From positions 1 to 58,283 of IMG/VR virus record IMGVR_UViG_3300024302_000012: a stretch of DNA of 58,283 nucleotides. One strand, given 5' to 3'. Position numbers and translations under genes: made by a program. How positions within the stretch are numbered: position 1 is the stretch's first letter; every line of letters begins with the position of its first letter. Below the pieces are notes generated by a model. It was not told where the DNA came from. It searched no databases and was given only the letters and a program-made list of their open reading frames with translations. Shown piece after piece: positions 1 through 58,283 of this stretch. The stretch is from a virus.

Positions 1-52
1 GGGTGGGAGCAGACAATATTGTTATAGGTTCAATTCCTATATTACCTTTAAA
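1..52 (+). tRNA. tRNA 3' end, cut by the window edge
   Basis: A T-arm (ATAGG, loop TTCAATT, CCTAT) is followed by a 7-nt acceptor strand ATTACCT and a discriminator base. The 5' half lies outside the window, so the anticodon cannot be assigned. A short ACAA/TTGT pairing before the T-arm may be a long variable arm. Confidence 0.6.
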
Positions 53-343
53 ATTTGAGAATTCCTAATTCCCAAAAACCAACCACTTGAGGTCAGTCCC
101 GGGACGACCCCTCAGGCAATCCTGTAGAAAATCAGGCGTAAGATGGTTAGTCGTATGTGAGACCATAGCGAGAATTAGGTGAAATTTGAACAAAAGCGTG
201 GTTAACGGGAATGGATGCAGTAGGGCAGATGCTACTGAATATTCTCAGGCTGAAACAATTCGAAGGGTTTCAATTTGACGAATATAAGTAAGCTGGTGGG
301 TTCGAATCTCACTCAAACTTTTTGTGACCGTGAGGGGCCAAAA
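53..343 (+). ncRNA. Unassigned structured RNA region in the tRNA array
   Basis: No gene is visible in this stretch of about 290 nt. Several pairings are: CCTAATTC (70-77 region) with GAATTAGG (172-179 region), flanked by AAATTT/AAATTT; CCTG/CAGG; ATGGT/ACCAT; CAGTAG/CTACTG. A tRNA-like T-arm (GTGGG, loop TTCGAAT, CTCAC) sits near 295-315, but no matching D and anticodon arms precede it. It could be an ornate phage RNA of the kind found beside tRNA clusters, an interrupted tRNA, or decayed tRNAs. No family was recognised. Confidence 0.35.
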
Positions 344-384
344 CATTCTGCAGAATGGAGTTGGAATCACCCTCAAAACTTTAT

Positions 385-457
385 GCACCGGTAGCTCAGC
401 TGGTAGAGCAGTGGCCTTTTAAGCCATTGGTCCCAGGTTCGATCCCTGGTCGGTGTA
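385..457 (+). tRNA. tRNA-Lys (TTT)
   Basis: The cloverleaf is complete. Acceptor GCACCGG pairs with TCGGTGT, the anticodon loop is CTTTTAA in a GTGGC/GCCAT stem, and the T-arm is CCAGG/CCTGG. CCA is not encoded. Confidence 0.93.
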
Positions 458-461
458 CAAA

Positions 462-533
462 CCAGAGGAAATCTATTGGTAGAGGCTGGGCTTTGGAAGC
501 TTGGTATAGCAGGTTCGATCCCTGCTCTTTGGA
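462..533 (+). tRNA. tRNA-Pro (TGG), weak anticodon stem
   Basis: Acceptor CCAGAGG pairs with TCTTTGG, and the T-arm is GCAGG/CCTGC. The best anticodon arm is TGGGC, loop TTTGGAA, GCTTG, which has three wobble pairs, and the D-stem has only three pairs. The TGG anticodon is therefore probable rather than certain. Confidence 0.7.
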
Positions 534-538
534 CAATC

Positions 539-611
539 GCGTCATTAGTGTTAATTGGCAACACGTCAGGCTTCCAACCTGGAATTATCAGATCGTACCT
601 GATATGATGCG
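539..611 (+). tRNA. tRNA-Gly (TCC)
   Basis: Acceptor GCGTCAT pairs with ATGATGC, the D-stem is GTGT/ACAC, and the anticodon arm is TCAGG, CTTCCAA, CCTGG. The T-loop ATCGTAC departs from the usual TTCRANY form. Confidence 0.88.
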
Positions 612-618
612 CAATAAT

Positions 619-703
619 GGGCCAGTGGCGAAACTGGTAAACGCAACAGGCTTAAGCCCTGTCGACCGTAATGGTCTTGTGGGTTCGAATCCCTCCTGGT
701 CTA
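619..703 (+). tRNA. tRNA-Leu (TAA)
   Basis: Class II tRNA with a long variable arm. The acceptor is GGGCCAG/CTGGTCT, the anticodon arm is ACAGG, CTTAAGC, CCTGT, and the T-loop is TTCGAAT. Confidence 0.92.
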
Positions 704-736
704 CTTGGTCCATTAAACTAAATGAAAGGTTATATT

Positions 737-997
737 ATGCAAGCATGGGGACACAAAACTCTCGAACAGTTAGACAAAATGACTGATCAAAGATTGTTAG
801 CTTATTATAAGGCTATTAGAGTTCCACAATGGAATTATAATAGCTGGTATGAAAACGACACTGAAGAATTCATTGAAGCTCAAGAAGCTTACATAGCAAA
901 AGTTAAGATGGTTCTTGAAGATAGAGGACATGTAAAAACTCGTGGAAGAAAAGATCCCCATGTAAATGACAATACAAAGGATCCAAAATTAAAATAG
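737..997 (+). CDS. Small hypothetical protein
   Basis: This 86-residue acidic/basic protein (begins MQAWGHKTLEQ) has no recognised domain. It is rich in Trp, Tyr and charged residues and is predicted soluble. The start was chosen at 737 because AAAGG lies seven bases upstream; an in-frame ATG at 722 has no ribosome site. Its TAG stop (995-997) overlaps the first two bases of the tRNA-Asp gene, so message and tRNA must be separated from one transcript or compete. Function unknown. Confidence 0.8.
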   Translation: MQAWGHKTLEQLDKMTDQRLLAYYKAIRVPQWNYNSWYENDTEEFIEAQEAYIAKVKMVLEDRGHVKTRGRKDPHVNDNTKDPKLK

Positions 998-1069
998 GGC
1001 CGTAGCTCAATTGGTTAGAGCACCGGACTGTCAATCCGGAGGTTGGGGGTTCAAGTCCCCTCGGTCCTG
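996..1069 (+). tRNA. tRNA-Asp (GTC)
   Basis: Acceptor AGGGCCG/CGGTCCT, anticodon arm CCGGA, CTGTCAA, TCCGG. It overlaps the stop codon of the preceding gene by two bases. Confidence 0.93.
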
Positions 1070-1071
1070 CT

Positions 1072-1155
1072 GTGCATGTGGCAGATAGGTAATGCGCCTG
1101 GCCGTGGCCCAGGTTGGATAATATCCTCATGCGGGTTCAAATCCCGTCGTGCACC
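1072..1155 (+). tRNA. tRNA-His-like (GTG), unusual variable region
   Basis: Acceptor GTGCATG/CGTGCAC has a C discriminator, as in tRNA-His. The anticodon arm is CCTGG, CCGTGGC, CCAGG, giving GTG but with C instead of T at position 33. The variable region is about 17 nt, unusual for His. Identity is likely and function less certain. Confidence 0.6.
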
Positions 1156-1158
1156 CCA

Positions 1159-1241
1159 CCCAGTAATGTCATCCAGGCATTGACACCGGATTGTAATCCC
1201 GGTTCCTAATGGAGTTGTAGGTTCGAGTCCTTCTACTGGGA
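1159..1241 (+). tRNA. tRNA-Tyr (GTA), class II
   Basis: Acceptor CCCAGTA/TACTGGG is perfect. The anticodon loop TTGTAAT sits on a CCGG/CCGG stem with an A-C mismatch at the loop end. A long variable arm (TCC/GGA stem) fits bacterial tRNA-Tyr. Confidence 0.8.
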
Positions 1242-1262
1242 CAAATTTAAAATGGAGAATAT

Positions 1263-1892
1263 ATGACTGAAAATTTAGCATTTAAAGATGGCAAGTGGAC
1301 TGAAAAATGGTTTGATCAGAATATTGAAGCATGGACTGAAGCAATCGATGGCTATAAAAAATATGAAGGTGATATTAAATCGGTTCTTGAAATTGGATGC
1401 TTTGAAGGTCGAGCAACTGTCTGGCTATGCAATACTGTACCAACAATTGAAAAATATACAGTTATTGATACATTCAAAGGAAGCTTAGAAGAAAAAGGTA
1501 TGGAACGAGCAAAAGATAATTTGACAAAAAATGAAAGTCATATCAGATCAAATTTTGAACATAATATTTCTAAATTCAGAGACAAAATTGATTTCACAAT
1601 AGTTGAAGGTGAATCACAGAGTATGCTGCATGATATTAAAGGAAAATATGATTTCATATATATTGATGGAAGTCATAGATCTGATGATGTTTTTATAGAT
1701 GCATACTGGGCAGATAAATTATTAAATGTGAATGGCATAATGATTTTTGATGATTTTGGATGGACAAATCCCGATAGTGAATTATTAATTGATAGCCCAG
1801 GATTTGGAATTGGAGAATTTCTTACAATTCACACACATGATTACAATATATTTTTAAGAGGTTATCAACTCGGAATACAAAAAACAAAATAA
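1263..1892 (+). CDS. Class I SAM-dependent methyltransferase
   Basis: This 209-residue protein has a Rossmann methyltransferase core. Motif I is VLEIGCFEGRAT (about residues 41-52), an acidic ribose-binding position follows in TVIDTFKG, and the post-I region KYDFIYIDGSHRSDDV matches Methyltransf_24-type enzymes, which act on small molecules or sugars. The start follows AATGGAG. It sits alone among tRNAs, so the substrate is unclear; tRNA modification is attractive from context but nothing in the sequence proves it. Confidence 0.85.
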   Translation: MTENLAFKDGKWTEKWFDQNIEAWTEAIDGYKKYEGDIKSVLEIGCFEGRATVWLCNTVPTIEKYTVIDTFKGSLEEKGMERAKDNLTKNESHIRSNFEHNISKFRDKIDFTIVEGESQSMLHDIKGKYDFIYIDGSHRSDDVFIDAYWADKLLNVNGIMIFDDFGWTNPDSELLIDSPGFGIGEFLTIHTHDYNIFLRGYQLGIQKTK

Positions 1893-1922
1893 GGAGAATG
1901 CTATGAGCAATGGAGGAATCGG

Positions 1923-1950
1923 TCGATTTAGTTAGTTAAACTAAATCAAG
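1923..1950 (+). repeat. Stem-loop before the gene at 1961
   Basis: An inverted repeat GATTTAGTT/AACTAAATC (9 bp) lies directly before the AAGGAG ribosome site. No T-run follows, so it is more likely a processing or translation-control hairpin than a terminator. Confidence 0.5.
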
Positions 1951-1960
1951 GAGACCGAAA

Positions 1961-2293
1961 ATGAGTAAGACCCAAAGAAGAAAAAAAGGACCAATCCCAC
2001 AACATGTCACTCACGACTATGTAAAAGTAGGTGTTCGAATCAAAGAACATTATTACATTTATTACTGGGAATGGTTGCCTATAAGTGAGGAAGATCAAAA
2101 AATAGCCATTGCAAAATACTATTCTGATACTGGAATTGGTAGAAAATGGCCCGTACCAAGTTGGTATGCAAAAATGCTAAACAATGATTACAGAACAAAA
2201 GCCAGACACGAAATGCAAAAAATCAACTCATGGAAAGATTGGGAAGAATATGAATTCGATCCAAAGCTTAATTGCAAAGGCTGGTACTGGTAA
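1961..2293 (+). CDS. Hypothetical protein, aromatic-rich
   Basis: This 110-residue basic protein (begins MSKTQRRKKGPIPQH) is notably rich in Trp and Tyr, including YYIYYWEW near residue 32 and a GWYW terminus. All its Trp codons are TGG, in contrast to the late genes. The start follows AAGGAGACCGAAA. No family was recognised; it is soluble by composition. Confidence 0.82.
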   Translation: MSKTQRRKKGPIPQHVTHDYVKVGVRIKEHYYIYYWEWLPISEEDQKIAIAKYYSDTGIGRKWPVPSWYAKMLNNDYRTKARHEMQKINSWKDWEEYEFDPKLNCKGWYW

Positions 2294-2310
2294 GATTTAA
2301 ATAGTTTAGA

Positions 2311-2337
2311 GCTGTGGTTCTATTCAAAAACCATAGC
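2311..2337 (+). repeat. Stem-loop upstream of tRNA-Phe
   Basis: A nine-pair hairpin GCTGTGGTT/AACCATAGC, just after the preceding gene and before tRNA-Phe. It could be a processing signal; there is no T-tract. Confidence 0.5.
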
Positions 2338-2342
2338 CACAT

Positions 2343-2416
2343 CCCCTGGTAGCTCCAATTGGTAGAGCGGTACAGTGAAATCGTATGCGATGCTGGTTCA
2401 AGTCCGGCCCGGGGGA
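2343..2416 (+). tRNA. tRNA-Phe (GAA)
   Basis: Acceptor CCCCTGG/CCGGGGG and T-arm GCTGG/CCGGC are sound. The anticodon loop GTGAAAT has T33 and GAA; the stem GTACA/CGTAT carries an A-C mismatch at the loop end. Confidence 0.8.
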
Positions 2417-2554
2417 CTAAGAGAATGACCTACTAGGGCGACAAGCCTGCTCTATCTTTGCCTCACTGAACCACATTCAGAAGAGGGTGATATCAGCGGT
2501 CCTAATTTCTTTGGAAAGCCTAAACTTGTGGAAGGCGGTACCTCTTCTCTTTTA
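2417..2554 (+). ncRNA. Unassigned structured spacer RNA
   Basis: About 138 nt with no gene. The ends can pair (AAGAGAA near 2419 with TTCTCTT near 2546), the 3' end closes in a T-rich TCTCTTTT, and internal complementary segments are present. It lies between tRNA-Phe and tRNA-Glu. It could be a small RNA or a processed spacer. Confidence 0.3.
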
Positions 2555-2555
2555 A

Positions 2556-2632
2556 CGCGCATTGGTCTAGTCTGGTTCTAGGACGTCGGGTTTTCATCCC
2601 GAAGGTCACCGGTTCGAATCCGGTATGCGTGA
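2556..2632 (+). tRNA. tRNA-Glu (TTC)
   Basis: Acceptor CGCGCAT/ATGCGTG, anticodon arm TCGGG, TTTTCAT, CCCGA, T-arm ACCGG/CCGGT. Confidence 0.92.
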
Positions 2633-2637
2633 CTAAT

Positions 2638-2708
2638 GGTCGGTTAGTGTAATGGTAACACCGCAGGTTTTGATCCTGCTATTATAGGTTCAAGTCCTGT
2701 ATCGACTG
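2638..2708 (+). tRNA. tRNA-Gln (TTG)
   Basis: Acceptor GGTCGGT/ATCGACT, anticodon arm GCAGG, TTTTGAT, CCTGC, T-arm ATAGG/CCTGT. Confidence 0.9.
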
Positions 2709-2713
2709 CATAT

Positions 2714-2786
2714 CGCACTGTAGCTAAATGGTAAAGCCCCCGGCTCATATCCGGAAGATTTGGTGGTTCAAGCCCACTCAGTGCGA
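2714..2786 (+). tRNA. tRNA with CAT anticodon (Met or Ile2)
   Basis: Acceptor CGCACTG/CAGTGCG is perfect, the anticodon loop is CTCATAT on a CCGG/CCGG stem, and the T-arm is GGTGG/CCACT. Three CAT tRNAs occur in the window; one may be an Ile tRNA modified at C34. Confidence 0.88.
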
Positions 2787-2797
2787 CAACAATAGAA

Positions 2798-2870
2798 GGG
2801 GCATTAGCTCAGCTGGGAGAGCGCCGCACTTGCACTGCGGAGGTCGCAGGTTCGATCCCTGTATGCTCCA
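2798..2870 (+). tRNA. tRNA-Ala (TGC)
   Basis: Acceptor GGGGCAT/ATGCTCC includes the G3-U70 pair read by alanyl-tRNA synthetase. The anticodon arm is CCGCA, CTTGCAC, TGCGG. Confidence 0.94.
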
Positions 2871-2874
2871 CTTT

Positions 2875-2909
2875 GAGATAAGCAGAGAAAGAGCCTGCAA
2901 TTTTATCTC
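2875..2909 (+). repeat. Intergenic hairpin between tRNA genes
   Basis: GAGATAA pairs with TTATCTC, with a further inner GCAG/CTGC. It lies between tRNA-Ala and the next tRNA and is a candidate processing site. Confidence 0.5.
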
Positions 2910-2938
2910 AATAGTCCGGATAGCTCTGCCGGACACTC

Positions 2939-3009
2939 GGGTTATTAGTTCAATGGTAGAATACTCGCCTGTAAAGCGACAGATAGCAGTTCAAGTCTGT
3001 TATAACCCA
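2939..3009 (+). tRNA. tRNA-Tyr-like (GTA), short variable loop
   Basis: Acceptor GGGTTAT/ATAACCC is perfect and the D-stem is GTTC/GAAT. The loop CTGTAAA on a TCGC/GCGA stem gives GTA. The variable region is only about 4 nt, unlike the class II tRNA-Tyr at 1159, so identity is less certain. Confidence 0.7.
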
Positions 3010-3016
3010 CAATAAT

Positions 3017-3088
3017 GCACCATGAGCTCGACGGTAGAGCAGCTGCCTGATATGCAGAAGGTACTAGGTTCAATTCCTAGGTGGTGTA
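3017..3088 (+). tRNA. tRNA-Ile (GAT)
   Basis: Acceptor GCACCAT/GTGGTGT, anticodon loop CTGATAT on CTGC/GCAG, T-arm CTAGG/CCTAG. Confidence 0.9.
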
Positions 3089-3092
3089 CGAA

Positions 3093-3138
3093 ACGAATCT
3101 CATTATAGGATAGCGTCCGACAATTAATTGGGATTCGT
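3093..3138 (+). repeat. Intergenic hairpin between tRNA genes
   Basis: ACGAATC pairs with GATTCGT across a spacer of about 32 nt between tRNA-Ile and tRNA-Lys. Confidence 0.4.
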
Positions 3139-3143
3139 ATTTT

Positions 3144-3217
3144 GGCTTCTTAGCTCAGTAGGTTAGAGCAGCGGATTCTTAATCCGAAGGTCACAGGTTC
3201 AATTCCTGTAGAGGCTA
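3144..3217 (+). tRNA. tRNA-Lys (CTT)
   Basis: Acceptor GGCTTCT/AGAGGCT, anticodon loop TTCTTAA on a CGGA/TCCG stem, T-arm ACAGG/CCTGT. It is the second Lys isoacceptor. Confidence 0.88.
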
Positions 3218-3244
3218 CAATCAAAACCATTTTTATAGTTCGAG

Positions 3245-3253
3245 TATATTTAT
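3245..3253 (+). promoter_or_regulatory. Putative late promoter element (TATATTTAT)
   Basis: This exact match to the motif found before late genes lies 19 bp upstream of the homing endonuclease start, with AGGAG between. Confidence 0.5.
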
Positions 3254-3271
3254 ATTAAACAGGAGAATAAT

Positions 3272-3949
3272 ATGAATATATGTGAAAATTGCAAACAAGA
3301 GCATGATGGACAATATGGATCTGGTAGATTCTGTTCAGATAAATGTGCAAGAGGATTTAGCACTAAGGCAAAAAGAAAAAACATTAATGAAAAAGTATCT
3401 AGAAAATTAAAAATTAATAAACCAATCAGATTCTGTAAGATCTGCAATGTAGAAATTGGATCTAGAACGCAGCTTGGATATTGTCAAAAACACCTATATG
3501 AAAGTGAAGAATATAGATCTCTATTAAGAAAGCCCCATAAATCAGGGTCTGGTGGTTTGAGAACAGGTGGAGGAAGATCAAAGGTGTTTGAATATGATAG
3601 TAAATATGCTGGGTTAGTTAAGCTAAATAAACATGAAATTGAAGTTGCAAAAATATTTGACTCATTAGAGATATTATGAAATCGTAACTGAAAAGGTTTT
3701 AGATATGTCGATCTAGAAGGTAGAGATAGAAAATATTATCCCGATTTCTATATTCCAGAATTTGATTATTATGTCGAATATAAAGGATGAGTTAATGTAG
3801 TTTTAAATCATAAGATGAACAATGCTGTTGAGCTTAATGATTTTAAATTATTAATTATATATAGCGACGACAAGCGATACAGCCAGCTTGGACTATCGTT
3901 GTCAGAGCTTAAAAAATGTCCTCAAAAACTAATTAGAGGTATCGGTTAA
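3272..3949 (+). CDS. Homing endonuclease-like protein, PD-(D/E)xK type, with three TGA codons
   Basis: Read with TGA as Trp this is one 225-residue protein; under the standard code it stops at 3677. The N-terminus has Cys pairs (CENC, FCSDKC, FCKIC) typical of zinc fingers on homing enzymes. The C-terminus carries YYPDFYIPEF and YYVEYKG, the PD...ExK nuclease signature. TGAs at 3677, 3689 and 3788 give WNRNWKGF and YKGW, natural contexts for this fold. A TATATTTAT element and AGGAG precede the start. The last 15 bases overlap tRNA-Trp, so its stop lies in the tRNA D-arm. It is probably a mobile gene inserted beside that tRNA. Confidence 0.82.
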
Positions 3950-4006
3950 TTGGCAAACCAACGCTCTCCAAAAGCGTGACTGGGAGTTCGAGTCTCTCTA
4001 CCTCTG
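3935..4006 (+). tRNA. tRNA-Trp (CCA)
   Basis: Acceptor AGAGGTA/TACCTCT, D-stem GGTT/AACC, anticodon arm ACGCT, CTCCAAA, AGCGT, T-arm GGGAG/CTCTC. The anticodon CCA reads TGG; a TCA version would be needed to read TGA normally. Its 5' end overlaps the homing endonuclease gene. Confidence 0.93.
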
Positions 4007-4069
4007 CAATATGTAAGTCCTATTATGGATGGCACCAATCAATAGTCCGTTCATTCTAGGCAATAATTT

Positions 4070-4157
4070 GCTCCGTTAGCTCAGTCCGGTATAGAGCGCC
4101 TGCCTTACAAGCAGGAGGCCTCCTAGGTTTACCTTGGTTCAAATCCAAGACGGAGTA
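4070..4157 (+). tRNA. tRNA-Val (TAC), long variable region
   Basis: Acceptor GCTCCGT/ACGGAGT, D-stem GCTC/GAGC, anticodon arm CCTGC, CTTACAA, GCAGG, T-arm CTTGG/CCAAG. The variable region is about 17 nt, unusual for Val. Confidence 0.85.
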
Positions 4158-4162
4158 CAAAT

Positions 4163-4219
4163 AACTGTTTTATTCTCGCTGTTCTGGTGTATATTCTACC
4201 AACAACAAAAGGAGTTGAC
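4163..4219 (+). promoter_or_regulatory. Early promoter cassette 1
   Basis: AACTGTTTTAT starts at 4163 and TATATT at 4190, followed by the shared leader CAACAACAAAAGGAGTT up to the ATG at 4220. The 27-base offset between boxes is the same in most copies. Confidence 0.75.
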
Positions 4220-4678
4220 ATGAGAACAATTAACATTTACACATTTGAGGAGCTTCCAACAGAAGTTCAGCAGCACATAATTAGCAGAAACAGACTAATA
4301 TCTGTTCCTGAAGATTATGATGCACCAGCTCAAGAAGCTGCAAGGAGATTTGAAGTTGAGCTTGATGGCTGGAATGTCCACACATTAGAAGCTGGAGTTA
4401 TCATCGGTGGACCTACCAAACTAAAGAAGCTTGCCGATAAATTTCTAATAGCTTCTGCATCTGATTCTGATATCTATAAAGAAGCTGAAACTTACTGGTT
4501 TGAAGGAACAAACGATATAAGATTTATTGCAACCGTTGAAAAGTTTTTTGCAGAGATGCTCAGCAAATTATATTTCTCATACCAATCAGATTCAGCAGTT
4601 TATGATGGCCTTGTTGAACAAGGATGGGAATATCTTATTGAGGGAAAAGTATTTAGCAAAAAAACAAAAGGAAGCTAA
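4220..4678 (+). CDS. Hypothetical protein behind an early promoter cassette
   Basis: A 152-residue protein beginning MRTINIYTFEELPTEVQ; the opening helix resembles the start of many small phage proteins of unknown role. It is acidic and has no membrane segment. The start at 4220 follows AAGGAG; an upstream in-frame ATG at 4187 lies inside the promoter cassette. It heads a short operon with the next two genes. Confidence 0.85.
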   Translation: MRTINIYTFEELPTEVQQHIISRNRLISVPEDYDAPAQEAARRFEVELDGWNVHTLEAGVIIGGPTKLKKLADKFLIASASDSDIYKEAETYWFEGTNDIRFIATVEKFFAEMLSKLYFSYQSDSAVYDGLVEQGWEYLIEGKVFSKKTKGS

Positions 4679-4679
4679 C

Positions 4680-4844
4680 ATGACTTTTACAGCGTACAAC
4701 CACAATGATACAGGTCTTTGTGAACCTACCACAAGGCAAGCCGCAATTAAAGAATCAAAAGAATACACCTTTGCAACTGGTAATGAAAGCTATGTCGCCA
4801 ATAGCAAAGGTGAAATTGTACATGAGAATGTAAGAGGATATTAA
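4680..4844 (+). CDS. Small hypothetical protein
   Basis: A 54-residue protein (begins MTFTAYNHND) starting two bases after the previous stop, with AAAGGAAG inside the upstream coding end as ribosome site. No recognised motif. It is immediately followed by the next gene, so the three are probably translated from one message. Confidence 0.75.
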   Translation: MTFTAYNHNDTGLCEPTTRQAAIKESKEYTFATGNESYVANSKGEIVHENVRGY

Positions 4845-5045
4845 ATGAGAGATAAGATATATGAAAACTGGGCTAAGTGTGATCCAGTTCTTAGAAAAAG
4901 TCTTCTAGAAGCACTAACAATTCCTGAGTTAAAATTGATGGGTAGCTATTTTGATTATCCACTAAGAGGGAAAAAGAGTGAAATAGTTCATCAACTGATT
5001 GGATATTTTAAATCAAATGACAACTGGAAGGCTATCGCAAAATAA
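4845..5045 (+). CDS. Small SAP-like protein
   Basis: A 66-residue protein. Residues 18-55 (LRKSLLEALTIPELK, then a Gly/Lys turn, then KSEIVHQLIGYF) have the helix-turn-helix spacing of SAP-type nucleic-acid-binding motifs. The match is by pattern only. The ATG directly abuts the previous TAA, suggesting translational coupling. Confidence 0.75.
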   Translation: MRDKIYENWAKCDPVLRKSLLEALTIPELKLMGSYFDYPLRGKKSEIVHQLIGYFKSNDNWKAIAK

Positions 5046-5047
5046 AT

Positions 5048-5127
5048 GCTCCCGTATGCCAGCCGGTTACGAGCCGGTATAAAGCTAATTGGATAGGAAG
5101 ATGTCAGTTCGAGCCTGACCGGGAGTT
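5048..5127 (+). tRNA. tRNA-Arg-like (ACG) with apparently rearranged arms
   Basis: Acceptor GCTCCCG/CGGGAGT and T-arm GTCAG/CTGAC are good. A perfect anticodon arm (GCCGG, TTACGAG, CCGGT) starts only about seven bases after the acceptor, where the D-arm should be. A D-arm-like stretch, GCTAATTGGATAG, follows it and resembles the D-arm of the tRNA-Arg at 6063 (GCTCAACTGGATAG). It may be a permuted or non-functional tRNA. Confidence 0.5.
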
Positions 5128-5167
5128 CATGTACACTATCCTAACGCGTTCACTCAGAGTGTACATG
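5128..5167 (+). repeat. Inverted repeat with CATGTACACT arms
   Basis: CATGTACACT pairs with AGTGTACATG (10 bp); a further TAGTGTACAC follows at about 5175. It sits between two tRNA genes and could be a processing hairpin or operator. Confidence 0.5.
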
Positions 5168-5189
5168 CGCAAATAGTGTACACATAGAT

Positions 5190-5264
5190 ATCGTAGTGGC
5201 TCGAAATGGCTTAGGCACCGGACTGCAAATCCGGATTATGGGGGTTCAAGTCCCCTCTACGATT
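5190..5264 (+). tRNA. tRNA-Cys (GCA)
   Basis: Acceptor ATCGTAG/CTACGAT is perfect; the anticodon arm is CCGGA, CTGCAAA, TCCGG. Confidence 0.92.
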
Positions 5265-5273
5265 CAAACCAAG

Positions 5274-5358
5274 GGAGGTTGTCCGGCTGGACGAGGAAGC
5301 TGTCTTGAAAACAGTCGGCGGGTAACACCGCTTGGGGGTTCAAGTCCCTCAGCCTCCG
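5274..5358 (+). tRNA. tRNA-Ser (TGA)
   Basis: Class II tRNA with a long variable arm. Acceptor GGAGGTT/AGCCTCC, anticodon loop CTTGAAA on a GCTGT/ACAGT stem. The anticodon TGA reads TCA codons; this is not a TGA-codon suppressor. Confidence 0.92.
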
Positions 5359-5364
5359 CAAAAC

Positions 5365-5423
5365 AACTGTTTCATTGTACGCTGATATTGTTATATTGAT
5401 TCAACAAAATAAAGGGTTTCATA
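5365..5423 (+). promoter_or_regulatory. Early promoter cassette 2
   Basis: AACTGTTTCAT starts at 5365 and TATATT at 5392 (27-base offset). The leader is CAACAAAATAAAGGG, slightly diverged. Confidence 0.7.
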
Positions 5424-5639
5424 ATGGACTATAAAGGCTTAGAAAAATTAAACAATGAGCTGGCTGTTAATCAGTCTGAATATTCTCATGATTATTTAGT
5501 ATCAGTTGGAGATGGATTTCAAATGATTGAAGATAAGTCGGGTTTTTGGTTACATGATCTAAGAGGAATGGATGCTGTGACTTATGGCCCATTCGATTCA
5601 TTAGAAGAATTAAATGAAGAAACAAAGGATATCGACTAA
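5424..5639 (+). CDS. Small hypothetical protein
   Basis: A 71-residue acidic protein (begins MDYKGLEKLNNE) with no recognised family. It follows an early promoter cassette and AAAGGG. Its TAA overlaps the ATG of the next gene (TAATG), which indicates coupled translation. Confidence 0.82.
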   Translation: MDYKGLEKLNNELAVNQSEYSHDYLVSVGDGFQMIEDKSGFWLHDLRGMDAVTYGPFDSLEELNEETKDID

Positions 5640-5842
5640 TGGATAAGAAATTACCAAACAACTGGAAGCTTATCAAAACGGATGGATCACCAGTACAAGA
5701 AGAGCCGGTCGTTCCTGCAGACAATTTTGTTCAAACAATTGCTGCAAATGTAGATAATACAGGAGCAACTGATGCAGAATTCAGAGAATTTATCAGAAAC
5801 ACATTACCGATTGTTATCTATGATCGTAATGAAAACGAATAA
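5639..5842 (+). CDS. Small hypothetical protein
   Basis: A 67-residue acidic, probably partly disordered protein (Pro/Glu/Val-rich middle, EEPVVPADNF). Its start overlaps the preceding stop. No family was recognised. Confidence 0.78.
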   Translation: MDKKLPNNWKLIKTDGSPVQEEPVVPADNFVQTIAANVDNTGATDAEFREFIRNTLPIVIYDRNENE

Positions 5843-5861
5843 ACAAAGAAAGAGGTTACAA

Positions 5862-6059
5862 ATGAACGCATTGATTCAATTAATTTTTGGTGGAATTGGT
5901 TTAGTACTGGCCATATTTTTATCGTCATTCGTACTTGCAATCCCTATGATGCATTTATGGAACTGGTTGATTGTTACTTATCTCGCTATTGCTCCAGTTA
6001 CATACTGGCAGGCATGGAGCTTAACAGCAGTCTTATCATTCTTGATCAAAGGTAAATAA
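5862..6059 (+). CDS. Small membrane protein
   Basis: A 65-residue protein with two hydrophobic spans, about residues 4-26 and 30-60, and almost no charge until the C-terminal GKG/K end. It is probably an inner-membrane protein. The start at 5862 follows AGAGGTTACAA. Function unknown; a holin-like role is possible but unsupported. Confidence 0.78.
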   Translation: MNALIQLIFGGIGLVLAIFLSSFVLAIPMMHLWNWLIVTYLAIAPVTYWQAWSLTAVLSFLIKGK

Positions 6060-6062
6060 TCT

Positions 6063-6136
6063 GCTCCCGTAGCTCAACTGGATAGAGCAACGGTTTTCTA
6101 CACCGTAGGTTGGGGGTTCGAATCCCTCCGGGAGTA
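6063..6136 (+). tRNA. tRNA-Arg (TCT)
   Basis: Acceptor GCTCCCG/CGGGAGT, D-stem GCTC/GAGC, anticodon arm ACGGT, TTTCTAC, ACCGT. Confidence 0.92.
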
Positions 6137-6206
6137 CTGTAACACTATTTCCGATCATTAACAAAGCAAATGTTACATAACATAAGAAATGTTACAAGGA
6201 GTCTAT

Positions 6207-6368
6207 ATGAGTTTCTTAATTAAATTCAAACATCAGATATATTGTCAGGGGTATGAAAATACCTGGGATACTGTACTCGTCAGAAGTGCAATTGATTTTG
6301 ATGATGCATGTGCTCAACTTCGTGTCAAATATGACAATGCACAATATTTTAAAAATATGACTGTTTAG
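6207..6368 (+). CDS. Small hypothetical protein
   Basis: A 53-residue protein (begins MSFLIKFKHQIYCQG) preceded by CAAGGAG at good spacing. Two copies of AATGTTACA lie upstream (about 6167-6198). No family was recognised. The stop TAG overlaps a GTG that may start the next small frame. Confidence 0.72.
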   Translation: MSFLIKFKHQIYCQGYENTWDTVLVRSAIDFDDACAQLRVKYDNAQYFKNMTV

Positions 6369-6466
6369 TGGAATATTTTATACTGATCATATATTGGGCT
6401 GGATGGATCATTGCTGGAAGTGTCATACTGTGTGATTTCGTCAAAAAGTTTACAAAGGGCCGGTAG
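6368..6466 (+). CDS. Possible tiny membrane protein
   Basis: A 32-codon frame starts at GTG overlapping the previous stop (TAGTG). It is strongly hydrophobic (YFILIIYWAGWIIAG) with a basic end, like a single-span membrane peptide. It ends inside the following tRNA gene. There is no clear ribosome site, so it would depend on coupled translation. Confidence 0.35.
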   Translation: MEYFILIIYWAGWIIAGSVILCDFVKKFTKGR

Positions 6467-6531
6467 CTCAGTCTGGTTAGAGCAACCGACTCATAATCGG
6501 CAGGTCGCAGGTTCGAATCCTGCCCGGCCCA
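6457..6531 (+). tRNA. tRNA with CAT anticodon (Met or Ile2)
   Basis: Acceptor GGGCCGG/CCGGCCC, anticodon loop CTCATAA on CCGA/TCGG, T-arm GCAGG/CCTGC. Confidence 0.92.
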
Positions 6532-6551
6532 CAAAACAAAGAGGAGTCAAT

Positions 6552-6815
6552 TTGAGCTCATATGAAGATGTAAAAAAAGAATTTATGAGGCTATGTATTT
6601 ACCATGGATTAGAAATTCCCGGCATTGCCCCCTCATTTAGAACTGATAAATGCGACACAACATGCCCACCAATTTATGTAAGAATAAAAGAGCAAGATTG
6701 TGAATCGATATATCATGCAAGACATTTGTTTGGACACTATTTGGCAGACCTTCATGATAATAATGATGAAGCTGCAGATATTGTTGCAGACATCATAGCT
6801 GGACTAATAAAATAA
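6552..6815 (+). CDS. Hypothetical protein, TTG start
   Basis: An 87-residue acidic protein beginning LSSYEDVKKEF. The only sensible start is TTG at 6552, six bases after GAGGAG. Cys residues near 40 (CDTTC) and several His may bind metal. No family was recognised. Confidence 0.75.
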   Translation: MSSYEDVKKEFMRLCIYHGLEIPGIAPSFRTDKCDTTCPPIYVRIKEQDCESIYHARHLFGHYLADLHDNNDEAADIVADIIAGLIK

Positions 6816-6817
6816 TT

Positions 6818-6906
6818 GGAGGAATCGACATTGGTACGTCAAGCACTTTGCTAAAGTGTGGCTCGGTAACTCCGAGTTGCTGGTTCAAATCCTGCTTCCT
6901 CCGCCA
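6818..6906 (+). tRNA. tRNA-Ser (GCT), CCA encoded
   Basis: Class II tRNA. Acceptor GGAGGAA/TTCCTCC, anticodon loop TTGCTAA on a GCACT/AGTGT stem. The discriminator G is followed by an encoded CCA, unlike most neighbouring tRNAs. Confidence 0.9.
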
Positions 6907-6926
6907 ATAAAATAAAGGGTAGTATT

Positions 6927-7088
6927 ATGAAAACAGAATATGTAGAAAAAGCTTTAAAGAGAATTGAAAATTTGAATAGCGATCTTTATAATGTAAATCT
7001 TGATCCTCTCGTTAGGGCAGCTATCAAGGTTGAATTGGAAAATATGTTTGACACTATTCCAGAAGGCTTCACGCCCTTACATTATTAA
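6927..7088 (+). CDS. Small hypothetical protein
   Basis: A 53-residue, mainly helical, charged protein (begins MKTEYVEKALKRIE) preceded by AAAGGG. It lies between two tRNA genes. No family was recognised. Confidence 0.75.
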   Translation: MKTEYVEKALKRIENLNSDLYNVNLDPLVRAAIKVELENMFDTIPEGFTPLHY

Positions 7089-7093
7089 TTATT

Positions 7094-7164
7094 GCAGGAT
7101 TAGTATAGTGGTAATACGTGTGCTTGCCAAGCATGAGTCAGGAGTTCGAGTCTCCTATCCCGCA
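7094..7164 (+). tRNA. tRNA-Gly (GCC)
   Basis: Acceptor GCAGGAT/ATCCCGC has one A-C mismatch. The anticodon loop is TTGCCAA and the T-arm AGGAG/CTCCT. Confidence 0.87.
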
Positions 7165-7189
7165 CAAACATAAAACGAAAGGTTATAAA

Positions 7190-7552
7190 ATGAGCGACAA
7201 ATTTGAAAAACTTGATGGTATGGTCAAGAGAGTTAATAACATTGTTGATGCTAACGTTAGAATACAGAAGGCAATATTCGAAAACAATCTCGACACATTA
7301 GATCTTGCAACTGTTTCACAAATCCTTAACGATACAAATACTTTATTAATTGAATTATTTGAACATAGTCTTAGTGAAGCACAAGAAATTGATAAGATGA
7401 GGAAAGATCACATCAAGACGCTAACTGATTTCGTAGCAACACTGGATAAACAAAAAGATCTAACAGCTCTTTCAAAATTGATTGCTAGAGAAGAAGGCCG
7501 TCAAGAAGGAATTGAAACTGCTCGACTATGGACGCGACCTAGTTGGATATAA
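7190..7552 (+). CDS. Hypothetical helical protein
   Basis: A 120-residue protein beginning MSDKFEKLDGMVKRVNNI. It is predicted almost entirely alpha-helical with heptad-like spacing, so a coiled coil is likely. AAAGG lies upstream; an in-frame ATG at 7118 lies inside the tRNA-Gly gene and was rejected. Function unknown. Confidence 0.8.
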   Translation: MSDKFEKLDGMVKRVNNIVDANVRIQKAIFENNLDTLDLATVSQILNDTNTLLIELFEHSLSEAQEIDKMRKDHIKTLTDFVATLDKQKDLTALSKLIAREEGRQEGIETARLWTRPSWI

Positions 7553-7571
7553 AATAAAGGATTAATATAGA

Positions 7572-8258
7572 ATGAAATTATTTGTATGTGGAGACAATCA
7601 TTGTCCTATTGACATGAGAAAGCTCAACAGTAAAAATTGGCCAGAGAAAAAAGAACTCACAAAGGATGATATTTTAGTAGTTCTTGGAGACTGGGGTGTG
7701 ATCTGGAAAGGTGAGATGGATAATGGTGAAGCATATTGGATCAAATGGTTTAATGAGCAGAAATTCACTACAATCATCGTCCCCGGAAATCATGAGAATT
7801 GGCACCGATTAAGAGAATATCCTTTAATGACAAAATTTGGTGGCCGAGTTCGACAGATTAGCGATTCAATTTTTATGGCTGAGAGACCTTCTGTATTAAA
7901 TATTGAAGGCAAGTCTATATTCTGTTTTGGAGGTGCTGAATCTCATGACAAAGCATGGAGGACTGAAGGATTGTCTTGGTGGCCAGAAGAAGTTCAGAGC
8001 CATGCAGAACAAGAGCTGGCACTAGATATTCTTGCTGAACATGACTATAAGTTTGACTATGTTTTTACTCACACATGTCCTACTGAGGTTGTTGAGATGA
8101 TTATTTCGCACAAAGCAAATTGTTCAACTTCAAGATTTTTATCTCATATTAGAGCAAATATTGAATACGATGAATGGCACTTTGGACACATGCACGAAGA
8201 TGTCACTTTGGGAAAGTTTCATTGTCACTATAACGGCAAGCCTGAGCAAATCATTTAA
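7572..8258 (+). CDS. Calcineurin-like metallophosphoesterase
   Basis: A 228-residue protein carrying the ordered metal-binding motifs of this family: GDNH (residues 7-10), GDWG (about 42), GNHEN (about 76), a TH near 166 and FGHMHED near the C-terminus. Such enzymes hydrolyse phosphodiesters or phosphomonoesters; phage members act on nucleotides, proteins or RNA ends. The substrate is not apparent. A second, different one lies at 13221. Confidence 0.9.
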   Translation: MKLFVCGDNHCPIDMRKLNSKNWPEKKELTKDDILVVLGDWGVIWKGEMDNGEAYWIKWFNEQKFTTIIVPGNHENWHRLREYPLMTKFGGRVRQISDSIFMAERPSVLNIEGKSIFCFGGAESHDKAWRTEGLSWWPEEVQSHAEQELALDILAEHDYKFDYVFTHTCPTEVVEMIISHKANCSTSRFLSHIRANIEYDEWHFGHMHEDVTLGKFHCHYNGKPEQII

Positions 8259-8261
8259 AAT

Positions 8262-8319
8262 AACTGTTTCATCTGCGCAAGTTAAGTGTATATTACAGCA
8301 ACAACTAAAGGAGTAAACA
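8262..8319 (+). promoter_or_regulatory. Early promoter cassette 3
   Basis: AACTGTTTCAT starts at 8262 and TATATT at 8289 (27-base offset), followed by CAACAACTAAAGGAG. Confidence 0.75.
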
Positions 8320-8697
8320 ATGAAAGCTGCAGATTATATGAACGATAAATTTAAAAGAGCTTTTCAGCCTGATGACGAATCGGGTGCTCTTGCTGCAATG
8401 CTGGCAACTGTAAATACCTTGGCCAGTGAAATTTCTGAAAATTATTACTCAGATGAAAACACTCCAACTCGTTTTAATATTGAAAAATCTGAACAGATCA
8501 AGAAAGCAATTTCAAACTATGAAGATAAGATTGCTCTCATTAATATTTCAGATCTGACTTTTGCAAAAATGATGGCAAACATCGTGCTTGGTCATTTCAT
8601 TGAAGCCGTAAAGGTTGTAAGGCAAGACACTGGAGCAGGACTTAAGAATTCAAAAGAATACTGTGATCAGTTCAAAGAGGCCGCACAGCAAATTTAA
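8320..8697 (+). CDS. Hypothetical protein
   Basis: A 125-residue, largely helical acidic protein beginning MKAADYMNDKFKRAF, directly behind an early cassette. No domain was recognised and no membrane segment is present. It is probably a single-gene transcription unit, as a TATATTTAT element and hairpin follow. Confidence 0.82.
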   Translation: MKAADYMNDKFKRAFQPDDESGALAAMLATVNTLASEISENYYSDENTPTRFNIEKSEQIKKAISNYEDKIALINISDLTFAKMMANIVLGHFIEAVKVVRQDTGAGLKNSKEYCDQFKEAAQQI

Positions 8698-8739
8698 TGG
8701 AATTTTTTATACATTAAATTGATTTCCAGTATATAGATA

Positions 8740-8748
8740 TATATTTAT
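8740..8748 (+). promoter_or_regulatory. Putative late promoter element (TATATTTAT)
   Basis: An exact motif match in a TA-rich stretch. Downstream come a hairpin, tRNA-Met and a structured region rather than a close ribosome site, so it may drive non-coding RNA. Confidence 0.4.
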
Positions 8749-8769
8749 ATATGTTATTTGAAACAATTA

Positions 8770-8823
8770 GGTGAGAATGTTCATATATGTGAACTCCTTT
8801 CAATGACACAGAATGTTCTCACC
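8770..8823 (+). ncRNA. Nested hairpin RNA element
   Basis: GGTGAGAA (8770) pairs with TTCTCACC (8816), and an inner hairpin GTTCA/TGAAC lies at 8779-8794. It lies 22 bases after the TATATTTAT element. Confidence 0.5.
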
Positions 8824-8836
8824 GTTATTATTAAAT

Positions 8837-8910
8837 TGCGGTGAAGAGCAGTCTGGTTGTTCACTTGGTTCATAACCAAGAGGTCGGTGGTTCGAATCCA
8901 CCCTCCGCTA
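8837..8910 (+). tRNA. tRNA with CAT anticodon, weak acceptor
   Basis: The anticodon arm CTTGG, TTCATAA, CCAAG and T-arm GGTGG/CCACC are good. The best acceptor pairing (TGCGGTG/CTCCGCT) has two mismatches. It may be Met, initiator Met or Ile2. Confidence 0.75.
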
Positions 8911-9170
8911 CTAAATGTTTTTTGAAACAAATTGAATCTTATTACTCCAATGGTGAGCAATATTGATTCTACAAAATTGATGGCTATGGTAGTTCTTCCT
9001 TCTAATAACTACGAGAAAATCGGCCGGCCGGGAAGCCCTTCGGGGACAAAGGCAGCCGATCTGCTAAATCCAGAGTTACCGATTTCCATCTAAACAATTG
9101 AGGCTATATTGATTCTTCCTTCTAAATTATAATCGAATATCAGAGTCATTGATTACCTCATAACTTTTAA
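8911..9170 (+). ncRNA. Structured, repeat-containing region before the TerD-like gene
   Basis: No gene is visible. Two near-copies of a module occur 120 bases apart: GGCTAT (8982 and 9102), then TTCTTCCTTCTAA (8993 and 9113). The first copy lies in a GTAGTT/AACTAC hairpin with the CTTCCTT run in the loop. Between them an ATCGGC/GCCGAT stem encloses a compact GC-rich fold (9021-9061). The CTTCCTT loops are complementary to ribosome-binding sites. It could be a leader of the next gene or a separate small RNA. Confidence 0.45.
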
Positions 9171-9182
9171 AAAGGAGTTCAC

Positions 9183-11327
9183 ATGAACAACACAATGTTT
9201 TTACGTAGACAAAGTAAAGTATGTCTACCTCTTCACGCAACAATCCGCGACCAAAAACCAAAATATGATTCTATTATTGCAATCCTTACAGTATTGAAAA
9301 ATATTGAAAGTCTTGGATATACACTATCTAGTGATTTGCTGAATGTCTTACAGTGGTATTCTGTTGAGGGCATTAGAACATTTTCAACTAGATTGGTAAA
9401 TGATCTTAAGATGATGCTAGGTGCTGATGTCAAGTATGAACCAATGTACCCTAACTTTCCAAAACAAGTTATGGAAGCTAGTGATGCAGAATTATTCTTT
9501 AATGCTATGATGCACTACTGGGGAAACTGGGCTGGCCTTAGAATCATGCCAAAATATGATGTAGATAAGAGAGCTGCTCTTCCAAAGAGTGAAATGAAAT
9601 TAACAGTTATTGAGCTGGGAGACGAACACGAATTTCTAACTATTTTCAATAACATGTTGAACACAACTACTTCATTATCAGAACAAGATTTTGAAGATAT
9701 CACATTCTTTGTGGAAAACTACAAAGACGAAATTCTAGAATACATGCCAAATCGTATTACTCATAAAGAAGTATTGTCATTTACTACAAATCTGCTTCTT
9801 AAGAATATCACAGATATTCATGCCCTGGGACACATTCTATCAAAATCATATTCAACAGCAACTGATATTTTAAGGTTGTCTGTGGCTATGTCTGATGGAG
9901 ATGTATCATTGTCAGATAATACAAAATTTAGAAACTTCAATAGACCAGAACGACAGTTCCTATTGGGTCTATTTGATGAATTAAAATTCTATGCAGATGA
10001 CATCAAACATCGCCGTGAAATCTTTATTAGACTTGGTGAGAAACTACACCCAGGAGACTATTCAAATAGATTTGCTCAAGCAGCAGACATATTTAAAAAG
10101 ACATTCAACGACAACCTTGGTGCTACATTTGCTGGCAGTATTGAAACAATATTAGCTAAGGGAGAGTTGAGCGATCCTGATATTAGTAATCTTTTATCAA
10201 TGCTGAAGAACCGCCCAGGTGAGCTTGCAAGAAAGCTAGATGTTTTGTTAAGAAGAAACACTTATTCAAATTCTCAAAGAGCAGTTTGTCAAGCCTTTGA
10301 AGGAGTTGCAAGAAAAGTATCAACTCCAGTATTACTACAAGTTCGTAATCACTTTATGAATCGATATAAAGAACTACCAACCGTGATAATGCCAAAGGGT
10401 AGAACAGCTAAAACAAAAATTATGCCATTTGACAAACCAGAGATCAAAAGATCAGTATGTCAAGAAATTTCAGATATATGTTTGGTTACACTGGTAGATA
10501 GATTTTCTAAGCTTGAAACGCTGGGAAATGTATTTATTGATGAGAGCCTAAAGGGATATCTTGTACCATTCTCACAACGATCAGCATCAAAATCATTAAA
10601 AACTATTGTCCGAGGATCAAGAATCTCATTATCAGAATCTCAAGAAGCTGTCCGATTTTTCATCTATTGGAAAGGTGGAAATGTTGATGTAGATTTGAGT
10701 GCTGCATTCTTAAAGCCAGACTTCAGCTATCACTCTCATGTCTCATATACAAATTTACGCAATGGAGATATGGGCTCTTGTCATAGTGGAGACATCACTT
10801 CAGCTCCAAATGGAGCAGCTGAATTTATTGATATTAACATAGAAGCTGCATTGGAGAGTGGAGCAAAATATGTAATGATGAATGTCTATAGTTATAGTGG
10901 ACAAAAATTTTCAGATATGTCAAAATGCTATGCTGGATGGATGGATAGAAGCAAAGTCAATAGTGGGGAAATATTTTCACCTCAAACGGTAGCAAATAAA
11001 ATTGATGTTACTTCAGAGACAAGAGCTGTAATGCCACTGGTTATAGATCTTGAAAGCCGTGAGGTTATATGGCTAGATCTTGCAGGAATGTCTTCTAATG
11101 GAGGTTGGAGTTCTACTGTTGAGGCAAATATGGTTGGAATCCAAGCAACAGCATATGCGATGGTAAATATGGTCAAGCCTAATCTCTATGATCTATTTCT
11201 TATGCATGGTGTTGGTAGAGGATCTACATTTGTAGACACAAAAGAAGAAGCTGACACAGTATTTTCAATAGAAGACGGCATAACACCGTTTGCCTTTGAT
11301 GAAATCATTGGAAATTATTTAGTATAA
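9183..11327 (+). CDS. Large TerD-like domain protein (Ter stress-response type)
   Basis: A 714-residue protein. The first 470 or so residues are helical, with segments such as NRPGELARKLDVLLRRN (about 345-361) and TPVLLQVRNHFMNRYKELP that resemble large actinobacterial TerD-associated proteins. The C-terminal third (from GGNVDVDLSAAFL, about residue 500) looks like a TerD beta-sandwich, with an acidic calcium-site-like DVDLS and later SYSGQKFSDMSKCYAGW. TerD proteins take part in membrane-linked stress, metal and anti-phage responses. A phage copy could subvert or mimic such a system. AAAAAGGAG precedes the start; the family call rests on pattern recognition. Confidence 0.72.
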   Translation: MNNTMFLRRQSKVCLPLHATIRDQKPKYDSIIAILTVLKNIESLGYTLSSDLLNVLQWYSVEGIRTFSTRLVNDLKMMLGADVKYEPMYPNFPKQVMEASDAELFFNAMMHYWGNWAGLRIMPKYDVDKRAALPKSEMKLTVIELGDEHEFLTIFNNMLNTTTSLSEQDFEDITFFVENYKDEILEYMPNRITHKEVLSFTTNLLLKNITDIHALGHILSKSYSTATDILRLSVAMSDGDVSLSDNTKFRNFNRPERQFLLGLFDELKFYADDIKHRREIFIRLGEKLHPGDYSNRFAQAADIFKKTFNDNLGATFAGSIETILAKGELSDPDISNLLSMLKNRPGELARKLDVLLRRNTYSNSQRAVCQAFEGVARKVSTPVLLQVRNHFMNRYKELPTVIMPKGRTAKTKIMPFDKPEIKRSVCQEISDICLVTLVDRFSKLETLGNVFIDESLKGYLVPFSQRSASKSLKTIVRGSRISLSESQEAVRFFIYWKGGNVDVDLSAAFLKPDFSYHSHVSYTNLRNGDMGSCHSGDITSAPNGAAEFIDINIEAALESGAKYVMMNVYSYSGQKFSDMSKCYAGWMDRSKVNSGEIFSPQTVANKIDVTSETRAVMPLVIDLESREVIWLDLAGMSSNGGWSSTVEANMVGIQATAYAMVNMVKPNLYDLFLMHGVGRGSTFVDTKEEADTVFSIEDGITPFAFDEIIGNYLV

Positions 11328-11351
11328 CTGAAATATAAGAGGATATTTAAA

Positions 11352-11645
11352 ATGAAACCGACATGGAAAAATACACTTTGCATGGATCACATGAAGACTA
11401 ATTATGGAAATATTTCATTAATATGGAAGAATGCACACGATTTAGAATATGAGTATTTTATTCATAATGACATTGTTCATAAGACACATGATGGAATGCC
11501 AACTGCATTTACAAAACAAAGCTTAAATGTTACAGTTTCTGAAGATTCAGTTAGAGATAGTCTTAAGAAATTTGACACAATGCAGATGAACCTTGGTTCT
11601 GAAACAGCAATTAATACAATAGTAAAGGAAATATTTAATGGTTAA
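11352..11645 (+). CDS. Hypothetical protein
   Basis: A 97-residue protein (begins MKPTWKNTLCMDHMK) after AAGAGGATATTTAAA. The last codons overlap the start of the next gene by eight bases, so the two are coupled. No family was recognised. Confidence 0.82.
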   Translation: MKPTWKNTLCMDHMKTNYGNISLIWKNAHDLEYEYFIHNDIVHKTHDGMPTAFTKQSLNVTVSEDSVRDSLKKFDTMQMNLGSETAINTIVKEIFNG

Positions 11646-12330
11646 GCAAACGAAATATGTGTTGTTCTCTGTTGACGATGCTCATCCAGAACAAGGGTGG
11701 TGCAATGGTCGTGATGAACAATCAGAGTATCTAAATTATTTGAACGAGGAGTTTGGAGCAAAATTTACATTATTTGTTCCAGCCAATTATCATTATAAGT
11801 TTCCAGTGAGTGAACATCCAGATTTTTTCAAGTATTGGAACGATCGGAAAGACTGGGCTGAACTAGCCTCTCATGGATATTCACATTTAATTGCAGGAAC
11901 TTCTCGAGAAACAGAGTTTGATTCACTTCGAGAAACTGAAGAGATTAAAGAGAGGTTCAATAAGATTCTATATGAATGGAATCTAATAGGGCATAGGCCA
12001 GTTGGATTTAAAACTCCAGGTTGGTTAATTACTCGAGAATCATTGCAATGGGCCGAACACTATTTTCAATATGTTGTCTCACACCCAAATCATAGACATG
12101 ACAATACAATTAATCCACTAACTGAAATGTTTCATATCGATCTAAACGACAGAGTCATTCTTCATGCACACGCCAACAATTCTAAAATGGCTAGAAATGC
12201 AAACAACATCAATGCTGAAAATTTCCAAGGATGGAGAGAGCAGATTGTAGAACTGAAGAGACTGTATGATTGTAAATTTATGACATTCTCAGAATATCAT
12301 AAGGAAATATACGTTGAAAACCTCAGATAA
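11638..12330 (+). CDS. Polysaccharide deacetylase-like protein
   Basis: A 230-residue protein with features of the NodB-like/DUF2334 fold: SVDDAHP (residues 11-17, the Asp pair), FTLFVPANY, a metal His pair in ELASHGYSH, and GFKTPGW further on. These enzymes remove acetyl groups from sugars. In a phage it could act on host surface glycan or on a sugar modification. It overlaps the following methyltransferase by 17 bases, which suggests linked function. The exact substrate is unknown. Confidence 0.78.
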   Translation: MVKQTKYVLFSVDDAHPEQGWCNGRDEQSEYLNYLNEEFGAKFTLFVPANYHYKFPVSEHPDFFKYWNDRKDWAELASHGYSHLIAGTSRETEFDSLRETEEIKERFNKILYEWNLIGHRPVGFKTPGWLITRESLQWAEHYFQYVVSHPNHRHDNTINPLTEMFHIDLNDRVILHAHANNSKMARNANNINAENFQGWREQIVELKRLYDCKFMTFSEYHKEIYVENLR

Positions 12331-12967
12331 TACTCACATCGGTGAAATAGATCGAGTAGCTACACCCAACACGTCTACGATGATTGACAGATATGCTATC
12401 GCATCTCACTGGTGTAAAGACAAGTCCGTACTTGATGCAGCATGTGGGTATGGCTATGGATCTGGAATATTGCAAGCATTGGGAGCTTCAAGTGTTCATG
12501 GAATCGATTTAGATTCAGATGCATGTGATGAAGCATTTAGACGAATGACATCTAGCCGAATGAAATTTACTGCCATTGATATATTTCAGCTAAAAGAATA
12601 TTTCAAGTCTCATAAGTTTGATGTATGTACTTCAATTGAGACGTTTGAGCATCTACCACCAGAACGAATTGGAGAATATCTTCAATCAATTAAGTCGGTT
12701 ACTAAAGAGACAATTATAATTAGCACTCCAAAGAGAAAAACTCCAACATGGACATATAATGGAGGAACACATCTCTATGAATATGATCCGCTAGAATTTG
12801 GAACCATTCTATATGAAAATTTTCCAGATGATGAAATCAAAACATTTGGAATTATTGAAGTTCCACTAGAGCAAGGAAATATCCTTCAGTGGGGAAGTGC
12901 TTTAACAACCAACTGGAATGAAAGTTGGATTATGCTAGCAGTTATAAATCTGAAAGGAACGGAATAA
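12314..12967 (+). CDS. Class I SAM-dependent methyltransferase, TTG start
   Basis: A 217-residue protein with motif I VLDAACGYGYGSG (about residues 39-51), the acidic HGIDLDSDA motif II, and VCTSIETFEHL as motif IV/post-I, typical of Methyltransf_11/23 small-molecule enzymes. The start is TTG at 12314, inside the previous gene, after AAGGAAATA. Translation is probably coupled to the deacetylase-like protein. The substrate is not identifiable. Confidence 0.85.
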   Translation: MKTSDNTHIGEIDRVATPNTSTMIDRYAIASHWCKDKSVLDAACGYGYGSGILQALGASSVHGIDLDSDACDEAFRRMTSSRMKFTAIDIFQLKEYFKSHKFDVCTSIETFEHLPPERIGEYLQSIKSVTKETIIISTPKRKTPTWTYNGGTHLYEYDPLEFGTILYENFPDDEIKTFGIIEVPLEQGNILQWGSALTTNWNESWIMLAVINLKGTE

Positions 12968-13221
12968 TGTTTGAGAAACAAAAGCAATGGGCAGCAAACA
13001 CGATCAATAGTATGTTTGGTCAAAAGCAACACAATTTTAAGAATGTTTATTCTAAGAATGTCGACATGAGCAAGAAAAGCGATAAAGAGCTTTGCGTATC
13101 TTGTGGCGCCGAAACACCTTATAGAAGAGACACAAATGTCGCCCTAAGACTATATTATGTTGAAGGAGCTGGACAGCTTTGTGATTCATGTTGGCAACAT
13201 ACTTATATAGGAAACGTTTAA
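12967..13221 (+). CDS. Small zinc-finger-like protein
   Basis: An 84-residue protein with CVSCGAET (about residue 42) and CDSCW near the C-terminus: two CxxC pairs that could hold one zinc ion. It starts at ATG overlapping the upstream TAA and ends overlapping the next ATG, so it is inside a tightly coupled operon (11352-14715). Role unknown. Confidence 0.82.
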   Translation: MFEKQKQWAANTINSMFGQKQHNFKNVYSKNVDMSKKSDKELCVSCGAETPYRRDTNVALRLYYVEGAGQLCDSCWQHTYIGNV

Positions 13222-13814
13222 TGAAAACATTTGTAACATCTGATCAGCATTTTGGACACGGCAACATTATCAAGCACTGTGAAAGGCCATTCGAGAACAA
13301 ATATGAAATGGATAAGGTGCTAATAGAAAACTGGAATAGCGTTGTGGGTCCTCATGATCGAGTAATTGTTGTGGGTGATTTTGCATGGAAAAGGCCTGAA
13401 GAATATTTACAAGCACTGAATGGATCAAAAATTCTCATTCGTGGCAATCATGATTATAGAGGCCAAGTAAAGGGATATGAATTTATCAAAGATCTATGGG
13501 ACACAAAAATAGAAGGCCAAAGGGCAGTATTCTGTCACTATCAATTATCAGAGTGGAATGCCTCCTATCATGGATCATGGCATCTATATGGGCATTCACA
13601 TGGAAATGCATTTGAACATCAGCATAAATTGTCATTTGATGTATGTGTTGATCTATGGGATTATAAGCCGGTCGAATGGTCTCAAGTTGTTAAGAAGATG
13701 GAAGCAAAAGAGAAGATGAAAAAAGAATACTATGAGATATCTGCATCTATTGTTAGAGATCCTCATGCAAATAGAAAAGTTATAGCAGCAATTAATAAAG
13801 AATATTGGAGATAG
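13221..13814 (+). CDS. YfcE-like metallophosphoesterase
   Basis: A 197-residue protein with SDQHFGHGN (residues 6-14), VGDFAW, RGNHDY, FCHYQ and YGHSHGN: the complete set of metal ligands of this phosphoesterase type. The family is common in phages and acts on phosphodiesters in vitro. It may serve RNA-end processing given the nearby repair genes, but that is inference. It starts at an ATG overlapping the previous stop. Confidence 0.9.
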   Translation: MKTFVTSDQHFGHGNIIKHCERPFENKYEMDKVLIENWNSVVGPHDRVIVVGDFAWKRPEEYLQALNGSKILIRGNHDYRGQVKGYEFIKDLWDTKIEGQRAVFCHYQLSEWNASYHGSWHLYGHSHGNAFEHQHKLSFDVCVDLWDYKPVEWSQVVKKMEAKEKMKKEYYEISASIVRDPHANRKVIAAINKEYWR

Positions 13815-13817
13815 CTA

Positions 13818-14021
13818 ATGGCTAAAATTGATAAGATTATTTGGGATAGAATCAACGCACGAGTCTGTCCAATTACTGGAAGACCTTTTAAAAATGACAG
13901 AGATGAATTCGACAAAGACACGCCTATTCATCTCACATATGAAGCTGTTCTGTTCCATTTTAATAAGGTTCAGATAGCAACATGGGTCAATAGAAAATAT
14001 ATTCACTATGAAAATAACTAA
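13818..14021 (+). CDS. Small hypothetical protein
   Basis: A 67-residue basic protein (begins MAKIDKIIWDRIN) with CPITGRPF, a lone Cys-Pro turn. Its end overlaps the next gene by 14 bases. No family was recognised. Confidence 0.8.
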   Translation: MAKIDKIIWDRINARVCPITGRPFKNDRDEFDKDTPIHLTYEAVLFHFNKVQIATWVNRKYIHYENN

Positions 14022-14178
14022 AGAAATATTGATTGAGATAGAATTAGAAGATGTCAGAGATCTAATAATCAAAAAATTAATACAGGATCAGATTATATAT
14101 TCAACCAGCAAAATTGAAATTGAAGAAATTGATCTTGGTTCTTATGTGGTAAAAGTAAATAATCGAAAGGAAACATAG
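14008..14178 (+). CDS. Small hypothetical protein
   Basis: A 56-residue protein rich in Ile, Lys and Glu (begins MKITKEILIEIELED). It overlaps the preceding gene and ends on the base before the next ATG. Its compact operon position supports it as real. Function unknown. Confidence 0.7.
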   Translation: MKITKEILIEIELEDVRDLIIKKLIQDQIIYSTSKIEIEEIDLGSYVVKVNNRKET

Positions 14179-14715
14179 ATGTCAGACAATCTTAAGCATT
14201 TACACGAACAGATTGAGCAGTTGAGAAATGCGTTCAATCCAAATTTATTAAGCGACGTACTTAATGGATTTTTACAAGTATTAGATGGATCAGCCGGATC
14301 TATAACCCGACCAGAAAGTCAAATTGTCCATGGTGAGAACAAGCTTACACAAGATCAGATGGAAAAAAAGATGGCACTCGCAGGTCAGTCACAGTGGTTA
14401 GAGCCAAATTGTGTCTGTTGCGATGTTACAGAAAACACCAAAATTGATAGACTTCCAAGTAGCACTATGGAAGAAGCAAGATGTGGCCGCTGTAATCATG
14501 AACAATGTATGCCCAAAGAATGGTATATTGATCAAGTCATTCATGGAGCTCAAATGCAAGCACTGTTCAATAGTGGATATCGAATTTGGGAACTGGGAAA
14601 TTATATTCCGTTTGCCGAATGGTATCAGATGGATGGGAATCAGCAGCTAATTGAAAATGTAGTTCAGCTACAATCAGAGGTTCCGGAGGAAAACTTTAAT
14701 CCCAATCAGCAATAA
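14179..14715 (+). CDS. Hypothetical protein with Cys-rich centre
   Basis: A 178-residue protein. The N-terminal half is helical (MSDNLKHLHEQIEQLRN); the centre holds CVCCDVTE and RCGRCNHEQC, a likely zinc site. Last gene of the operon before a new early cassette. No family was recognised. Confidence 0.82.
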   Translation: MSDNLKHLHEQIEQLRNAFNPNLLSDVLNGFLQVLDGSAGSITRPESQIVHGENKLTQDQMEKKMALAGQSQWLEPNCVCCDVTENTKIDRLPSSTMEEARCGRCNHEQCMPKEWYIDQVIHGAQMQALFNSGYRIWELGNYIPFAEWYQMDGNQQLIENVVQLQSEVPEENFNPNQQ

Positions 14716-14775
14716 AACTGTTTTAGCACGGCCGTTCACGGGTTATATTCAATCAACAAACAAAAGGAGTTCCAC
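14716..14775 (+). promoter_or_regulatory. Early promoter cassette 4
   Basis: AACTGTTTTA starts at 14716 and TATATT at 14744 (28-base offset); the leader is CAACAAACAAAAGGAGTT. Confidence 0.75.
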
Positions 14776-15039
14776 ATGGACGTACGCACCTTCAACAAGT
14801 CTCAGATGAATTATTCCGACAACACTTTTTCACAAACAGCTGAAAAGCTTGGCCTTGATTATAATGATTTACCTGATGTAATTGAAGTTATTAATGACGA
14901 AACACAATTCATGGCTGAATTTAACTCAGCAACAAAAGATGGTACAAACACAATTTATACAGTTAGAAATATTTTTAATGGCCGGAAGGTCAAGCTACCT
15001 GTAGCGGCAAACAAATTTCACTTAGTAATAGAGGGATAA
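14776..15039 (+). CDS. Hypothetical protein behind an early cassette
   Basis: An 87-residue acidic protein (begins MDVRTFNKSQMNYSD). It heads a run of tightly packed small genes reaching 16955. No recognised domain; soluble. Confidence 0.82.
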   Translation: MDVRTFNKSQMNYSDNTFSQTAEKLGLDYNDLPDVIEVINDETQFMAEFNSATKDGTNTIYTVRNIFNGRKVKLPVAANKFHLVIEG

Positions 15040-15054
15040 GAAAAGAGGTTACAG

Positions 15055-15333
15055 ATGAAACTTAAAGTTGGGCGTTGTTACTTAACGAAAAATGACGATG
15101 TTGTAATCATCACAGGGTATCAGCCACACAAAAAATTCAACAAATATATTGGGTATGCTGTCAGGAAAAGCGACATAGAGAAAACGACTTATATTCGCAT
15201 GTCGCCAATTATGTCTTGGGGAGAAAACGGAGACTACTATTGGAGTGGGTGGGATTCAAAGCACGATCTTCTTGTAATCGCCCAACCTAGCTTACAGCCT
15301 CTTCTTCAACTTGACATGATCAAGATAATATAA
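15055..15333 (+). CDS. Hypothetical protein
   Basis: A 92-residue, mostly beta-type protein (begins MKLKVGRCYLTKNDD); the opening resembles small barrel domains found in phage accessory proteins. AAGAGGTTACAG precedes the ATG, and its TAA overlaps the next ATG. Confidence 0.8.
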   Translation: MKLKVGRCYLTKNDDVVIITGYQPHKKFNKYIGYAVRKSDIEKTTYIRMSPIMSWGENGDYYWSGWDSKHDLLVIAQPSLQPLLQLDMIKII

Positions 15334-15473
15334 TGTTTAGAAATATGCTATGCTGGTTAGGCTTACATAACTGGCTATACGGGAAATACAGGTGGACAAG
15401 AGTATGCTGGAACTGTAAAAGCGATCAGTATATGACGACATTAAACGGTTTTAAAATATGGAATGACAAGTAA
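15333..15473 (+). CDS. Tiny Trp-rich protein
   Basis: A 46-residue protein (begins MFRNMLCWLGLHNW) with several Trp codons, all TGG, and CWNC as a possible metal pair. Both its start and stop overlap neighbouring genes as TAATG, a strong sign of a real coupled gene. Confidence 0.7.
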   Translation: MFRNMLCWLGLHNWLYGKYRWTRVCWNCKSDQYMTTLNGFKIWNDK

Positions 15474-15691
15474 TGAAATTAGATCAAGCTCTTCGAATTG
15501 GAAAAGAATGTGGAATGGAAACTGTTCAGGAAGCATTGGCAAATATCCAAGGGCACGCAATGAATATGTTTCCATATAGTGAAATTGATGCCGAGCTTGT
15601 TGAATTGTATCTTGATTCAAAAGATAACTATTCTGGATCGGTTGACATGACCATCAATCAGTGCTATTATAAATGGAAGGATCTGAAATAA
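15473..15691 (+). CDS. Small hypothetical protein
   Basis: A 72-residue acidic helical protein (begins MKLDQALRIGKECG). Start and stop both overlap neighbours by one base. Function unknown. Confidence 0.8.
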   Translation: MKLDQALRIGKECGMETVQEALANIQGHAMNMFPYSEIDAELVELYLDSKDNYSGSVDMTINQCYYKWKDLK

Positions 15692-16101
15692 TGACTGATA
15701 AAAAAGACTTCAAGATATTTGTTCTTGAAGATAATCCAAAGAGAATGGAATGGTTTAACAACCATCTTGCCGATCAAATAAGAGCACACGCAAAACCATT
15801 TGAAGATTATAAGGATGTGAAAATTGAAATATTCAAAGCAAGCACAGTTCAAAATGCTGAATTGCTTTGGAATGAACACCAACCTTTTGATGCATATTTC
15901 TTAGATCATGATCTTGATGGAAAAGTAATGGTTGAAAGTACTGATCCGAATACTGGATATGCATTCAGTATGTTTCTATCTGATCAAGGAGTAAATGGTC
16001 TCAAGGAGCAGGTATTTATTCACTCACTAAATACAGTTGGTGCTGAGAATATGAAAGGTATATTCATCAAAGCCAAGCGCGTTCAAATATTTAATTTCTA
16101 G
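15691..16101 (+). CDS. cREC-type receiver-like domain protein (predicted cyclic-phosphate processing)
   Basis: A 136-residue single-domain protein. FVLEDNPKRMEWF (residues 10-22) and FDAYFLDHDLDG (about 68-79) match the degenerate receiver fold known as cREC, found with RNA-repair genes in phages and predicted to handle cyclic phosphates at broken RNA ends. The acidic cluster is kept. It lies five genes before the Pnkp/ligase pair, in line with that role. The assignment is from motif recall. Confidence 0.68.
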   Translation: MTDKKDFKIFVLEDNPKRMEWFNNHLADQIRAHAKPFEDYKDVKIEIFKASTVQNAELLWNEHQPFDAYFLDHDLDGKVMVESTDPNTGYAFSMFLSDQGVNGLKEQVFIHSLNTVGAENMKGIFIKAKRVQIFNF

Positions 16102-16109
16102 GAGGAATT

Positions 16110-16448
16110 ATGTCAGTAAATAATTGTGATTGCTGTTATTGTAGAAGAGATCGCGAAGTTTCTACTCTTATAGTTCCACCAACAGATTTCAATATGAATG
16201 ATCAAGCAACTGTTCAACTCACAGACTATGGAAGAAGTGTTCATAGACTTTGGTATGTAATTCTATTTGATTCTGTTGATGTGGATTTTGGTTTTGAAGA
16301 GAAATATTCTGCCTATGAAAAAGAGATCAAAGATGGATTTCTAACAACAGAGCTATGGAGAATCATGCAGATGTTTGGTACAAAGCACTATATGGGTAAT
16401 AAGAATTGCTTTGTTGACAATAAAATAAGTATCAAAAAGGGTATTTAA
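16110..16448 (+). CDS. Hypothetical protein, Cys-rich N-terminus
   Basis: A 112-residue protein opening MSVNNCDCCYCRRDRE, a dense Cys cluster that could bind metal. The rest is acidic and aromatic. AGGAGG precedes the start. It sits between the cREC-like and HAD genes. No family was recognised. Confidence 0.8.
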   Translation: MSVNNCDCCYCRRDREVSTLIVPPTDFNMNDQATVQLTDYGRSVHRLWYVILFDSVDVDFGFEEKYSAYEKEIKDGFLTTELWRIMQMFGTKHYMGNKNCFVDNKISIKKGI

Positions 16449-16955
16449 ATGAAAGTAATATTTTTAGATATCGATGGTGTATTGACTACAGCAACCTGGG
16501 CATCAAACTATAGAGAATTTAATCCAGTTTGCACTAATGGATTATTGAAGATATTGGATGCTGATCCAGAAATTCAGCTTGTGATCTCGTCAACTTGGCG
16601 AGGTGGAAAGAAAGATAGCGTCATTGATCCTGAATCAAGATTGTATCGCGAACTTGAAAAATATGATCTCATTAAAAAGCTCCACAAGGACTGGCAAACT
16701 ATACATCTCTATGATTTAAGTCGTGGACACGAAATTCAAGATTGGTTAGATCGACATCCTGAAGTAGAGAACTATGTAATTCTTGATGATGATGGTGACA
16801 TGCTTGATGGTCAAAGAGAACATTTTGTTCATACAGCAACTTGGGATGGGATGCTTTTAGCACATCTTGATCATGCTATTAAAATATTTGGTATTGAGAT
16901 GGATGCTGTAAAATGGAACAAAGATTTCATTGAATGTAAACTTATCAAGAAATAA
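16449..16955 (+). CDS. HAD-superfamily phosphatase, RNA-repair (SAK) type likely
   Basis: A 168-residue protein. FLDIDGVL (residues 5-12) holds the nucleophile Asp and the second catalytic Asp, VISSTWR is motif II, and YVILDDDGDML carries the terminal Asp pair. The compact cap-less form and the STWR motif resemble HAD domains in multi-domain RNA-repair proteins. It could remove 3' phosphates from nicked RNA. It directly abuts the upstream gene. Confidence 0.8.
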   Translation: MKVIFLDIDGVLTTATWASNYREFNPVCTNGLLKILDADPEIQLVISSTWRGGKKDSVIDPESRLYRELEKYDLIKKLHKDWQTIHLYDLSRGHEIQDWLDRHPEVENYVILDDDGDMLDGQREHFVHTATWDGMLLAHLDHAIKIFGIEMDAVKWNKDFIECKLIKK

Positions 16956-17025
16956 AAACCGATAATCGAAGGACCTATTGCATATTTCACTATATACAAT
17001 AACCCATAATCAGAGGAGAAGAAGA

Positions 17026-17346
17026 ATGCAAGACGCACAGTTCAAAATAACCGAAGTGAAAGCTTCAAAGCATGGAAATACACACCAAGCTTACCGAGTT
17101 GTGGCACCAACAAGTAAAAGTTACTACGATCGGAAAAGCATGTCAATCAGTCGTGAAGAATATCACGAATTACAGAAGCTGGACAAAGATTCTACAAATG
17201 TAGTTGTTCAGTTTATTAATCCTGACACGGAGAAGATTGATGATAAACCGTTTTTCCATGGCAAGCTACGAACATTCCTCCAGAAGGAAGTTAATATCAC
17301 TGGAGAGTATGTAATCTTTTGGCTATATAAACCTGCCGAGAGTTAA
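17026..17346 (+). CDS. Hypothetical protein
   Basis: A 106-residue basic protein (begins MQDAQFKITEVKASK). The start at 17026 follows AGGAGAAGA; an upstream ATG at 16978 lies in a promoter-like region (TATACAAT near 16992). No domain was recognised. Confidence 0.8.
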   Translation: MQDAQFKITEVKASKHGNTHQAYRVVAPTSKSYYDRKSMSISREEYHELQKLDKDSTNVVVQFINPDTEKIDDKPFFHGKLRTFLQKEVNITGEYVIFWLYKPAES

Positions 17347-17402
17347 AGTTGTTCTATAGAGATCTTATAGATCTGTTAAAGTGGTTCTATTTTTATTTGA
17401 CT

Positions 17403-17430
17403 TGGACGAAATAACTGTTTCATCCAAGTC
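17403..17430 (+). repeat. Inverted repeat around a promoter box
   Basis: CTTGGA pairs with TCCAAG (within GACTTGGA/TCCAAGTC) and encloses the AACTGTTTCAT box of early cassette 5. It is a possible operator or RNA hairpin, and no other copy of the cassette has it. Confidence 0.4.
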
Positions 17431-17470
17431 ATCTCTATAGTATATTGTGGCAACAAACAAAGGAGTTGTT
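17413..17470 (+). promoter_or_regulatory. Early promoter cassette 5
   Basis: AACTGTTTCAT starts at 17413 and TATATT at 17441 (28-base offset); the leader is CAACAAACAAAGGAGTT. Confidence 0.75.
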
Positions 17471-17998
17471 ATGCAAAAAATCACACATAAAGAGTTAGTT
17501 GAAAAGCTAAATCAATATCGTGGAGTTACATTCATTTCATGTTCAATCGAATCACCGGTCAAAATGGCCAAAGGTGGACGAGCTGGACGAGCAATAAATC
17601 CCTACCATGAACAGATTACAAAAGCTTCTTATCTCAATGGAGCTATTGGATTTGACTATGAAAAGTCAGTAAATAACCAACGTGGAAAAGAAGGCGTTGA
17701 AGAAGTTTTTGAATCCAAACCAAGGGCTTGGGGAACGGTCATGGAAGGTGGAAAATTTGTTGAGCATAAAGGTAATTTCTATCTTCAGCTCAAGGTTGAG
17801 AATGTTGGTGTTGATTCGGTTCAATATTTCAATGAAGGTCAAGCAATTGATCCAGAGCTTCTTACTGAATGGCTTCCCAAGAAACGTGAAGGTTCAGGAC
17901 GGCAAGATGTTGAAAACGAGATCATCCTTCGTGACATCAAATTGGCCAGTATTAAATCAATCAAATTTGGAAAAGAAGAATATGAGGTAACAGAATAA
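17471..17998 (+). CDS. Hypothetical phage protein
   Basis: A 175-residue protein (begins MQKITHKELVEKLNQ) with a Gly/Arg-rich segment KGGRAGRAINPYHEQ near residue 36 that suggests nucleic-acid contact. The start at 17471 follows AAAGGAG; ATG at 17447 lies in the cassette. Similar proteins of unknown role seem common in large phages, but I cannot name the family. Confidence 0.8.
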   Translation: MQKITHKELVEKLNQYRGVTFISCSIESPVKMAKGGRAGRAINPYHEQITKASYLNGAIGFDYEKSVNNQRGKEGVEEVFESKPRAWGTVMEGGKFVEHKGNFYLQLKVENVGVDSVQYFNEGQAIDPELLTEWLPKKREGSGRQDVENEIILRDIKLASIKSIKFGKEEYEVTE

Positions 17999-18198
17999 TG
18001 AAAGATACAGACATAAAATTCACAATTGGCGGGACAGAGATTAACACAGCTGACCTTACATATAGGCAAAAACAGGTCGCTCGAAACAGTTCAAAGTGGA
18101 TTGGTTTTGCAATCATATGGATGGGAGCAGGATTCTGGGTTGCATTTGGTGTATTGCTTGTGGCAATCTTTGTAAATCTCGAACTTATCCCAGATTAG
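17998..18198 (+). CDS. Small membrane protein
   Basis: A 66-residue protein with one hydrophobic span (about residues 34-60, WIGFAIIWMGAGFWVAFG) after a soluble N-terminus. The ATG overlaps the upstream TAA. It is probably membrane anchored with the N-terminus inside. Confidence 0.78.
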   Translation: MKDTDIKFTIGGTEINTADLTYRQKQVARNSSKWIGFAIIWMGAGFWVAFGVLLVAIFVNLELIPD

Positions 18199-18255
18199 AC
18201 CTTTCATCTAATCGTTTTGAAGTGTATATTCAGGTAACAACAAAAGGAGTTCGCA
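18199..18255 (+). promoter_or_regulatory. Early promoter cassette 6 (diverged upstream box)
   Basis: The upstream box is only ACCTTTCAT (18199). TATATT is at 18225, and the leader AACAACAAAAGGAGTT is intact. Confidence 0.6.
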
Positions 18256-18531
18256 ATGAATAAAGCAACAATGATGAGAAAAGACCTCTCGAAAAATCCC
18301 AAATCTTTCACCAGTTTTGTCAAAGAAAATTATCAGAAGCTTATGACATTATCGTCAAATCCTGAAGATCTTATTTCTTTTATTAATGAAGAAACCAAAG
18401 GCTTTAGCGTATCTGAAAAATATCGGAATGCTTTAACTGAAAAGCTTATGTCCGGCTCAGTAACTCAGAATCAGTACTACCTTACAAATGCATATTTGAC
18501 CGGAAAAGGTCTGAGCGTAGCAGGTATCTAA
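18256..18531 (+). CDS. Small hypothetical protein
   Basis: A 91-residue helical basic protein (begins MNKATMMRKDLSKNP) behind an early cassette. Its TAA overlaps the next ATG. No family was recognised. Confidence 0.8.
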   Translation: MNKATMMRKDLSKNPKSFTSFVKENYQKLMTLSSNPEDLISFINEETKGFSVSEKYRNALTEKLMSGSVTQNQYYLTNAYLTGKGLSVAGI

Positions 18532-18722
18532 TGGACTATAATCTAGATAAACTTAAAGATGGAGTAGTAGCACTGGCAATGGATAGGATCAAAGTAATGC
18601 TAGACGCAATGGGTGAAAAAGTGGGACCTGGCAATTTGAACTTGATTAAAACTGAACTTGACAGGGCATATTTAGATGGCAGTATTGATGTCATCAACGC
18701 AATAAAGGAGATTAAGAGATAA
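18531..18722 (+). CDS. Small hypothetical protein
   Basis: A 63-residue, likely amphipathic helical protein (begins MDYNLDKLKDGVV). Start and stop both overlap neighbours (TAATG). Function unknown. Confidence 0.78.
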   Translation: MDYNLDKLKDGVVALAMDRIKVMLDAMGEKVGPGNLNLIKTELDRAYLDGSIDVINAIKEIKR

Positions 18723-18865
18723 TGTGTATTTGTGGTGGAGTTGTAGAGGTCTCAATCGGTGCATTTCTATTTGGACTGATTGCAGGACTATTAAAGAAGT
18801 TTAAGAATAAAAAGAAGACATGTCATTGTCCAGAAATTGATCATCATTTCAATTTAGATGACTAA
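18722..18865 (+). CDS. Tiny membrane-anchored Cys protein
   Basis: A 47-residue protein starting MCICGGVVEVSIG, with a short hydrophobic span (IGAFLFGLIAGLL), a Lys-rich stretch, then CHCPEIDHH. The Cys/His residues may bind metal. It starts at an ATG overlapping the upstream stop. Confidence 0.65.
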   Translation: MCICGGVVEVSIGAFLFGLIAGLLKKFKNKKKTCHCPEIDHHFNLDD

Positions 18866-18922
18866 AACTGTTTCATTTGGCGCTGCAGGGTGTATATTAT
18901 GGTAACAACAAAAGGAGTTAAC
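18866..18922 (+). promoter_or_regulatory. Early promoter cassette 7
   Basis: AACTGTTTCAT starts at 18866 and TATATT at 18893 (27-base offset); the leader is AACAACAAAAGGAGTT. Confidence 0.75.
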
Positions 18923-19246
18923 ATGATTACAAAGAATGAAAGAATCGCAACAAAAGCTTATGAAAGACTCGTCAAGCCTATGATGGAGAGGTACAATGAG
19001 TCAGTTGAAATGAGTCATGCAATCGATTTTGGTGAGTTCAGCACGGTTGATTTCCCAGATGAAGAACATGAAGCCTTGCTTCAAAAGGTTGCATCACGTT
19101 TTGGTATGACAAGTGATAGATTGTTCACGACCTCATACATGGCATCAGAAGAATATGAAGAGCATGCTCGTGAACATAGAGTTTGGATAGATCCAGCCGG
19201 CGGAACACATGTTGGCTTTGAAGATCCAGCAGCAATGTATGCTTAA
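18923..19246 (+). CDS. Hypothetical protein
   Basis: A 107-residue acidic protein (begins MITKNERIATKAYER). The start at 18923 follows AAAGGAG; the in-frame ATGs at 18890 and 18899 lie in the promoter. No domain was recognised. It leads the operon that contains the KH protein and Pnkp. Confidence 0.82.
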   Translation: MITKNERIATKAYERLVKPMMERYNESVEMSHAIDFGEFSTVDFPDEEHEALLQKVASRFGMTSDRLFTTSYMASEEYEEHAREHRVWIDPAGGTHVGFEDPAAMYA

Positions 19247-19258
19247 AGGAGATCAAAA

Positions 19259-19612
19259 ATGGGATTAACACTGTGGCTGGCACGTAAATGTGGCTATGAA
19301 CAAGAGATCAATTCGAAGCCATTCAGGAAAGAGCTGTATCAATTCTTTCATTGGAATAGAGAAGTGAATTTTGGTTCCAATAGCTTAGGTGATCACGACT
19401 ATCTCCATGATATTCATGACGTCACTGCAAAGATCAATGCCGACAATGAATATATTGTCACAATTAAGACTACTCGACCTGGGTATATCATTGGTGCCAA
19501 GGGATGGCTTATCACTCAGATTCAGCTTTATATGCAGGCACAGTTCCCTGATAAAGTATTGAAAATACATATTGAAGAAACACGACTATGGGCAGAGCTC
19601 TGGAGAGATTAA
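19259..19612 (+). CDS. KH-domain RNA-binding protein
   Basis: A 117-residue protein. Residues about 66-105 (TIKTTRPGYIIGAKG, then a helix ITQIQLYMQ) match a type II KH domain as in ribosomal protein S3, with the GxxG loop as GAKG preceded by PGYIIG. It should bind single-stranded RNA or DNA. Its position two genes before Pnkp supports an RNA role. AAAGGAG precedes the start. Confidence 0.72.
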   Translation: MGLTLWLARKCGYEQEINSKPFRKELYQFFHWNREVNFGSNSLGDHDYLHDIHDVTAKINADNEYIVTIKTTRPGYIIGAKGWLITQIQLYMQAQFPDKVLKIHIEETRLWAELWRD

Positions 19613-19613
19613 T

Positions 19614-19805
19614 GTGAGCATTGAAACATTAGTTGCATTAATAGAGTTCACAGGCGGTGACGCCACGGACATCATTGAGTGGCATAAGGCTGAAATCGTT
19701 CTTGACAAAATAACTAAAATTATAACAGAGAGCAAGCACGGATTTGAAAGCCCAGTTGCAAATGTCAATATCATAGAAGCATTATTGGAATATAAAAAGG
19801 ACTAA
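19614..19805 (+). CDS. Small hypothetical protein, GTG start
   Basis: A 63-residue acidic protein (begins with GTG, then SIETLVALIEF). GTG at 19614 follows GGAGAGATTA. It lies between the KH protein and Pnkp. No family was recognised. Confidence 0.7.
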   Translation: MSIETLVALIEFTGGDATDIIEWHKAEIVLDKITKIITESKHGFESPVANVNIIEALLEYKKD

Positions 19806-19809
19806 TAAA

Positions 19810-20796
19810 TTGACAAAACAAAAATCTGTAAAATTAGTACTCATGAGAGGAATACCAGGGTCTGGTAAATCTACAAAATCAAAAGCAATGGTTGCTAAAG
19901 ATCCAAATAGCTGGGTTAGAATAAATCGAGATGATTTTCGATTTATGATTAACGACTATTTCTATGGCAATATGAGAGTAGAAAATTTGATTTCAAAAGC
20001 AACACACCGAATGGCTGAAGATGCTTTACGTGCAGGATTCAATGTTATATCTGACGATATGAACTTGAGACAAAAGTATGTTACTGAATGGCACAATATT
20101 GCTGAAAAAATTGGTAATATTACTGTTGTTGAAAAATACATGGACATCACTCTGAAAGAAGCGCTTAAAAGAGATTTGACTCGTGAAAAGAAAGTCGGAG
20201 CTGATGTAGTTAAGAACCAGTTTAATAAATATGTTAAGAATATGAAAATTCGTGAAGAGACATATTACCCACCAGTTGATAGAGCTGGACAGTACATTGT
20301 TCAAGATGAATCATTACCTAGAGCAGTTATCTGTGATATTGATGGAACAGCAGCTCTTATGAATGGAAAGCGTGGACCTTTTGAATGGCACAATGTATTC
20401 AGAGATGATGTGAATAAACCTGTAGAAGAGTTGATTAAAATAATTCAAAACAGTAATGATTTCGTTGGCTATGGTTATGAGTTAGCTGGTGAGACACAAG
20501 AGTATGATGATGTAAAAATGATCTACTTATCAGGTCGTGATGGAGCAGCAAAGGATGAGACAATCCGCTGGTTCAAAGAAAAGATGAAGATCGAAGTTGT
20601 CTATGGTGACAATCTATTCATGAGAGCACCAAATGATCAACGCAAAGATTCTATCATCAAGCAAGAGCTATATGATGCTCACATCAGAGGGCAATATAAT
20701 GTTCTATTTGTATTGGATGATAGAAATCAAGTAGTAGACAACTGGAGACAAGAAATTGGACTACCAACATTTCAAGTAGAATATGGAGATTTCTAA
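19810..20796 (+). CDS. pseT: T4 Pnkp-like polynucleotide 5'-kinase/3'-phosphatase
   Basis: A 328-residue protein, close to the T4 enzyme in length. The N-terminal kinase has the P-loop GIPGSGKST (residues 14-22). The C-terminal HAD phosphatase has VICDIDGTAAL with catalytic Asp176 and Asp178, and a conserved YLSGRDG motif. It heals RNA breaks by removing 3' or cyclic phosphate and phosphorylating the 5' end, so that RNA ligase 1 can seal. The start is TTG at 19810. In T4 this pair repairs tRNA cut by host anticodon nuclease, and the ligase lies 1.4 kb downstream here. Confidence 0.95.
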   Translation: MTKQKSVKLVLMRGIPGSGKSTKSKAMVAKDPNSWVRINRDDFRFMINDYFYGNMRVENLISKATHRMAEDALRAGFNVISDDMNLRQKYVTEWHNIAEKIGNITVVEKYMDITLKEALKRDLTREKKVGADVVKNQFNKYVKNMKIREETYYPPVDRAGQYIVQDESLPRAVICDIDGTAALMNGKRGPFEWHNVFRDDVNKPVEELIKIIQNSNDFVGYGYELAGETQEYDDVKMIYLSGRDGAAKDETIRWFKEKMKIEVVYGDNLFMRAPNDQRKDSIIKQELYDAHIRGQYNVLFVLDDRNQVVDNWRQEIGLPTFQVEYGDF

Positions 20797-20799
20797 AAT

Positions 20800-20858
20800 A
20801 ACGGTTTCATTTGTTAATGCAGTATAGTATATTGCAGTAACAACCAAAGGAGTACACA
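20800..20858 (+). promoter_or_regulatory. Early promoter cassette 8
   Basis: AACGGTTTCAT starts at 20800 and TATATT at 20828 (28-base offset); the leader is AACAACCAAAGGAGT. Confidence 0.72.
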
Positions 20859-21077
20859 ATGAAATGGTTACAAAAATTCAAAAAAGGTCATCTTATTGAG
20901 CCATTCATTTATGTAGATTTTGACGATAGAATTGTCAGGGCACACAGAGGTAATAGAATCAAATGGCTTGAAAAGCATTACATCTATTCATTTACATTCC
21001 AAGGTGCTGTTCATGCGACAAAGAAATTAACCGAAAAGAAATACCCACAATATGCTGGGTCAATTTATTATTTTTAG
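20859..21077 (+). CDS. Small hypothetical protein
   Basis: A 72-residue basic, aromatic protein (begins MKWLQKFKKGHLIEP). It heads the operon containing the nucleotidyltransferase and RNA ligase. No domain was recognised. Confidence 0.8.
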   Translation: MKWLQKFKKGHLIEPFIYVDFDDRIVRAHRGNRIKWLEKHYIYSFTFQGAVHATKKLTEKKYPQYAGSIYYF

Positions 21078-21088
21078 AAGGAAGCAAT

Positions 21089-21859
21089 ATGTCTGACATT
21101 GTAAAATATATCAAAGATTTTGAGAAAGAGAAATTGCTCTACCTTGTTCTTGCAGGGTCACGAGGATATTCAACTCACACAGATGAGTCTGACTATGATT
21201 ATCGTGGGGTGTTTGTGAATACTAAGGAAGAAGTAATTGGTAGCCTAACGCGAGATAAACAAAAATACTGGCCTGACACTGAAGATGCAATGCTCCATGG
21301 TTTGCAAAAATTTGTTAAGCTGGCCTCAAATGCAAGTCCTAATGTCATTGAACTTTTATTCATGAATGGTACGGCAGAATATATTCATCCCTTGTTTGCA
21401 AAATGGTTCCTTGACAATCGTGATGACTTTTTATCTCTAAAATGCTATAATAGTTACTCAGGATATGCTTGGGGACAGGTTCAACAAAGCAAGCATAAGT
21501 CTTCTCATGGATCCTTACGTGAAAAATATAAATGTGGAGATCCTCAAGATCCATATGATTCAAAATATGCAATGCACACAATTCGCATGATGTATAATGG
21601 ATTAGAAATTATTCAGACTGGGATGTTAACTCCAAATTTCAAGGATAGCGGCCTTCTTACCGTTTTACAAGAGATTCGGAAAGGTGATTTCTATAAAAAT
21701 GCTACTGAATTTTATCAGCATGTAGAAAGCCTTGATGCTGACATTAAAAAATCACATGAGCATGCTTCAATTGGAAAGTGGCTTCGTGAAGAACCAAGTC
21801 GGGATCGGATGAATGAATTACTAATTGGATTCTATGAAGAACTTTGGTATTCAAAATGA
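21089..21859 (+). CDS. Predicted nucleotidyltransferase (YcgL/COG3541 type)
   Basis: A 256-residue protein. LAGSRGYSTHTDESDYDYRG (residues 21-40) is the polymerase-beta-type signature, with GS and Asp35/Asp37 as metal ligands. Members are found in phages and RNA-repair clusters and transfer nucleotides to an unknown acceptor, plausibly RNA ends. The apparent stop is TGA at 21857; if TGA is Trp, three residues (W, N, I) are added and TAA at 21866-21868 ends the protein. Confidence 0.85.
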   Translation: MSDIVKYIKDFEKEKLLYLVLAGSRGYSTHTDESDYDYRGVFVNTKEEVIGSLTRDKQKYWPDTEDAMLHGLQKFVKLASNASPNVIELLFMNGTAEYIHPLFAKWFLDNRDDFLSLKCYNSYSGYAWGQVQQSKHKSSHGSLREKYKCGDPQDPYDSKYAMHTIRMMYNGLEIIQTGMLTPNFKDSGLLTVLQEIRKGDFYKNATEFYQHVESLDADIKKSHEHASIGKWLREEPSRDRMNELLIGFYEELWYSK

Positions 21860-22194
21860 AATATATAATATTATTGGCATTCATTGGTTTGGTTATTGAA
21901 GCTCGATATCAAATTGAGAAAATGAAAAACAAGCCATTCAGCGATGAAAATTCTGAATATGACCAATCGATGAAGATTAATCAATATGTTGTTTTTCTAA
22001 AAGACTATCAATCGGAAGAGCAGAAGAATATGCGACAGGAGAAATATAACAAGGGTGAAGTTGTGACTGTTCGGCATATATCAACTGGAGTTGTGGGCCC
22101 AATCCAGATTGAATACTTAAATGCTATTGATTATTCTATGATTGTTGATAATGCAGGATATACAATTATGAGAATCATACCAATTGAAAGGTAG
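21856..22194 (+). CDS. Membrane-anchored hypothetical protein
   Basis: A 112-residue protein with an N-terminal hydrophobic segment (KYIILLAFIGLVI, residues 2-15) followed by a charged soluble domain. The ATG overlaps the TGA of the previous gene (ATGA). It may be an inner-membrane protein facing the cytoplasm. Function unknown. Confidence 0.75.
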   Translation: MKYIILLAFIGLVIEARYQIEKMKNKPFSDENSEYDQSMKINQYVVFLKDYQSEEQKNMRQEKYNKGEVVTVRHISTGVVGPIQIEYLNAIDYSMIVDNAGYTIMRIIPIER

Positions 22195-22199
22195 ATATA

Positions 22200-23300
22200 A
22201 TGAAGATTAAAATACCACAAGAACTAATTGACGAGCGATATATCAGGTTTCAGAAGCATCCGACTCTTGATTTATACATCTACAATTATACTCACAAATG
22301 TCAGTTCGAACAGAATTGGAATGAGTGGACTATGATGTGCCGTGGTTTGATCCTTGATGGTGAAGGAAATATTGTTTCACGCCCATTAAAGAAATTCTTC
22401 AATCTTGGCGAAGGTGAACATACTCTTGAGAATCTTCCAAAAGGTAATTATACATTGACGAAGAAAATGGATGGATCATTCCTAGAAATTGTTAAATGGG
22501 ATGGATATGTTGTTGTAGCTACTCGTGGCTCATTCGAATCTGATCAGGCTGAACATGCTATGAAAGTTCTTAACGAAAAACACCCTGACATATTTGAATT
22601 GGATAAATTTCAAGAAGGATTGACATACATCTTTGAAGTGATCTACCCAGAAAATAGAATTGTTGTTGACTATAATGGATATGATGATCTTGTCCTATTG
22701 ACTATTGTTGAGAATGAAACTGGGTATGAATATCCAAATTACAAAAACAATGCTCTTGGATTTGATGTTGTTGAAACTCTAGAAGGTAAGTGGGATTTTG
22801 ATGAGATCAAAGAGCTTAATACTGAAAATGAAGAAGGATGGGTTGCACACTGGCCAGGGTCAGACAACTATCGTGTGAAGATCAAGTTTGCCGACTATGT
22901 TGAATTGCATAGAATCGTAACTGGATTATCAGAGCTAAGCATCTGGAGACTGTTGGGTCAAGGAAATAATATCAATGACATTATTGACAAGGTTCCTGAC
23001 GAACTATTTAAATGGGCTCAAACAATTGTGACTGCTCTCTGGAAAGAATATCACGCAATTAAAAAACAAGTTGAAGATGATTATAGCAAAGCTGTTGCAA
23101 GTGTGTTTGATCTTGCATTGCATAAAGAAGGCGAACCAGTTCGAAAAGACTATGCAGTTGAATTTACTGGATATAAATATCCCGGAATGATGTTTGCAAT
23201 TCTTGATGGAAAAGAATTTGAAAGCAGAATCTGGCCCTTAATCAGACCGAAAGCAAATGAAATCAAAGAAGTCTCAGAACTTCCCAAATGGAGTAACTAA
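22200..23300 (+). CDS. rnlA: T4 Rnl1-like RNA ligase
   Basis: A 366-residue protein, near the T4 length. The nucleotidyl-transfer motif KMDG (Lys89-Gly92) follows LTK. Upstream, MMCRGLILDGEGNIVSRP and KFFNLGE form the typical Rnl1 N-terminal block. EGWVAHWPG and YRVKIKFADYVELH are motifs IV and V, with the Lys of VKIK. It seals 5'-phosphate and 3'-hydroxyl RNA ends in an ATP-dependent reaction. Together with Pnkp it forms a tRNA-repair pathway. Same operon as the nucleotidyltransferase. Confidence 0.95.
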   Translation: MKIKIPQELIDERYIRFQKHPTLDLYIYNYTHKCQFEQNWNEWTMMCRGLILDGEGNIVSRPLKKFFNLGEGEHTLENLPKGNYTLTKKMDGSFLEIVKWDGYVVVATRGSFESDQAEHAMKVLNEKHPDIFELDKFQEGLTYIFEVIYPENRIVVDYNGYDDLVLLTIVENETGYEYPNYKNNALGFDVVETLEGKWDFDEIKELNTENEEGWVAHWPGSDNYRVKIKFADYVELHRIVTGLSELSIWRLLGQGNNINDIIDKVPDELFKWAQTIVTALWKEYHAIKKQVEDDYSKAVASVFDLALHKEGEPVRKDYAVEFTGYKYPGMMFAILDGKEFESRIWPLIRPKANEIKEVSELPKWSN

Positions 23301-23461
23301 TGTATCAAGAATTTTATCATGATGAATATGAAGATCACTTGGCAGAACGAGCTATGTGGGACTGGCTAGATAAATGGTGGTGGACACTGATCCCAATTGT
23401 TCCACTAATTCCATTTTTAGTTATAGGGATTGGTGTTTATGCACTAATTTTTGGGAGTTAA
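23300..23461 (+). CDS. Small membrane protein
   Basis: A 53-residue protein (begins MYQEFYHDEYEDHL) with an acidic head, a DWLDKWWWT stretch and one hydrophobic span (residues 31-52). The ATG overlaps the RNA ligase stop. All Trp codons are TGG. Confidence 0.7.
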   Translation: MYQEFYHDEYEDHLAERAMWDWLDKWWWTLIPIVPLIPFLVIGIGVYALIFGS

Positions 23462-23487
23462 TAAAACCGACTTTTTGCTCTTTGATA

Positions 23488-23496
23488 TATATTTAT
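23488..23496 (+). promoter_or_regulatory. Putative late promoter element (TATATTTAT)
   Basis: An exact motif match, about 100 bases upstream of the next start at 23597. The stretch between contains no gene and forms a long leader. Confidence 0.5.
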
Positions 23497-23596
23497 ACAT
23501 AACTCGAATCCGTTTAACGTGAGGCATGAAGACCTTTAGAGTTGTTACATGATAGCAACAAAATGTTAAGTGGAGATATTAATAAGGAGACACATC

Positions 23597-24403
23597 ATGA
23601 ACACTACTCAAAGAGTGGGCACTCAGCCCGAAGCACACATTTCAATTGACAAAAACAGATTACAAAGATTCCGTGGAAAAGTATATCTTTCTGACAAAGC
23701 CAAGTTTGAGATTGAACTATTCAATCCAACTCAGCGCCGTTATGGAGTCAAATTTCTATTCAATGGGGAATACATGTCTAATCGACATTTGATCATAGAC
23801 CCAGGCCAACGTATTTTTCTGGACAGGTTTATTGAAACAAAGAAACGATTTGAATTTAACACATATGAAGTGGATGATTCACCAGCTGCAAAAGCAGCAA
23901 TCAGTAAGAATGGATTAATAGAGGTAGAATTTCATCAAGAAAACGATCCTATTCCTCTATTGAATAACACAACCAACTGGCCAGCACAGTTTACATATAC
24001 TGGAGATTGGTTTGGATTTCACGGCAATACATTTGATCAGTACAATACGACAATAAGCAACAGTGGTGGAATATCAGAAAATACTACTGTAAATTATTGC
24101 AGCACCAATCTCAATCAGAGTCCAAAGAAGAACGCTAGACATAAGCTGATGAGATCAATGGCAGCACCAGAGCCAATTGAGACAGGAAGGATTAATAAGT
24201 CGAATGAAAATTCTAATCAAGAATTTCAAAGTGTTGAGGCTGATTTTAACTGGATTGTAGATACAAAGGTTGTTTTGCAATTACTTCCAATTAGTCTTCA
24301 ACCAGCCAATCAAAGAGACTTGGTGCAGTATTGTCCTGTTGATGGCACTAAATTCAAAAAGGGATATAATTTCTGTCCCAAATGTGGAAAGGCTAAAGAT
24401 TGA
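23597..24403 (+). CDS. Hypothetical protein with C-terminal zinc ribbon
   Basis: A 268-residue protein. The N-terminal 150 residues look like a beta-rich domain (FRGKVYLSDKAKFEIELF) with an EVEF end. The C-terminus YCPVDGTKFK then FCPKCGKAKD is a zinc ribbon. A late-type element and AAGGAG precede it. The apparent TGA stop (24401-24403) is followed by AAA TAA, so with recoding two residues (W, K) are added. It may be a late, possibly virion-related protein. Confidence 0.8.
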   Translation: MNTTQRVGTQPEAHISIDKNRLQRFRGKVYLSDKAKFEIELFNPTQRRYGVKFLFNGEYMSNRHLIIDPGQRIFLDRFIETKKRFEFNTYEVDDSPAAKAAISKNGLIEVEFHQENDPIPLLNNTTNWPAQFTYTGDWFGFHGNTFDQYNTTISNSGGISENTTVNYCSTNLNQSPKKNARHKLMRSMAAPEPIETGRINKSNENSNQEFQSVEADFNWIVDTKVVLQLLPISLQPANQRDLVQYCPVDGTKFKKGYNFCPKCGKAKD

Positions 24404-24657
24404 AAATAATCGAATTCAAAGGCACTAAGTATAGAGTGCTACATAAGATACCTGCTGATCGTGTCACTGATTCTATCGTTAAAGGGATCCAACATGATCA
24501 GCGGATATTTTCGAAACAAACAAATGAAGAATGGTTTCTGGAAGAAATTGAAGAGGCAGAGTTTAGTCCCATTAAAGCTAAATCTACAAAGAAGAAACGG
24601 ACGCCCTCGATTATACTTCCAGCACACCCAGGTCAGACGATCGACATAAAGGCCTAA
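24400..24657 (+). CDS. Small hypothetical protein, TTG start
   Basis: An 85-residue protein (TTG, then KIIEFKGTKYRVLHK) overlapping the end of the zinc-ribbon gene. It has a basic Lys-rich stretch near residue 63 (KAKSTKKKRTP). GGAAAGG lies upstream. No family was recognised. Confidence 0.72.
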   Translation: MKIIEFKGTKYRVLHKIPADRVTDSIVKGIQHDQRIFSKQTNEEWFLEEIEEAEFSPIKAKSTKKKRTPSIILPAHPGQTIDIKA

Positions 24658-24686
24658 AAAGAAATCAAACTATTGCAAATTTTATA

Positions 24687-24695
24687 TATATTTAT
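24687..24695 (+). promoter_or_regulatory. Putative late promoter element (TATATTTAT)
   Basis: An exact match 34 bp upstream of the ATG at 24729, with AAGGAG between. Confidence 0.55.
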
Positions 24696-24728
24696 ATAAA
24701 TAATGACAACTAACCAAGGAGAAAATAT

Positions 24729-25166
24729 ATGGAACAACTAACTGTAAATAAATTCTTCTGTGACGTATGTGGCGGTGAAATAGAAAACAAATGTAAGATC
24801 GTAAGTGAGACATTTGTGACTAATTCTTCAGCTGGTAATGAATTACGATTTGCAGATGATGTACGGCTGGCTCACCTTGAGTGTGTTAACGACAATGAAA
24901 CTGTTGTAATTGCACCCAAGCTTAATGAGTTCAAAGCATTGGAAAAGGAAGTCAAAAGACTGACTAAAGTTAATGATCTTCTCAATGATGAAAATGCTGA
25001 ATTAGCTGAAGAAAATGCAGGATTGAAAGATACTCCTCCTCCAATAACTCAAGCTGATGTAGATCAGGTTCGAGAAGAAGAGGCAACTCCTCTTAAATTT
25101 GATGAGAAAGCACCGGCATTTGAAGTAAAAGATTCAAAAGGTAATAAAAAGTTGACTGTAAAATAA
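24729..25166 (+). CDS. Hypothetical protein with N-terminal zinc motif and coiled coil
   Basis: A 145-residue protein. FFCDVCGGEI (about residue 9) and HLEC (about 58) may bind zinc. Residues 68-105 are a Leu/Glu/Asn-rich coiled coil, and the tail is acidic and Pro-rich. It is transcribed just ahead of the tmRNA. Function unknown. Confidence 0.8.
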   Translation: MEQLTVNKFFCDVCGGEIENKCKIVSETFVTNSSAGNELRFADDVRLAHLECVNDNETVVIAPKLNEFKALEKEVKRLTKVNDLLNDENAELAEENAGLKDTPPPITQADVDQVREEEATPLKFDEKAPAFEVKDSKGNKKLTVK

Positions 25167-25172
25167 GAAACT

Positions 25173-25530
25173 GGGGCCGACCTGGATTCGACGGGATGAT
25201 TTTTGACAATAAGTGCAAGTAGACAGAGTGAGTCTTAAAAACTAAACAACCAGAGATAACTGGCACAAACTACGCAATCGCAGCCTAAGGAATTAGGCAG
25301 CCGTTAGCTCCACGACTTCGATAATGGAGGTCTAACGTCGTTTTCGAATAGGTATTTATGCAACAAGTTTCACCGAATTGAAACTGGATCACTGCGGCCA
25401 TGAGTATACATGCCGATAAGATTTGTTGGAGTTCTAAATTCGTATTAATTGAAAGAAACCAACTAAACTTGTGAACGACTTGTTGAAGGAAGCTTTGCGG
25501 ACGGGAGTTCGATTCTCCCCGGCTCCACCA
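25173..25530 (+). ncRNA. ssrA: tmRNA (phage-encoded ssrA)
   Basis: The 5' end GGGGCCGACCTGGATTCGACG is the tmRNA hallmark. The 3' end has a T-arm (GGGAG, TTCGATT, CTCCC) and an acceptor strand pairing with GGGGCCG, including the G3-U70 pair for alanine charging. CCA is encoded. The tag frame ends at TAA 25286-25288 with codons for N-Y-A-I-A-A; extending upstream gives EITGTNYAIAA if it resumes at 25253. The C-terminus resembles the bacterial degradation tag YALAA. It would rescue stalled ribosomes and mark nascent proteins for proteolysis. Confidence 0.95.
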
Positions 25531-25552
25531 ATTTTTAAATAAAGGATGCATC

Positions 25553-25768
25553 ATGACAAAAGAGCGCACAAAAGTAGTAACAGTAACTGACCTGAATAGG
25601 CCAGATCTTGATCAGCATGTTCAGTCGGTAATTGGTTACTGGGCTTCAGAAGGATATGACTATGTCAATTCGCATAACGTAGATAAGAAATTCGTATTGT
25701 TTTTCTCATTGCGTGAGTTTGCAGACATTGAGGATCTTGGACCTAAAAAAGAATTGCTTCACGGATAG
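25553..25768 (+). CDS. Small hypothetical protein
   Basis: A 71-residue acidic protein (begins MTKERTKVVTVTDLN) immediately after the tmRNA, with AAAGGATG as ribosome site. No family was recognised. Confidence 0.8.
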   Translation: MTKERTKVVTVTDLNRPDLDQHVQSVIGYWASEGYDYVNSHNVDKKFVLFFSLREFADIEDLGPKKELLHG

Positions 25769-25772
25769 TATT

Positions 25773-26273
25773 ATGAGAACCAATCTATCACACACATGGC
25801 CTGGGAAAGCAATACTTGTTAAGAGTGCCAAAGGTACATATACGATTATTCATCTAAGAGAATTGCCATACAACAAGTTTGAGACTGAAACATATTTGGC
25901 CGATAAGAATGGCGTCGCAATTAGTATGGAGCCTACAGCAGTATTTGTGGGAGATCTATTTGATGCTACAGTTAATAGATGCGATATTTATTACAAGCCT
26001 CGGAAACCAAAATCGGTTGCATCGGCCGTTCGGAAACCAAAATCGGTTTCCAAAAAACATGAGTTTATAGTAGATGAAGTCAAGATTGAAGACGAGCCAC
26101 TTGTAATTGTTCACCCACCACTGACAGGAAATGAGACTGGATCTGAAGGAGCTATTCATATTGATGCTAGTTCTGAAGACGCTCCCTTTAAAGAGCATGT
26201 GGGTGAGGTTGGTCCAATAACAATAACGGAAAAGGTGCTCAGCTCTGATGACATCAAATCAAGCATCAAATAA
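25773..26273 (+). CDS. Hypothetical protein with internal repeat
   Basis: A 166-residue protein (begins MRTNLSHTWPGKAI). The first 75 residues look like a folded beta domain. A basic hexapeptide RKPKSV occurs twice (residues about 76-92), followed by an acidic, Pro-rich, likely disordered tail. It overlaps the next gene by 26 bases. No family was recognised. Confidence 0.78.
   Translation: MRTNLSHTWPGKAILVKSAKGTYTIIHLRELPYNKFETETYLADKNGVAISMEPTAVFVGDLFDATVNRCDIYYKPRKPKSVASAVRKPKSVSKKHEFIVDEVKIEDEPLVIVHPPLTGNETGSEGAIHIDASSEDAPFKEHVGEVGPITITEKVLSSDDIKSSIK
26001..26047 (+). repeat. 30-bp-period direct repeat inside a gene
   Basis: CGGAAACCAAAATCGGTT occurs at 26001 and again at 26031, encoding the duplicated RKPKSV. 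Confidence 0.85.
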
Positions 26274-26586
26274 TCTACCTTCATTAGTAGATGTGCTCAA
26301 ACGAATAGTAGCAGTATCTGAAACTTGTAATGAACTCACAGGAAATCTCAATACAGTTCTAACTGACATTCAGTATCTAGCGATATCATTATCGTTCCTT
26401 GCTGAGAATTATGGTGATAGTCCTGCCTTGGTTTCTAAACTGAGAGAAGATGTTAAATTTGCTTCATCATTACAGCAAAATGAATTACAAGAATTAACAA
26501 CAAAAATACTAGGTTATCTGGACGACTTTATTGAGTTTGCCTCAGATAATGAAGAGTTAAAAGCAATCCTTAAAAAAAGAGGCTAA
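26248..26586 (+). CDS. Hypothetical helical protein
   Basis: A 112-residue protein (begins MTSNQASNNLPSLVD), Leu-rich and helical, possibly a coiled coil. It starts within the upstream gene, suggesting coupling. Function unknown. Confidence 0.78.
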   Translation: MTSNQASNNLPSLVDVLKRIVAVSETCNELTGNLNTVLTDIQYLAISLSFLAENYGDSPALVSKLREDVKFASSLQQNELQELTTKILGYLDDFIEFASDNEELKAILKKRG

Positions 26587-26587
26587 T

Positions 26588-27250
26588 ATGAAAATTGTTA
26601 GAAACGTTTACAAAATCCCAGAGAAAGATCAAATCAAAAATTATGAAGAGCTTGAAAAAATTATACAGAAGCATCTCAAATATGCTGACCGTTGGGAACA
26701 GATTGGACCCATGCTCGAGACTATTGAAGCCGATTTTGCAAGCTCGCCTGCCTCTCCCGGGGGACATGGAGCATACATTGGAGGACTGGTTGAACACATA
26801 TTAGATGTAATCCCATATGTGCTGTTAATTAGAAGCGTGTATGAGCAAGAAGGATTGGACGTCCCCACCGTGGAACAGTGCGTTTTTGTTTCTGTGTTCC
26901 ATGACATAGGCAAGGTCACTGATGGTAAAGATCCCAATTATGTTCCTCAGGATTCCGACTGGCATAGGAAAAATCTTGGATTTAACTTTAAACTGAATGA
27001 CGAAACTGATGCTGGGTTGGAACACTGTGACAAAAGCTTATTTCTTTTACAGAAATTTGGCATCACAATGGACATTGAAGAATATCAAGCCATACGAATC
27101 CATGATGGATGCAACTATGGTGGAAATCAACTGAAACGTTATGGATATTCAAACGAAATCTGTCTCTTAACAGAAATACTACGAACTTCTGACATGATGG
27201 CAGCACAAAAGCGCGAGCATTTAGATATGCAAGCTGAAAAAGGAAAGTAA
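26588..27250 (+). CDS. HD-domain phosphohydrolase
   Basis: A 220-residue protein with GLVEHILDV (about residue 64), VFHDIGKV (about 98, the HD doublet), IRIHDG (about 168) and TSDMMAAQ (about 198): the ordered His/Asp metal ligands of HD hydrolases. Members cleave nucleotides or cyclic dinucleotides. A host-signal-degrading or nucleotide-pool role is possible; the substrate cannot be read from sequence. Confidence 0.88.
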   Translation: MKIVRNVYKIPEKDQIKNYEELEKIIQKHLKYADRWEQIGPMLETIEADFASSPASPGGHGAYIGGLVEHILDVIPYVLLIRSVYEQEGLDVPTVEQCVFVSVFHDIGKVTDGKDPNYVPQDSDWHRKNLGFNFKLNDETDAGLEHCDKSLFLLQKFGITMDIEEYQAIRIHDGCNYGGNQLKRYGYSNEICLLTEILRTSDMMAAQKREHLDMQAEKGK

Positions 27251-27251
27251 G

Positions 27252-27611
27252 ATGGAATTAATAACTGTTTTTTCAATAGGTTTTTTGGTTATATTGGTAG
27301 CAACAATAGGGAGGCTTTGGTTCTTAAATTCTCTCTATCTAAATATGATTAAAGATCACGAAGCGGAAATCGACACACTGATTACTGAGATCAATGGAAA
27401 AAATGACGTATTGGAAGACATATGGAATACACTGCAGGAGGTAAAAAAGAGTCTAACATCAAATCCTGAAATGAATTTTTATTATGAGAAAAATGCCAAG
27501 GTGGCAGAGTTTTTCAATATGATTGACTCAAGTTTAGCAGAGGTCGAAAAGGTTTACAATAAATTACGAATGGGAGTATCAACAGATGCCAAAGAAGAGC
27601 ACATCAAATAA
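27252..27611 (+). CDS. Membrane-anchored coiled-coil protein
   Basis: A 119-residue protein. An N-terminal membrane span (residues 2-25, ITVFSIGFLVILVATIG) is followed by a charged helical region. The DNA encoding the span contains a complete early promoter cassette (27263-27314). Its end overlaps the sigma-factor gene by 26 bases. Function unknown. Confidence 0.78.
   Translation: MELITVFSIGFLVILVATIGRLWFLNSLYLNMIKDHEAEIDTLITEINGKNDVLEDIWNTLQEVKKSLTSNPEMNFYYEKNAKVAEFFNMIDSSLAEVEKVYNKLRMGVSTDAKEEHIK
27263..27314 (+). promoter_or_regulatory. Early promoter cassette 9, inside a gene
   Basis: AACTGTTT starts at 27263 and TATATT at 27290 (the same 27-base offset), followed by GCAACAATAGGGAGG. 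It lies in the coding region about 320 bp upstream of the late sigma-factor gene. Confidence 0.5.
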
Positions 27612-28341
27612 TTATTTTGGTTCTAAGGAAGAACAGTTTGTTAAAGAATATTTAGCAACAGAGTGGAGATCAGTCGGAGAAAAAAATTACTTTTTTGAAC
27701 AAAATCTATATCGACCATTGAGTCTATTAAGTGAAAATATTATTAACACATATGGGAACTATCATGGATTCTTTAAAATGGGATATGAGACTCAAGAGTT
27801 GAAAGCCATTTGTCTCACATACATTCTAGAAAAATTCGACAAATTCGACCCAGAAAGACTTACATCGACAGGACAAAAACCAAGAGCATATTCGTTCTTT
27901 GGTACAATTATCAAACGACATTTAATTAGACTATCTAAACAGGCCCAACAGAGATACAGACGCAGGTTGGATCTAAATGATGATGATACTTTCATTAATT
28001 ATATTGATCATCCAGATCTTATGCATCTAGACACATATGAGAATGACGATAAGATTTTCATTGGTAAAATGTCTAAATGGTTTGAAGACAACCATCTAAA
28101 GATTGGTATTAAAATACAGAAGGAAATTGATATTATGCATTCAATATTACAGCTGCTTGCTAATGCTCAGAATATTGAAAACACCAACAAGAAAGAATTG
28201 TATATCTATGTCCGTGAAATGACAGGACATGAGACAAAGAATATTACACCGACAATCAAGAAAATGCGAACAGCATATGTTCATCTCCGACAGAACTACG
28301 TCAACAAAGGTGAAATCATATCAGGATCAGTTACAATTTAA
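27586..28341 (+). CDS. T4 gp55-like sigma factor for late transcription
   Basis: A 251-residue protein. The core LKAICLTYILEKFDKFDPE, then PRAYSFFGTIIKRHLIRL and RRRLDLNDDDTF, resembles sigma region 2 as kept in T4 gp55 and related phage late factors (the FDP...AYSFFG pattern). It should bind host RNA polymerase and direct it to late promoters; the TATATTTAT sites are its likely targets. It overlaps the previous gene and is followed by a terminator. Confidence 0.82.
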   Translation: MPKKSTSNNYFGSKEEQFVKEYLATEWRSVGEKNYFFEQNLYRPLSLLSENIINTYGNYHGFFKMGYETQELKAICLTYILEKFDKFDPERLTSTGQKPRAYSFFGTIIKRHLIRLSKQAQQRYRRRLDLNDDDTFINYIDHPDLMHLDTYENDDKIFIGKMSKWFEDNHLKIGIKIQKEIDIMHSILQLLANAQNIENTNKKELYIYVREMTGHETKNITPTIKKMRTAYVHLRQNYVNKGEIISGSVTI

Positions 28342-28365
28342 ACCAGCAGACAATGCTCTATCCAT

Positions 28366-28391
28366 GCCCACTTTAATCGGTGGGCTTTTTT
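28366..28391 (+). terminator. Rho-independent terminator
   Basis: Stem GCCCAC/GTGGGC with an 8-nt loop, followed directly by six T. It closes the sigma-factor operon just before the late structural region. Confidence 0.92.
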
Positions 28392-28410
28392 GCGAAAAAT
28401 TGTAAAATTT

Positions 28411-28419
28411 TATATTTAT
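28411..28419 (+). promoter_or_regulatory. Putative late promoter element (TATATTTAT)
   Basis: An exact match about 31 bp upstream of the ATG at 28451, directly after the terminator, at the head of the tail-gene block. Confidence 0.65.
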
Positions 28420-28450
28420 TACTATAACGTGCACAAAACGGAGTAATAAA

Positions 28451-28933
28451 ATGACCGATGACATTCTAAAAGAAGAGCTATTCGAAGGCAAAACAGTATC
28501 TGATTTGTTAAGCCATATTTTCGATGAAACAAAAAAAGAAGATGAGCTCATAAAGACGACTATCACGAATCTTATGGAAGTGTTTGCTAACAATCCAGTG
28601 GGTGATGATGGAGAAAGTGAAAATCAGATAGACTATGAAACAATTATGGGATTTGCAGCACCATTGATCAAGGATTTCATTGACATGTCTGTCAAGAATA
28701 AGAAGCACTATATTGATCTGGCAACAGTAAGTCAGAAATTCTTAACAACAAAGCAAGCTGCTCAAGCTGAAATTGATTCAACAAAACCGTGGGAAGTGCG
28801 GAAGGAAGAGATCATTAAAGAAGCCAAAGAGACGGCCAAACAAATTGCTAGAGAAGCTGATGTAATAAAAAATACAATAGATAGTAAAGTGGGAAAATCA
28901 AATGGATCTACAGGACAAGAACAACCAAATTAA
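28451..28933 (+). CDS. Hypothetical late protein
   Basis: A 160-residue acidic helical protein (begins MTDDILKEELFEGKT) at the head of the late operon. The C-terminal half is Lys/Glu/Ala-rich coiled coil. Its position resembles that of tail or virion accessory proteins, but no homology was recognised. It overlaps the next gene. Confidence 0.82.
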   Translation: MTDDILKEELFEGKTVSDLLSHIFDETKKEDELIKTTITNLMEVFANNPVGDDGESENQIDYETIMGFAAPLIKDFIDMSVKNKKHYIDLATVSQKFLTTKQAAQAEIDSTKPWEVRKEEIIKEAKETAKQIAREADVIKNTIDSKVGKSNGSTGQEQPN

Positions 28934-29111
28934 TAGGCTCAACGATTGCGTTGAAGAATACAAGCTGAAGTCAAAGGACCTCAACGACCTATTGTTTCAA
29001 ATCTATAGAACGAGAAATGAAATTAAAGTTCTATGTAAGAATTTAGAAATTGATCTTCCTGATCTTGAGGGTGATGAAGACGAAGAAGAAAGCGGTAATG
29101 AGATCAAATAA
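28902..29111 (+). CDS. Small coiled-coil protein
   Basis: A 69-residue helical protein (begins MDLQDKNNQINRLND) with a strongly acidic tail (EGDEDEEES). It starts inside the previous gene and overlaps the next start by 14 bases. Confidence 0.75.
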   Translation: MDLQDKNNQINRLNDCVEEYKLKSKDLNDLLFQIYRTRNEIKVLCKNLEIDLPDLEGDEDEEESGNEIK

Positions 29112-30138
29112 TTCTACGTTTCAAGGTTCGTTTTCAGATTTATTTGGGAGTATAGATCGGAGTATAAATAGCGAAAAAAATGTCATGTTCGTTGCAAAGG
29201 TTGTTTCAATACCTGAATCGAACGTTGTAGGACAGATTGAGTTTAATATCCCTGGTTTAGACAATCAATCCACAGAGTCTGAGGTGGCAACACCAAAAGA
29301 TCCCAATTCATTTAGCAAGCCAGTTGTTGGATCATATATACAAATAGAAGCTGTCCAGAGCAAGTTCTTCTATACTGGAATTATTAACTATTCAGACACG
29401 GACAATCTTGATATAATTTCTGACTTTCTATCACCAGTTGAAACACAAACAGTTGTTGATGATTCGGCTGATAGCTATGAAGATACTATGGCAGCAGGAG
29501 GCCCGATTGAAGAACCTTCAGAGACAACATTTGTAGGACCAGATTCAGAGATCATACCGATTATTGAAAAAGAGGGAGACAATATCATAAAAGGGTTTCA
29601 CAATAACACTCTAATATTCTCATATGATGAAATCGGAAATTCTGTCACTTCGATCTATATAAATAGACAAGGAGCAGAATATGATATAAATACCCATGGA
29701 ATATCAGTATTTGGTGAAGCAGATGTTGACTCATCTCAGACATTTCCAGATGGATTCTCTTCAAATAAACCAAGTGAAGATCTAGGGAGTGCAATAAATT
29801 TAAAATCAGATAAGATACGAATTTCATCTGATGCAGGATCAATATTCTTATCATCAGCTGCTACTATAGGAATTGCGGCGGCTCAAGATATTAATATCGA
29901 CACACAAACAAAAACAACGATAAATAGTCCAGAGATTTATTTAGGTACTGGGGCAAGTGAGGCACTTGTTCTCGGTAATAAGTATGATGCTTTAATGAAT
30001 GAGCTAGTAGATGCCATCTTAAAGATGACAGTTGGAACTGCAACAGGACCTTCTACTCCTCCAATTAATGCAGCCATATTTACAAAGATAAAAGCAAAGA
30101 TTGCAGGCACACTAAGTGCTGTAAATAAAACAAACTAA
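29098..30138 (+). CDS. Baseplate hub/spike protein (gp5/gpV-like)
   Basis: A 346-residue protein. Residues about 20-100 look like an OB-fold (VMFVAKVVSIPESNVVGQIEF, GSYIQIEAV). The C-terminal region has short repeating beta segments (INLKSDKIRISSDAGSIFL, AAQDINIDTQTKTTI), as in a spike beta-prism, then EALVLGNKYDALMNELVDAI, a motif common after spikes. It would form the membrane-puncturing centre of the baseplate. The start at 29098 was chosen over 29050, which lies in the upstream gene without a ribosome site. Confidence 0.75.
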   Translation: MRSNNSTFQGSFSDLFGSIDRSINSEKNVMFVAKVVSIPESNVVGQIEFNIPGLDNQSTESEVATPKDPNSFSKPVVGSYIQIEAVQSKFFYTGIINYSDTDNLDIISDFLSPVETQTVVDDSADSYEDTMAAGGPIEEPSETTFVGPDSEIIPIIEKEGDNIIKGFHNNTLIFSYDEIGNSVTSIYINRQGAEYDINTHGISVFGEADVDSSQTFPDGFSSNKPSEDLGSAINLKSDKIRISSDAGSIFLSSAATIGIAAAQDINIDTQTKTTINSPEIYLGTGASEALVLGNKYDALMNELVDAILKMTVGTATGPSTPPINAAIFTKIKAKIAGTLSAVNKTN

Positions 30139-30151
30139 CAGGAGTGACAAA

Positions 30152-30640
30152 ATGGATATTAAACAATTAGCACAGAAAATGTTAGGAATGCTTCGACCAG
30201 TATGGAAGAAAGACATGACTAAATTGCTCAAATCACAAGCTGTGCAGGAAATGATTCGTCGTCAGGTACGTAAAGAGGTAAAGTATGCTTTATCGCTTAT
30301 TAATGCACAACCTGTCGCAGAATCAATTCGCCCGGTAAAAACCATGCCGGCTGCTAGTATCAATGAGATTGCAAATCAGTTCGTTCAAGAAGAACCTGAA
30401 ACAACTAATGCACCAGTCTCGCTGAATGTTGGCGGTGTAAATATTCCCATGGATATGACAGACTTCGGGCAGGAAACTGCAGTTGATGATTTAAGTCAGA
30501 AGATTGATGTAAATAATCCAGCAGTTGTAGAATTGCACAACAAGCTATATGGGTCAGACTATTCTCGAATAATGGCAGGAACAGCAAAAACTGAGAAGGC
30601 ATCTAGAGCAACAGCTATGATGCAAAAGGGTATCATATAG
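30152..30640 (+). CDS. Hypothetical late protein
   Basis: A 162-residue protein (begins MDIKQLAQKMLGMLR) with a basic helical N-terminus and an acidic, low-complexity middle. It lies between baseplate genes, so a tail or assembly role is likely. No family was recognised. Confidence 0.8.
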   Translation: MDIKQLAQKMLGMLRPVWKKDMTKLLKSQAVQEMIRRQVRKEVKYALSLINAQPVAESIRPVKTMPAASINEIANQFVQEEPETTNAPVSLNVGGVNIPMDMTDFGQETAVDDLSQKIDVNNPAVVELHNKLYGSDYSRIMAGTAKTEKASRATAMMQKGII

Positions 30641-30641
30641 G

Positions 30642-30887
30642 ATGCCACTAATAAAACCTCAGTTAGTTCAGCAACTGACTGCGTATTTTAAGAGTAATAA
30701 CAAGTCACCAGAAGATGCTGCATCAGAACTCGCAGATATCATTGATGCATATATAAAATCTGCTCTGGTGACAGTGAATGGAGCTGGAATTGCACCTCCC
30801 GGAATACCTACAGCAGGATCTCCGGCAGCACAAGTAACTGTGGCTCCAGTTGCAACAACCGTAACAGGGACAGGAATGATAAGCTAA
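30642..30887 (+). CDS. Small hypothetical late protein
   Basis: An 81-residue protein with a helical N-terminus and an Ala/Pro/Thr/Val-rich tail (PPGIPTAGSPAAQVTVAPV). It abuts both neighbours. Its position before gp25 suggests a baseplate accessory role. Confidence 0.78.
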   Translation: MPLIKPQLVQQLTAYFKSNNKSPEDAASELADIIDAYIKSALVTVNGAGIAPPGIPTAGSPAAQVTVAPVATTVTGTGMIS

Positions 30888-31322
30888 ATGCCAGTTTTAT
30901 ATAACTATACAGGATCAGATTCTGAAACAGTATTAATTACTGAAGAAAACATTGGGCTTGACTATCCATTTGGATTGACTGGTGCACCGTTTGGAGCTAC
31001 TACAACTTCGCTTGATAGAATTAGAGCAAACATTCGAATACTATTAAGAACAAATGTGGGTGAGAGACCAATGAAGCCTACATTTGGCGTACGATTAAAA
31101 GAGTTTATATTTGAACAAGTTGATGATGAAGACGAACAAAGAATTAAAGACAATATTGCAACAGCTGTTGAGATATGAATACCAGAGGTAACTCTAGATT
31201 CTATAGCTCTTGATCAATCTGCAAGCGAAAAAGAGCTTCAAATACTAGGTGTTCAGATAAAATTTCACCTTAAAGATAATATAGATGTTACCGCAGAAGA
31301 GATTGTGGTATTAACATCATAG
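30888..31322 (+). CDS. gp25-like baseplate wedge protein, one in-frame TGA
   Basis: Read with TGA as Trp this is 144 residues, the usual size for gp25/GPW. SLDRIRANIRILLRTNVGERPMKP and FGVRLKEFIFE are typical. TGA at 31176 gives EIWIPEV, where the family normally has Trp before its Pro-Arg motif. Under the standard code the protein is cut to 96 residues and loses its conserved C-terminal strand. TAG at 31320-31322 is the stop. It forms part of the baseplate wedge, next to gp6. Confidence 0.9.
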
Positions 31323-31332
31323 GAGAATATTA

Positions 31333-33234
31333 ATGGCAACGCCAGTAAAGAAAAATGTAAATTATATTGGAAGAGATTTCTCTGGTTTACGGGAAAACAT
31401 TTATACATTCATTAAGTCGTACTTTGGGAACACATACAAAGACTTCACAGATTCATCTCCAGGTGAAATGCTTATGGAAATACCTGCATACGTTGGAGAT
31501 GTTCTATCGTTCTATCAAGATAGCATGTTTAATGAGCTATTTGATCCTAAGCAACGGAAGAATGTATTGGCACGAGCTAAGCTATTTGGATATAAAAGTA
31601 CAGCTGCCATAAGTTCTATTACAGATGAAGATGTGTTTATCGTTGTTCCTGCAACTGGATCGACTGGAGCAAAGACTCCTGATCTCAGATACTGTCCAGT
31701 AATTAGTGCAGGTCTGCAAATTTCAACAAAGAGTCCGGCCCACATATTTGAAACTCAAGAGGATATTAATTTTGCAATAATTGATACTGAGCTTGATAGC
31801 AACAATGTAGAGGTAGTTATATTTGCCGTTGATGGCTCTGACATTCCTACTCATTTTTTAATTAGAAAAACAGTTCGTGTATTGTCTGGCGAAACAAAAA
31901 CTATGACCCAGACTGTCACATCACCACAAAAATATTTAAAAATACAGCTACCTTCAAAAACAGTTTCTGAAGTTATCTCAATTACAGATTCAGAAGGTAA
32001 TAAATGGTATCAGGTCGACTCATTGGCACAGGATACAGTATTCGTTGAGCAACAAAATACATCAGCCAATGATCCAGAATTGAGTGCGTATAGCGGTTCA
32101 GTTCCATATTTATTGAAATTGAAAAAAGTTCCTAAGAGATTTGAAACAGAGGTTGATGAAAATAACCTCACATATGTTCTATTTGGATCTGGAGTTCTTA
32201 CGTCTAATGATGAAGAGATTATCCCAAATCCAAATAATGTTGGTACTCCATTTGCAAACGTTGATAATAAATATGACTATGCAATCGATCCTGAAAATTT
32301 CTTAAAGACGACTACATTCGGTGAAGCTCCAGCAAATACAGTTTTAACAATAAGCTATAGAGACGGCGGAGGTCTAGCTACGAATGTCCCGGCAAAAGCT
32401 ATTACAGAAGTTGGAAATGCTACATGAACATTTTCAGTAACCGAATCAACACTGGACAGTCTTGCTCTCTCAGATGTAAAAAATTCGATTAGAGCATCAA
32501 ACCCAGGAAAATCAACAGGTGGCAGAACCGAGGAAGACATCAATAGTATTGCATTTAATGCCAAGGCAAACCTCAATGCTCAGAAGAGATGTGTAATCAA
32601 AGAGGATTATATTGTAAGATCATATTTACTACCGGCCAAGTTTGGATCGATTGCAAAAGTATATGTGGAAAAGGATGACCTAACAAGATCTGTGGGATCG
32701 GATGATATTAATCCTGCACTAGGAATTGTTCCAAGCCATGCAAATCCACTGGCAATCAATTTATTTTCATTGAGTTATGATTCGAATAAGAATCTTCAAG
32801 CATGTTCATATGCTCTCAAAAAGAACTTGAAGACATATCTATCACAATACAGGCTTCTTACAGATACTGTTAATATTGTTGATGGGACTATTGTAAACTT
32901 TAAAGTCTTATTTGAGATCATCGTTGATCCTCATGAGAATAAGCGAGCCATTTTGATCAATTGTGTAGACGCACTAAAGACATTTTTTAACATTGACAAT
33001 TGAAGCTTCAATCAGCCAATCGTATACTCTAAAGTATATCAAGTGTTGAATGATGTAGCCGGTGTTCAATCGGTGCCAAATGTTGATATTATTAATGTTA
33101 GCGGAGGAACACATTCATCAAAATCAGTAGATTTTCCAGCAATGACACAAAAAGGCATTATATATCCGATTAGAGATGTAAGTATTTTTGAATTAAAATA
33201 CCCAAATCAAGATATCATCGGTAGTGCAAGCTAA
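31333..33234 (+). CDS. gp6-like baseplate wedge protein (baseplate J type), two in-frame TGA
   Basis: A 633-residue protein when TGA (32425 and 33001) is Trp. The N-terminus NYIGRDFSGLRENIYTFIKS, then DSSPGEMLMEIPAYVGDVLSF, matches T4 gp6-like wedge proteins in which two copies join neighbouring wedges. TGA sites read ATWTFSV and NWSFNQP. AGGAG precedes the start. The length is like T4 gp6 (about 660). Confidence 0.9.
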
Positions 33235-33248
33235 ACGGGAGAAAATTA

Positions 33249-34259
33249 ATGTATAAAAAATTCACAGCCAATAAAGACTCTTTTATTGACAAAAAGTTGG
33301 GCGAAAATAATTTCGGGAAGGATGAGCTACTTGAGGTAGGCAGGATTATTAGCAGTAGTGCTGTATATCCTAAGCGTTCTTTAATTTCATTTGACATTAG
33401 TGTGATTTCAGCATCTTTTGCTGCCGGATCAATTAACTCAGGAAGCAATTTCGAACTATTAGTACATTCAAATCAAGGTTCGACAATGTTACAAGATGCA
33501 TTCTATATTGATGCGTACATACTGTCATCCTCTTGACAAGAGGGAACTGGTTCTGTATCAGATAATAATGCATCAGGTTCTGTATCATGGATTTCATCAT
33601 CAACAGCAGCATGAGTGACAACAGGATCAGATTATTTGGCATCGCCCACGGCTTCACAATATTTTCCAACCTCATCAGGAGACTTAAGCCTAGATGTTAC
33701 AACAATTATTAGCCAATCAATCAATTCTGAATATGACAATTATGGATTTTTGATCAGGCTACGAGACGAATCTACGGTTCAGAATCAAGATCCAAAATAT
33801 TTCTATTCAAAGGATTCGTTCACAATATACGACCCAGTAATTTATGCCAAATGGAATGATGTAGCAACGACTGGCTCGGTAGCAGATTCATCGGCATCTG
33901 TTGAGTATGTAGTTACATTAAAAAATAAACAAGAAGTATATTCAATACAAGAGCAAGTATATTGCGAGCTTCATACAAGATTACAAGATCCAACACTGAC
34001 ATTTGATACAAGTGTAGGATCGCTATCATCAATTCCTTTGACAAATCTGGCTTATACAATTATAGACACTGCTACAAAAGAGACTGTAATTCCATTTAGT
34101 GCATACACAAGTTGCAGCTATGATAGTTCAAAAAATTATTTTAATATTGACATGGATGTATTACAGCCTAATCGAGCATATAGTTTAAAATTACAACATT
34201 CGCTTGCATCAAATGTTAAAAAATTCTACCATGTTCACTCATTTAGAACCACGGAGTAA
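33249..34259 (+). CDS. DNRLRE-like beta-sandwich tail protein, two in-frame TGA
   Basis: A 336-residue protein joining two frames across TGA at 33534 and 33612. The opening KDSFIDKKLGENNFGKDELL, then RSLISFDI, resembles DNRLRE-type surface domains. It is rich in Ser, Thr and Gly, as is usual for tail and fibre proteins. CGGGAG precedes the start. It probably sits on the baseplate or tail. The family call is tentative. Confidence 0.78.
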
Positions 34260-34261
34260 TT

Positions 34262-35581
34262 ATGAATAAAATCCTTATTAATAGATCGACTGTAAATACT
34301 CAGACAGTTAGAGCTCAGACTCAGGCCTTAGATAGTGAAGCGCTCAAAAAATCAATTATCAAAAAAGCCAAACTTGATATTAGTGAACTAGTATCAAAAG
34401 ATCCCATATTACCAAACAGTGGTACAGGTGGTAGAGCTCATGATGAAATTATAGCAGATCTATATGCCGAGTTTGAGGCAGATTTTGGCGAAATGTCAAA
34501 TGAAGAATTAGTAGACTTTTCTACACGAGTGAGATTAGAAATTGACACAATTGTAGAAAATGAAAGACTTGTTAAGAATAAGGGATTATTCATCGATACA
34601 GATCAGATATGTATGATCACAGGTAAGCAACCGTTTGCTGGAACTTCTTCTCCCCACAAGATCAGATTCCCAAACATATACAAAACCGTTGGCTCATATA
34701 ATTTAGATCAGAATATTTTTACACTCCACTGAATGCCAACGCTGAGACCAAATAGCACATTGAGCATTGTTAGGCATAAAGTTTTACATACTCCAGGGTA
34801 TATGGGATGAGATCTTGAATTGTTATCAAATATGAGATATAGATTTAATGCATGGATATGGGATAGAGACGATCAGAAAACTGAAATTATGTCTGTTACT
34901 TCTGATGCTAATCAACTTGTACAGCTAAATGAGTGAAATCATGTTACATTTGGATTTGACATAGGTGGCATTGTTATTCGCGTAGAAGACACTGTCAATA
35001 CTCAAGCTTATTCAAAGAGCATAGATCTATTCTATGGAATTAGATGAGATTTCTTAAGCGTGTGAGACTTTGATGCTCCACTGGGACCAACAGGATATAG
35101 CGAAGAAGGTCCTATCTTAGGAGATCTATATTGAGTCTATCCTCAGCTTATTTTTGGTGGAATTAACGTGAGCGATAATACTTCCGATATTGGTCGGTTG
35201 AGAAACTCATATACGACAGATGAAAGATCTATAGAGCCTCAACATCAAGTCATTGAACTAAATTCTGCACAAAGCCGATCAATTAAAAACGGATTAGATT
35301 CATATTACATTATAGCATTTAGAAGCTATATTGGTGTTCCATCAATAGAGGCTGCTGAAGATAGATTTGTTGACGACCTAAGTGAGAATAATTCATTAAG
35401 CATTGCAAGCGTACTAGATGTTCGCTTTGATAAAATACAAAATGGATCAATTAGAGATTATAGTGAAAGATCTAATCTAGTTGTTCTAACTGGTGACATG
35501 AAAATTAACATAGCTGCAGATCAACTAATCATTGCTGGCACGAAGAAGCCAAGTCTTGTTAGCATAGAAGGACCCTTTTAA
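34262..35581 (+). CDS. Late structural protein, six in-frame TGA
   Basis: A 439-residue protein once TGA at 34730, 34808, 34934, 35045, 35063 and 35132 are read as Trp. The TGA-rich part reads as a beta-type domain (RYRFNAWIWDRDDQK, then YGIRWDFLSVWDFD). TGG and TGA are used side by side. Its position in the baseplate block and its composition indicate a virion component; no family was recognised. Confidence 0.82.
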
Positions 35582-35583
35582 TT

Positions 35584-38500
35584 ATGATAAATCCAAACAC
35601 TGAAAATACATATGGAGTTGTTCCTGACGTAGAAGATGCTTCAACAGGAGGAACTGCAGAAGTATATATTACAGTATTTAAGCTAGATGGAACGTTTGTA
35701 TCTTCGAGAATCTTGCAGCCTGATGAATATATCTATTCTACTGGGGGTACTGGACTAGATATTAATCTAAATCTGCACATGTCTAGATATCTAAGCGTTG
35801 AGCTGCCTACTGATAACTATGATATTAAAATTTCATTTGAAAAAGAGATCAATAGTAATATTTTCATTAAAGACGTCTCACCATCAAAGACGGAAATGCG
35901 TGTCGGTCTATCGGTCGAGGAAGATACTCAGTGAGACTATTGGCTTAATTTTCCAGATAGTTTTTTAGCATCATTTGACAAGTTTGTCACTGCTAATGGC
36001 GAACACTTTAGAATCATCAATGTAACACCTGACTATTCTAAAGTTATTGAAATGCAAGGACCTATTGAGGAAAATATTTCTAATACTGAAGAATTAATTA
36101 GCTCTAAGCAGGCCCAAGTAAGTGGAGCGGCCAACATGCCTGCTGATATTGTTTTAGAATTTGTATCATCTATAGAAAATCTACAAACAAGCTTGGCACA
36201 GTATCAGGTAGATCTTAATAACATCATGCAATATGCTACGATGATTGTTAAATTAGAAAATCCTTATAAAGGACCGACCGAAGTTCCAATCAATAATTCT
36301 CACATCTATACAGAGCAATATGTTTCAGTATCATATCAAAATGTATATGTCTATTTTGAAGAACATGGACAGGGAGCAACAATTGAATTAACCGACAGAT
36401 CTACTAGAAATGATAGTACAGGAAATACAAATTGGTTCAACTATGAAGAGCTAGTGCTCAATGACAGTGGTTCGTTTGAACAAAACATATCATCATCAAA
36501 AGTATCTGGTGTTAAAAACCTAAACATCGACTATGAGGCTTTCCAAAATCATACATACTTTGGTCTGGCACAAGATAAGTTCGTCAATGCCTACACAAAG
36601 ATTAGAGATATTGAGGCATACAATGAAATCATCCAGACATTTCCTACATCTTCTGATGCACTTGTGACAAGTCAAAGCTATTCGGATAAAATCACTGAAA
36701 TCAAGAATGATTTTACTCAGTATGAAAGATATATGTATGAAAAATCAGGTAGCTATGCTTGACCAAAATTTTCATCCGGTACTTCATCTATAAACTATTC
36801 ATACTCATCATCACAGGTTCAAACATGGTACGGAATACAAGAGCTATCTGGATCTGTATTTGATAAAAACAACAAGTATTCGTTGATTAAAAATATTCCA
36901 GAAGTTATTGCTCTAGAAGATTCGGAGAGATACTTAAGATCTCTATTAGGATCATGAGGGGATTTCTTTGATTATATTAAATCATACATAGAGCAGTTCC
37001 AATACTTGTTCACATTTGACTATGACAAGATTAATTCAGTTCCAGATGAAATTCTACATCTATACTCTTCAGTATTTAATATAGAATTATTCTCTGGATA
37101 TGACGATGTAAGAGCTTCATCATATCTTCATGGTTCTAATCAAGCATCTGGATCGGCAGCTTTACGAGATGTCACACGAGAAAAATGGATTCGCTTATTC
37201 TCTTCAATGCCATACTTGAATAAAATTCGTGGAACAAGAAGATCAATTGATGCCATTTTAAACATCTATGGAATTCCTAGATCAATACTCACAATTAGAG
37301 AATTTGGAGGAAGCAAAACTTCTGGATCAGATTATGTTGATGAAGATGTCAACACTTATGCATTAAATTTCTGGGGTGGTGAAAGCATTGAGGTTCAAAA
37401 TGCAAACTATAGCCAGCTATCTGGATCTGACTTTACAATTGAAATGAGATATGCAACAACATCCTCTGGCGACCTACCGCTATTTGGAAATACTGGATTT
37501 AATGTAACACTTGAAGACAATGGAGATGCTGATGACTATGGATCTATAGTTTGTAACATCTCTGGATCGCCTACAATTTGAAATGCTAGTGGATCAGATG
37601 CTGTGCCATACTTCAATGGTGATTGGTTCAATATTATTCTTAGAAGATCTGGCTCTGAATTAACTCTTAAGACAAAATACTTTAAAGAGGATCAAATGTT
37701 CTACGATCTTTCTGGCTCGGCAACACTTAGTGCCGTATCTCAATCTTATTTGGATGCCGGTGTTTATGCTGGTAATGTTTTATTCTTTGGTGCTACCGGA
37801 TCTGTTGGAGCATACTCTGGTGCAATGCAAGAGGTAAGATTGTGGAGCTCATCATTAAGCGAACCTGCATTAACTCAGCATGCTTATGATTTTAGATCTG
37901 TAGCAATGATAAATCCTTTTGACATTGATGACAATCTTGTAGCACACTACAAACTAAATGATAATGTGACCGGATCGACAGCCAATGACTATTCATATCC
38001 ACCAGTTATTGATGTGACACTAAATGGATTTACTGGAAATCAATATAGCAATTTCACAAAATCTACAAAAACTAATTTGAACTATTTTATGACTAGCAAA
38101 TATTCGTCAAATCAAATCAATATTGGGCACACATCTGAATCTCAGACTGAAAATACAAATGTGATTGATATTATTTTCTCACCAGTCAAGGCAATCAATG
38201 AAGATATCATAAGCGATTTTGCCATGTATGACTTTAACGATGCCATTGGAGATCCATCTGATATGTATAATGAAAAATATCTAGATCTAGAATCGTGACG
38301 TGAGTTTTATTTTAAGAAGCTACCTAATAATTATGATTTCTATGCTTATATGAGATTTATTAGAAATTTTGATCAAAGCATTATGAAAATTGTAGAGACG
38401 GTAGTTCCAATGAGAGCAAAATTGTGAAGTGGAATTTTAATAGAGCAGCCTATTCTAGAAAGAACAAAATATAGATGGGAAAAGAGTTCTGTTGCAACAA

Positions 38501-38847
38501 ATCATAATTCAAGTTCATTTGATGTCACGACTGTCACAATATTATCTGAATCAATTGCAAACAATACATCACAGAGCATTGATATTACAACAACATTCCC
38601 AATTACGGGATCTGACAGATCTATGATGTCTGCCTCGGTAATTTATGAGGTAACTGGATCGCAACTAGGATCAAATAGTTTCTATTCATCGGCAGATAGC
38701 ACCGTATCTAGCTCTCAATATTTAACTGTATTTGAATTATTGTCAAATGCAACATATAAAGGCACTCAGAACACAGATGCCACCAATTATGATGGAGCTG
38801 TGGTACAAGTTAGCCAAAGTTCGGGTGCAATCATTAGAGTCAAATAA
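35584..38847 (+). CDS. Large baseplate protein with P2 gpI-like and LamG-like regions, six in-frame TGA
   Basis: A 1087-residue protein assembled across TGA at 35932, 36760, 36955, 37579, 38296 and 38425. The middle has a segment MPYLNKIRGTRRSIDAILNI that resembles P2 gpI-like tail proteins. Residues about 590-790 look like a concanavalin/LamG jelly roll (DWFNIILRRSGSELTL, EVRLWSSSL, LVAHYKLNDN). It may link baseplate and fibre and contact a surface. Under the standard code only fragments would be made. Confidence 0.8.
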
Positions 38848-38862
38848 TTTTTGTAAAAAATA

Positions 38863-38871
38863 TATATTTAT
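38863..38871 (+). promoter_or_regulatory. Putative late promoter element (TATATTTAT)
   Basis: An exact match 34 bp upstream of the ATG at 38906, with AAGGAG between. Confidence 0.6.
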
Positions 38872-38905
38872 TATTATATGTAGAAACACACAAAGGAGAT
38901 TTATA

Positions 38906-39586
38906 ATGGGTATTTTAGATTCAAGCACAACAACAATCGATTGTGTATTAACCAAAAAGGGAAGAGAATTGCTTTCAAAGGGCGAGTCGGAATTTAAGAT
39001 TACGAAGTTTGCCGTAAGCGATGAGGGTGTTGATTATCGAATGTATAATACAAATCATCCTTCTGGCTCAACTTCTTATGGGACTGAAATTACTTCAATG
39101 CCCGTCTTAGAGGCTCCCGTTGATGAAACACTTTCTATGAAATGAAAATTAGTAACGTTTCCAAAAGGTACTTCAAAAATGCCTATTGTTGCCGTTACAC
39201 CAACTGTATTATCACTAAACTTCAATCAAAAGTCTGTTGTTACTCCATCAACAACATCTTATATTGCTGGTTTTGATAATAGCACACTAGGCTACACTTG
39301 CATCCTGTCAAATTCAGATTTGGCTACATTAGAGGTTCAAGAAGTAGCAGCAGATCAAACTTCAATTGGAACATCGCCATCTTGGATGGATGATGCATCA
39401 TTGCAGAAATCTACAATCCGTGTTGGTAAAACATTTAGAGTGATTGCTAAAGATGTGACAGCATTGCAGGTTGCAAATAGAGTTGGCACGATTACAGTAA
39501 TTGCAAATGAGACAGGTGGACAAGCAGAGCTTAATGTAACAATTGTTCCTCCAACTGGTTCAATTTATACAACACCTGGCGTATAG
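38906..39586 (+). CDS. Late structural protein, one in-frame TGA
   Basis: A 226-residue protein. The opening STTTIDCVLTKKGRELLSKG, then FKITKFAVSDEGVDYRMY, recalls structural proteins of T4-like marine phages. TGA at 39143 gives MKWKLVTFPKG, an aromatic position in such proteins. The second half is beta-rich (ATLEVQEVAADQTS). The start at 38906 is set by AAGGAG; an ATG at 38732 in this frame lies in the previous gene. Confidence 0.82.
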
Positions 39587-39597
39587 GAGAATAGATA

Positions 39598-40728
39598 ATG
39601 GCACGAGGAAATAGAAATAGCGAATTTGATAAAGAAGGTAAGGGCGGAAAAAGCAATTCAGCTCTAGTTGATTTTGAAGTAAAAGAGGCTCTTGCAAAGG
39701 GTGAAACTCTTGATGAATCTACGCTGCTTGAAATTTTAAATAAGACTACAAAGGGAGATTCTAGAATTGCAATTGTTCCAAATAAGTCTCTGCAAAATCA
39801 AGTATCAGCACCTCTTTCAAAGATCTACACCGTTTTAGACTATGCATCTGATGTTGTAATTACAGAGCAAGTTACTACTGCAGGAGTTTTCCCAGGTAAT
39901 GTTGGATCAATATCTGCAGGCGCATTTTATTCTAGCTCAAATCAGGCAGCAGCTACGAAGACATATTACATTACGGTAGCAGATGGAACAACAACTTCTT
40001 CAAATGCTTTATTTGATATTACTTGGGGATCAAACGTCTCCTCAACTCCATCAGCATCACAGGCAATGTATAAGCAATATGCAAACATATTACTTAATGC
40101 TGATGATGATACATTCACGATGAGTGGAAGTACTGACGCAAACAGTGTTATTGCTTTTAATTTCAAGAGAGCAAGAATTAAAGAGAATCTTGACCCAGGG
40201 AACTGGGAAATGCATCTCTATTCAGCATCGGCAACGAGATCTTTTATTGATAATTTTGATAATACAAATGCCTCATCAACAATAGCAGGACAAAGAGTTA
40301 CTATCGTATCTGGCTCGATTGCAAATGGTGTTTTTTCAACAGATCCATGGGGCTATATGTACCCAAATCTTGGAATTATCCTATTTGATGGCGATAAGTT
40401 TTCTGGATCGTTTGCATATTCTTCATCATTAGATATGCTGGCAAATTTAGATTTTCTTCAAGCAAGAAATGAAGTTCGATTAAAAGACATCAATTATTTC
40501 TGCCGCATTATGAATAAAGACTATACATATTCAAACAATCCCACTTTTGTTACAGGAAGTGATGGAACATATAGATTTTCAACATTTGCAAAAGATCCCA
40601 AAACGTTCATTACAGCCATTGGTTTATACAATGACTCAAACGAGCTACTGGCATCGGCGCGATTAAGTTCACCTTCAGAGAATAGCTTTGAAAAGGAAAC
40701 ATCAGTAACAGTCAAACTCAGCTTTTAA
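39598..40728 (+). CDS. Late structural protein
   Basis: A 376-residue protein (begins MARGNRNSEFDKEGK) with a charged N-terminus and a Ser/Thr/Asn-rich beta body, no in-frame TGA. The ending LLASARLSSPSENSFEKE resembles the end of the gene at 41014 (LLAVGKMAKPLFNDPEQ), so the two may be related virion proteins. AGGAG precedes the start. Confidence 0.82.
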   Translation: MARGNRNSEFDKEGKGGKSNSALVDFEVKEALAKGETLDESTLLEILNKTTKGDSRIAIVPNKSLQNQVSAPLSKIYTVLDYASDVVITEQVTTAGVFPGNVGSISAGAFYSSSNQAAATKTYYITVADGTTTSSNALFDITWGSNVSSTPSASQAMYKQYANILLNADDDTFTMSGSTDANSVIAFNFKRARIKENLDPGNWEMHLYSASATRSFIDNFDNTNASSTIAGQRVTIVSGSIANGVFSTDPWGYMYPNLGIILFDGDKFSGSFAYSSSLDMLANLDFLQARNEVRLKDINYFCRIMNKDYTYSNNPTFVTGSDGTYRFSTFAKDPKTFITAIGLYNDSNELLASARLSSPSENSFEKETSVTVKLSF

Positions 40729-40750
40729 TAAGCTAAACAGGAGAAGATAA

Positions 40751-41011
40751 ATGACAACAATGAGAGATAAAACAGCTGTTGAGAGCAATGCTAATGGCTA
40801 TGAAGAACTACAGCAGGTTCTAGATTCATTACAGGGTGTGACATATTACAGCAATGTTCCATCTGGAAAAGTGTATAGAGCGTTTATGTCACAGAGTGCA
40901 GTGACCAGTTCACCAGCACAGACGACAGTATTGCAAAATACAACAGGCGCAACAGTTTCTATTAACTTTTTTGATAATAGAGATTATCGAACACGTCTAA
41001 GAAATAGCTAA
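40751..41011 (+). CDS. Small late structural protein
   Basis: An 86-residue protein (begins MTTMRDKTAVESNAN) rich in Thr, Ser and Val. It lies between two virion-type genes; the next gene starts two bases after its stop. No family was recognised. Confidence 0.8.
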   Translation: MTTMRDKTAVESNANGYEELQQVLDSLQGVTYYSNVPSGKVYRAFMSQSAVTSSPAQTTVLQNTTGATVSINFFDNRDYRTRLRNS

Positions 41012-41013
41012 CT

Positions 41014-41778
41014 ATGTATAAAGCAATCGAGAAATCAGATAGCTCGGTAAAACGATTTGATACATTTTCAAATCACACTCTTACTAACGCTTCAACTGGC
41101 GTAAATTTTCTTACCGGAGTATCTGGTTCCTCTGTTGTATCTGAGTCTGCAAATTGAAATTGAACGAATGGACTATTCTACAATCTCAATTATGGACAAT
41201 GAGGACAATACGTATCACTTAAAGCAGCCGAATGACAAGAGAGAAATCTTCAAAGCAATTGTAGAGTCATAGCCATCCCATCATCATATATTGGTAGAGA
41301 GATCAAGCCCGGATCATTAATGATCGACGATACCCAGGGCGTTCTTAATACTGTCTATGTTGACAATGGTAGTGGATCGCTCTATGTTCAAGCATCAAGC
41401 TCTGCTGCTATTGTGGGCAACGTATTCTATAAGCAAGGTATTGCTGTATTGACAGATACTGGATCTTTTGCTCAAGCAGTTGGAACCGATACCACAACAA
41501 TCACATTTAAATCGTCACACTATATTTATGAGCACAACTATTTGTGCAAAATGAATAGTGGAGATTTCAATTCCCCAACCAATCCCACAGCAGTTTATGG
41601 TTCATCATCAACAGCTACATATGCCTCAAATGAATTGCGTAATGCAGACGTGGCATATATAACTACCATAGGACTATATGATGCTCATAACAGATTACTA
41701 GCCGTTGGCAAGATGGCAAAACCACTCTTCAATGATCCTGAGCAGAATGTTGCAATTCTTCTTCGGTTCGATATGTAG
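41014..41778 (+). CDS. Late structural protein, four in-frame TGA
   Basis: A 254-residue protein only when TGA at 41155, 41161, 41200 and 41233 are Trp, giving NWNWTNG, GQWGQY and AEWQERN. Under the standard code the start at 41014 would give only 47 residues. The C-terminus LYDAHNRLLAVGKMAKP echoes the protein at 39598. Likely a virion or tail component. Confidence 0.8.
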
Positions 41779-41787
41779 GAAATGATC

Positions 41788-42576
41788 ATGAAGCTAAAAG
41801 ACATTGTAGCCGAACTAACTGCAGAAAAGTTGGCAGCTTATAAGTTGTATGAAGGCTTAATCTATACGCATGATATTAATCGATCAATAAATATGATTAA
41901 GAGATTTCACAAAAAGATTACTCACGTTGGTAATAGAGGTGAACGTATTGTTGTTGAATTTGATATTCTCCCCGGTGTTCATAATACTAAAACAAATATG
42001 AAAATGATCAAAAAGCTTGTAGTATTTATTAACAACTTAGGCTGGTTTGTTTCAAAAATGAATATCTATAATGCAGAGCAAACTAGACATATGGAAAACA
42101 AGGGCTATAGCGAATATTGATTAGACTTTTTGTTAGCCGATAAAAAGGGCGAGTTTAAAGAAATTGGATATGTACCTGAAATTGTTGAATTTATACTTGA
42201 AGCCAAATTTGATCTTGAAGTTCCTACTGATGATATTTTATATCACACACTTCCAACATCAAAAGTGGAAAAGGTGATGAAAATCGGGCTTGTTCCAAAG
42301 CATCATTCTAAATTGTCATATCATCCAGACCGAGTTTATTTAGCAATAAATCCACAAGCAGTTGATGATATTCAAACTATGTTTAAATCGTGAATAAAAG
42401 ATGTAGAATATTCTACTCTTAAAATAGATAGGTCAAAAATTGGAGGACTGAAAACATTTGTAGATCCAAATTTTGATGAAGGGGTATACACTCATCAGAA
42501 CATCCCACCCAAAGCTATCACAGACATTACAAAGAAAAAGAAGGACCACGTTCACAAAGTTACCGACTGGATGTAA
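41788..42576 (+). CDS. ADP-ribosyltransferase-like/Tpt1-like protein, two in-frame TGA
   Basis: A 262-residue protein across TGA at 42118 and 42391. The C-terminal half has LYHTLPTSKVEKVMKIGL, then DRVYLA and DEGVYTHQNIPP, the pattern of NAD-using ART-fold proteins (His in YHT, Tyr in VYL). The N-terminal half is a charged helical domain. The start at 41788 is preferred to 41782 because of AGGA spacing. It could modify host proteins or RNA, or be packaged like T4 Alt. Fold call tentative. Confidence 0.62.
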
Positions 42577-42591
42577 TCTAATAAAAATAAT

Positions 42592-43140
42592 ATGAAACTT
42601 GCTAAACTATTGTATGAAATCAAAATCTATCATGGCGACAATCATGGAACTCGACAGTTAAAGATTAAAATGATGATGCAAAAAAGTGCTAATAATCAAG
42701 AAGGAGTTGGTATATACTTTTCAGATCTTATTGACACGGCTGAAAAGTATGGAAAAGATGTCATTTGAGTTGACATTAATAAGAACAACTTCGTAGAAAG
42801 CAGAGATCCTGCTAGGTCGCACATTTCCAAATCAAAATTCGTTGCACTATTAAAAGAGATGATAAAAATAGATAAAGAAGAGATGTTTTATTTTTTATCA
42901 GACTATGCATATATAGAAGATCCTGAAGACATCGATGAATATGTTCTATTAGAGGCCGCTCCTGTACTACTAAATAATGAGATTCGTAATTTACAAGTTG
43001 AATTAGCCACGGTTATAGGTGTCGAATCGTTTGTAAAATTATGAAATAAAATAATTAGAATTGATGGAACTTACCATAGTAATGGTCCCGACATTTGATA
43101 TGCCATTATAAATCCAAAATACAAAGTAAACAAAAAATAA
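42592..43140 (+). CDS. ADP-ribosyltransferase-like protein, three in-frame TGA
   Basis: A 182-residue protein across TGA at 42766, 43042 and 43096. KIYHGDNHG (residues 10-18) and GVGIYFSDLIDTAEKYG (about 40-56) match the His and Tyr motifs of phage ART-like enzymes; DVIWVDINKNNF follows, with Trp from TGA. It directly follows a second ART-like gene. No strong ribosome site is seen. Target unknown. Confidence 0.62.
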
Positions 43141-43195
43141 CGTTTTTATCATACTCATTTAGGGTTATATTCTACCAACAACAAAAGGAGTTTAT
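43139..43195 (+). promoter_or_regulatory. Early promoter cassette 10
   Basis: AACGTTTTTAT starts at 43139 and TATATT at 43166 (27-base offset); the leader CAACAACAAAAGGAGTT is intact. It restarts early-type transcription after the tail block. Confidence 0.72.
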
Positions 43196-43525
43196 ATGTT
43201 AGTAGAAGTTTTTTATGGAAAGAATGATTTCATGAGGAATGCAGCCCTTGGTGCTAAGTGGATGAGCAAGAGAGATATGATCCCTTCAATTCTTAGCATG
43301 GAAGAGACTCATGAAAAGGTTTATGAAGTTGAGAAGCTAGTTGATGAATTCAAATTAGAAGACATCTGGATCGATCTCAATCTAAATCCCAACAAAGTTA
43401 ATACAGAAAATTTTAGCACAGAAGATGATGGAGTCTGGCATCAATCTATGTCTATTGGAGATATCATAATGTTCAATGGCAAGGCATGGATGTGTGACTA
43501 TATAGGATTTAAGGAGCTTTCATAA
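43196..43525 (+). CDS. Hypothetical protein behind an early cassette
   Basis: A 109-residue acidic protein (begins MLVEVFYGKNDFMRN) with all Trp codons as TGG, unlike its late neighbours. Its TAA overlaps the next ATG. No family was recognised. Confidence 0.82.
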   Translation: MLVEVFYGKNDFMRNAALGAKWMSKRDMIPSILSMEETHEKVYEVEKLVDEFKLEDIWIDLNLNPNKVNTENFSTEDDGVWHQSMSIGDIIMFNGKAWMCDYIGFKELS

Positions 43526-43698
43526 TGTATCTAATAATTAAGACGAAAGACGAAAAGAAACAGAGATCGGCTAAGTATCTACAAGCACAGTTTGAAAGAA
43601 ACCTCAGGGCATTGGCAACCAATGGAGCATCCGATAGAAATGGATTAGCTGCACAGCCAGAAAAGCCCAAAGTATTACAAATAAAAAAATCAAATTAA
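43525..43698 (+). CDS. Small basic protein
   Basis: A 57-residue Lys/Arg/Gln-rich protein (begins MYLIIKTKDEKKQRS) whose ATG overlaps the previous stop. It may bind nucleic acid by charge. No family was recognised. Confidence 0.72.
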   Translation: MYLIIKTKDEKKQRSAKYLQAQFERNLRALATNGASDRNGLAAQPEKPKVLQIKKSN

Positions 43699-43711
43699 CG
43701 GCATGTCCGTG

Positions 43712-43720
43712 TATATTTAG
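43712..43720 (+). promoter_or_regulatory. Putative late promoter element (TATATTTAG variant)
   Basis: One base off the motif, about 30 bp before the RuvC-like start. Confidence 0.4.
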
Positions 43721-43750
43721 ATTAATATGAAAAAACGAGGAAGAGATAGA

Positions 43751-44269
43751 GTGCGTAAACTAGGATTAGATATCAGTACTTCGGTGACGGGATGATCAGT
43801 TATAGAAAGCGATTTTATTCTTGACATGGGCTACATTACGTCTGCCAAAATTAAAGACCATTTTGAAAAGGCAAAATTCGTGCTTAATGAGCTTGAGCCT
43901 ATCATTGAAAAATGGAAACCGGAACAGATAAATGTTGAAGATAATCTCAGCGGATTTCAATCAGGTAGAACTAGCATGCAGATCATAATCAAGCTTGCAA
44001 AGATCAATGGAATTATCACATTCTATCTGAGTCAAATTCTAAAAATACCCACAGAAAATATTAACGCCTCAACAGCTAGGAAAAAAGTACTTGGAAAAGC
44101 ATACGATAGAAAGAACTTTTCCAACACAAAAGAGTTTGTACTATCTAAACTAGCAGATAAATTTGGTGATGAGTTTATAGACAAATTACCAAGGATGAAA
44201 AGAAAGACTGAAAAGCTTGCCAAGGAAGCATTTGACATTTGCGACTCAGTCATAATGGCGCTATACTAA
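43751..44269 (+). CDS. RuvC-like Holliday-junction resolvase, one in-frame TGA
   Basis: A 172-residue protein from GTG at 43751 (GAGGAAG upstream). LGLDISTSVTGWSVIES is the RuvC/A22-type first motif: Asp7 is a metal ligand and Trp15, encoded by TGA at 43793, is the conserved aromatic of TGW. NVEDNLSG supplies the Glu, and AFDICDSVIMAL the terminal Asp pair. It would cut branched recombination and packaging intermediates. Without recoding the first catalytic Asp is lost. Confidence 0.85.
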
Positions 44270-44280
44270 AGGAGAACAGC

Positions 44281-44850
44281 TTGAAGAACACAATTACAAT
44301 GAAGTTCAGCAATATGATTTTAATAATTTCAATTATGATATCGTTAAGCCTTTTTGCATACAATGGAGTTATGCAAGAGACAATTTACGAACCAATGATT
44401 TCAGAAATTGATACATTGCGAGCCGTTGAAAAGCTCAATATTGATGTCAATTATATACAAACGAAACAAATTGACTCACTAAAAAACAGATTACATGAGT
44501 TAGAAAATCCAAACTGGATACCAGTAGTTGGAACGACATACAATCCGGTTGCTTGGCAATGTGATGATACACCAGATGTCCTTGCTGATGGAACTAAGAT
44601 AGATGTATTGAGAGCCACTGAATATAAGTATATAGCTGTTAGTCAGAATATGCTTACAAGGAATGGTGGTCATTTGAACTTTAATGATTACGTCTACATA
44701 AGTAACACCAAAAAGCATGATGGAATTTATCAAGTGAAAGATGTAATGAATAAGAGATTCACAAACCGCATAGATTTTCTACAGACTTATGGAGACAAGA
44801 ACTATGTCTATCGTGATGCAAAAATGTTAAAAATTGAAATACTCGGATAA
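44281..44850 (+). CDS. 3D-domain (double-psi barrel) protein with signal/anchor segment
   Basis: A 189-residue protein from TTG at 44281 after AAAGGAG. An N-terminal hydrophobic segment (residues 10-29) is a signal or membrane anchor. The C-terminal part GTTYNPVAWQCDDTPDVLAD, then HDGIYQVKDVMNKRFTNRIDF, matches 3D domains of the RlpA/MltA barrel type that cleave peptidoglycan. It could act in lysis or cell-wall remodelling at the periplasmic side. All Trp codons are TGG. Confidence 0.75.
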   Translation: MKNTITMKFSNMILIISIMISLSLFAYNGVMQETIYEPMISEIDTLRAVEKLNIDVNYIQTKQIDSLKNRLHELENPNWIPVVGTTYNPVAWQCDDTPDVLADGTKIDVLRATEYKYIAVSQNMLTRNGGHLNFNDYVYISNTKKHDGIYQVKDVMNKRFTNRIDFLQTYGDKNYVYRDAKMLKIEILG

Positions 44851-44873
44851 AAAACCTACTTTTGAAAAACTAA

Positions 44874-44881
44874 CTATTTAT
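44874..44881 (+). promoter_or_regulatory. Putative late promoter element (CTATTTAT variant)
   Basis: A weaker match about 24 bp upstream of the GroES-like start; AAGGAG follows. Confidence 0.35.
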
Positions 44882-44904
44882 TTATAAAAAACAAAGGAGA
44901 CATA

Positions 44905-45225
44905 ATGGACATCAAACCAAACATCGATTACTTACAGGTCGTTCCTATCAAAGAGGAAGATCCAGAAACAGCTTCAGGTATAATTCTAACAACTGGTGCT
45001 GAAGATATCAAACAAAAGATTGGTATTGTAGTAGCTCGTGGAGAAGGATTCCCTGAAATGCCAATGCGAACACCAATTGGTGATGTTGTATTGTACCAAG
45101 AAGGAAATCAGCTAGAGTTCTTCGTGGCAGGAGAATCTAAATATTTTGTCCGTGAGGGTGAGATTATTGCATCGCTAGGACCTTATGACAATTTGGAAGA
45201 AGCAGAAGGGACGTCAGACGTATAA
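44905..45225 (+). CDS. GroES-like co-chaperonin
   Basis: A 106-residue protein of co-chaperonin size. IKPNIDYLQVVPI, ETASGIILTTGAEDIKQKIGIVVARGEG (the mobile-loop region), IGDVVLYQEG and YFVREGEIIASL follow the Cpn10 order. T4 gp31 and others replace host GroES so GroEL can fold the large capsid protein. No GroEL gene is seen, so it presumably works with the host's. AAGGAG precedes the start. Confidence 0.85.
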   Translation: MDIKPNIDYLQVVPIKEEDPETASGIILTTGAEDIKQKIGIVVARGEGFPEMPMRTPIGDVVLYQEGNQLEFFVAGESKYFVREGEIIASLGPYDNLEEAEGTSDV

Positions 45226-45229
45226 TAAC

Positions 45230-45367
45230 ATGGGATACAAAAGAGACAAAGAAGATAAAAAGCGTAAATATCAAAAATCAAAATACGCAAAAGGTATTAA
45301 AAAAGGTTTCAAGAAAAAATCAAACAAGGGTCAGCTAAAGCGTTATATGGAAGAAGATTTAGAATAA
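45230..45367 (+). CDS. Small Lys-rich protein
   Basis: A 45-residue protein, over a third Lys/Arg (begins MGYKRDKEDKKRKYQ). It starts four bases after the GroES-like stop, so it is probably co-translated. It may bind nucleic acid. Function unknown. Confidence 0.65.
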   Translation: MGYKRDKEDKKRKYQKSKYAKGIKKGFKKKSNKGQLKRYMEEDLE

Positions 45368-45371
45368 GCTG

Positions 45372-45380
45372 TATATTTAT
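45372..45380 (+). promoter_or_regulatory. Putative late promoter element (TATATTTAT)
   Basis: An exact match only five bases before the homing endonuclease ATG, too close to leave room for a ribosome site. The functional start could lie downstream. Confidence 0.4.
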
Positions 45381-45384
45381 ATAT

Positions 45385-46146
45385 ATGAAGGAATATCACT
45401 ACACTTATATAATAAACAACATGTCTAATAAGAAGTATTATATTGGAGTTAGATCTAGCAATGATCTGCCACATAGAGATATTGGATATAGATACTTTAG
45501 TTCGAGCCACGATAAGCAATTTATGATCGAGCAAAAAGAAAACCCTGAAAATTTTTGATATTCGGTTTTAGAAATTTTCAGGACAAGGAAGCAGGCAAAT
45601 AGAGCTGAAACAAATCTTCATGAAAAGCTGGATGTTCAAAATGATAAGATGTGTTATAATATTTCTAATGCATCTGGAGACTGAGTCATGAATGATAAAG
45701 CAAAGAAAAATATTAGCATAGCACTTACCGGTCGGAAGTTATCAATTGAGCATCGAAATAATATAAGTTTGGGAAGTCTAAATCACACAGTGACAGAGCA
45801 AACTAAAAAAAAGATTAGTAATAAGAACAAAGGTCATGCCGTAACCGATGCTACAAAATTAAAAATTAGTAAATCATCAATTGGAAGAACCTTGTCAAAA
45901 GAGACAAGACGGAAAATCAGTAAGTCTCGGATAGGAATGAAGCACTCGGAAGACACAAAAGCAAAGCTTAGTACAAGTGCACAAAATCGCAAACCACCTA
46001 CAGCAAATACAAAAAGTAAGATTGGTAAATCATTAGCTGGAATAAAACAAGAGTTAGCGATATGCCCTCATTGTGGTAAAGAGGGCGGAGTTAATGCAAT
46101 GAAAAGATATCACTTTAATAACTGTAAGCATAAGGAAGTTAAGTAG
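45385..46146 (+). CDS. GIY-YIG homing endonuclease with NUMOD3 repeats, two in-frame TGA
   Basis: A 253-residue protein across TGA at 45556 and 45682. YTYIINNMSNKKYYIGVR (residues 6-23) is the GIY-YIG core, with catalytic Arg and Glu further on. The middle has repeated ISKSxxG-type NUMOD3 DNA-binding motifs, and the end has CPHCGKEGG, a zinc motif. TGA gives NFWYSVLEI and ASGDWVMND. It is a free-standing mobile element next to the primase gene. Confidence 0.87.
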
Positions 46147-46386
46147 ATGAAAATTGATAAAAACGACATGTGGTCTGTCAAGGAGCATGGATTGATCGTG
46201 GGTTTCTGTTACTATGTTGAAATAGAGGAGCTTGAAAAGAAATTACAGAAATTTAAGCCCGAATTATACAACACTCATTATAAGCCTTTTCGTAAGAAAC
46301 TCAAGCAGAAAGGTGTAACACTATTCTTCGATAAACAGCATCAGTATGATGTTGAAAAGGAAATCCGCAAGTTCAAAAATGGTTAA
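46147..46386 (+). CDS. Small hypothetical protein
   Basis: A 79-residue basic protein (begins MKIDKNDMWSVKEHG). It abuts the homing endonuclease stop and overlaps the primase start by eight bases. No family was recognised. Confidence 0.78.
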   Translation: MKIDKNDMWSVKEHGLIVGFCYYVEIEELEKKLQKFKPELYNTHYKPFRKKLKQKGVTLFFDKQHQYDVEKEIRKFKNG

Positions 46387-47326
46387 CAATCCTGAAGCAC
46401 TCAAACGGATACTTACATTAACATATGGAGAAAGCGATGGCATATCGAAAAACGGTGACCTCGCTTTCTTCTGTCCATTTTGTAACCATCACAAGAAGAA
46501 GCTCAATGTAAATATCAACACAGGCTTCTGGCATTGCTGGGTTTGTCAAAATGGATCCAAGTCAATACTATCACTACTCAAGAAAACTGGCAAATCAGGA
46601 ATCATTCAGGAAGTTGTAAAGCTTCTTGATAAGCGTTCTCAAAGCTTTGTCAAATATGACGATGGTAAATCATCAGAGCAACAGATATTTCTACCCAAGG
46701 AATACAAATCCCTATCAAAACATTCACGATCACCAGAATTTAGACAAGCATGGCATTATCTGAAGTCAAGAAATTTTACTGAAACTCTTGTCAATCGATA
46801 CAATATTGGTTATTGCACTGAAGGTAAATATAGGAATCGCTTGATCATCCCATCTTACAGTGAGTCTGGTGTCGTTAATTATTTCGTTGCCCGAACATAT
46901 TATCTGGATGAAGAAATTAAGAAATATGACAATCCAGTAGCACCTAAGGACATTGTTCCATTTGAATTATATACATCATGGGCATTTCCAGTGATCCTCG
47001 TTGAAGGTGTATTCGATGCAATGAAGATAGACAGGAACGCAATACCAATCTTGGGTAATTCCATTGGTGATGCAATAATTGAAAAATTACTTAATGAGGG
47101 AGTAAGGCAGGTATATTTAGCTTTAGATGCTGATGCTATGAGGTTTGTTTATCGAGAGATTATGAAGCTTATTGAGGCCGGCATACAGGTCCAGATAGTA
47201 GAACTACCTTTGGACAAAGACCCAGGTGAGATGGAGCAGCATGAATTTCTTAAATTAATTGATTCAGCTGTAGCAACGACTGACCTGAAAACAAAAATGA
47301 GATTTAAAATGATGAGCAGAGGTTAG
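46379..47326 (+). CDS. DnaG-type DNA primase (T4 gp61-like)
   Basis: A 315-residue protein. FFCPFCNHHKKKLNVN, then HCWVC (residues about 25-53), form the zinc-binding domain that reads template start sites. VILVEGVFDAMKI and VYLALDADAM are the TOPRIM motifs, with the catalytic Glu and the Asp pair. It makes RNA primers for lagging-strand synthesis. ATG at 46379 overlaps the upstream gene, and its stop is one base from the nuclease gene. Confidence 0.9.
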   Translation: MVNNPEALKRILTLTYGESDGISKNGDLAFFCPFCNHHKKKLNVNINTGFWHCWVCQNGSKSILSLLKKTGKSGIIQEVVKLLDKRSQSFVKYDDGKSSEQQIFLPKEYKSLSKHSRSPEFRQAWHYLKSRNFTETLVNRYNIGYCTEGKYRNRLIIPSYSESGVVNYFVARTYYLDEEIKKYDNPVAPKDIVPFELYTSWAFPVILVEGVFDAMKIDRNAIPILGNSIGDAIIEKLLNEGVRQVYLALDADAMRFVYREIMKLIEAGIQVQIVELPLDKDPGEMEQHEFLKLIDSAVATTDLKTKMRFKMMSRG

Positions 47327-47327
47327 A

Positions 47328-50300
47328 ATGAAATCACAAAGACAATGGAAAAGGGTAGCTCATATATCCGATATTCATATTAGAACTATTGCTAGACAAG
47401 GCGAATATAAAGCTGTATTTGAAAAGCTTTTTCTATCGTTGAGGAACGAAGCAGTTGATGCCGTTATCATTACCGGTGATACCGTCCATGGGAAGACTCA
47501 AATGTCACCAGAGCTTATAGAGATGCTATATTTCTTGTTTGAAAATCTTAATAAATTAGGCATCAAAATCATCATAATCCCGGGCAATCATGACGCATCC
47601 TTATCAAATCTATCAAGAACTGATGCACTTTCACCAGTTCTGATGCTATCCGAGTTTAAAAACATAGATTATTTGCGCGATACTGGAGTGTATAACTATG
47701 GAGATGTAGACATATATCACTATTCTGTATTCCAAGATAAATCTACATTCGATACAACAATACAAAATCCTGACAACACTAATATTGCATTATACCATGG
47801 GCCGATTAATGGATCTCAAAATGAATTTCAATTCACATTTGAATCTAATATGACAGCCGGATTTTTTAGACCATTTGATTTTACAATGCTAGGTGATATT
47901 CACATGAGGCAATGTCTTCAGGAAGAGAATCCCATCTGGTATGCTGGAAGTCTTATTCAGCAGAATTATGGTGAAGAGGTTGAGAAGGGATATCTAATTT
48001 GGGATCTCACAGACAAATCTGTAGAATTCATAAAGATTGAAAACGATAATGCCTTTCATACTCTATATGCTAAGAATAATATTCTGGAAGATAAGATCTT
48101 TCTTGCATCCAGTCCAAGGGTGAGACTATATTTCGATAAGCTTTCAATGTCAAGGCTTGAGGAAATCAAATCAGAAGTGGTGCAAAAATATGGTGCAATA
48201 GAGATTATTCCCCATGAAGTGGAGGGGCTTCTCGAAACAGATTTGAAAGATGAATTTGAAGATTCAGATTTCTATGATATTGCTGTGCAGAATAAGTTGA
48301 TTAAAGAATACCTGCGAACTCGATATCCATCATTAACAAAAAAAGAGACTGAAAAGATTATTGAAGTCAATTCTGATATTGAGCATATTGTTAAAGAGGA
48401 TCCTACATATTCAGATAAGAAATCTATGTCAAGATGGACTCTTGGACATATGCAATTTGATAACTTCTTCACATTTGGAGAAGACAATAGAATTAATTTC
48501 AAAGACCTGACTGGGATCACTGGAATCCTTGGTGCAAATGCTCAAGGAAAATCATCCATCTTAGAAACAATTACATTTGCCATATTTGGCACAACCTCAA
48601 AGCAGTTAAGTCTTGCTCAGTTGGTTAATAACCAAAAAGATAAGGCAAAGGTCTATATTACTTTGGAATCGGACGGTCAACTGTACGAAGTTGAACGCAA
48701 ACTAAAAGTCCATGAGAAGGCAGGGAAGAGGGGAGCGTCTCAGACGCTTACATTCAACAGAATTGATAAGGATCAGGGTGCTCTGCTAGAAGAATTGAAC
48801 GGTGACGATAAGAATGCGACTGAAAAGAACATTAGGGAGATATTCGGAACGTCTGACGACTTCTTAAATACAGCAATGATAGCACAGAACAACTGGGCAT
48901 CCTTCATTAAGAGCAAAGATACCAATCGGAAGAATATTTTGATGAGCTTCCTTGACCTTACAGCATTTGATAGGAAACACAAGGTTGCCAACAAGATTAA
49001 TAACGACAATATAACTGTATTGAAGGAGCTAAATAAGGACGATCTATCCTCTCAACTGGCTGGGACTAATAAGGAAATTGTTAAAGCCACAACAGGAATT
49101 AGTAATCGTAGGGGAGATGGAGCGGCATATAAAGTAATTGCTAGAGATATACAGAAGGAAAAAGATGCTCTACAGGCTCAGGTCCGTGCTGTTAAAGGGA
49201 AAGAGATTGATGTTCCCAATCAGGAAAATACAATTGAAGCCCACAAGACATCTATTAAAAAACTAGGTGTAGAAGCACAAGATCTTGATAAGCTACGTCG
49301 GACCAAACGAAGAGAATCTCTTGATATGGTAGATGAAATTTTCAATCTTGCAATCGAAAGCGAAACTGCTGCTGAGAAATTAGCAGAGGTGACCAAGACA
49401 AATGATGCTGATCGAACAAATGAATCATTGACCTGGGGCACTAAGGATATGCAATTCCGTCGGCTTGCTTCAACTCGACAAGAATCAATCATGGAATTTA
49501 CATCAATCATTATGGGACTTGAGTCTAAAATAATGCTCAAAGAGCAAGAGATTAAAGTAAATAAGAAAAATCAAGAATTGATTACTGATGATTTTGTTGA
49601 ACATGACGTTTGTTCTAAATGCATACTTGTAAAATTTGCCCTCGATGCTAGAGGTGGTGAAGAGAAATTAAACAATGAATTAGTAGCACTAAACAATGAG
49701 ATTATCAGCGAGACAGCTTTACGTGAGAAGGAACGATCAGCATTGGCACTAATAGAAGAAGATCATCAAAAAGCAAATGACATATTTGATGGAAGAATTG
49801 AGGAGCTTGATAAAGAAATAGAATCTGTAAGAGTCTTATCTGAATCAACTAGAAGATTGGTTGAGGAAAATCAATCCAATCAAGACACTCTCAGTGCTCA
49901 GGCAGAATTGCTCGAATCTAAGGTACAAACAAAGATTGCCGAGGCAAGAAGTATAGGTCAGCAGATCAAAGCCATACAGGCTGAAATTGCTCTATATAAA
50001 GAAAATCAAAAGACCATAGAACAGAATAAATCATTGATGTCATTGATTGAAACAAAGCAAAACAAAATTGATGAAGCCAATAAGTTCTATGAAATTGAAC
50101 ATGAGAAAGAAATGGAATTCACAAACAACTTGGCCATGTATAAAGAACGAAGAGACAATATCTCTGAAAAAATGGATCAAGTCAAGGAGAAGAGGATCAT
50201 TACAGATCGATATTCATATTACTTGGCAGCCGTCCATCGTAATGGAATCCCATCTGATATTATTAGTAATGCCCTTCATAAGGTCAATTTTGAAATATCA

Positions 50301-50693
50301 AGATTGCTAGATTCAGTGGTGAATTTCCAATTGAATATTGTAGATGACAATGATAAGATTGGTGTCTATCTGAAATATGTGGATGGAGAGTTAATTCCAG
50401 TGGAAGCAGCCTCCGGTATGGAATCTATTATGAGTGAGATTGCTATTCGTAATGCTCTGCTCAAGATATCAATGAAACCCAAACCAACACTAATTGCTAT
50501 TGATGAAGGATTCTCTGCATTGGATTCTGAAACACAAGCATCTCTACACAGCATGTTTACTGTATTAAGATCGGCATTCAGAAATACATTTATCATCAGT
50601 CATATCGAACAACTGAAAGACTATATGGATAATAATATTGATCTTAGGAAAGAAAATAACGAAACACATATAGGAAACATCAGCACACTATAA
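47328..50693 (+). CDS. Single-chain Mre11-Rad50-type nuclease (gp47-gp46 fusion)
   Basis: A 1121-residue protein combining both subunits of the recombination nuclease. Residues 1-360 are a Mre11/SbcD phosphoesterase (HISDIHIR, VIITGDTVHG, IIPGNHDAS, MLGDIHMR). The rest is Rad50/SbcC: Walker A GANAQGKSS (about 402), long coiled coils, a zinc hook CSKC (about 762), a signature-like ASGMESIM and Walker B LIAIDEGFSALD. T4 makes these as separate gp47 and gp46. It resects DNA ends for recombination-dependent replication. No TGA interrupts it and no stop lies between the halves. Confidence 0.93.
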   Translation: MKSQRQWKRVAHISDIHIRTIARQGEYKAVFEKLFLSLRNEAVDAVIITGDTVHGKTQMSPELIEMLYFLFENLNKLGIKIIIIPGNHDASLSNLSRTDALSPVLMLSEFKNIDYLRDTGVYNYGDVDIYHYSVFQDKSTFDTTIQNPDNTNIALYHGPINGSQNEFQFTFESNMTAGFFRPFDFTMLGDIHMRQCLQEENPIWYAGSLIQQNYGEEVEKGYLIWDLTDKSVEFIKIENDNAFHTLYAKNNILEDKIFLASSPRVRLYFDKLSMSRLEEIKSEVVQKYGAIEIIPHEVEGLLETDLKDEFEDSDFYDIAVQNKLIKEYLRTRYPSLTKKETEKIIEVNSDIEHIVKEDPTYSDKKSMSRWTLGHMQFDNFFTFGEDNRINFKDLTGITGILGANAQGKSSILETITFAIFGTTSKQLSLAQLVNNQKDKAKVYITLESDGQLYEVERKLKVHEKAGKRGASQTLTFNRIDKDQGALLEELNGDDKNATEKNIREIFGTSDDFLNTAMIAQNNWASFIKSKDTNRKNILMSFLDLTAFDRKHKVANKINNDNITVLKELNKDDLSSQLAGTNKEIVKATTGISNRRGDGAAYKVIARDIQKEKDALQAQVRAVKGKEIDVPNQENTIEAHKTSIKKLGVEAQDLDKLRRTKRRESLDMVDEIFNLAIESETAAEKLAEVTKTNDADRTNESLTWGTKDMQFRRLASTRQESIMEFTSIIMGLESKIMLKEQEIKVNKKNQELITDDFVEHDVCSKCILVKFALDARGGEEKLNNELVALNNEIISETALREKERSALALIEEDHQKANDIFDGRIEELDKEIESVRVLSESTRRLVEENQSNQDTLSAQAELLESKVQTKIAEARSIGQQIKAIQAEIALYKENQKTIEQNKSLMSLIETKQNKIDEANKFYEIEHEKEMEFTNNLAMYKERRDNISEKMDQVKEKRIITDRYSYYLAAVHRNGIPSDIISNALHKVNFEISRLLDSVVNFQLNIVDDNDKIGVYLKYVDGELIPVEAASGMESIMSEIAIRNALLKISMKPKPTLIAIDEGFSALDSETQASLHSMFTVLRSAFRNTFIISHIEQLKDYMDNNIDLRKENNETHIGNISTL

Positions 50694-50712
50694 TAAACTT
50701 ATTTCCTTGGAT

Positions 50713-50721
50713 TATATTTAT
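50713..50721 (+). promoter_or_regulatory. Putative late promoter element (TATATTTAT)
   Basis: An exact match about 31 bp before the giant fibre gene start, with AAGGAG between. Confidence 0.6.
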
Positions 50722-50751
50722 ATAATATGAGTATAATCTAAGGAGATGATA

Positions 50752-53700
50752 GTGGGTACCACATTAACTGCATTAAACAAAGCTGATCTAAAACTAAACT
50801 TTGAAAAATCCCCCATTGATAAGATTCTTGATGAAAATCCATTTTCTAAATATTTTAGAATTTTTGGCGTCAAGGAAGAGTCATATGGTTTAGGGCGACA
50901 TTCGTTCATACTTTATGGATCAGAAGGATTAGTTAGAAATTCAGACATACAAATTGAAATTCTTGATGTCAATGGACAACCAATTGTTGTTCGTGCCGTA
51001 GATGCTGCGTCTAATAGTCCAGGGTGGAGAGTTTGATTTACAATCACAGAATTGCATACCGCCGGACCTGCTACAATATCAGTTGTTGGATCAGCAGATT
51101 TAAGAGAGTTTGACATCGAATCAGGTCTTCGAGGATCTGAATACAATGTAATGTGAAACCGAATCATTGCAGTTAATCCTACCCTACCAAATAGATCTGA
51201 CATTGTATTCCAAGAAGCACCAGATTTTACAGCCGTAGAAACAATCCAGACAGACGCAGATAATCCCTTAAAGAATAGAAGCTTTGCACAAATAGCATTT
51301 AATGATCTAGAGACATACTCTGGATTTGTTGAAGCCATTGATGTATTCTTACTTTCATCAGGCTCAGTGTCAGTTGACGCAGATGAGACGAAATGACAAA
51401 GTCTCGGAAAAGTTCCAGTGACAGGATCAAGCGTTGGCGTCAATCCTAATTCATTTAGTTTTAAAATTGCAGTTCCTACAGAGCGTGAAGATGACATTCT
51501 CACATTTAAGACGAGATTCTTAAATCCATTTGGCGAGTATGCTAAAGTTAATGAGTCTGGATCTGTCTATGAGGTAACATCTTCAGAAACAAATTTTGCT
51601 GGTGCCAATACATATGCACTTTCAGCTTCTATGGTCGGAGAAGGTCTTATTACTGGATCACTATACGCATCTAATGCTTTAGGTTCTGGAATTGAGATCG
51701 CTGGTAAAACATCAGGTTATATGCGTTCAGTTGGATATGAGGGATTCTTATCAGCCTCAATGAGCCTTGCTTCTCCCGGATTCATGATGTATTCAGGTGC
51801 TGTTTTACCAGCGTCAGGTGATTCATATGACGGAGTTGGTCTCGAACTTGTTTCAGACAATGGGTACTTAAGATTTAGTACAAATCCAAGCAGATTTGAA
51901 GTTGTGGCTGACTCATTCTTTGTTGGAGATTATGATTCTCAATATATTTCTGGATCAAGTGGTACGATTGTAATTAGCTCATCTGGATTCTATTTGGATC
52001 CAAATGGTAATGTGTTTATCTCGGGTTCAATCTCTGCCTCTGCTGGATATATTGGTGGATGACAAATTGTTACTGGAGCACTATATAATTTAACGGCATC
52101 TGACTATGTTGGGATGTCAACCGCTGGTGATACAAGATTTTTTGCTGGTGCATCATCATTAGCAAATTCAGGCTCTGGTGTTTTCAATGTGAAATCAACT
52201 GGAGAGATAACAGGATCTGATGTACTATTTACAGGCGGAAAAATTGCATCATTTAATCTAACCAACGATGCATTCTATACTTCAAACTTTTTCATTAGTA
52301 GTTCTGCAACAGGCAATGACTATTTTATAAGCTCGTCTAATTTTAATATAAAAGCAAGTGGAGACATCACTGGATCATCTGCACTATTTGATGGCAGCAT
52401 TTATGTAACTGGGACAGGTACAATTGGTGGATTTTCACTATTGGCTGACGAAATTAAATCTTCAAATGACTATTTACGATTAAAGTCTAGTGGTCAGATT
52501 ACTGGTTCAAATGTTCAATTCACAGGTGGAGATATCGGTGGTTGGACAATTGATTCTGGAAGTTTGTACAATGATTCAGAAACGACTAATATATATTTAA
52601 GCAGTGAAAATACTAATTGAGCTAACATTAGTGATAATACTGTATATCTTGGAAGAATTCAAGGGAATTATAATGCTCTTGCTATTAAAAAGGATGCTAC
52701 TCATTATATTCTTATGGGTCAAAATGATGCTGGTTCTGGATTTATTCAAGGATATAGTGGTAGTGCAATATTTGATTTACGAACAGATACTTCGTCTTCT
52801 ATTGCTGGTTGGACATTTGATGATTCATCTTTAGGTGGAACAAATCTTACAATGTATTCAAGTGGACTTATTGAGACAAATGATTTTGTAAGTGGATTAA
52901 AGGGATGGAGAATTGATCAGACAGGACTTGCAGAATTTGATAATGCTGTGATTAGAGGATCTCTATCAACCGTTTCATTCGATAAGCAAACTATCAATGC
53001 TGTTGGTGGACAATTATGAGTAGCTAACTCAACTGTAGTTAGTGGAAGTGCTGTTGGAATTTCTGATGTTACTATGAGTGTTGCAAACGCCAGTGGATTT
53101 GAGCCAACAGAATATATGATCGTCAAGAAAGTATCTGAAACTGGATTTAGTGAAGAGGTTGTAACAATAGTTAGTGCGTCGGTTGACAATCTAACAACTG
53201 GTGCAGGTCGACTTATGGTAACAAGAGGAACCAGTGGATCGGCGGCTGCATATGAAGAGGGACAGGTTCTTGTTTCAACAGGAAAATTAAACACGGGATA
53301 CATCAAGCTAAATGCAAGTCCGGCTGATACTTCAACTCCATATATAGACATTATTGAGCGAACTGGCTCTGCTTATGCTGATACAGATTTAAAAGCTAGA
53401 CTTGGAGATCTAAGTGGATTAGCAGTAGGGCTTGTGGGAACCGATCCTGGGTATGGATTATATTCACAAAATGTATTTTTAACTGGAACAATCAATGCTC
53501 CTCTAGGACATATTGGAGGATGGCAAATTGGTAGTGCTTTTATAAGCTCATCTGACAATTCTGTTCTTTTAAATTCATCAACTCCCAACATTGCATTAGG
53601 AACTAATTCTCATTTAATGAATATGACAACAGGCACTGGTGTCTACATGGATGGAGCCGGTAATTTTAGAGCTGGAATGCCTGAGGGATATAGAATATCA

Positions 53701-56700
53701 TTTGATGGTAGCAATTTAATATTAAGTTCATCAGACTTTTTCCTTGGTGGAGATGGACAATACATAAGTGGATCAGCTGGAACTTTAGAAATGAGTTCGA
53801 GCAAGTTTCATCTAGACACAACTGGAAATATTACAGGATCATCGGTCTATTTCACAGGAGGAGAAATAGCTGGATGGACATTTAATACTGGATCATTCTC
53901 AAAGAATGGTGTTAGACTAGAAGCTGAAACTGATGGTGGATTATATATTTCAGATGATTACAATAATGACTTAATTGCCGTAGCATCAAAATCAATGTAT
54001 ATGCTTGGATCAGCTACAGACGAAATGGTTAACGATTCATTCGAATATGATGTTGGAGGTCTATGAACAGGATCTGATGGTTATCATCTTGGAAATGCAT
54101 CCTCTCCATTGAGCGTTGTTAGTTGGTCGTTGGCAACTGTAGGTCCCGTATCTCACTCAATGACAAGACGACTTGGTGCTGGATATGAACTATATAATGC
54201 TGCTGTTGTGGGTGATAATACATTTGATATTATCTACCCAGGAACGCTTGCTCCAATTGCATCAACAAGCAGAAGTTTAGCCCAGACATCTGCATCATAT
54301 TTAACATCAAATCAATATGAACTATCTCAGATCGTTAGTGCTAGTTCTCAAGCTGCTCAAACATGAGTTGAGGGAAATGTTGTTTCACTGGCGTTCGTGG
54401 CAAAAATGTCACACTCTCTTGCTGGAGCAGGATATGATAGAGGATTTGAGCAACAAAAATATCGAGTTGAATATTGGTCTGGAAGCGCTTGGAATAAACT
54501 TATTCCAACAGGGACTAGCGAGTGGTCTAAATACAATATGGCCGTCAAATATACTTCAATCAAGGCTTCGGCAAAACTACCAGCTTCAACATCTAAGTTG
54601 CGGTTAAGGCTGTCCGGATCAATCAATCCAGACGTGACTCAAACATCTGAAGAATACAAATTGGATGAATGGTTTGCAAGCATTAGAAGCCTATTGAGCT
54701 TTGGATCTCTAACACCTGAGACTCCAATTTTATTACAAGATGGTACATCGACCGAAACTATCAAGGCATTAAGAGTTAAAGCCGCCGTTCTTGCATGAGA
54801 TAGTATTGCGAATGAAAATATTGTTGCGTACGTAGTTACAAAGACTAATCATCATGCGACATCAAGCTTATATATTAATGGTTCAGATATCATCACATCT
54901 GATACTCAGTTATTTGAAACAGTCGATAGTGGAAGTATGCTTGCATCGAGCCTGACAACTAGTGATAAACTTATTGACAAAAATGGAGATACAGTTACAA
55001 TTAGTACAATTAATGAGGTCCGTGGAGATTATCCTTTATTTAACCTCGTATTGGCACGAAGAGCAGAAGATGGCGAAATTGATGATAGCCTGTATTATTA
55101 TGCAGGAGCTACAACTCCCGTAAGATCAAATCACACCGGTTCGGCATCGGCTAGATATGAAGAGGAGCCATTAGAAGTAGAAACAACTTCATCAGATGAT
55201 TCTGCAAAATATCCCTATACAGAAATTTCATTTGACAACTTCAGATTAGTTCAAGATACTCCAAGAGTTGAATTATCAAAAGATGGATTTTTACTTTATC
55301 AGTCTGAAGTATCATATATTCAGATGTCACCAGACAATTTTATTATCCGTACTCCAAGTGATGGAGCTGCAGGTATTGGTAATGCTGTTTCATCAAATAT
55401 GTCAACTACAAACACAGCTGTACTTGGACAATTGGCTGCTCCATCTATTCAACCTTATGAAGCAGAGCCAACTGACATTGGCCAAACACCTTTTGCTGGA
55501 GGTATCAATGAATATTCAATGGGAAATCACCGACATGATTTAAACTTTGATGTACTGAATAATGTGGCTCAATCAGGATCGTTTGGAACTATTGATATTA
55601 CAAATCTTTCAGTAGGAAGCTTAAGCTTCACTGGTGGTGGTTCATTTGTTCTTACTGGATCACTTGCTGTAAGTTCTAGTAATGATTCATACTTTGTTGG
55701 TGGTGGTGGAATTGGTATTGGAACTACAACTTCAACATCAGATTTACATGTAAATGCAATAAGCAATGTTGGTTTTACATTACAACATGCATCAAGACCA
55801 ACAATAGCATTGACAGACGGTACAAATTATGCGTATATAGGATTAGATAGTGGTGGACAAATTATTACTGGTGCTGAAGATAATGATTTAGCAATCCGTT
55901 CACCTGATAAAATAAGGTTTGCAACGGGTGCATCGCTTTGAATGACAATTGATAATGTTGGTAGTGTAGGAATTGGAACAGCTACTCCTGGCAATCCTTT
56001 AGAAGTTTATCATGCAACAACAAATACAGTGACAAATTTTAAATCAGGAGATACTTTAACACAGATTAGTATTGAAGATACGAGTGATATGGCTTATTTT
56101 GGTACACAAAATAATTTAGCCTATTTTGGTTTAAGTTCTGGTGCTTCTATAAACAATGTAATTGTAAATACTTCTGGATATGTTGGAATTGGAACTGCAA
56201 ATCCATCAACGAATCTTCATGTAGAAGGTGACGCAATATTCACAGGAACAGTAACTGCACAAGAATTTCATGCCGAATTTGTATCAAGCTCAATTATCTA
56301 TGAAAGTGGTTCAACTAAGTTTGGTAATTCAAATGATGACATTCACGCATTTACAGGTTCAATGGGATTGACAGTTACATCCAGTGCAGCTTCAAGTATA
56401 TTTAATATCGTTAATGATAATTCTGAATATTTACGACTTGCATCAATTCGTTCAGCGGCCGGAACTGGACCAAATGACCAATTAATTCAATTCAGTGAAA
56501 ATTTAAGATTTACATATGCACCAAATGAACCTACACCAATGGTATTTTTCTCTGGTTCTGGTCATGTGGGAATTGGAACAACAGGCCCAAGTTCATTATT
56601 GCACTTATATGGTACTGGTCAACCTAAACTAACTATTCAACAATCAGACGATGTTAGTGGTGGAGCTACAATTGCTCTTACATCTTATGACGGTACACTT

Positions 56701-58283
56701 ACAATGGCACACTATAATGATGCCTATGCACCAGTCGCTACTTATGCTGGCAAATCAGTTTTACAAAGTAGTGATAATTTAGTATTATCAGCTTTCAATT
56801 CAAATCAATCAATAGAATTTTATGCTGGAAATAGAACAACTCCTAAGATGTATATTGCGGGTTCGACTGGTTATGTTGGTATAGGAACAACAAATCCAGG
56901 TGCAATGTTACATGTATATGGAACTGATGGTAAAATTAGAATTCAAGATACGAATGGAGCATCTTCATTAGATTTCTTCAATGTCGGAACTGGAGCTGGA
57001 AATGATGGCGTCGCATCTATTAATTTTAATAATACAAGTCAAACAGGACTTGCAAATATTCATGCTCGTACAGGAACAAGTGGAGCTACATTAGAGTTAG
57101 CATTTGACACTGGTATTGGTGCAGAAGCCATGAGAATTGATGAGGATGGAAAAGTTGGTATCGGAACTACGAATCCAACAACACAATTACATGTAGTTGG
57201 TAGCGGAGATTTAATATTAGATGATACTGGTGGAGGAGATGCATATATTGGATTATTTGCAACTGGTAGTGCAGTAGGGTATATTTTTGCTGATACTTCA
57301 CGAGACCAATTAATATTAAGACACGATAGCGTTGCTGATCAACTGGTTTTAGATAATGCTGGTAATGTTGGAATTGGAACAACTAACCCATCTTATGAAT
57401 TTGATCTGTATAAAGATCAAGATAGTCAGACATCACTTAGAGTTAATAATCCAAATGCGGGGACGAGTGCAGTATCTGAGATTATATTAACTTCCGATGA
57501 TGGACCTTCATTTTTTGTTAATCATGCAATTGCACGAACTGTAACACGATATAGTTCAATTGCAGTTGGTGGATATTCAGAAATTTTAGCTCACAATAAT
57601 ACAAATGGTTTATTGATTGGAACTGGAACAGCAAACACAAATATCATCTTTGGAAATAATTCTTTAGCTAGAATGACTATTGAACCAGATGGGAATGTTG
57701 GAATTGGAACAACAAATCCTACAGCACTATTAACATTACAATATCCAGGTGAAACTGGCGAATATTTTAGAGGTCATGGTACAGGTTCATTATCTGAAGC
57801 TAGATATTTAAGTATTGCAGCTTCAACTACTACATTCGCAGGTGATACACACACATTTGATGCAGTATCTAGTGGTGGTGAGATTGCATTTGCAACAACT
57901 GGTAATGAGAGAGTGAGAATAAATAGTTCAGGATATGTTGGAATAGGAACTGACACTCCATCTACTAAACTTGACGTATCTGGTTCAATAACAATATCAG
58001 AAACTACTGGACAATTACTACTTCCAGTATCAAATGATGCAGTTACTCCTACACTAGCTTTCGGTGCTGGTAATACTGGCTTTTATGCATCATCTGCAAA
58101 TGTTTTAAATGTAAGTATTAATGGAAGCGATGATTTTGATTTTTCAGCAAATAAATTTTCTGCTGATGATTCATCAGGTCCTGCAATATTAAATGAAGCA
58201 GCTTCAAGTACAAATCCAACTTTAACTCCCCATAAATTTGATTTAGATACAGGAATTGGTTTAGCTGGTGCTGATACAGGTTC
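50752..58283 (+). CDS. Giant tail-fibre protein, ten in-frame TGA, runs off the window
   Basis: At least 2510 residues, still open at the right edge. The start is GTG at 50752, six bases after AAGGAG; ATG at 50746 overlaps that site. TGA occurs at 51034, 51154, 51394, 52060, 52618, 53017, 54064, 54364, 54796 and 55939. The first half repeats GSSALF/GGW-type beta modules, as in trimeric fibres. From about 55.97 kb VGIGTxxPxxxLHV units recur at least eight times (near 56.18, 56.57, 56.88, 57.16, 57.37, 57.70 and 57.94 kb). It probably recognises the host surface; a C-terminal self-cleaving chaperone may lie beyond the window. Confidence 0.88.

Follow-up and report, generated by a model that had tools for sequence, protein, structure and literature searches.

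We found that an uncultured phage very probably uses a stage-restricted genetic code, in which UGA is read as tryptophan in the late structural genes. The window analyzed here is the whole of IMG/VR record IMGVR_UViG_3300024302_000012, 58,283 bases from an uncultured bacterial virus. Judged from its sequence, TGA is a sense codon in the late genes and the residue it specifies is Trp. Stage-restricted recoding of TGA to Trp is already known from other viruses, and this phage is a further solid example.

Source of the sequence and extent of the genome read

Near-identical contigs (99.95-100%) were present in several other assemblies. One of these, G001 (IMGVR_UViG_3300024257_000005; 105,677 bases), extends 66 kb upstream of the window, such that position x of the window is position x+65945 of G001. 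Another, G006 (18,891 bases), contributed 5.5 kb more, including the capsid gene, and was the only match to the sequence pattern at the start of G001. The pattern at the end of the window had no match among the contigs that we searched for closing the genome. Together, the window and the overlapping contigs gave about 129 kb, roughly 90% of the genome. The distance from the primase or SbcCD gene to the scaffold gene is ~21 kb in Flavobacterium phage vB_FspM_immuto (immuto) and ~28 kb in Microcystis phage Mel-JY01; we saw 7.6 kb past SbcCD. Comparison with these two phages suggests that some 10-20 kb of the genome lies beyond the ~129 kb read.

The phage shares gene order and 25-50% protein identity with immuto and Mel-JY01 (baseplate, tail, capsid, and replication genes). 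From these similarities, the window belongs to a large T4-like myovirus that is related to Immutovirus; at this level of identity we do not claim membership in the genus. A second late block with TGA-bearing genes lies upstream (G001 268-12326; head-tail adaptor, sheath, baseplate hub, and others), and replication, nucleotide-metabolism, and RNA-repair genes lie between the two late blocks.

The start of the tRNA cluster differed between contigs. Window positions 1-612 and G001 65946-66557 were completely unlike, in contigs that are otherwise 99.99% identical, which may be strain variation or misassembly. In contig L049, the sheath gene has an apparent insertion, which resembled a chimeric contig end and was not taken as real.

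In-frame TGA codons in the late genes

Twelve genes on the + strand between 30888 and 58281 contained exactly 40 in-frame TGA codons and no internal TAA or TAG. A preliminary description of the window had noted about 40 such codons, and no internal TAA or TAG, in eleven frames; the codon count and the lack of other stops were correct, but there are 12 genes rather than eleven.

The first two genes encode baseplate wedge proteins. The gp25-like gene (30888..31322; PHROG 43/261) has one TGA, at 31176 (Tyr, Asn, Phe, or Trp in homologues), and the gp6-like gene (31333..33234; PHROG 219; 28 relatives) has TGA at 32425 (Ile, Leu, or Val in homologues) and 33001 (Trp in 26 of 27). A gene that is syntenic in the relatives (33249..34259) has TGA at 33534 (Trp in 18 of 18) and at the variable site 33612 (Gly/Ser). 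Six TGA codons each were found in a gene to which no family was assigned (34262..35581; 34730, 34808, 34934, 35045, 35063, and 35132) and in a 1087-aa gene {35584..38847; 35932, 36760 (Trp in 8 of 13), 36955 (Ile or Met), 37579, 38296, and 38425}. Three further late genes contain one {38906..39586; 39143 (Tyr in 7 of 8 homologues)}, four (41014..41778; 41155, 41161, 41200, and 41233), and two (41782..42576; 42118 and 42391). A weakly ART-PolyVal-like gene (42592..43140; match below the Pfam cut-off) has three (42766, 43042, and 43096), the gene for a RuvC-like Holliday junction resolvase (43727..44269; PHROG 827/159) has one (43793), and a gene for a GIY-YIG/NUMOD3 homing endonuclease (45385..46146) has two (45556 and 45682) and no TGG. 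The long tail fibre frame (50746..58281), still open at the end of the window, has ten (51034, 51154, 51394, 52060, 52618, 53017, 54064, 54364, 54796, and 55939). The interval from 30888 is not uniform; there was no TGA in the genes at 39598-40728, 43196-43525, and 44281-44850, or in the GroES gene (44905-45225).

The in-frame TGA codons are not a matter of chance. In the coding frame of all the TGA-bearing late genes, both blocks taken together, TGA, TAA, and TAG occurred in the ratio 56:0:0, compared to 138:263:231 and 533:349:196 in the two shifted frames. When TGA was treated as sense, the mean length of called genes rose from 194 to 295 aa in the late part, and from 164 to 166 aa in the early part. 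Standard annotation of this record cuts short most of the tail and baseplate genes. Counting 'embedded' stops in other phages from composition alone gave a noisy result, which we used only as support. The base following TGA (+4) was G in 25 cases, A in 19, C in 8, and T in 8, a context in which we saw no obvious readthrough signal.

UGA is the leakiest bacterial stop and ATG or GTG codons occur downstream in some of the pieces, but it is extremely unlikely that these TGAs are real stops that split the late genes into short genes or mark decayed pseudogenes: the homologues are single proteins that span the TGA sites, with Trp at the site, which already refutes the idea for such genes; the 56 TGAs occurred without an accompanying TAA, TAG, or frameshift; and a comparison of strains from several assemblies for TGA/TGG swaps found zero changes at TGA codons, in strains that are near-identical.

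TGA aligns with tryptophan in related phages

We compared all genes to loci of related phages by tblastn, with TGA masked as X. Log-likelihoods were summed over the 26 TGA sites for which two or more homologues were available, giving 124.7 for Trp, 35.7 for Tyr, 20.8 for Phe, and negative values for the rest. The preliminary description had read TGA as Trp in the late genes and had named alignment with homologues as a check; in this alignment Trp was the best residue overall, and the difference between early and late genes (P=1e-23, below) also upholds that reading. The same procedure assigned the control codons TGG to Trp, TAT to Tyr, CTT to Leu, and GGA to Gly. Trp scored best at 12 of the 26 TGA sites, compared to 55 of 110 of the phage's own TGG codons. 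Several TGA sites aligned with Ile, Leu, or Gly, and TGG sites had such matches at an equal rate. The strongest Trp sites were 33001, 33534, G001 2343 (6 of 6), G001 6103 in the sheath gene (8 of 14), and 36760; some of the loci are near-duplicates, so these homologue counts overstate independence. Although 39143 aligned with Tyr and 33612 with Gly/Ser, there is hardly any chance that TGA specifies a residue other than Trp, for example Tyr or the Gly of code 25 (Gracilibacteria and Absconditabacteria), given the summed scores for Trp and Tyr and a score for Gly below that of the fifth-placed residue, itself -42.

The relatives carry TGG at the sites where this phage has TGA, and TGA was found once in 95,597 of their aligned residues (63 loci). 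Thus, among the phages sampled, the recoding is limited to the present lineage.

Early and late genes differ in their use of TGA

We assigned genes to early and late classes by position and gene function; the TGA-bearing genes are presumed to be late on the basis of their functions. Late genes, not including homing endonucleases, had 56 TGA and 101 TGG codons. In contrast, early genes together with primase and SbcCD had 10 TGA and 365 TGG (10:355 for early genes alone), an odds ratio of 20 (Fisher P=1e-23). TGA made up 3% of the Trp codons in early genes and 37% in late genes. The late share is about half of that predicted from the other A/G-ending codon pairs. Those pairs were used alike in the two classes (63-84% A-ending), so base composition does not explain the contrast in TGA.

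The genes for DNA primase (46346-47326) and a fused SbcD-SbcC (47328-50693) provide an internal control. They lie on the + strand within the late block (46346..50693), and none of their 10 Trp codons is TGA (10 TGG), indicating that the use of TGA tracks gene class. The early-type genes (RNA repair, nucleotidyltransferase, methyltransferase, and others; 9183..30640, + strand) use TGG and practically no TGA. At least three of the 10 early and replication TGAs are near gene ends, and seven are well inside early genes. Among 121 early genes, no more than two (21857 and 24401) used TGA as the stop, and both have a TAA within four codons of it. The relatives end 6-23% of their genes in TGA; this avoidance is a weaker point than the others because the value for immuto, 6%, is not far off.

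It is improbable that code 4 (UGA as Trp) is the host's own code and that the phage merely shares it. Such a host would account for the missing suppressor tRNA (see below), and Mycoplasma or Spiroplasma are the hosts of 22 of the 27 cultured phages for which table 4 is predicted (PMC11210395). However, TGA should then be allowed everywhere, and it was not: early genes had only 3% TGA, despite 63-84% A-ending codons in the other pairs, compared to 37% in late genes. In addition, the relatives infect Flavobacterium and Microcystis, and the anticodon of the phage tRNA-Trp is CCA.

The most likely account is that UGA acts as a stop codon in the host and during early infection, so that it is avoided in early and replication genes, both internally and as their stop. 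Later in infection, UGA would come to be read as Trp, and the late structural genes and homing endonucleases use it in place of UGG. With this presumed timing, the switch would delay the late proteins until after translation had changed.

Homing endonuclease genes and genes for capsid, tube, and sheath

Three genes of the homing endonuclease type had TGA at all seven of their Trp codons (P=0.001 compared to late genes, post hoc), a pattern unlike that of any other gene class in the phage. One is the GIY-YIG/NUMOD3 gene. The second, a homing-endonuclease-like gene without a Pfam match, is in the tRNA cluster (3272..3949, + strand) and has TGA at 3677 (Trp in 3 of 3), 3689, and 3788, and no TGG. 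The third (L048:15719-16024, - strand) adjoins the capsid gene on G006. The preliminary description had placed the in-frame TGA codons in the late interval of the window. Its use in late genes is confirmed, but TGA is also found outside that interval, in 3272-3949 (three codons) and in the upstream block of G001.

In contrast, the genes for capsid, tube, and sheath (L048:16223-17794, - strand; L034:4417-7229) were nearly TGG only. TGA was at 1 of their 23 Trp codons (TGG at 22), compared to 55 of 134 in the remaining late genes (P=3e-4, post hoc). The capsid gene had zero TGA, as did the 5.5-kb capsid stretch as a whole without its homing gene (0 of 24 Trp codons). This avoidance could reflect slow or leaky decoding of UGA, or the history of that stretch.

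tRNA genes and candidate decoders of UGA

All tRNA genes that we found are in one early cluster of 24 (385..8911, + strand), which is covered and has no UCA anticodon. No UCA tRNA was found in the about 129 kb by standard ARAGORN or by a scan that looked directly for anticodon arms with UCA, and long-intron ARAGORN gave only noise. The release factor (PF00472) and Trp-tRNA synthetase (PF00579) families were absent from G000 and G001. Separately, a tRNA-like element at 5044-5127 of the window has good acceptor and T arms and an odd middle; alone, it was not called by ARAGORN.

Three decoders could be envisaged: a UCA tRNA within the remaining 10-20 kb of the genome, the phage's tRNA-Trp(CCA) as a near-cognate reader together with weakened RF2, or the host tRNA-Trp together with weakened RF2. 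Host RF2 must be overcome under any model of decoding.

A conventional UCA suppressor tRNA, encoded between the fibre and capsid genes in the gap that was not sequenced, may exist, although we lean somewhat against it. The gap leaves room for one, going by the distances in immuto and Mel-JY01 given above. On the other hand, every tRNA gene found was in the covered early cluster, and of 73 phages predicted to use table 4, only 11 were reported to carry a Sup-TCA tRNA, many with a code-4 host in common (PMC11210395).

It is also possible, but rather doubtful, that the switch to Trp occurs without a UCA tRNA, through the phage's own tRNA-Trp(CCA), whose body changes (C9 and G11-C24) would make it a near-cognate reader that competes against host RF2. 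This gene (3935..4007, + strand) encodes the only Trp tRNA that we saw, with a 5-bp anticodon stem. Its positions were numbered by hand against E. coli tRNA-Trp. The phage tRNA shares CCA, C9, and a Watson-Crick 11-24 pair with UGA-reading variants of E. coli tRNA-Trp(CCA), in which the A9C and G24A changes increase reading of UGA (PMC13092985). Unlike in the G24A variant, the 11-24 pair is G-C and not U-A. The UGA-reading tRNA-Trp(CCA) of Blastocrithidia has a 4-bp anticodon stem (PMC13092985), a mechanism ruled out here by the 5-bp stem.

Within this tRNA pattern C9 was uncommon: it was found in 17 viral stretches including this phage, compared to A9 in at least 120, and in 42 stretches from genome contigs. 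The same type of D-arm with C9 also occurred in further phage contigs and in the genomes of bacteria from several groups. Three phage contigs with C9 (G009, G010, and G011) keep the standard code; in them, 13-28% of genes end at TGA in the usual way, and code 4 brings no gain. We therefore do not take C9 by itself as evidence that UGA is read. By analogy, the phage tRNA-Trp(CCA) is a candidate UGA reader, with a weak link to C9. If near-cognate decoding does occur, it would be slow or leaky and would account for the avoidance of TGA in the capsid, tube, and sheath genes. If the closed genome proves to have no UCA tRNA, the phage would be a natural test of whether changes in the tRNA body or control of release factor alone can recode UGA.

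Comparison to other recoded phages

TGA-to-Trp recoding in late genes of phages was already established, as the preliminary description had said (PMC11210395; PMC10746230). PMC10746230, citing Borges et al. 2022, describes recoding concentrated in late genes, and UCA tRNA, RF1, and TrpRS in some of the phages. As in those phages (PMC10746230, PMC11210395), TGA here is Trp, clusters in genes of the structural and lysis type, is practically absent early, and is almost unused as a stop. Unlike in those phages, the examined part of the genome yielded no UCA tRNA, RF1, or TrpRS, homing endonuclease genes use TGA only, the capsid gene uses none, and the phage is from a T4-like lineage in which the relatives have the standard code. 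Immuto and Mel-JY01 differ from it in using that code, with TGG at the recoded sites. This phage is a well-supported case of lineage-specific, stage-restricted TGA-to-Trp recoding in the T4-like group, and because the relatives, two of which are cultured, have kept the standard code, the recoding can be traced gene by gene.

Other genes and sequences

We noted several other features. A tmRNA (window 25173-25530; Rfam 120.8 bits) has the tag GTNYAIAA with a TAA end and was present in all near-identical contigs that cover the region. The phage has a GroEL gene (L037:2948-4582; 544 aa, E 3e-173), and the GroES gene is far off in the late block (window 44905-45225). The SbcD-like and SbcC-like parts at 47328-50693 are fused in one 1121-aa protein, apparently as in Mel-JY01. 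A non-coding region (window 8920-9130) that precedes a 714-aa gene at 9183 contains recurring motifs like TTGATTCT and CTTCCTTCTAA.

Follow-up and report, generated by a model that had tools for sequence, protein, structure and literature searches.

UGA as a probable tryptophan codon, concentrated in the structural genes of a contractile-tailed phage related to Microcystis phage Mel-JY01

The window analyzed here, the whole stretch of 58,283 nucleotides from the IMG/VR virus record IMGVR_UViG_3300024302_000012, ends in a long tail-fibre-like gene. With TGA taken as a sense codon its frame 50746-58281 stays open up to the window end (no TAA or TAG), which raises the question of what TGA encodes in this virus. 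The following positions of the fibre are concerned:

50746..58281, plus strand: tail-fibre-like protein, at least 2511 codons, cut off at the end of the window; 10 TGA and 11 TGG in frame
51154..51156, plus strand: TGA in the N-terminal part of the fibre, Trp in 19/25 relatives
52060..52062, plus strand: TGA of the fibre module IGG-x-QI, reading IGG-TGA-QI, Phe in 4/4 relatives
52543..52545, plus strand: TGG at the equivalent module position of the fibre, IGGWTI
53521..53523, plus strand: TGG at the equivalent module position of the fibre, IGGWQI

The original prediction was that these repeats reveal the meaning of TGA, with TGA in one copy standing where IGGWQI and IGGWTI have TGG, and all three codons were indeed found at their places. 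Using the regular expression [IL][GAK]G(.)[TQRSK][ILF] we located seven copies of the module, five of which carry Trp (TGG; 52543, 52810, 52906, 53521 and 53875) at the variable position, one Phe (52432) and one the TGA (52060). The position seems to be aromatic and mostly Trp, which fits TGA as a Trp codon in a small sample of seven copies; with this sample size and the Phe of the relatives at 52060, the repeats point to an aromatic residue and do not settle the meaning of the codon by themselves.

For a column test against relatives the late genes were translated with X at each TGA and aligned to relatives from viral contigs and named phages, with own-strain contigs and tRNA loci left out; the final database comprised 261 loci. 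The late genes included those of contig G001 (105,677 bases), which matches window positions 613-39732 at 99.99% and adds about 66 kb upstream. A column was testable with at least 15 aligned relatives, as is the case for 25 of the 65 TGA codons that the queried genes contain, the other 40 having too few relatives. The virus belongs to the tailed phages and its tail is contractile (sheath, tube, gp25 and a gp6-like baseplate protein); the genes in the window that carry TGA codons of interest are:

30888..31322, plus strand: baseplate wedge gp25 homologue, TGA at 31176
31333..33234, plus strand: gp6-like baseplate wedge protein, TGA at 33001 and 32425 (the latter in a variable column)
33249..34259, plus strand: late protein without PHROG match, TGA at 33534 and 33612 (the latter variable)
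34262-35581 and 35584-38847, plus strand: two late genes, six in-frame TGA each, no PHROG match
43727..44269, plus strand: RuvC-like resolvase, TGA at 43793

Among the 25 columns with at least 75% Trp in the relatives the phage codon is TGG in 18, TGA in six and TTA in one, and at a cut-off of at least 60% we counted 19 TGG, seven TGA and seven other codons. Expressed as the share falling into columns with at least 75% Trp, this corresponds to 6/25 for TGA and 18/40 for TGG, compared to 0/269 for the Tyr codons. The gp25 codon at 31176, which had been assigned to a Trp position, stands where 57 of 66 relatives have Trp, and similar values were obtained for 33001 in the gp6-like protein (71/84), for 33534 (68/77) and for the G001 sites 1578 (27/30) and 2343 (33/33); the TGA at G001 6103 in the sheath (57/82) lies just under the 75% cut. 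The proposal that TGA encodes Trp, which had relied on three sites, is thus borne out by a wider test.

The original prediction omits the main pattern, which is the concentration of TGA in structural genes. In the late block 58 of 144 Trp codons are TGA (58 TGA and 86 TGG in 29 genes, with frames free of TAA and TAG), compared to nine of 301 in the middle region (9 TGA and 292 TGG in 82 genes; Fisher p = 1.3e-23). The same holds for genes with names from PHROGs or Pfam, as six named structural genes have 9 TGA and 15 TGG and 19 named DNA and nucleotide genes 2 and 99 (p = 3.7e-6). The recoded codon is therefore enriched in the structural (late) genes, and replication and nucleotide-metabolism genes use nearly exclusively UGG and have UAA or UAG as their stops. 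Four genes were kept outside the late/middle comparison, namely G001 14453-15799 (0 TGA, 1 TGG), G001 15809-16219 (2 TGA, 2 TGG) and the first two of the following list, which provide a clear contrast by being free of TGA amid a TGA-rich block:

46346..47326, plus strand: DnaG-type primase within the late block, 0 TGA and 4 TGG
47328..50693, plus strand: SbcCD-like nuclease within the late block, 0 TGA and 6 TGG
3272..3949, plus strand: ORF in the tRNA array, 3 in-frame TGA and no TGG, its end lying inside the tRNA-Trp gene

The nine middle TGA codons are spread over seven of the 82 genes, among them one resembling a glycosyltransferase gene as well as the ORF 3272-3949, which gave no Pfam match and has a C-terminal motif that looks nuclease-like. 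The middle region also contains a groEL-like chaperonin gene (L175:2948-4582).

The label late is an inference from what the genes do and where they lie, and no late-promoter motif separating the two gene sets was found: neither the T4-type late promoter TATAAATA nor an enrichment of 7-mers gave anything convincing (best 7-mers p = 0.005, uncorrected). The base following TGA (G 24, A 19, T 8, C 7) is near the codon background and so gives no sign of a readthrough context. Between near-identical contigs from the same collection no TGA/TGG polymorphism was seen at any codon compared. Taking TGA as sense increases the mean ORF length 1.34- to 3.15-fold in own-strain stretches with late genes; the best stretches of the relatives reach 1.26, 1.19 and 1.16, and the median of all 126 loci, counting those of the own strain, is 1.00.

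The 112 ATG-started ORFs of the middle region end in TAA (83), TAG (22) or TGA (7), and three of the last (starts 41762, 43110 and 69217) clearly continue as longer proteins. Two of the remaining four have a TAA two or three codons on, one falls within the tRNA array, and the last (53763) continues into a hydrophobic stretch, so none of the seven shows a clear need for TGA as stop. Among the listed gene ends TGA makes up 13/43 in Mel-JY01 and 2/62 in Flavobacterium phage immuto.

A host which itself reads UGA as Trp and is merely followed by the phage would agree with this lack of a clear use as stop, and going by the part of PMC11210395 used here, the database isolates of table-4 phages mostly have Mycoplasma or Spiroplasma as their hosts. 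We nevertheless regard it as unlikely, as TGA is nearly missing from the 82 middle genes and such a host gives no reason for that. The same scarcity could be an indirect pointer to a host with the standard code. Of the genes of this phage 30 of 42 have a Shine-Dalgarno-like motif ahead of them, compared to one of 40 in immuto, which argues against a Bacteroidota host.

Very unlikely is a meaning of TGA as Tyr, or as mixed aromatic residues. Two conserved Tyr columns do hold TGA, namely 43793 in RuvC (Tyr in 20/20 relatives) and 39143 (56/74), and in the log-odds summed over 18 TGA columns Tyr (0.0) is just 2.7 nats under Trp (+2.7). The summed score parts Trp from Gly and Cys and fails to part it from Tyr; it was therefore dropped as the sole test and replaced by the codon counts in conserved columns. 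It is because of these counts, with no Tyr codon in a column of at least 75% Trp, and not because of the summed score, that we prefer Trp. In the family alignments that the original prediction had proposed, gp25 supports Trp, and the RuvC codon, thought to fill the aromatic position of a TGW motif, is at an aromatic position as claimed and gives no pointer to Trp. Other conserved columns without Trp that hold TGA are dominated by Asn (29/31, G001 1704), Pro (28/32, G001 3307) and Ala (18/24, 51034), and TGG likewise occurs in conserved Phe, Asn, Arg and Lys columns, one each. In total 5/11 conserved columns with TGA are non-Trp, compared to 4/22 with TGG; substitution in a divergent phage with about 40% identity to its relatives may suffice as an explanation, but TGA is found in such columns more often than TGG.

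Glycine (code 25), as found in Gracilibacteria and their phages, is genuine in those hosts and some of their phages, as the part of PMC10746230 drawn on here describes. For the present phage it is extremely improbable with a summed log-odds of -29.3, compared to +2.7 for Trp, and not one Gly-dominated column holding TGA in the column counts against the relatives. Hardly any weight can be given to selenocysteine or cysteine either. TGA is the Sec codon and the phage carries a tRNA-Cys(GCA), but Cys reaches only -32.1 and no Cys-dominated column holds TGA, a tRNA-Sec was not found at default settings in the window and G001, the 'SeC' call of a relaxed scan is the complement of a tRNA-Ser(TGA), and 58 TGA sites, spread over 29 genes, are far more than such a reading would allow. 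This agrees with the earlier view that Gly and selenocysteine are improbable. Fragmented or decayed late genes, or sequencing errors, can practically be dismissed, because either would also give TAA and TAG, which are absent from the 29 late genes with their 58 in-frame TGA, near-identical contigs carry identical TGA codons, and the alignments to relatives run on past TGA in gp25, gp6 and the sheath. As judged from codons and alignments, the analysis confirms TGA as a Trp codon in this phage and excludes Gly and Cys or Sec.

As one explanation for all of this we consider it highly probable that UGA encodes Trp and that nearly all UGA codons are placed in structural (late) genes, whose timing would then depend on a UGA-reading tRNA-Trp in competition with RF2. 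Early in infection the RF2 of the host would still terminate at UGA, and only UGA-free genes would be made; later the UGA-reading tRNA-Trp would outcompete RF2 and full-length tail proteins could be formed, so that these proteins might be delayed or gated. Less certain is the identity of the reader, which could be the tRNA-Trp(CCA) of the phage with its altered core, or else a UCA tRNA, encoded in the head segment outside the covered sequence or provided by the host. Two RNA genes of the window are relevant in this context:

3935..4007, plus strand: tRNA-Trp, anticodon CCA, with C9, D-stem GGTT/AACC, four-base variable loop GACT and an intact anticodon stem of five base pairs, candidate UGA reader
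25173..25530, plus strand: tmRNA gene, tag GTNYAIAA

The window and G001 encode tRNAs for all 20 amino acids with this single tRNA-Trp. A tRNA with a UCA anticodon was not found in the window and G001, intron-permissive settings included, and neither were the release factor family PF00472 or the TrpRS family PF00579, with the head-gene segment lying outside this covered sequence. Perhaps about 30 kb of head genes would belong to that segment by analogy to Mel-JY01, in which capsid and head genes are located directly ahead of the sheath. The window has 24 tRNA genes (positions 1-9000), and the tRNAs of the window and G001 together include two GTA (Tyr) tRNAs, one of 84 and one of 72 bases; the spacing and sequence of the tRNA array differ between the near-identical strains (window 1-612 and G001 65700-66558, about 79% identity in pieces).

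A C at position 9 was present in none of 59 bacterial tRNA-Trp, which represent part of the pattern matches (L199 is numbered one base off; L212 and L256 were dropped for having no tRNA-Trp). Reading of UGA is reported for tRNA-Trp with the exchange A9C or G24A, and in the part of PMC13092985 considered here the UGA-reading CCA variants are the Hirsh G24A, A9C and a 4-bp anticodon stem. C at position 9 and the CCA anticodon are shared with the phage tRNA, which in contrast has G:C at 11:24, a five-pair anticodon stem and a wholly different core; because of this core, A9C in E. coli can only serve as an analogy. The same type of tRNA-Trp occurs in phAss-1 (OQ749652; part of PMC10607447), a TAG-recoded gut phage; the two tRNAs are 85.5% identical and agree in C9, the D-stem and the GACT variable loop. 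It was also found in 11 other viral contigs, each time with the CCA anticodon, while L259 and L261 are two more matches from the own strain. Unlike the phage described here, phAss-1 has TAG as its recoded codon together with a CTA suppressor, and 12 of the 45 genes looked at have TGA as their stop. Of the 11 contigs, nine were sampled over 33-140 kb and two are short, and none gains from TGA as the late genes of this phage do, with borderline gains in G128 (2/4 stretches; ratios 1.26 and 1.21) and G133 (1/4; 1.27). The C9 type was thus rejected as a marker of UGA recoding, being also present in phAss-1 with its TGA stops and in 11 contigs without clear UGA recoding. Two observations on TAG were made on other contigs. 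G137 (L271/L272; 124,327 bases) has a tRNA with CTA anticodon, the same type of tRNA-Trp and a frame of 147 residues with a match to the release-factor family. G130 (L277, L295; 144,334 bases), one of the 11 contigs, has a CTA tRNA and shows an increase in mean ORF length from 214 to 522 and from 226 to 441 with TAG as sense in 2/7 stretches, and is probably a TAG-recoded phage.

We regard the phage tRNA-Trp(CCA) as a possible, still tentative UGA reader. Rather doubtful is the fuller model in which UGA is read by this tRNA via its altered core (C9, G11:C24 and four-base variable loop), the late switch is set by the amount of tRNA and the tmRNA clears ribosomes that have run past host UGA stops. 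The phage tmRNA could relieve stalling from such readthrough; of eight related records, LR756508 and contig G005 likewise gave tmRNA matches over the cut-off. If the CCA tRNA is indeed the reader, this would help to explain recoded phages without a visible suppressor.

The nearest named phage for both the gp6-like protein (40.3%) and the sheath (39.4%, both tblastn) is Mel-JY01, and the homologous baseplate wedge and sheath place the phage with the contractile-tail phages related to Mel-JY01 and immuto; among genome contigs two MAG contigs are the only relatives, and they carry no information on the host. Literature searches gave no title on UGA recoding for a phage like Mel-JY01, nor any paper that names Mel-JY01. 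It is a real phage with UGA as Trp and a further example of an established phenomenon, as the reassignment of TGA to Trp, its bias towards late genes and the missing suppressor in some genomes are in print (parts of PMC7886860, PMC11210395 and PMC10746230). With it a lineage with contractile tails joins a phenomenon for which the crAss-like phages are the best-described case. There is also a practical side: standard gene calling fragments the tail genes, which are restored with TGA as Trp.

As described in the relevant part of PMC7886860, which reports both a preference of recoded stops for late genes and cases of recoding with no suppressor in sight, crAss-like phages also have TGA as Trp mostly in late genes, and a suppressor tRNA is not always found. 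They differ in that many of their genomes do carry suppressors, and the phage here has T4-like contractile-tail genes and is kin of Mel-JY01 and immuto. The code-4 phages of Borges 2022, as cited in parts of PMC10746230 and PMC10879173, have RF1, TrpRS and a UCA suppressor; they share TGA as Trp in structural genes (via PMC10746230), unlike the covered sequence of the present phage, where the release-factor family, the TrpRS family and a UCA tRNA were not found. Such a tRNA is not obligatory in TGA-to-Trp phages, as according to the part of PMC11210395 used here only 11 of 73 table-4 phages, which likewise read TGA as Trp, have a Sup-TCA tRNA. From INPHARED 22 of 27 of them infect Mycoplasma or Spiroplasma, whereas the phage described here avoids TGA in its middle genes.
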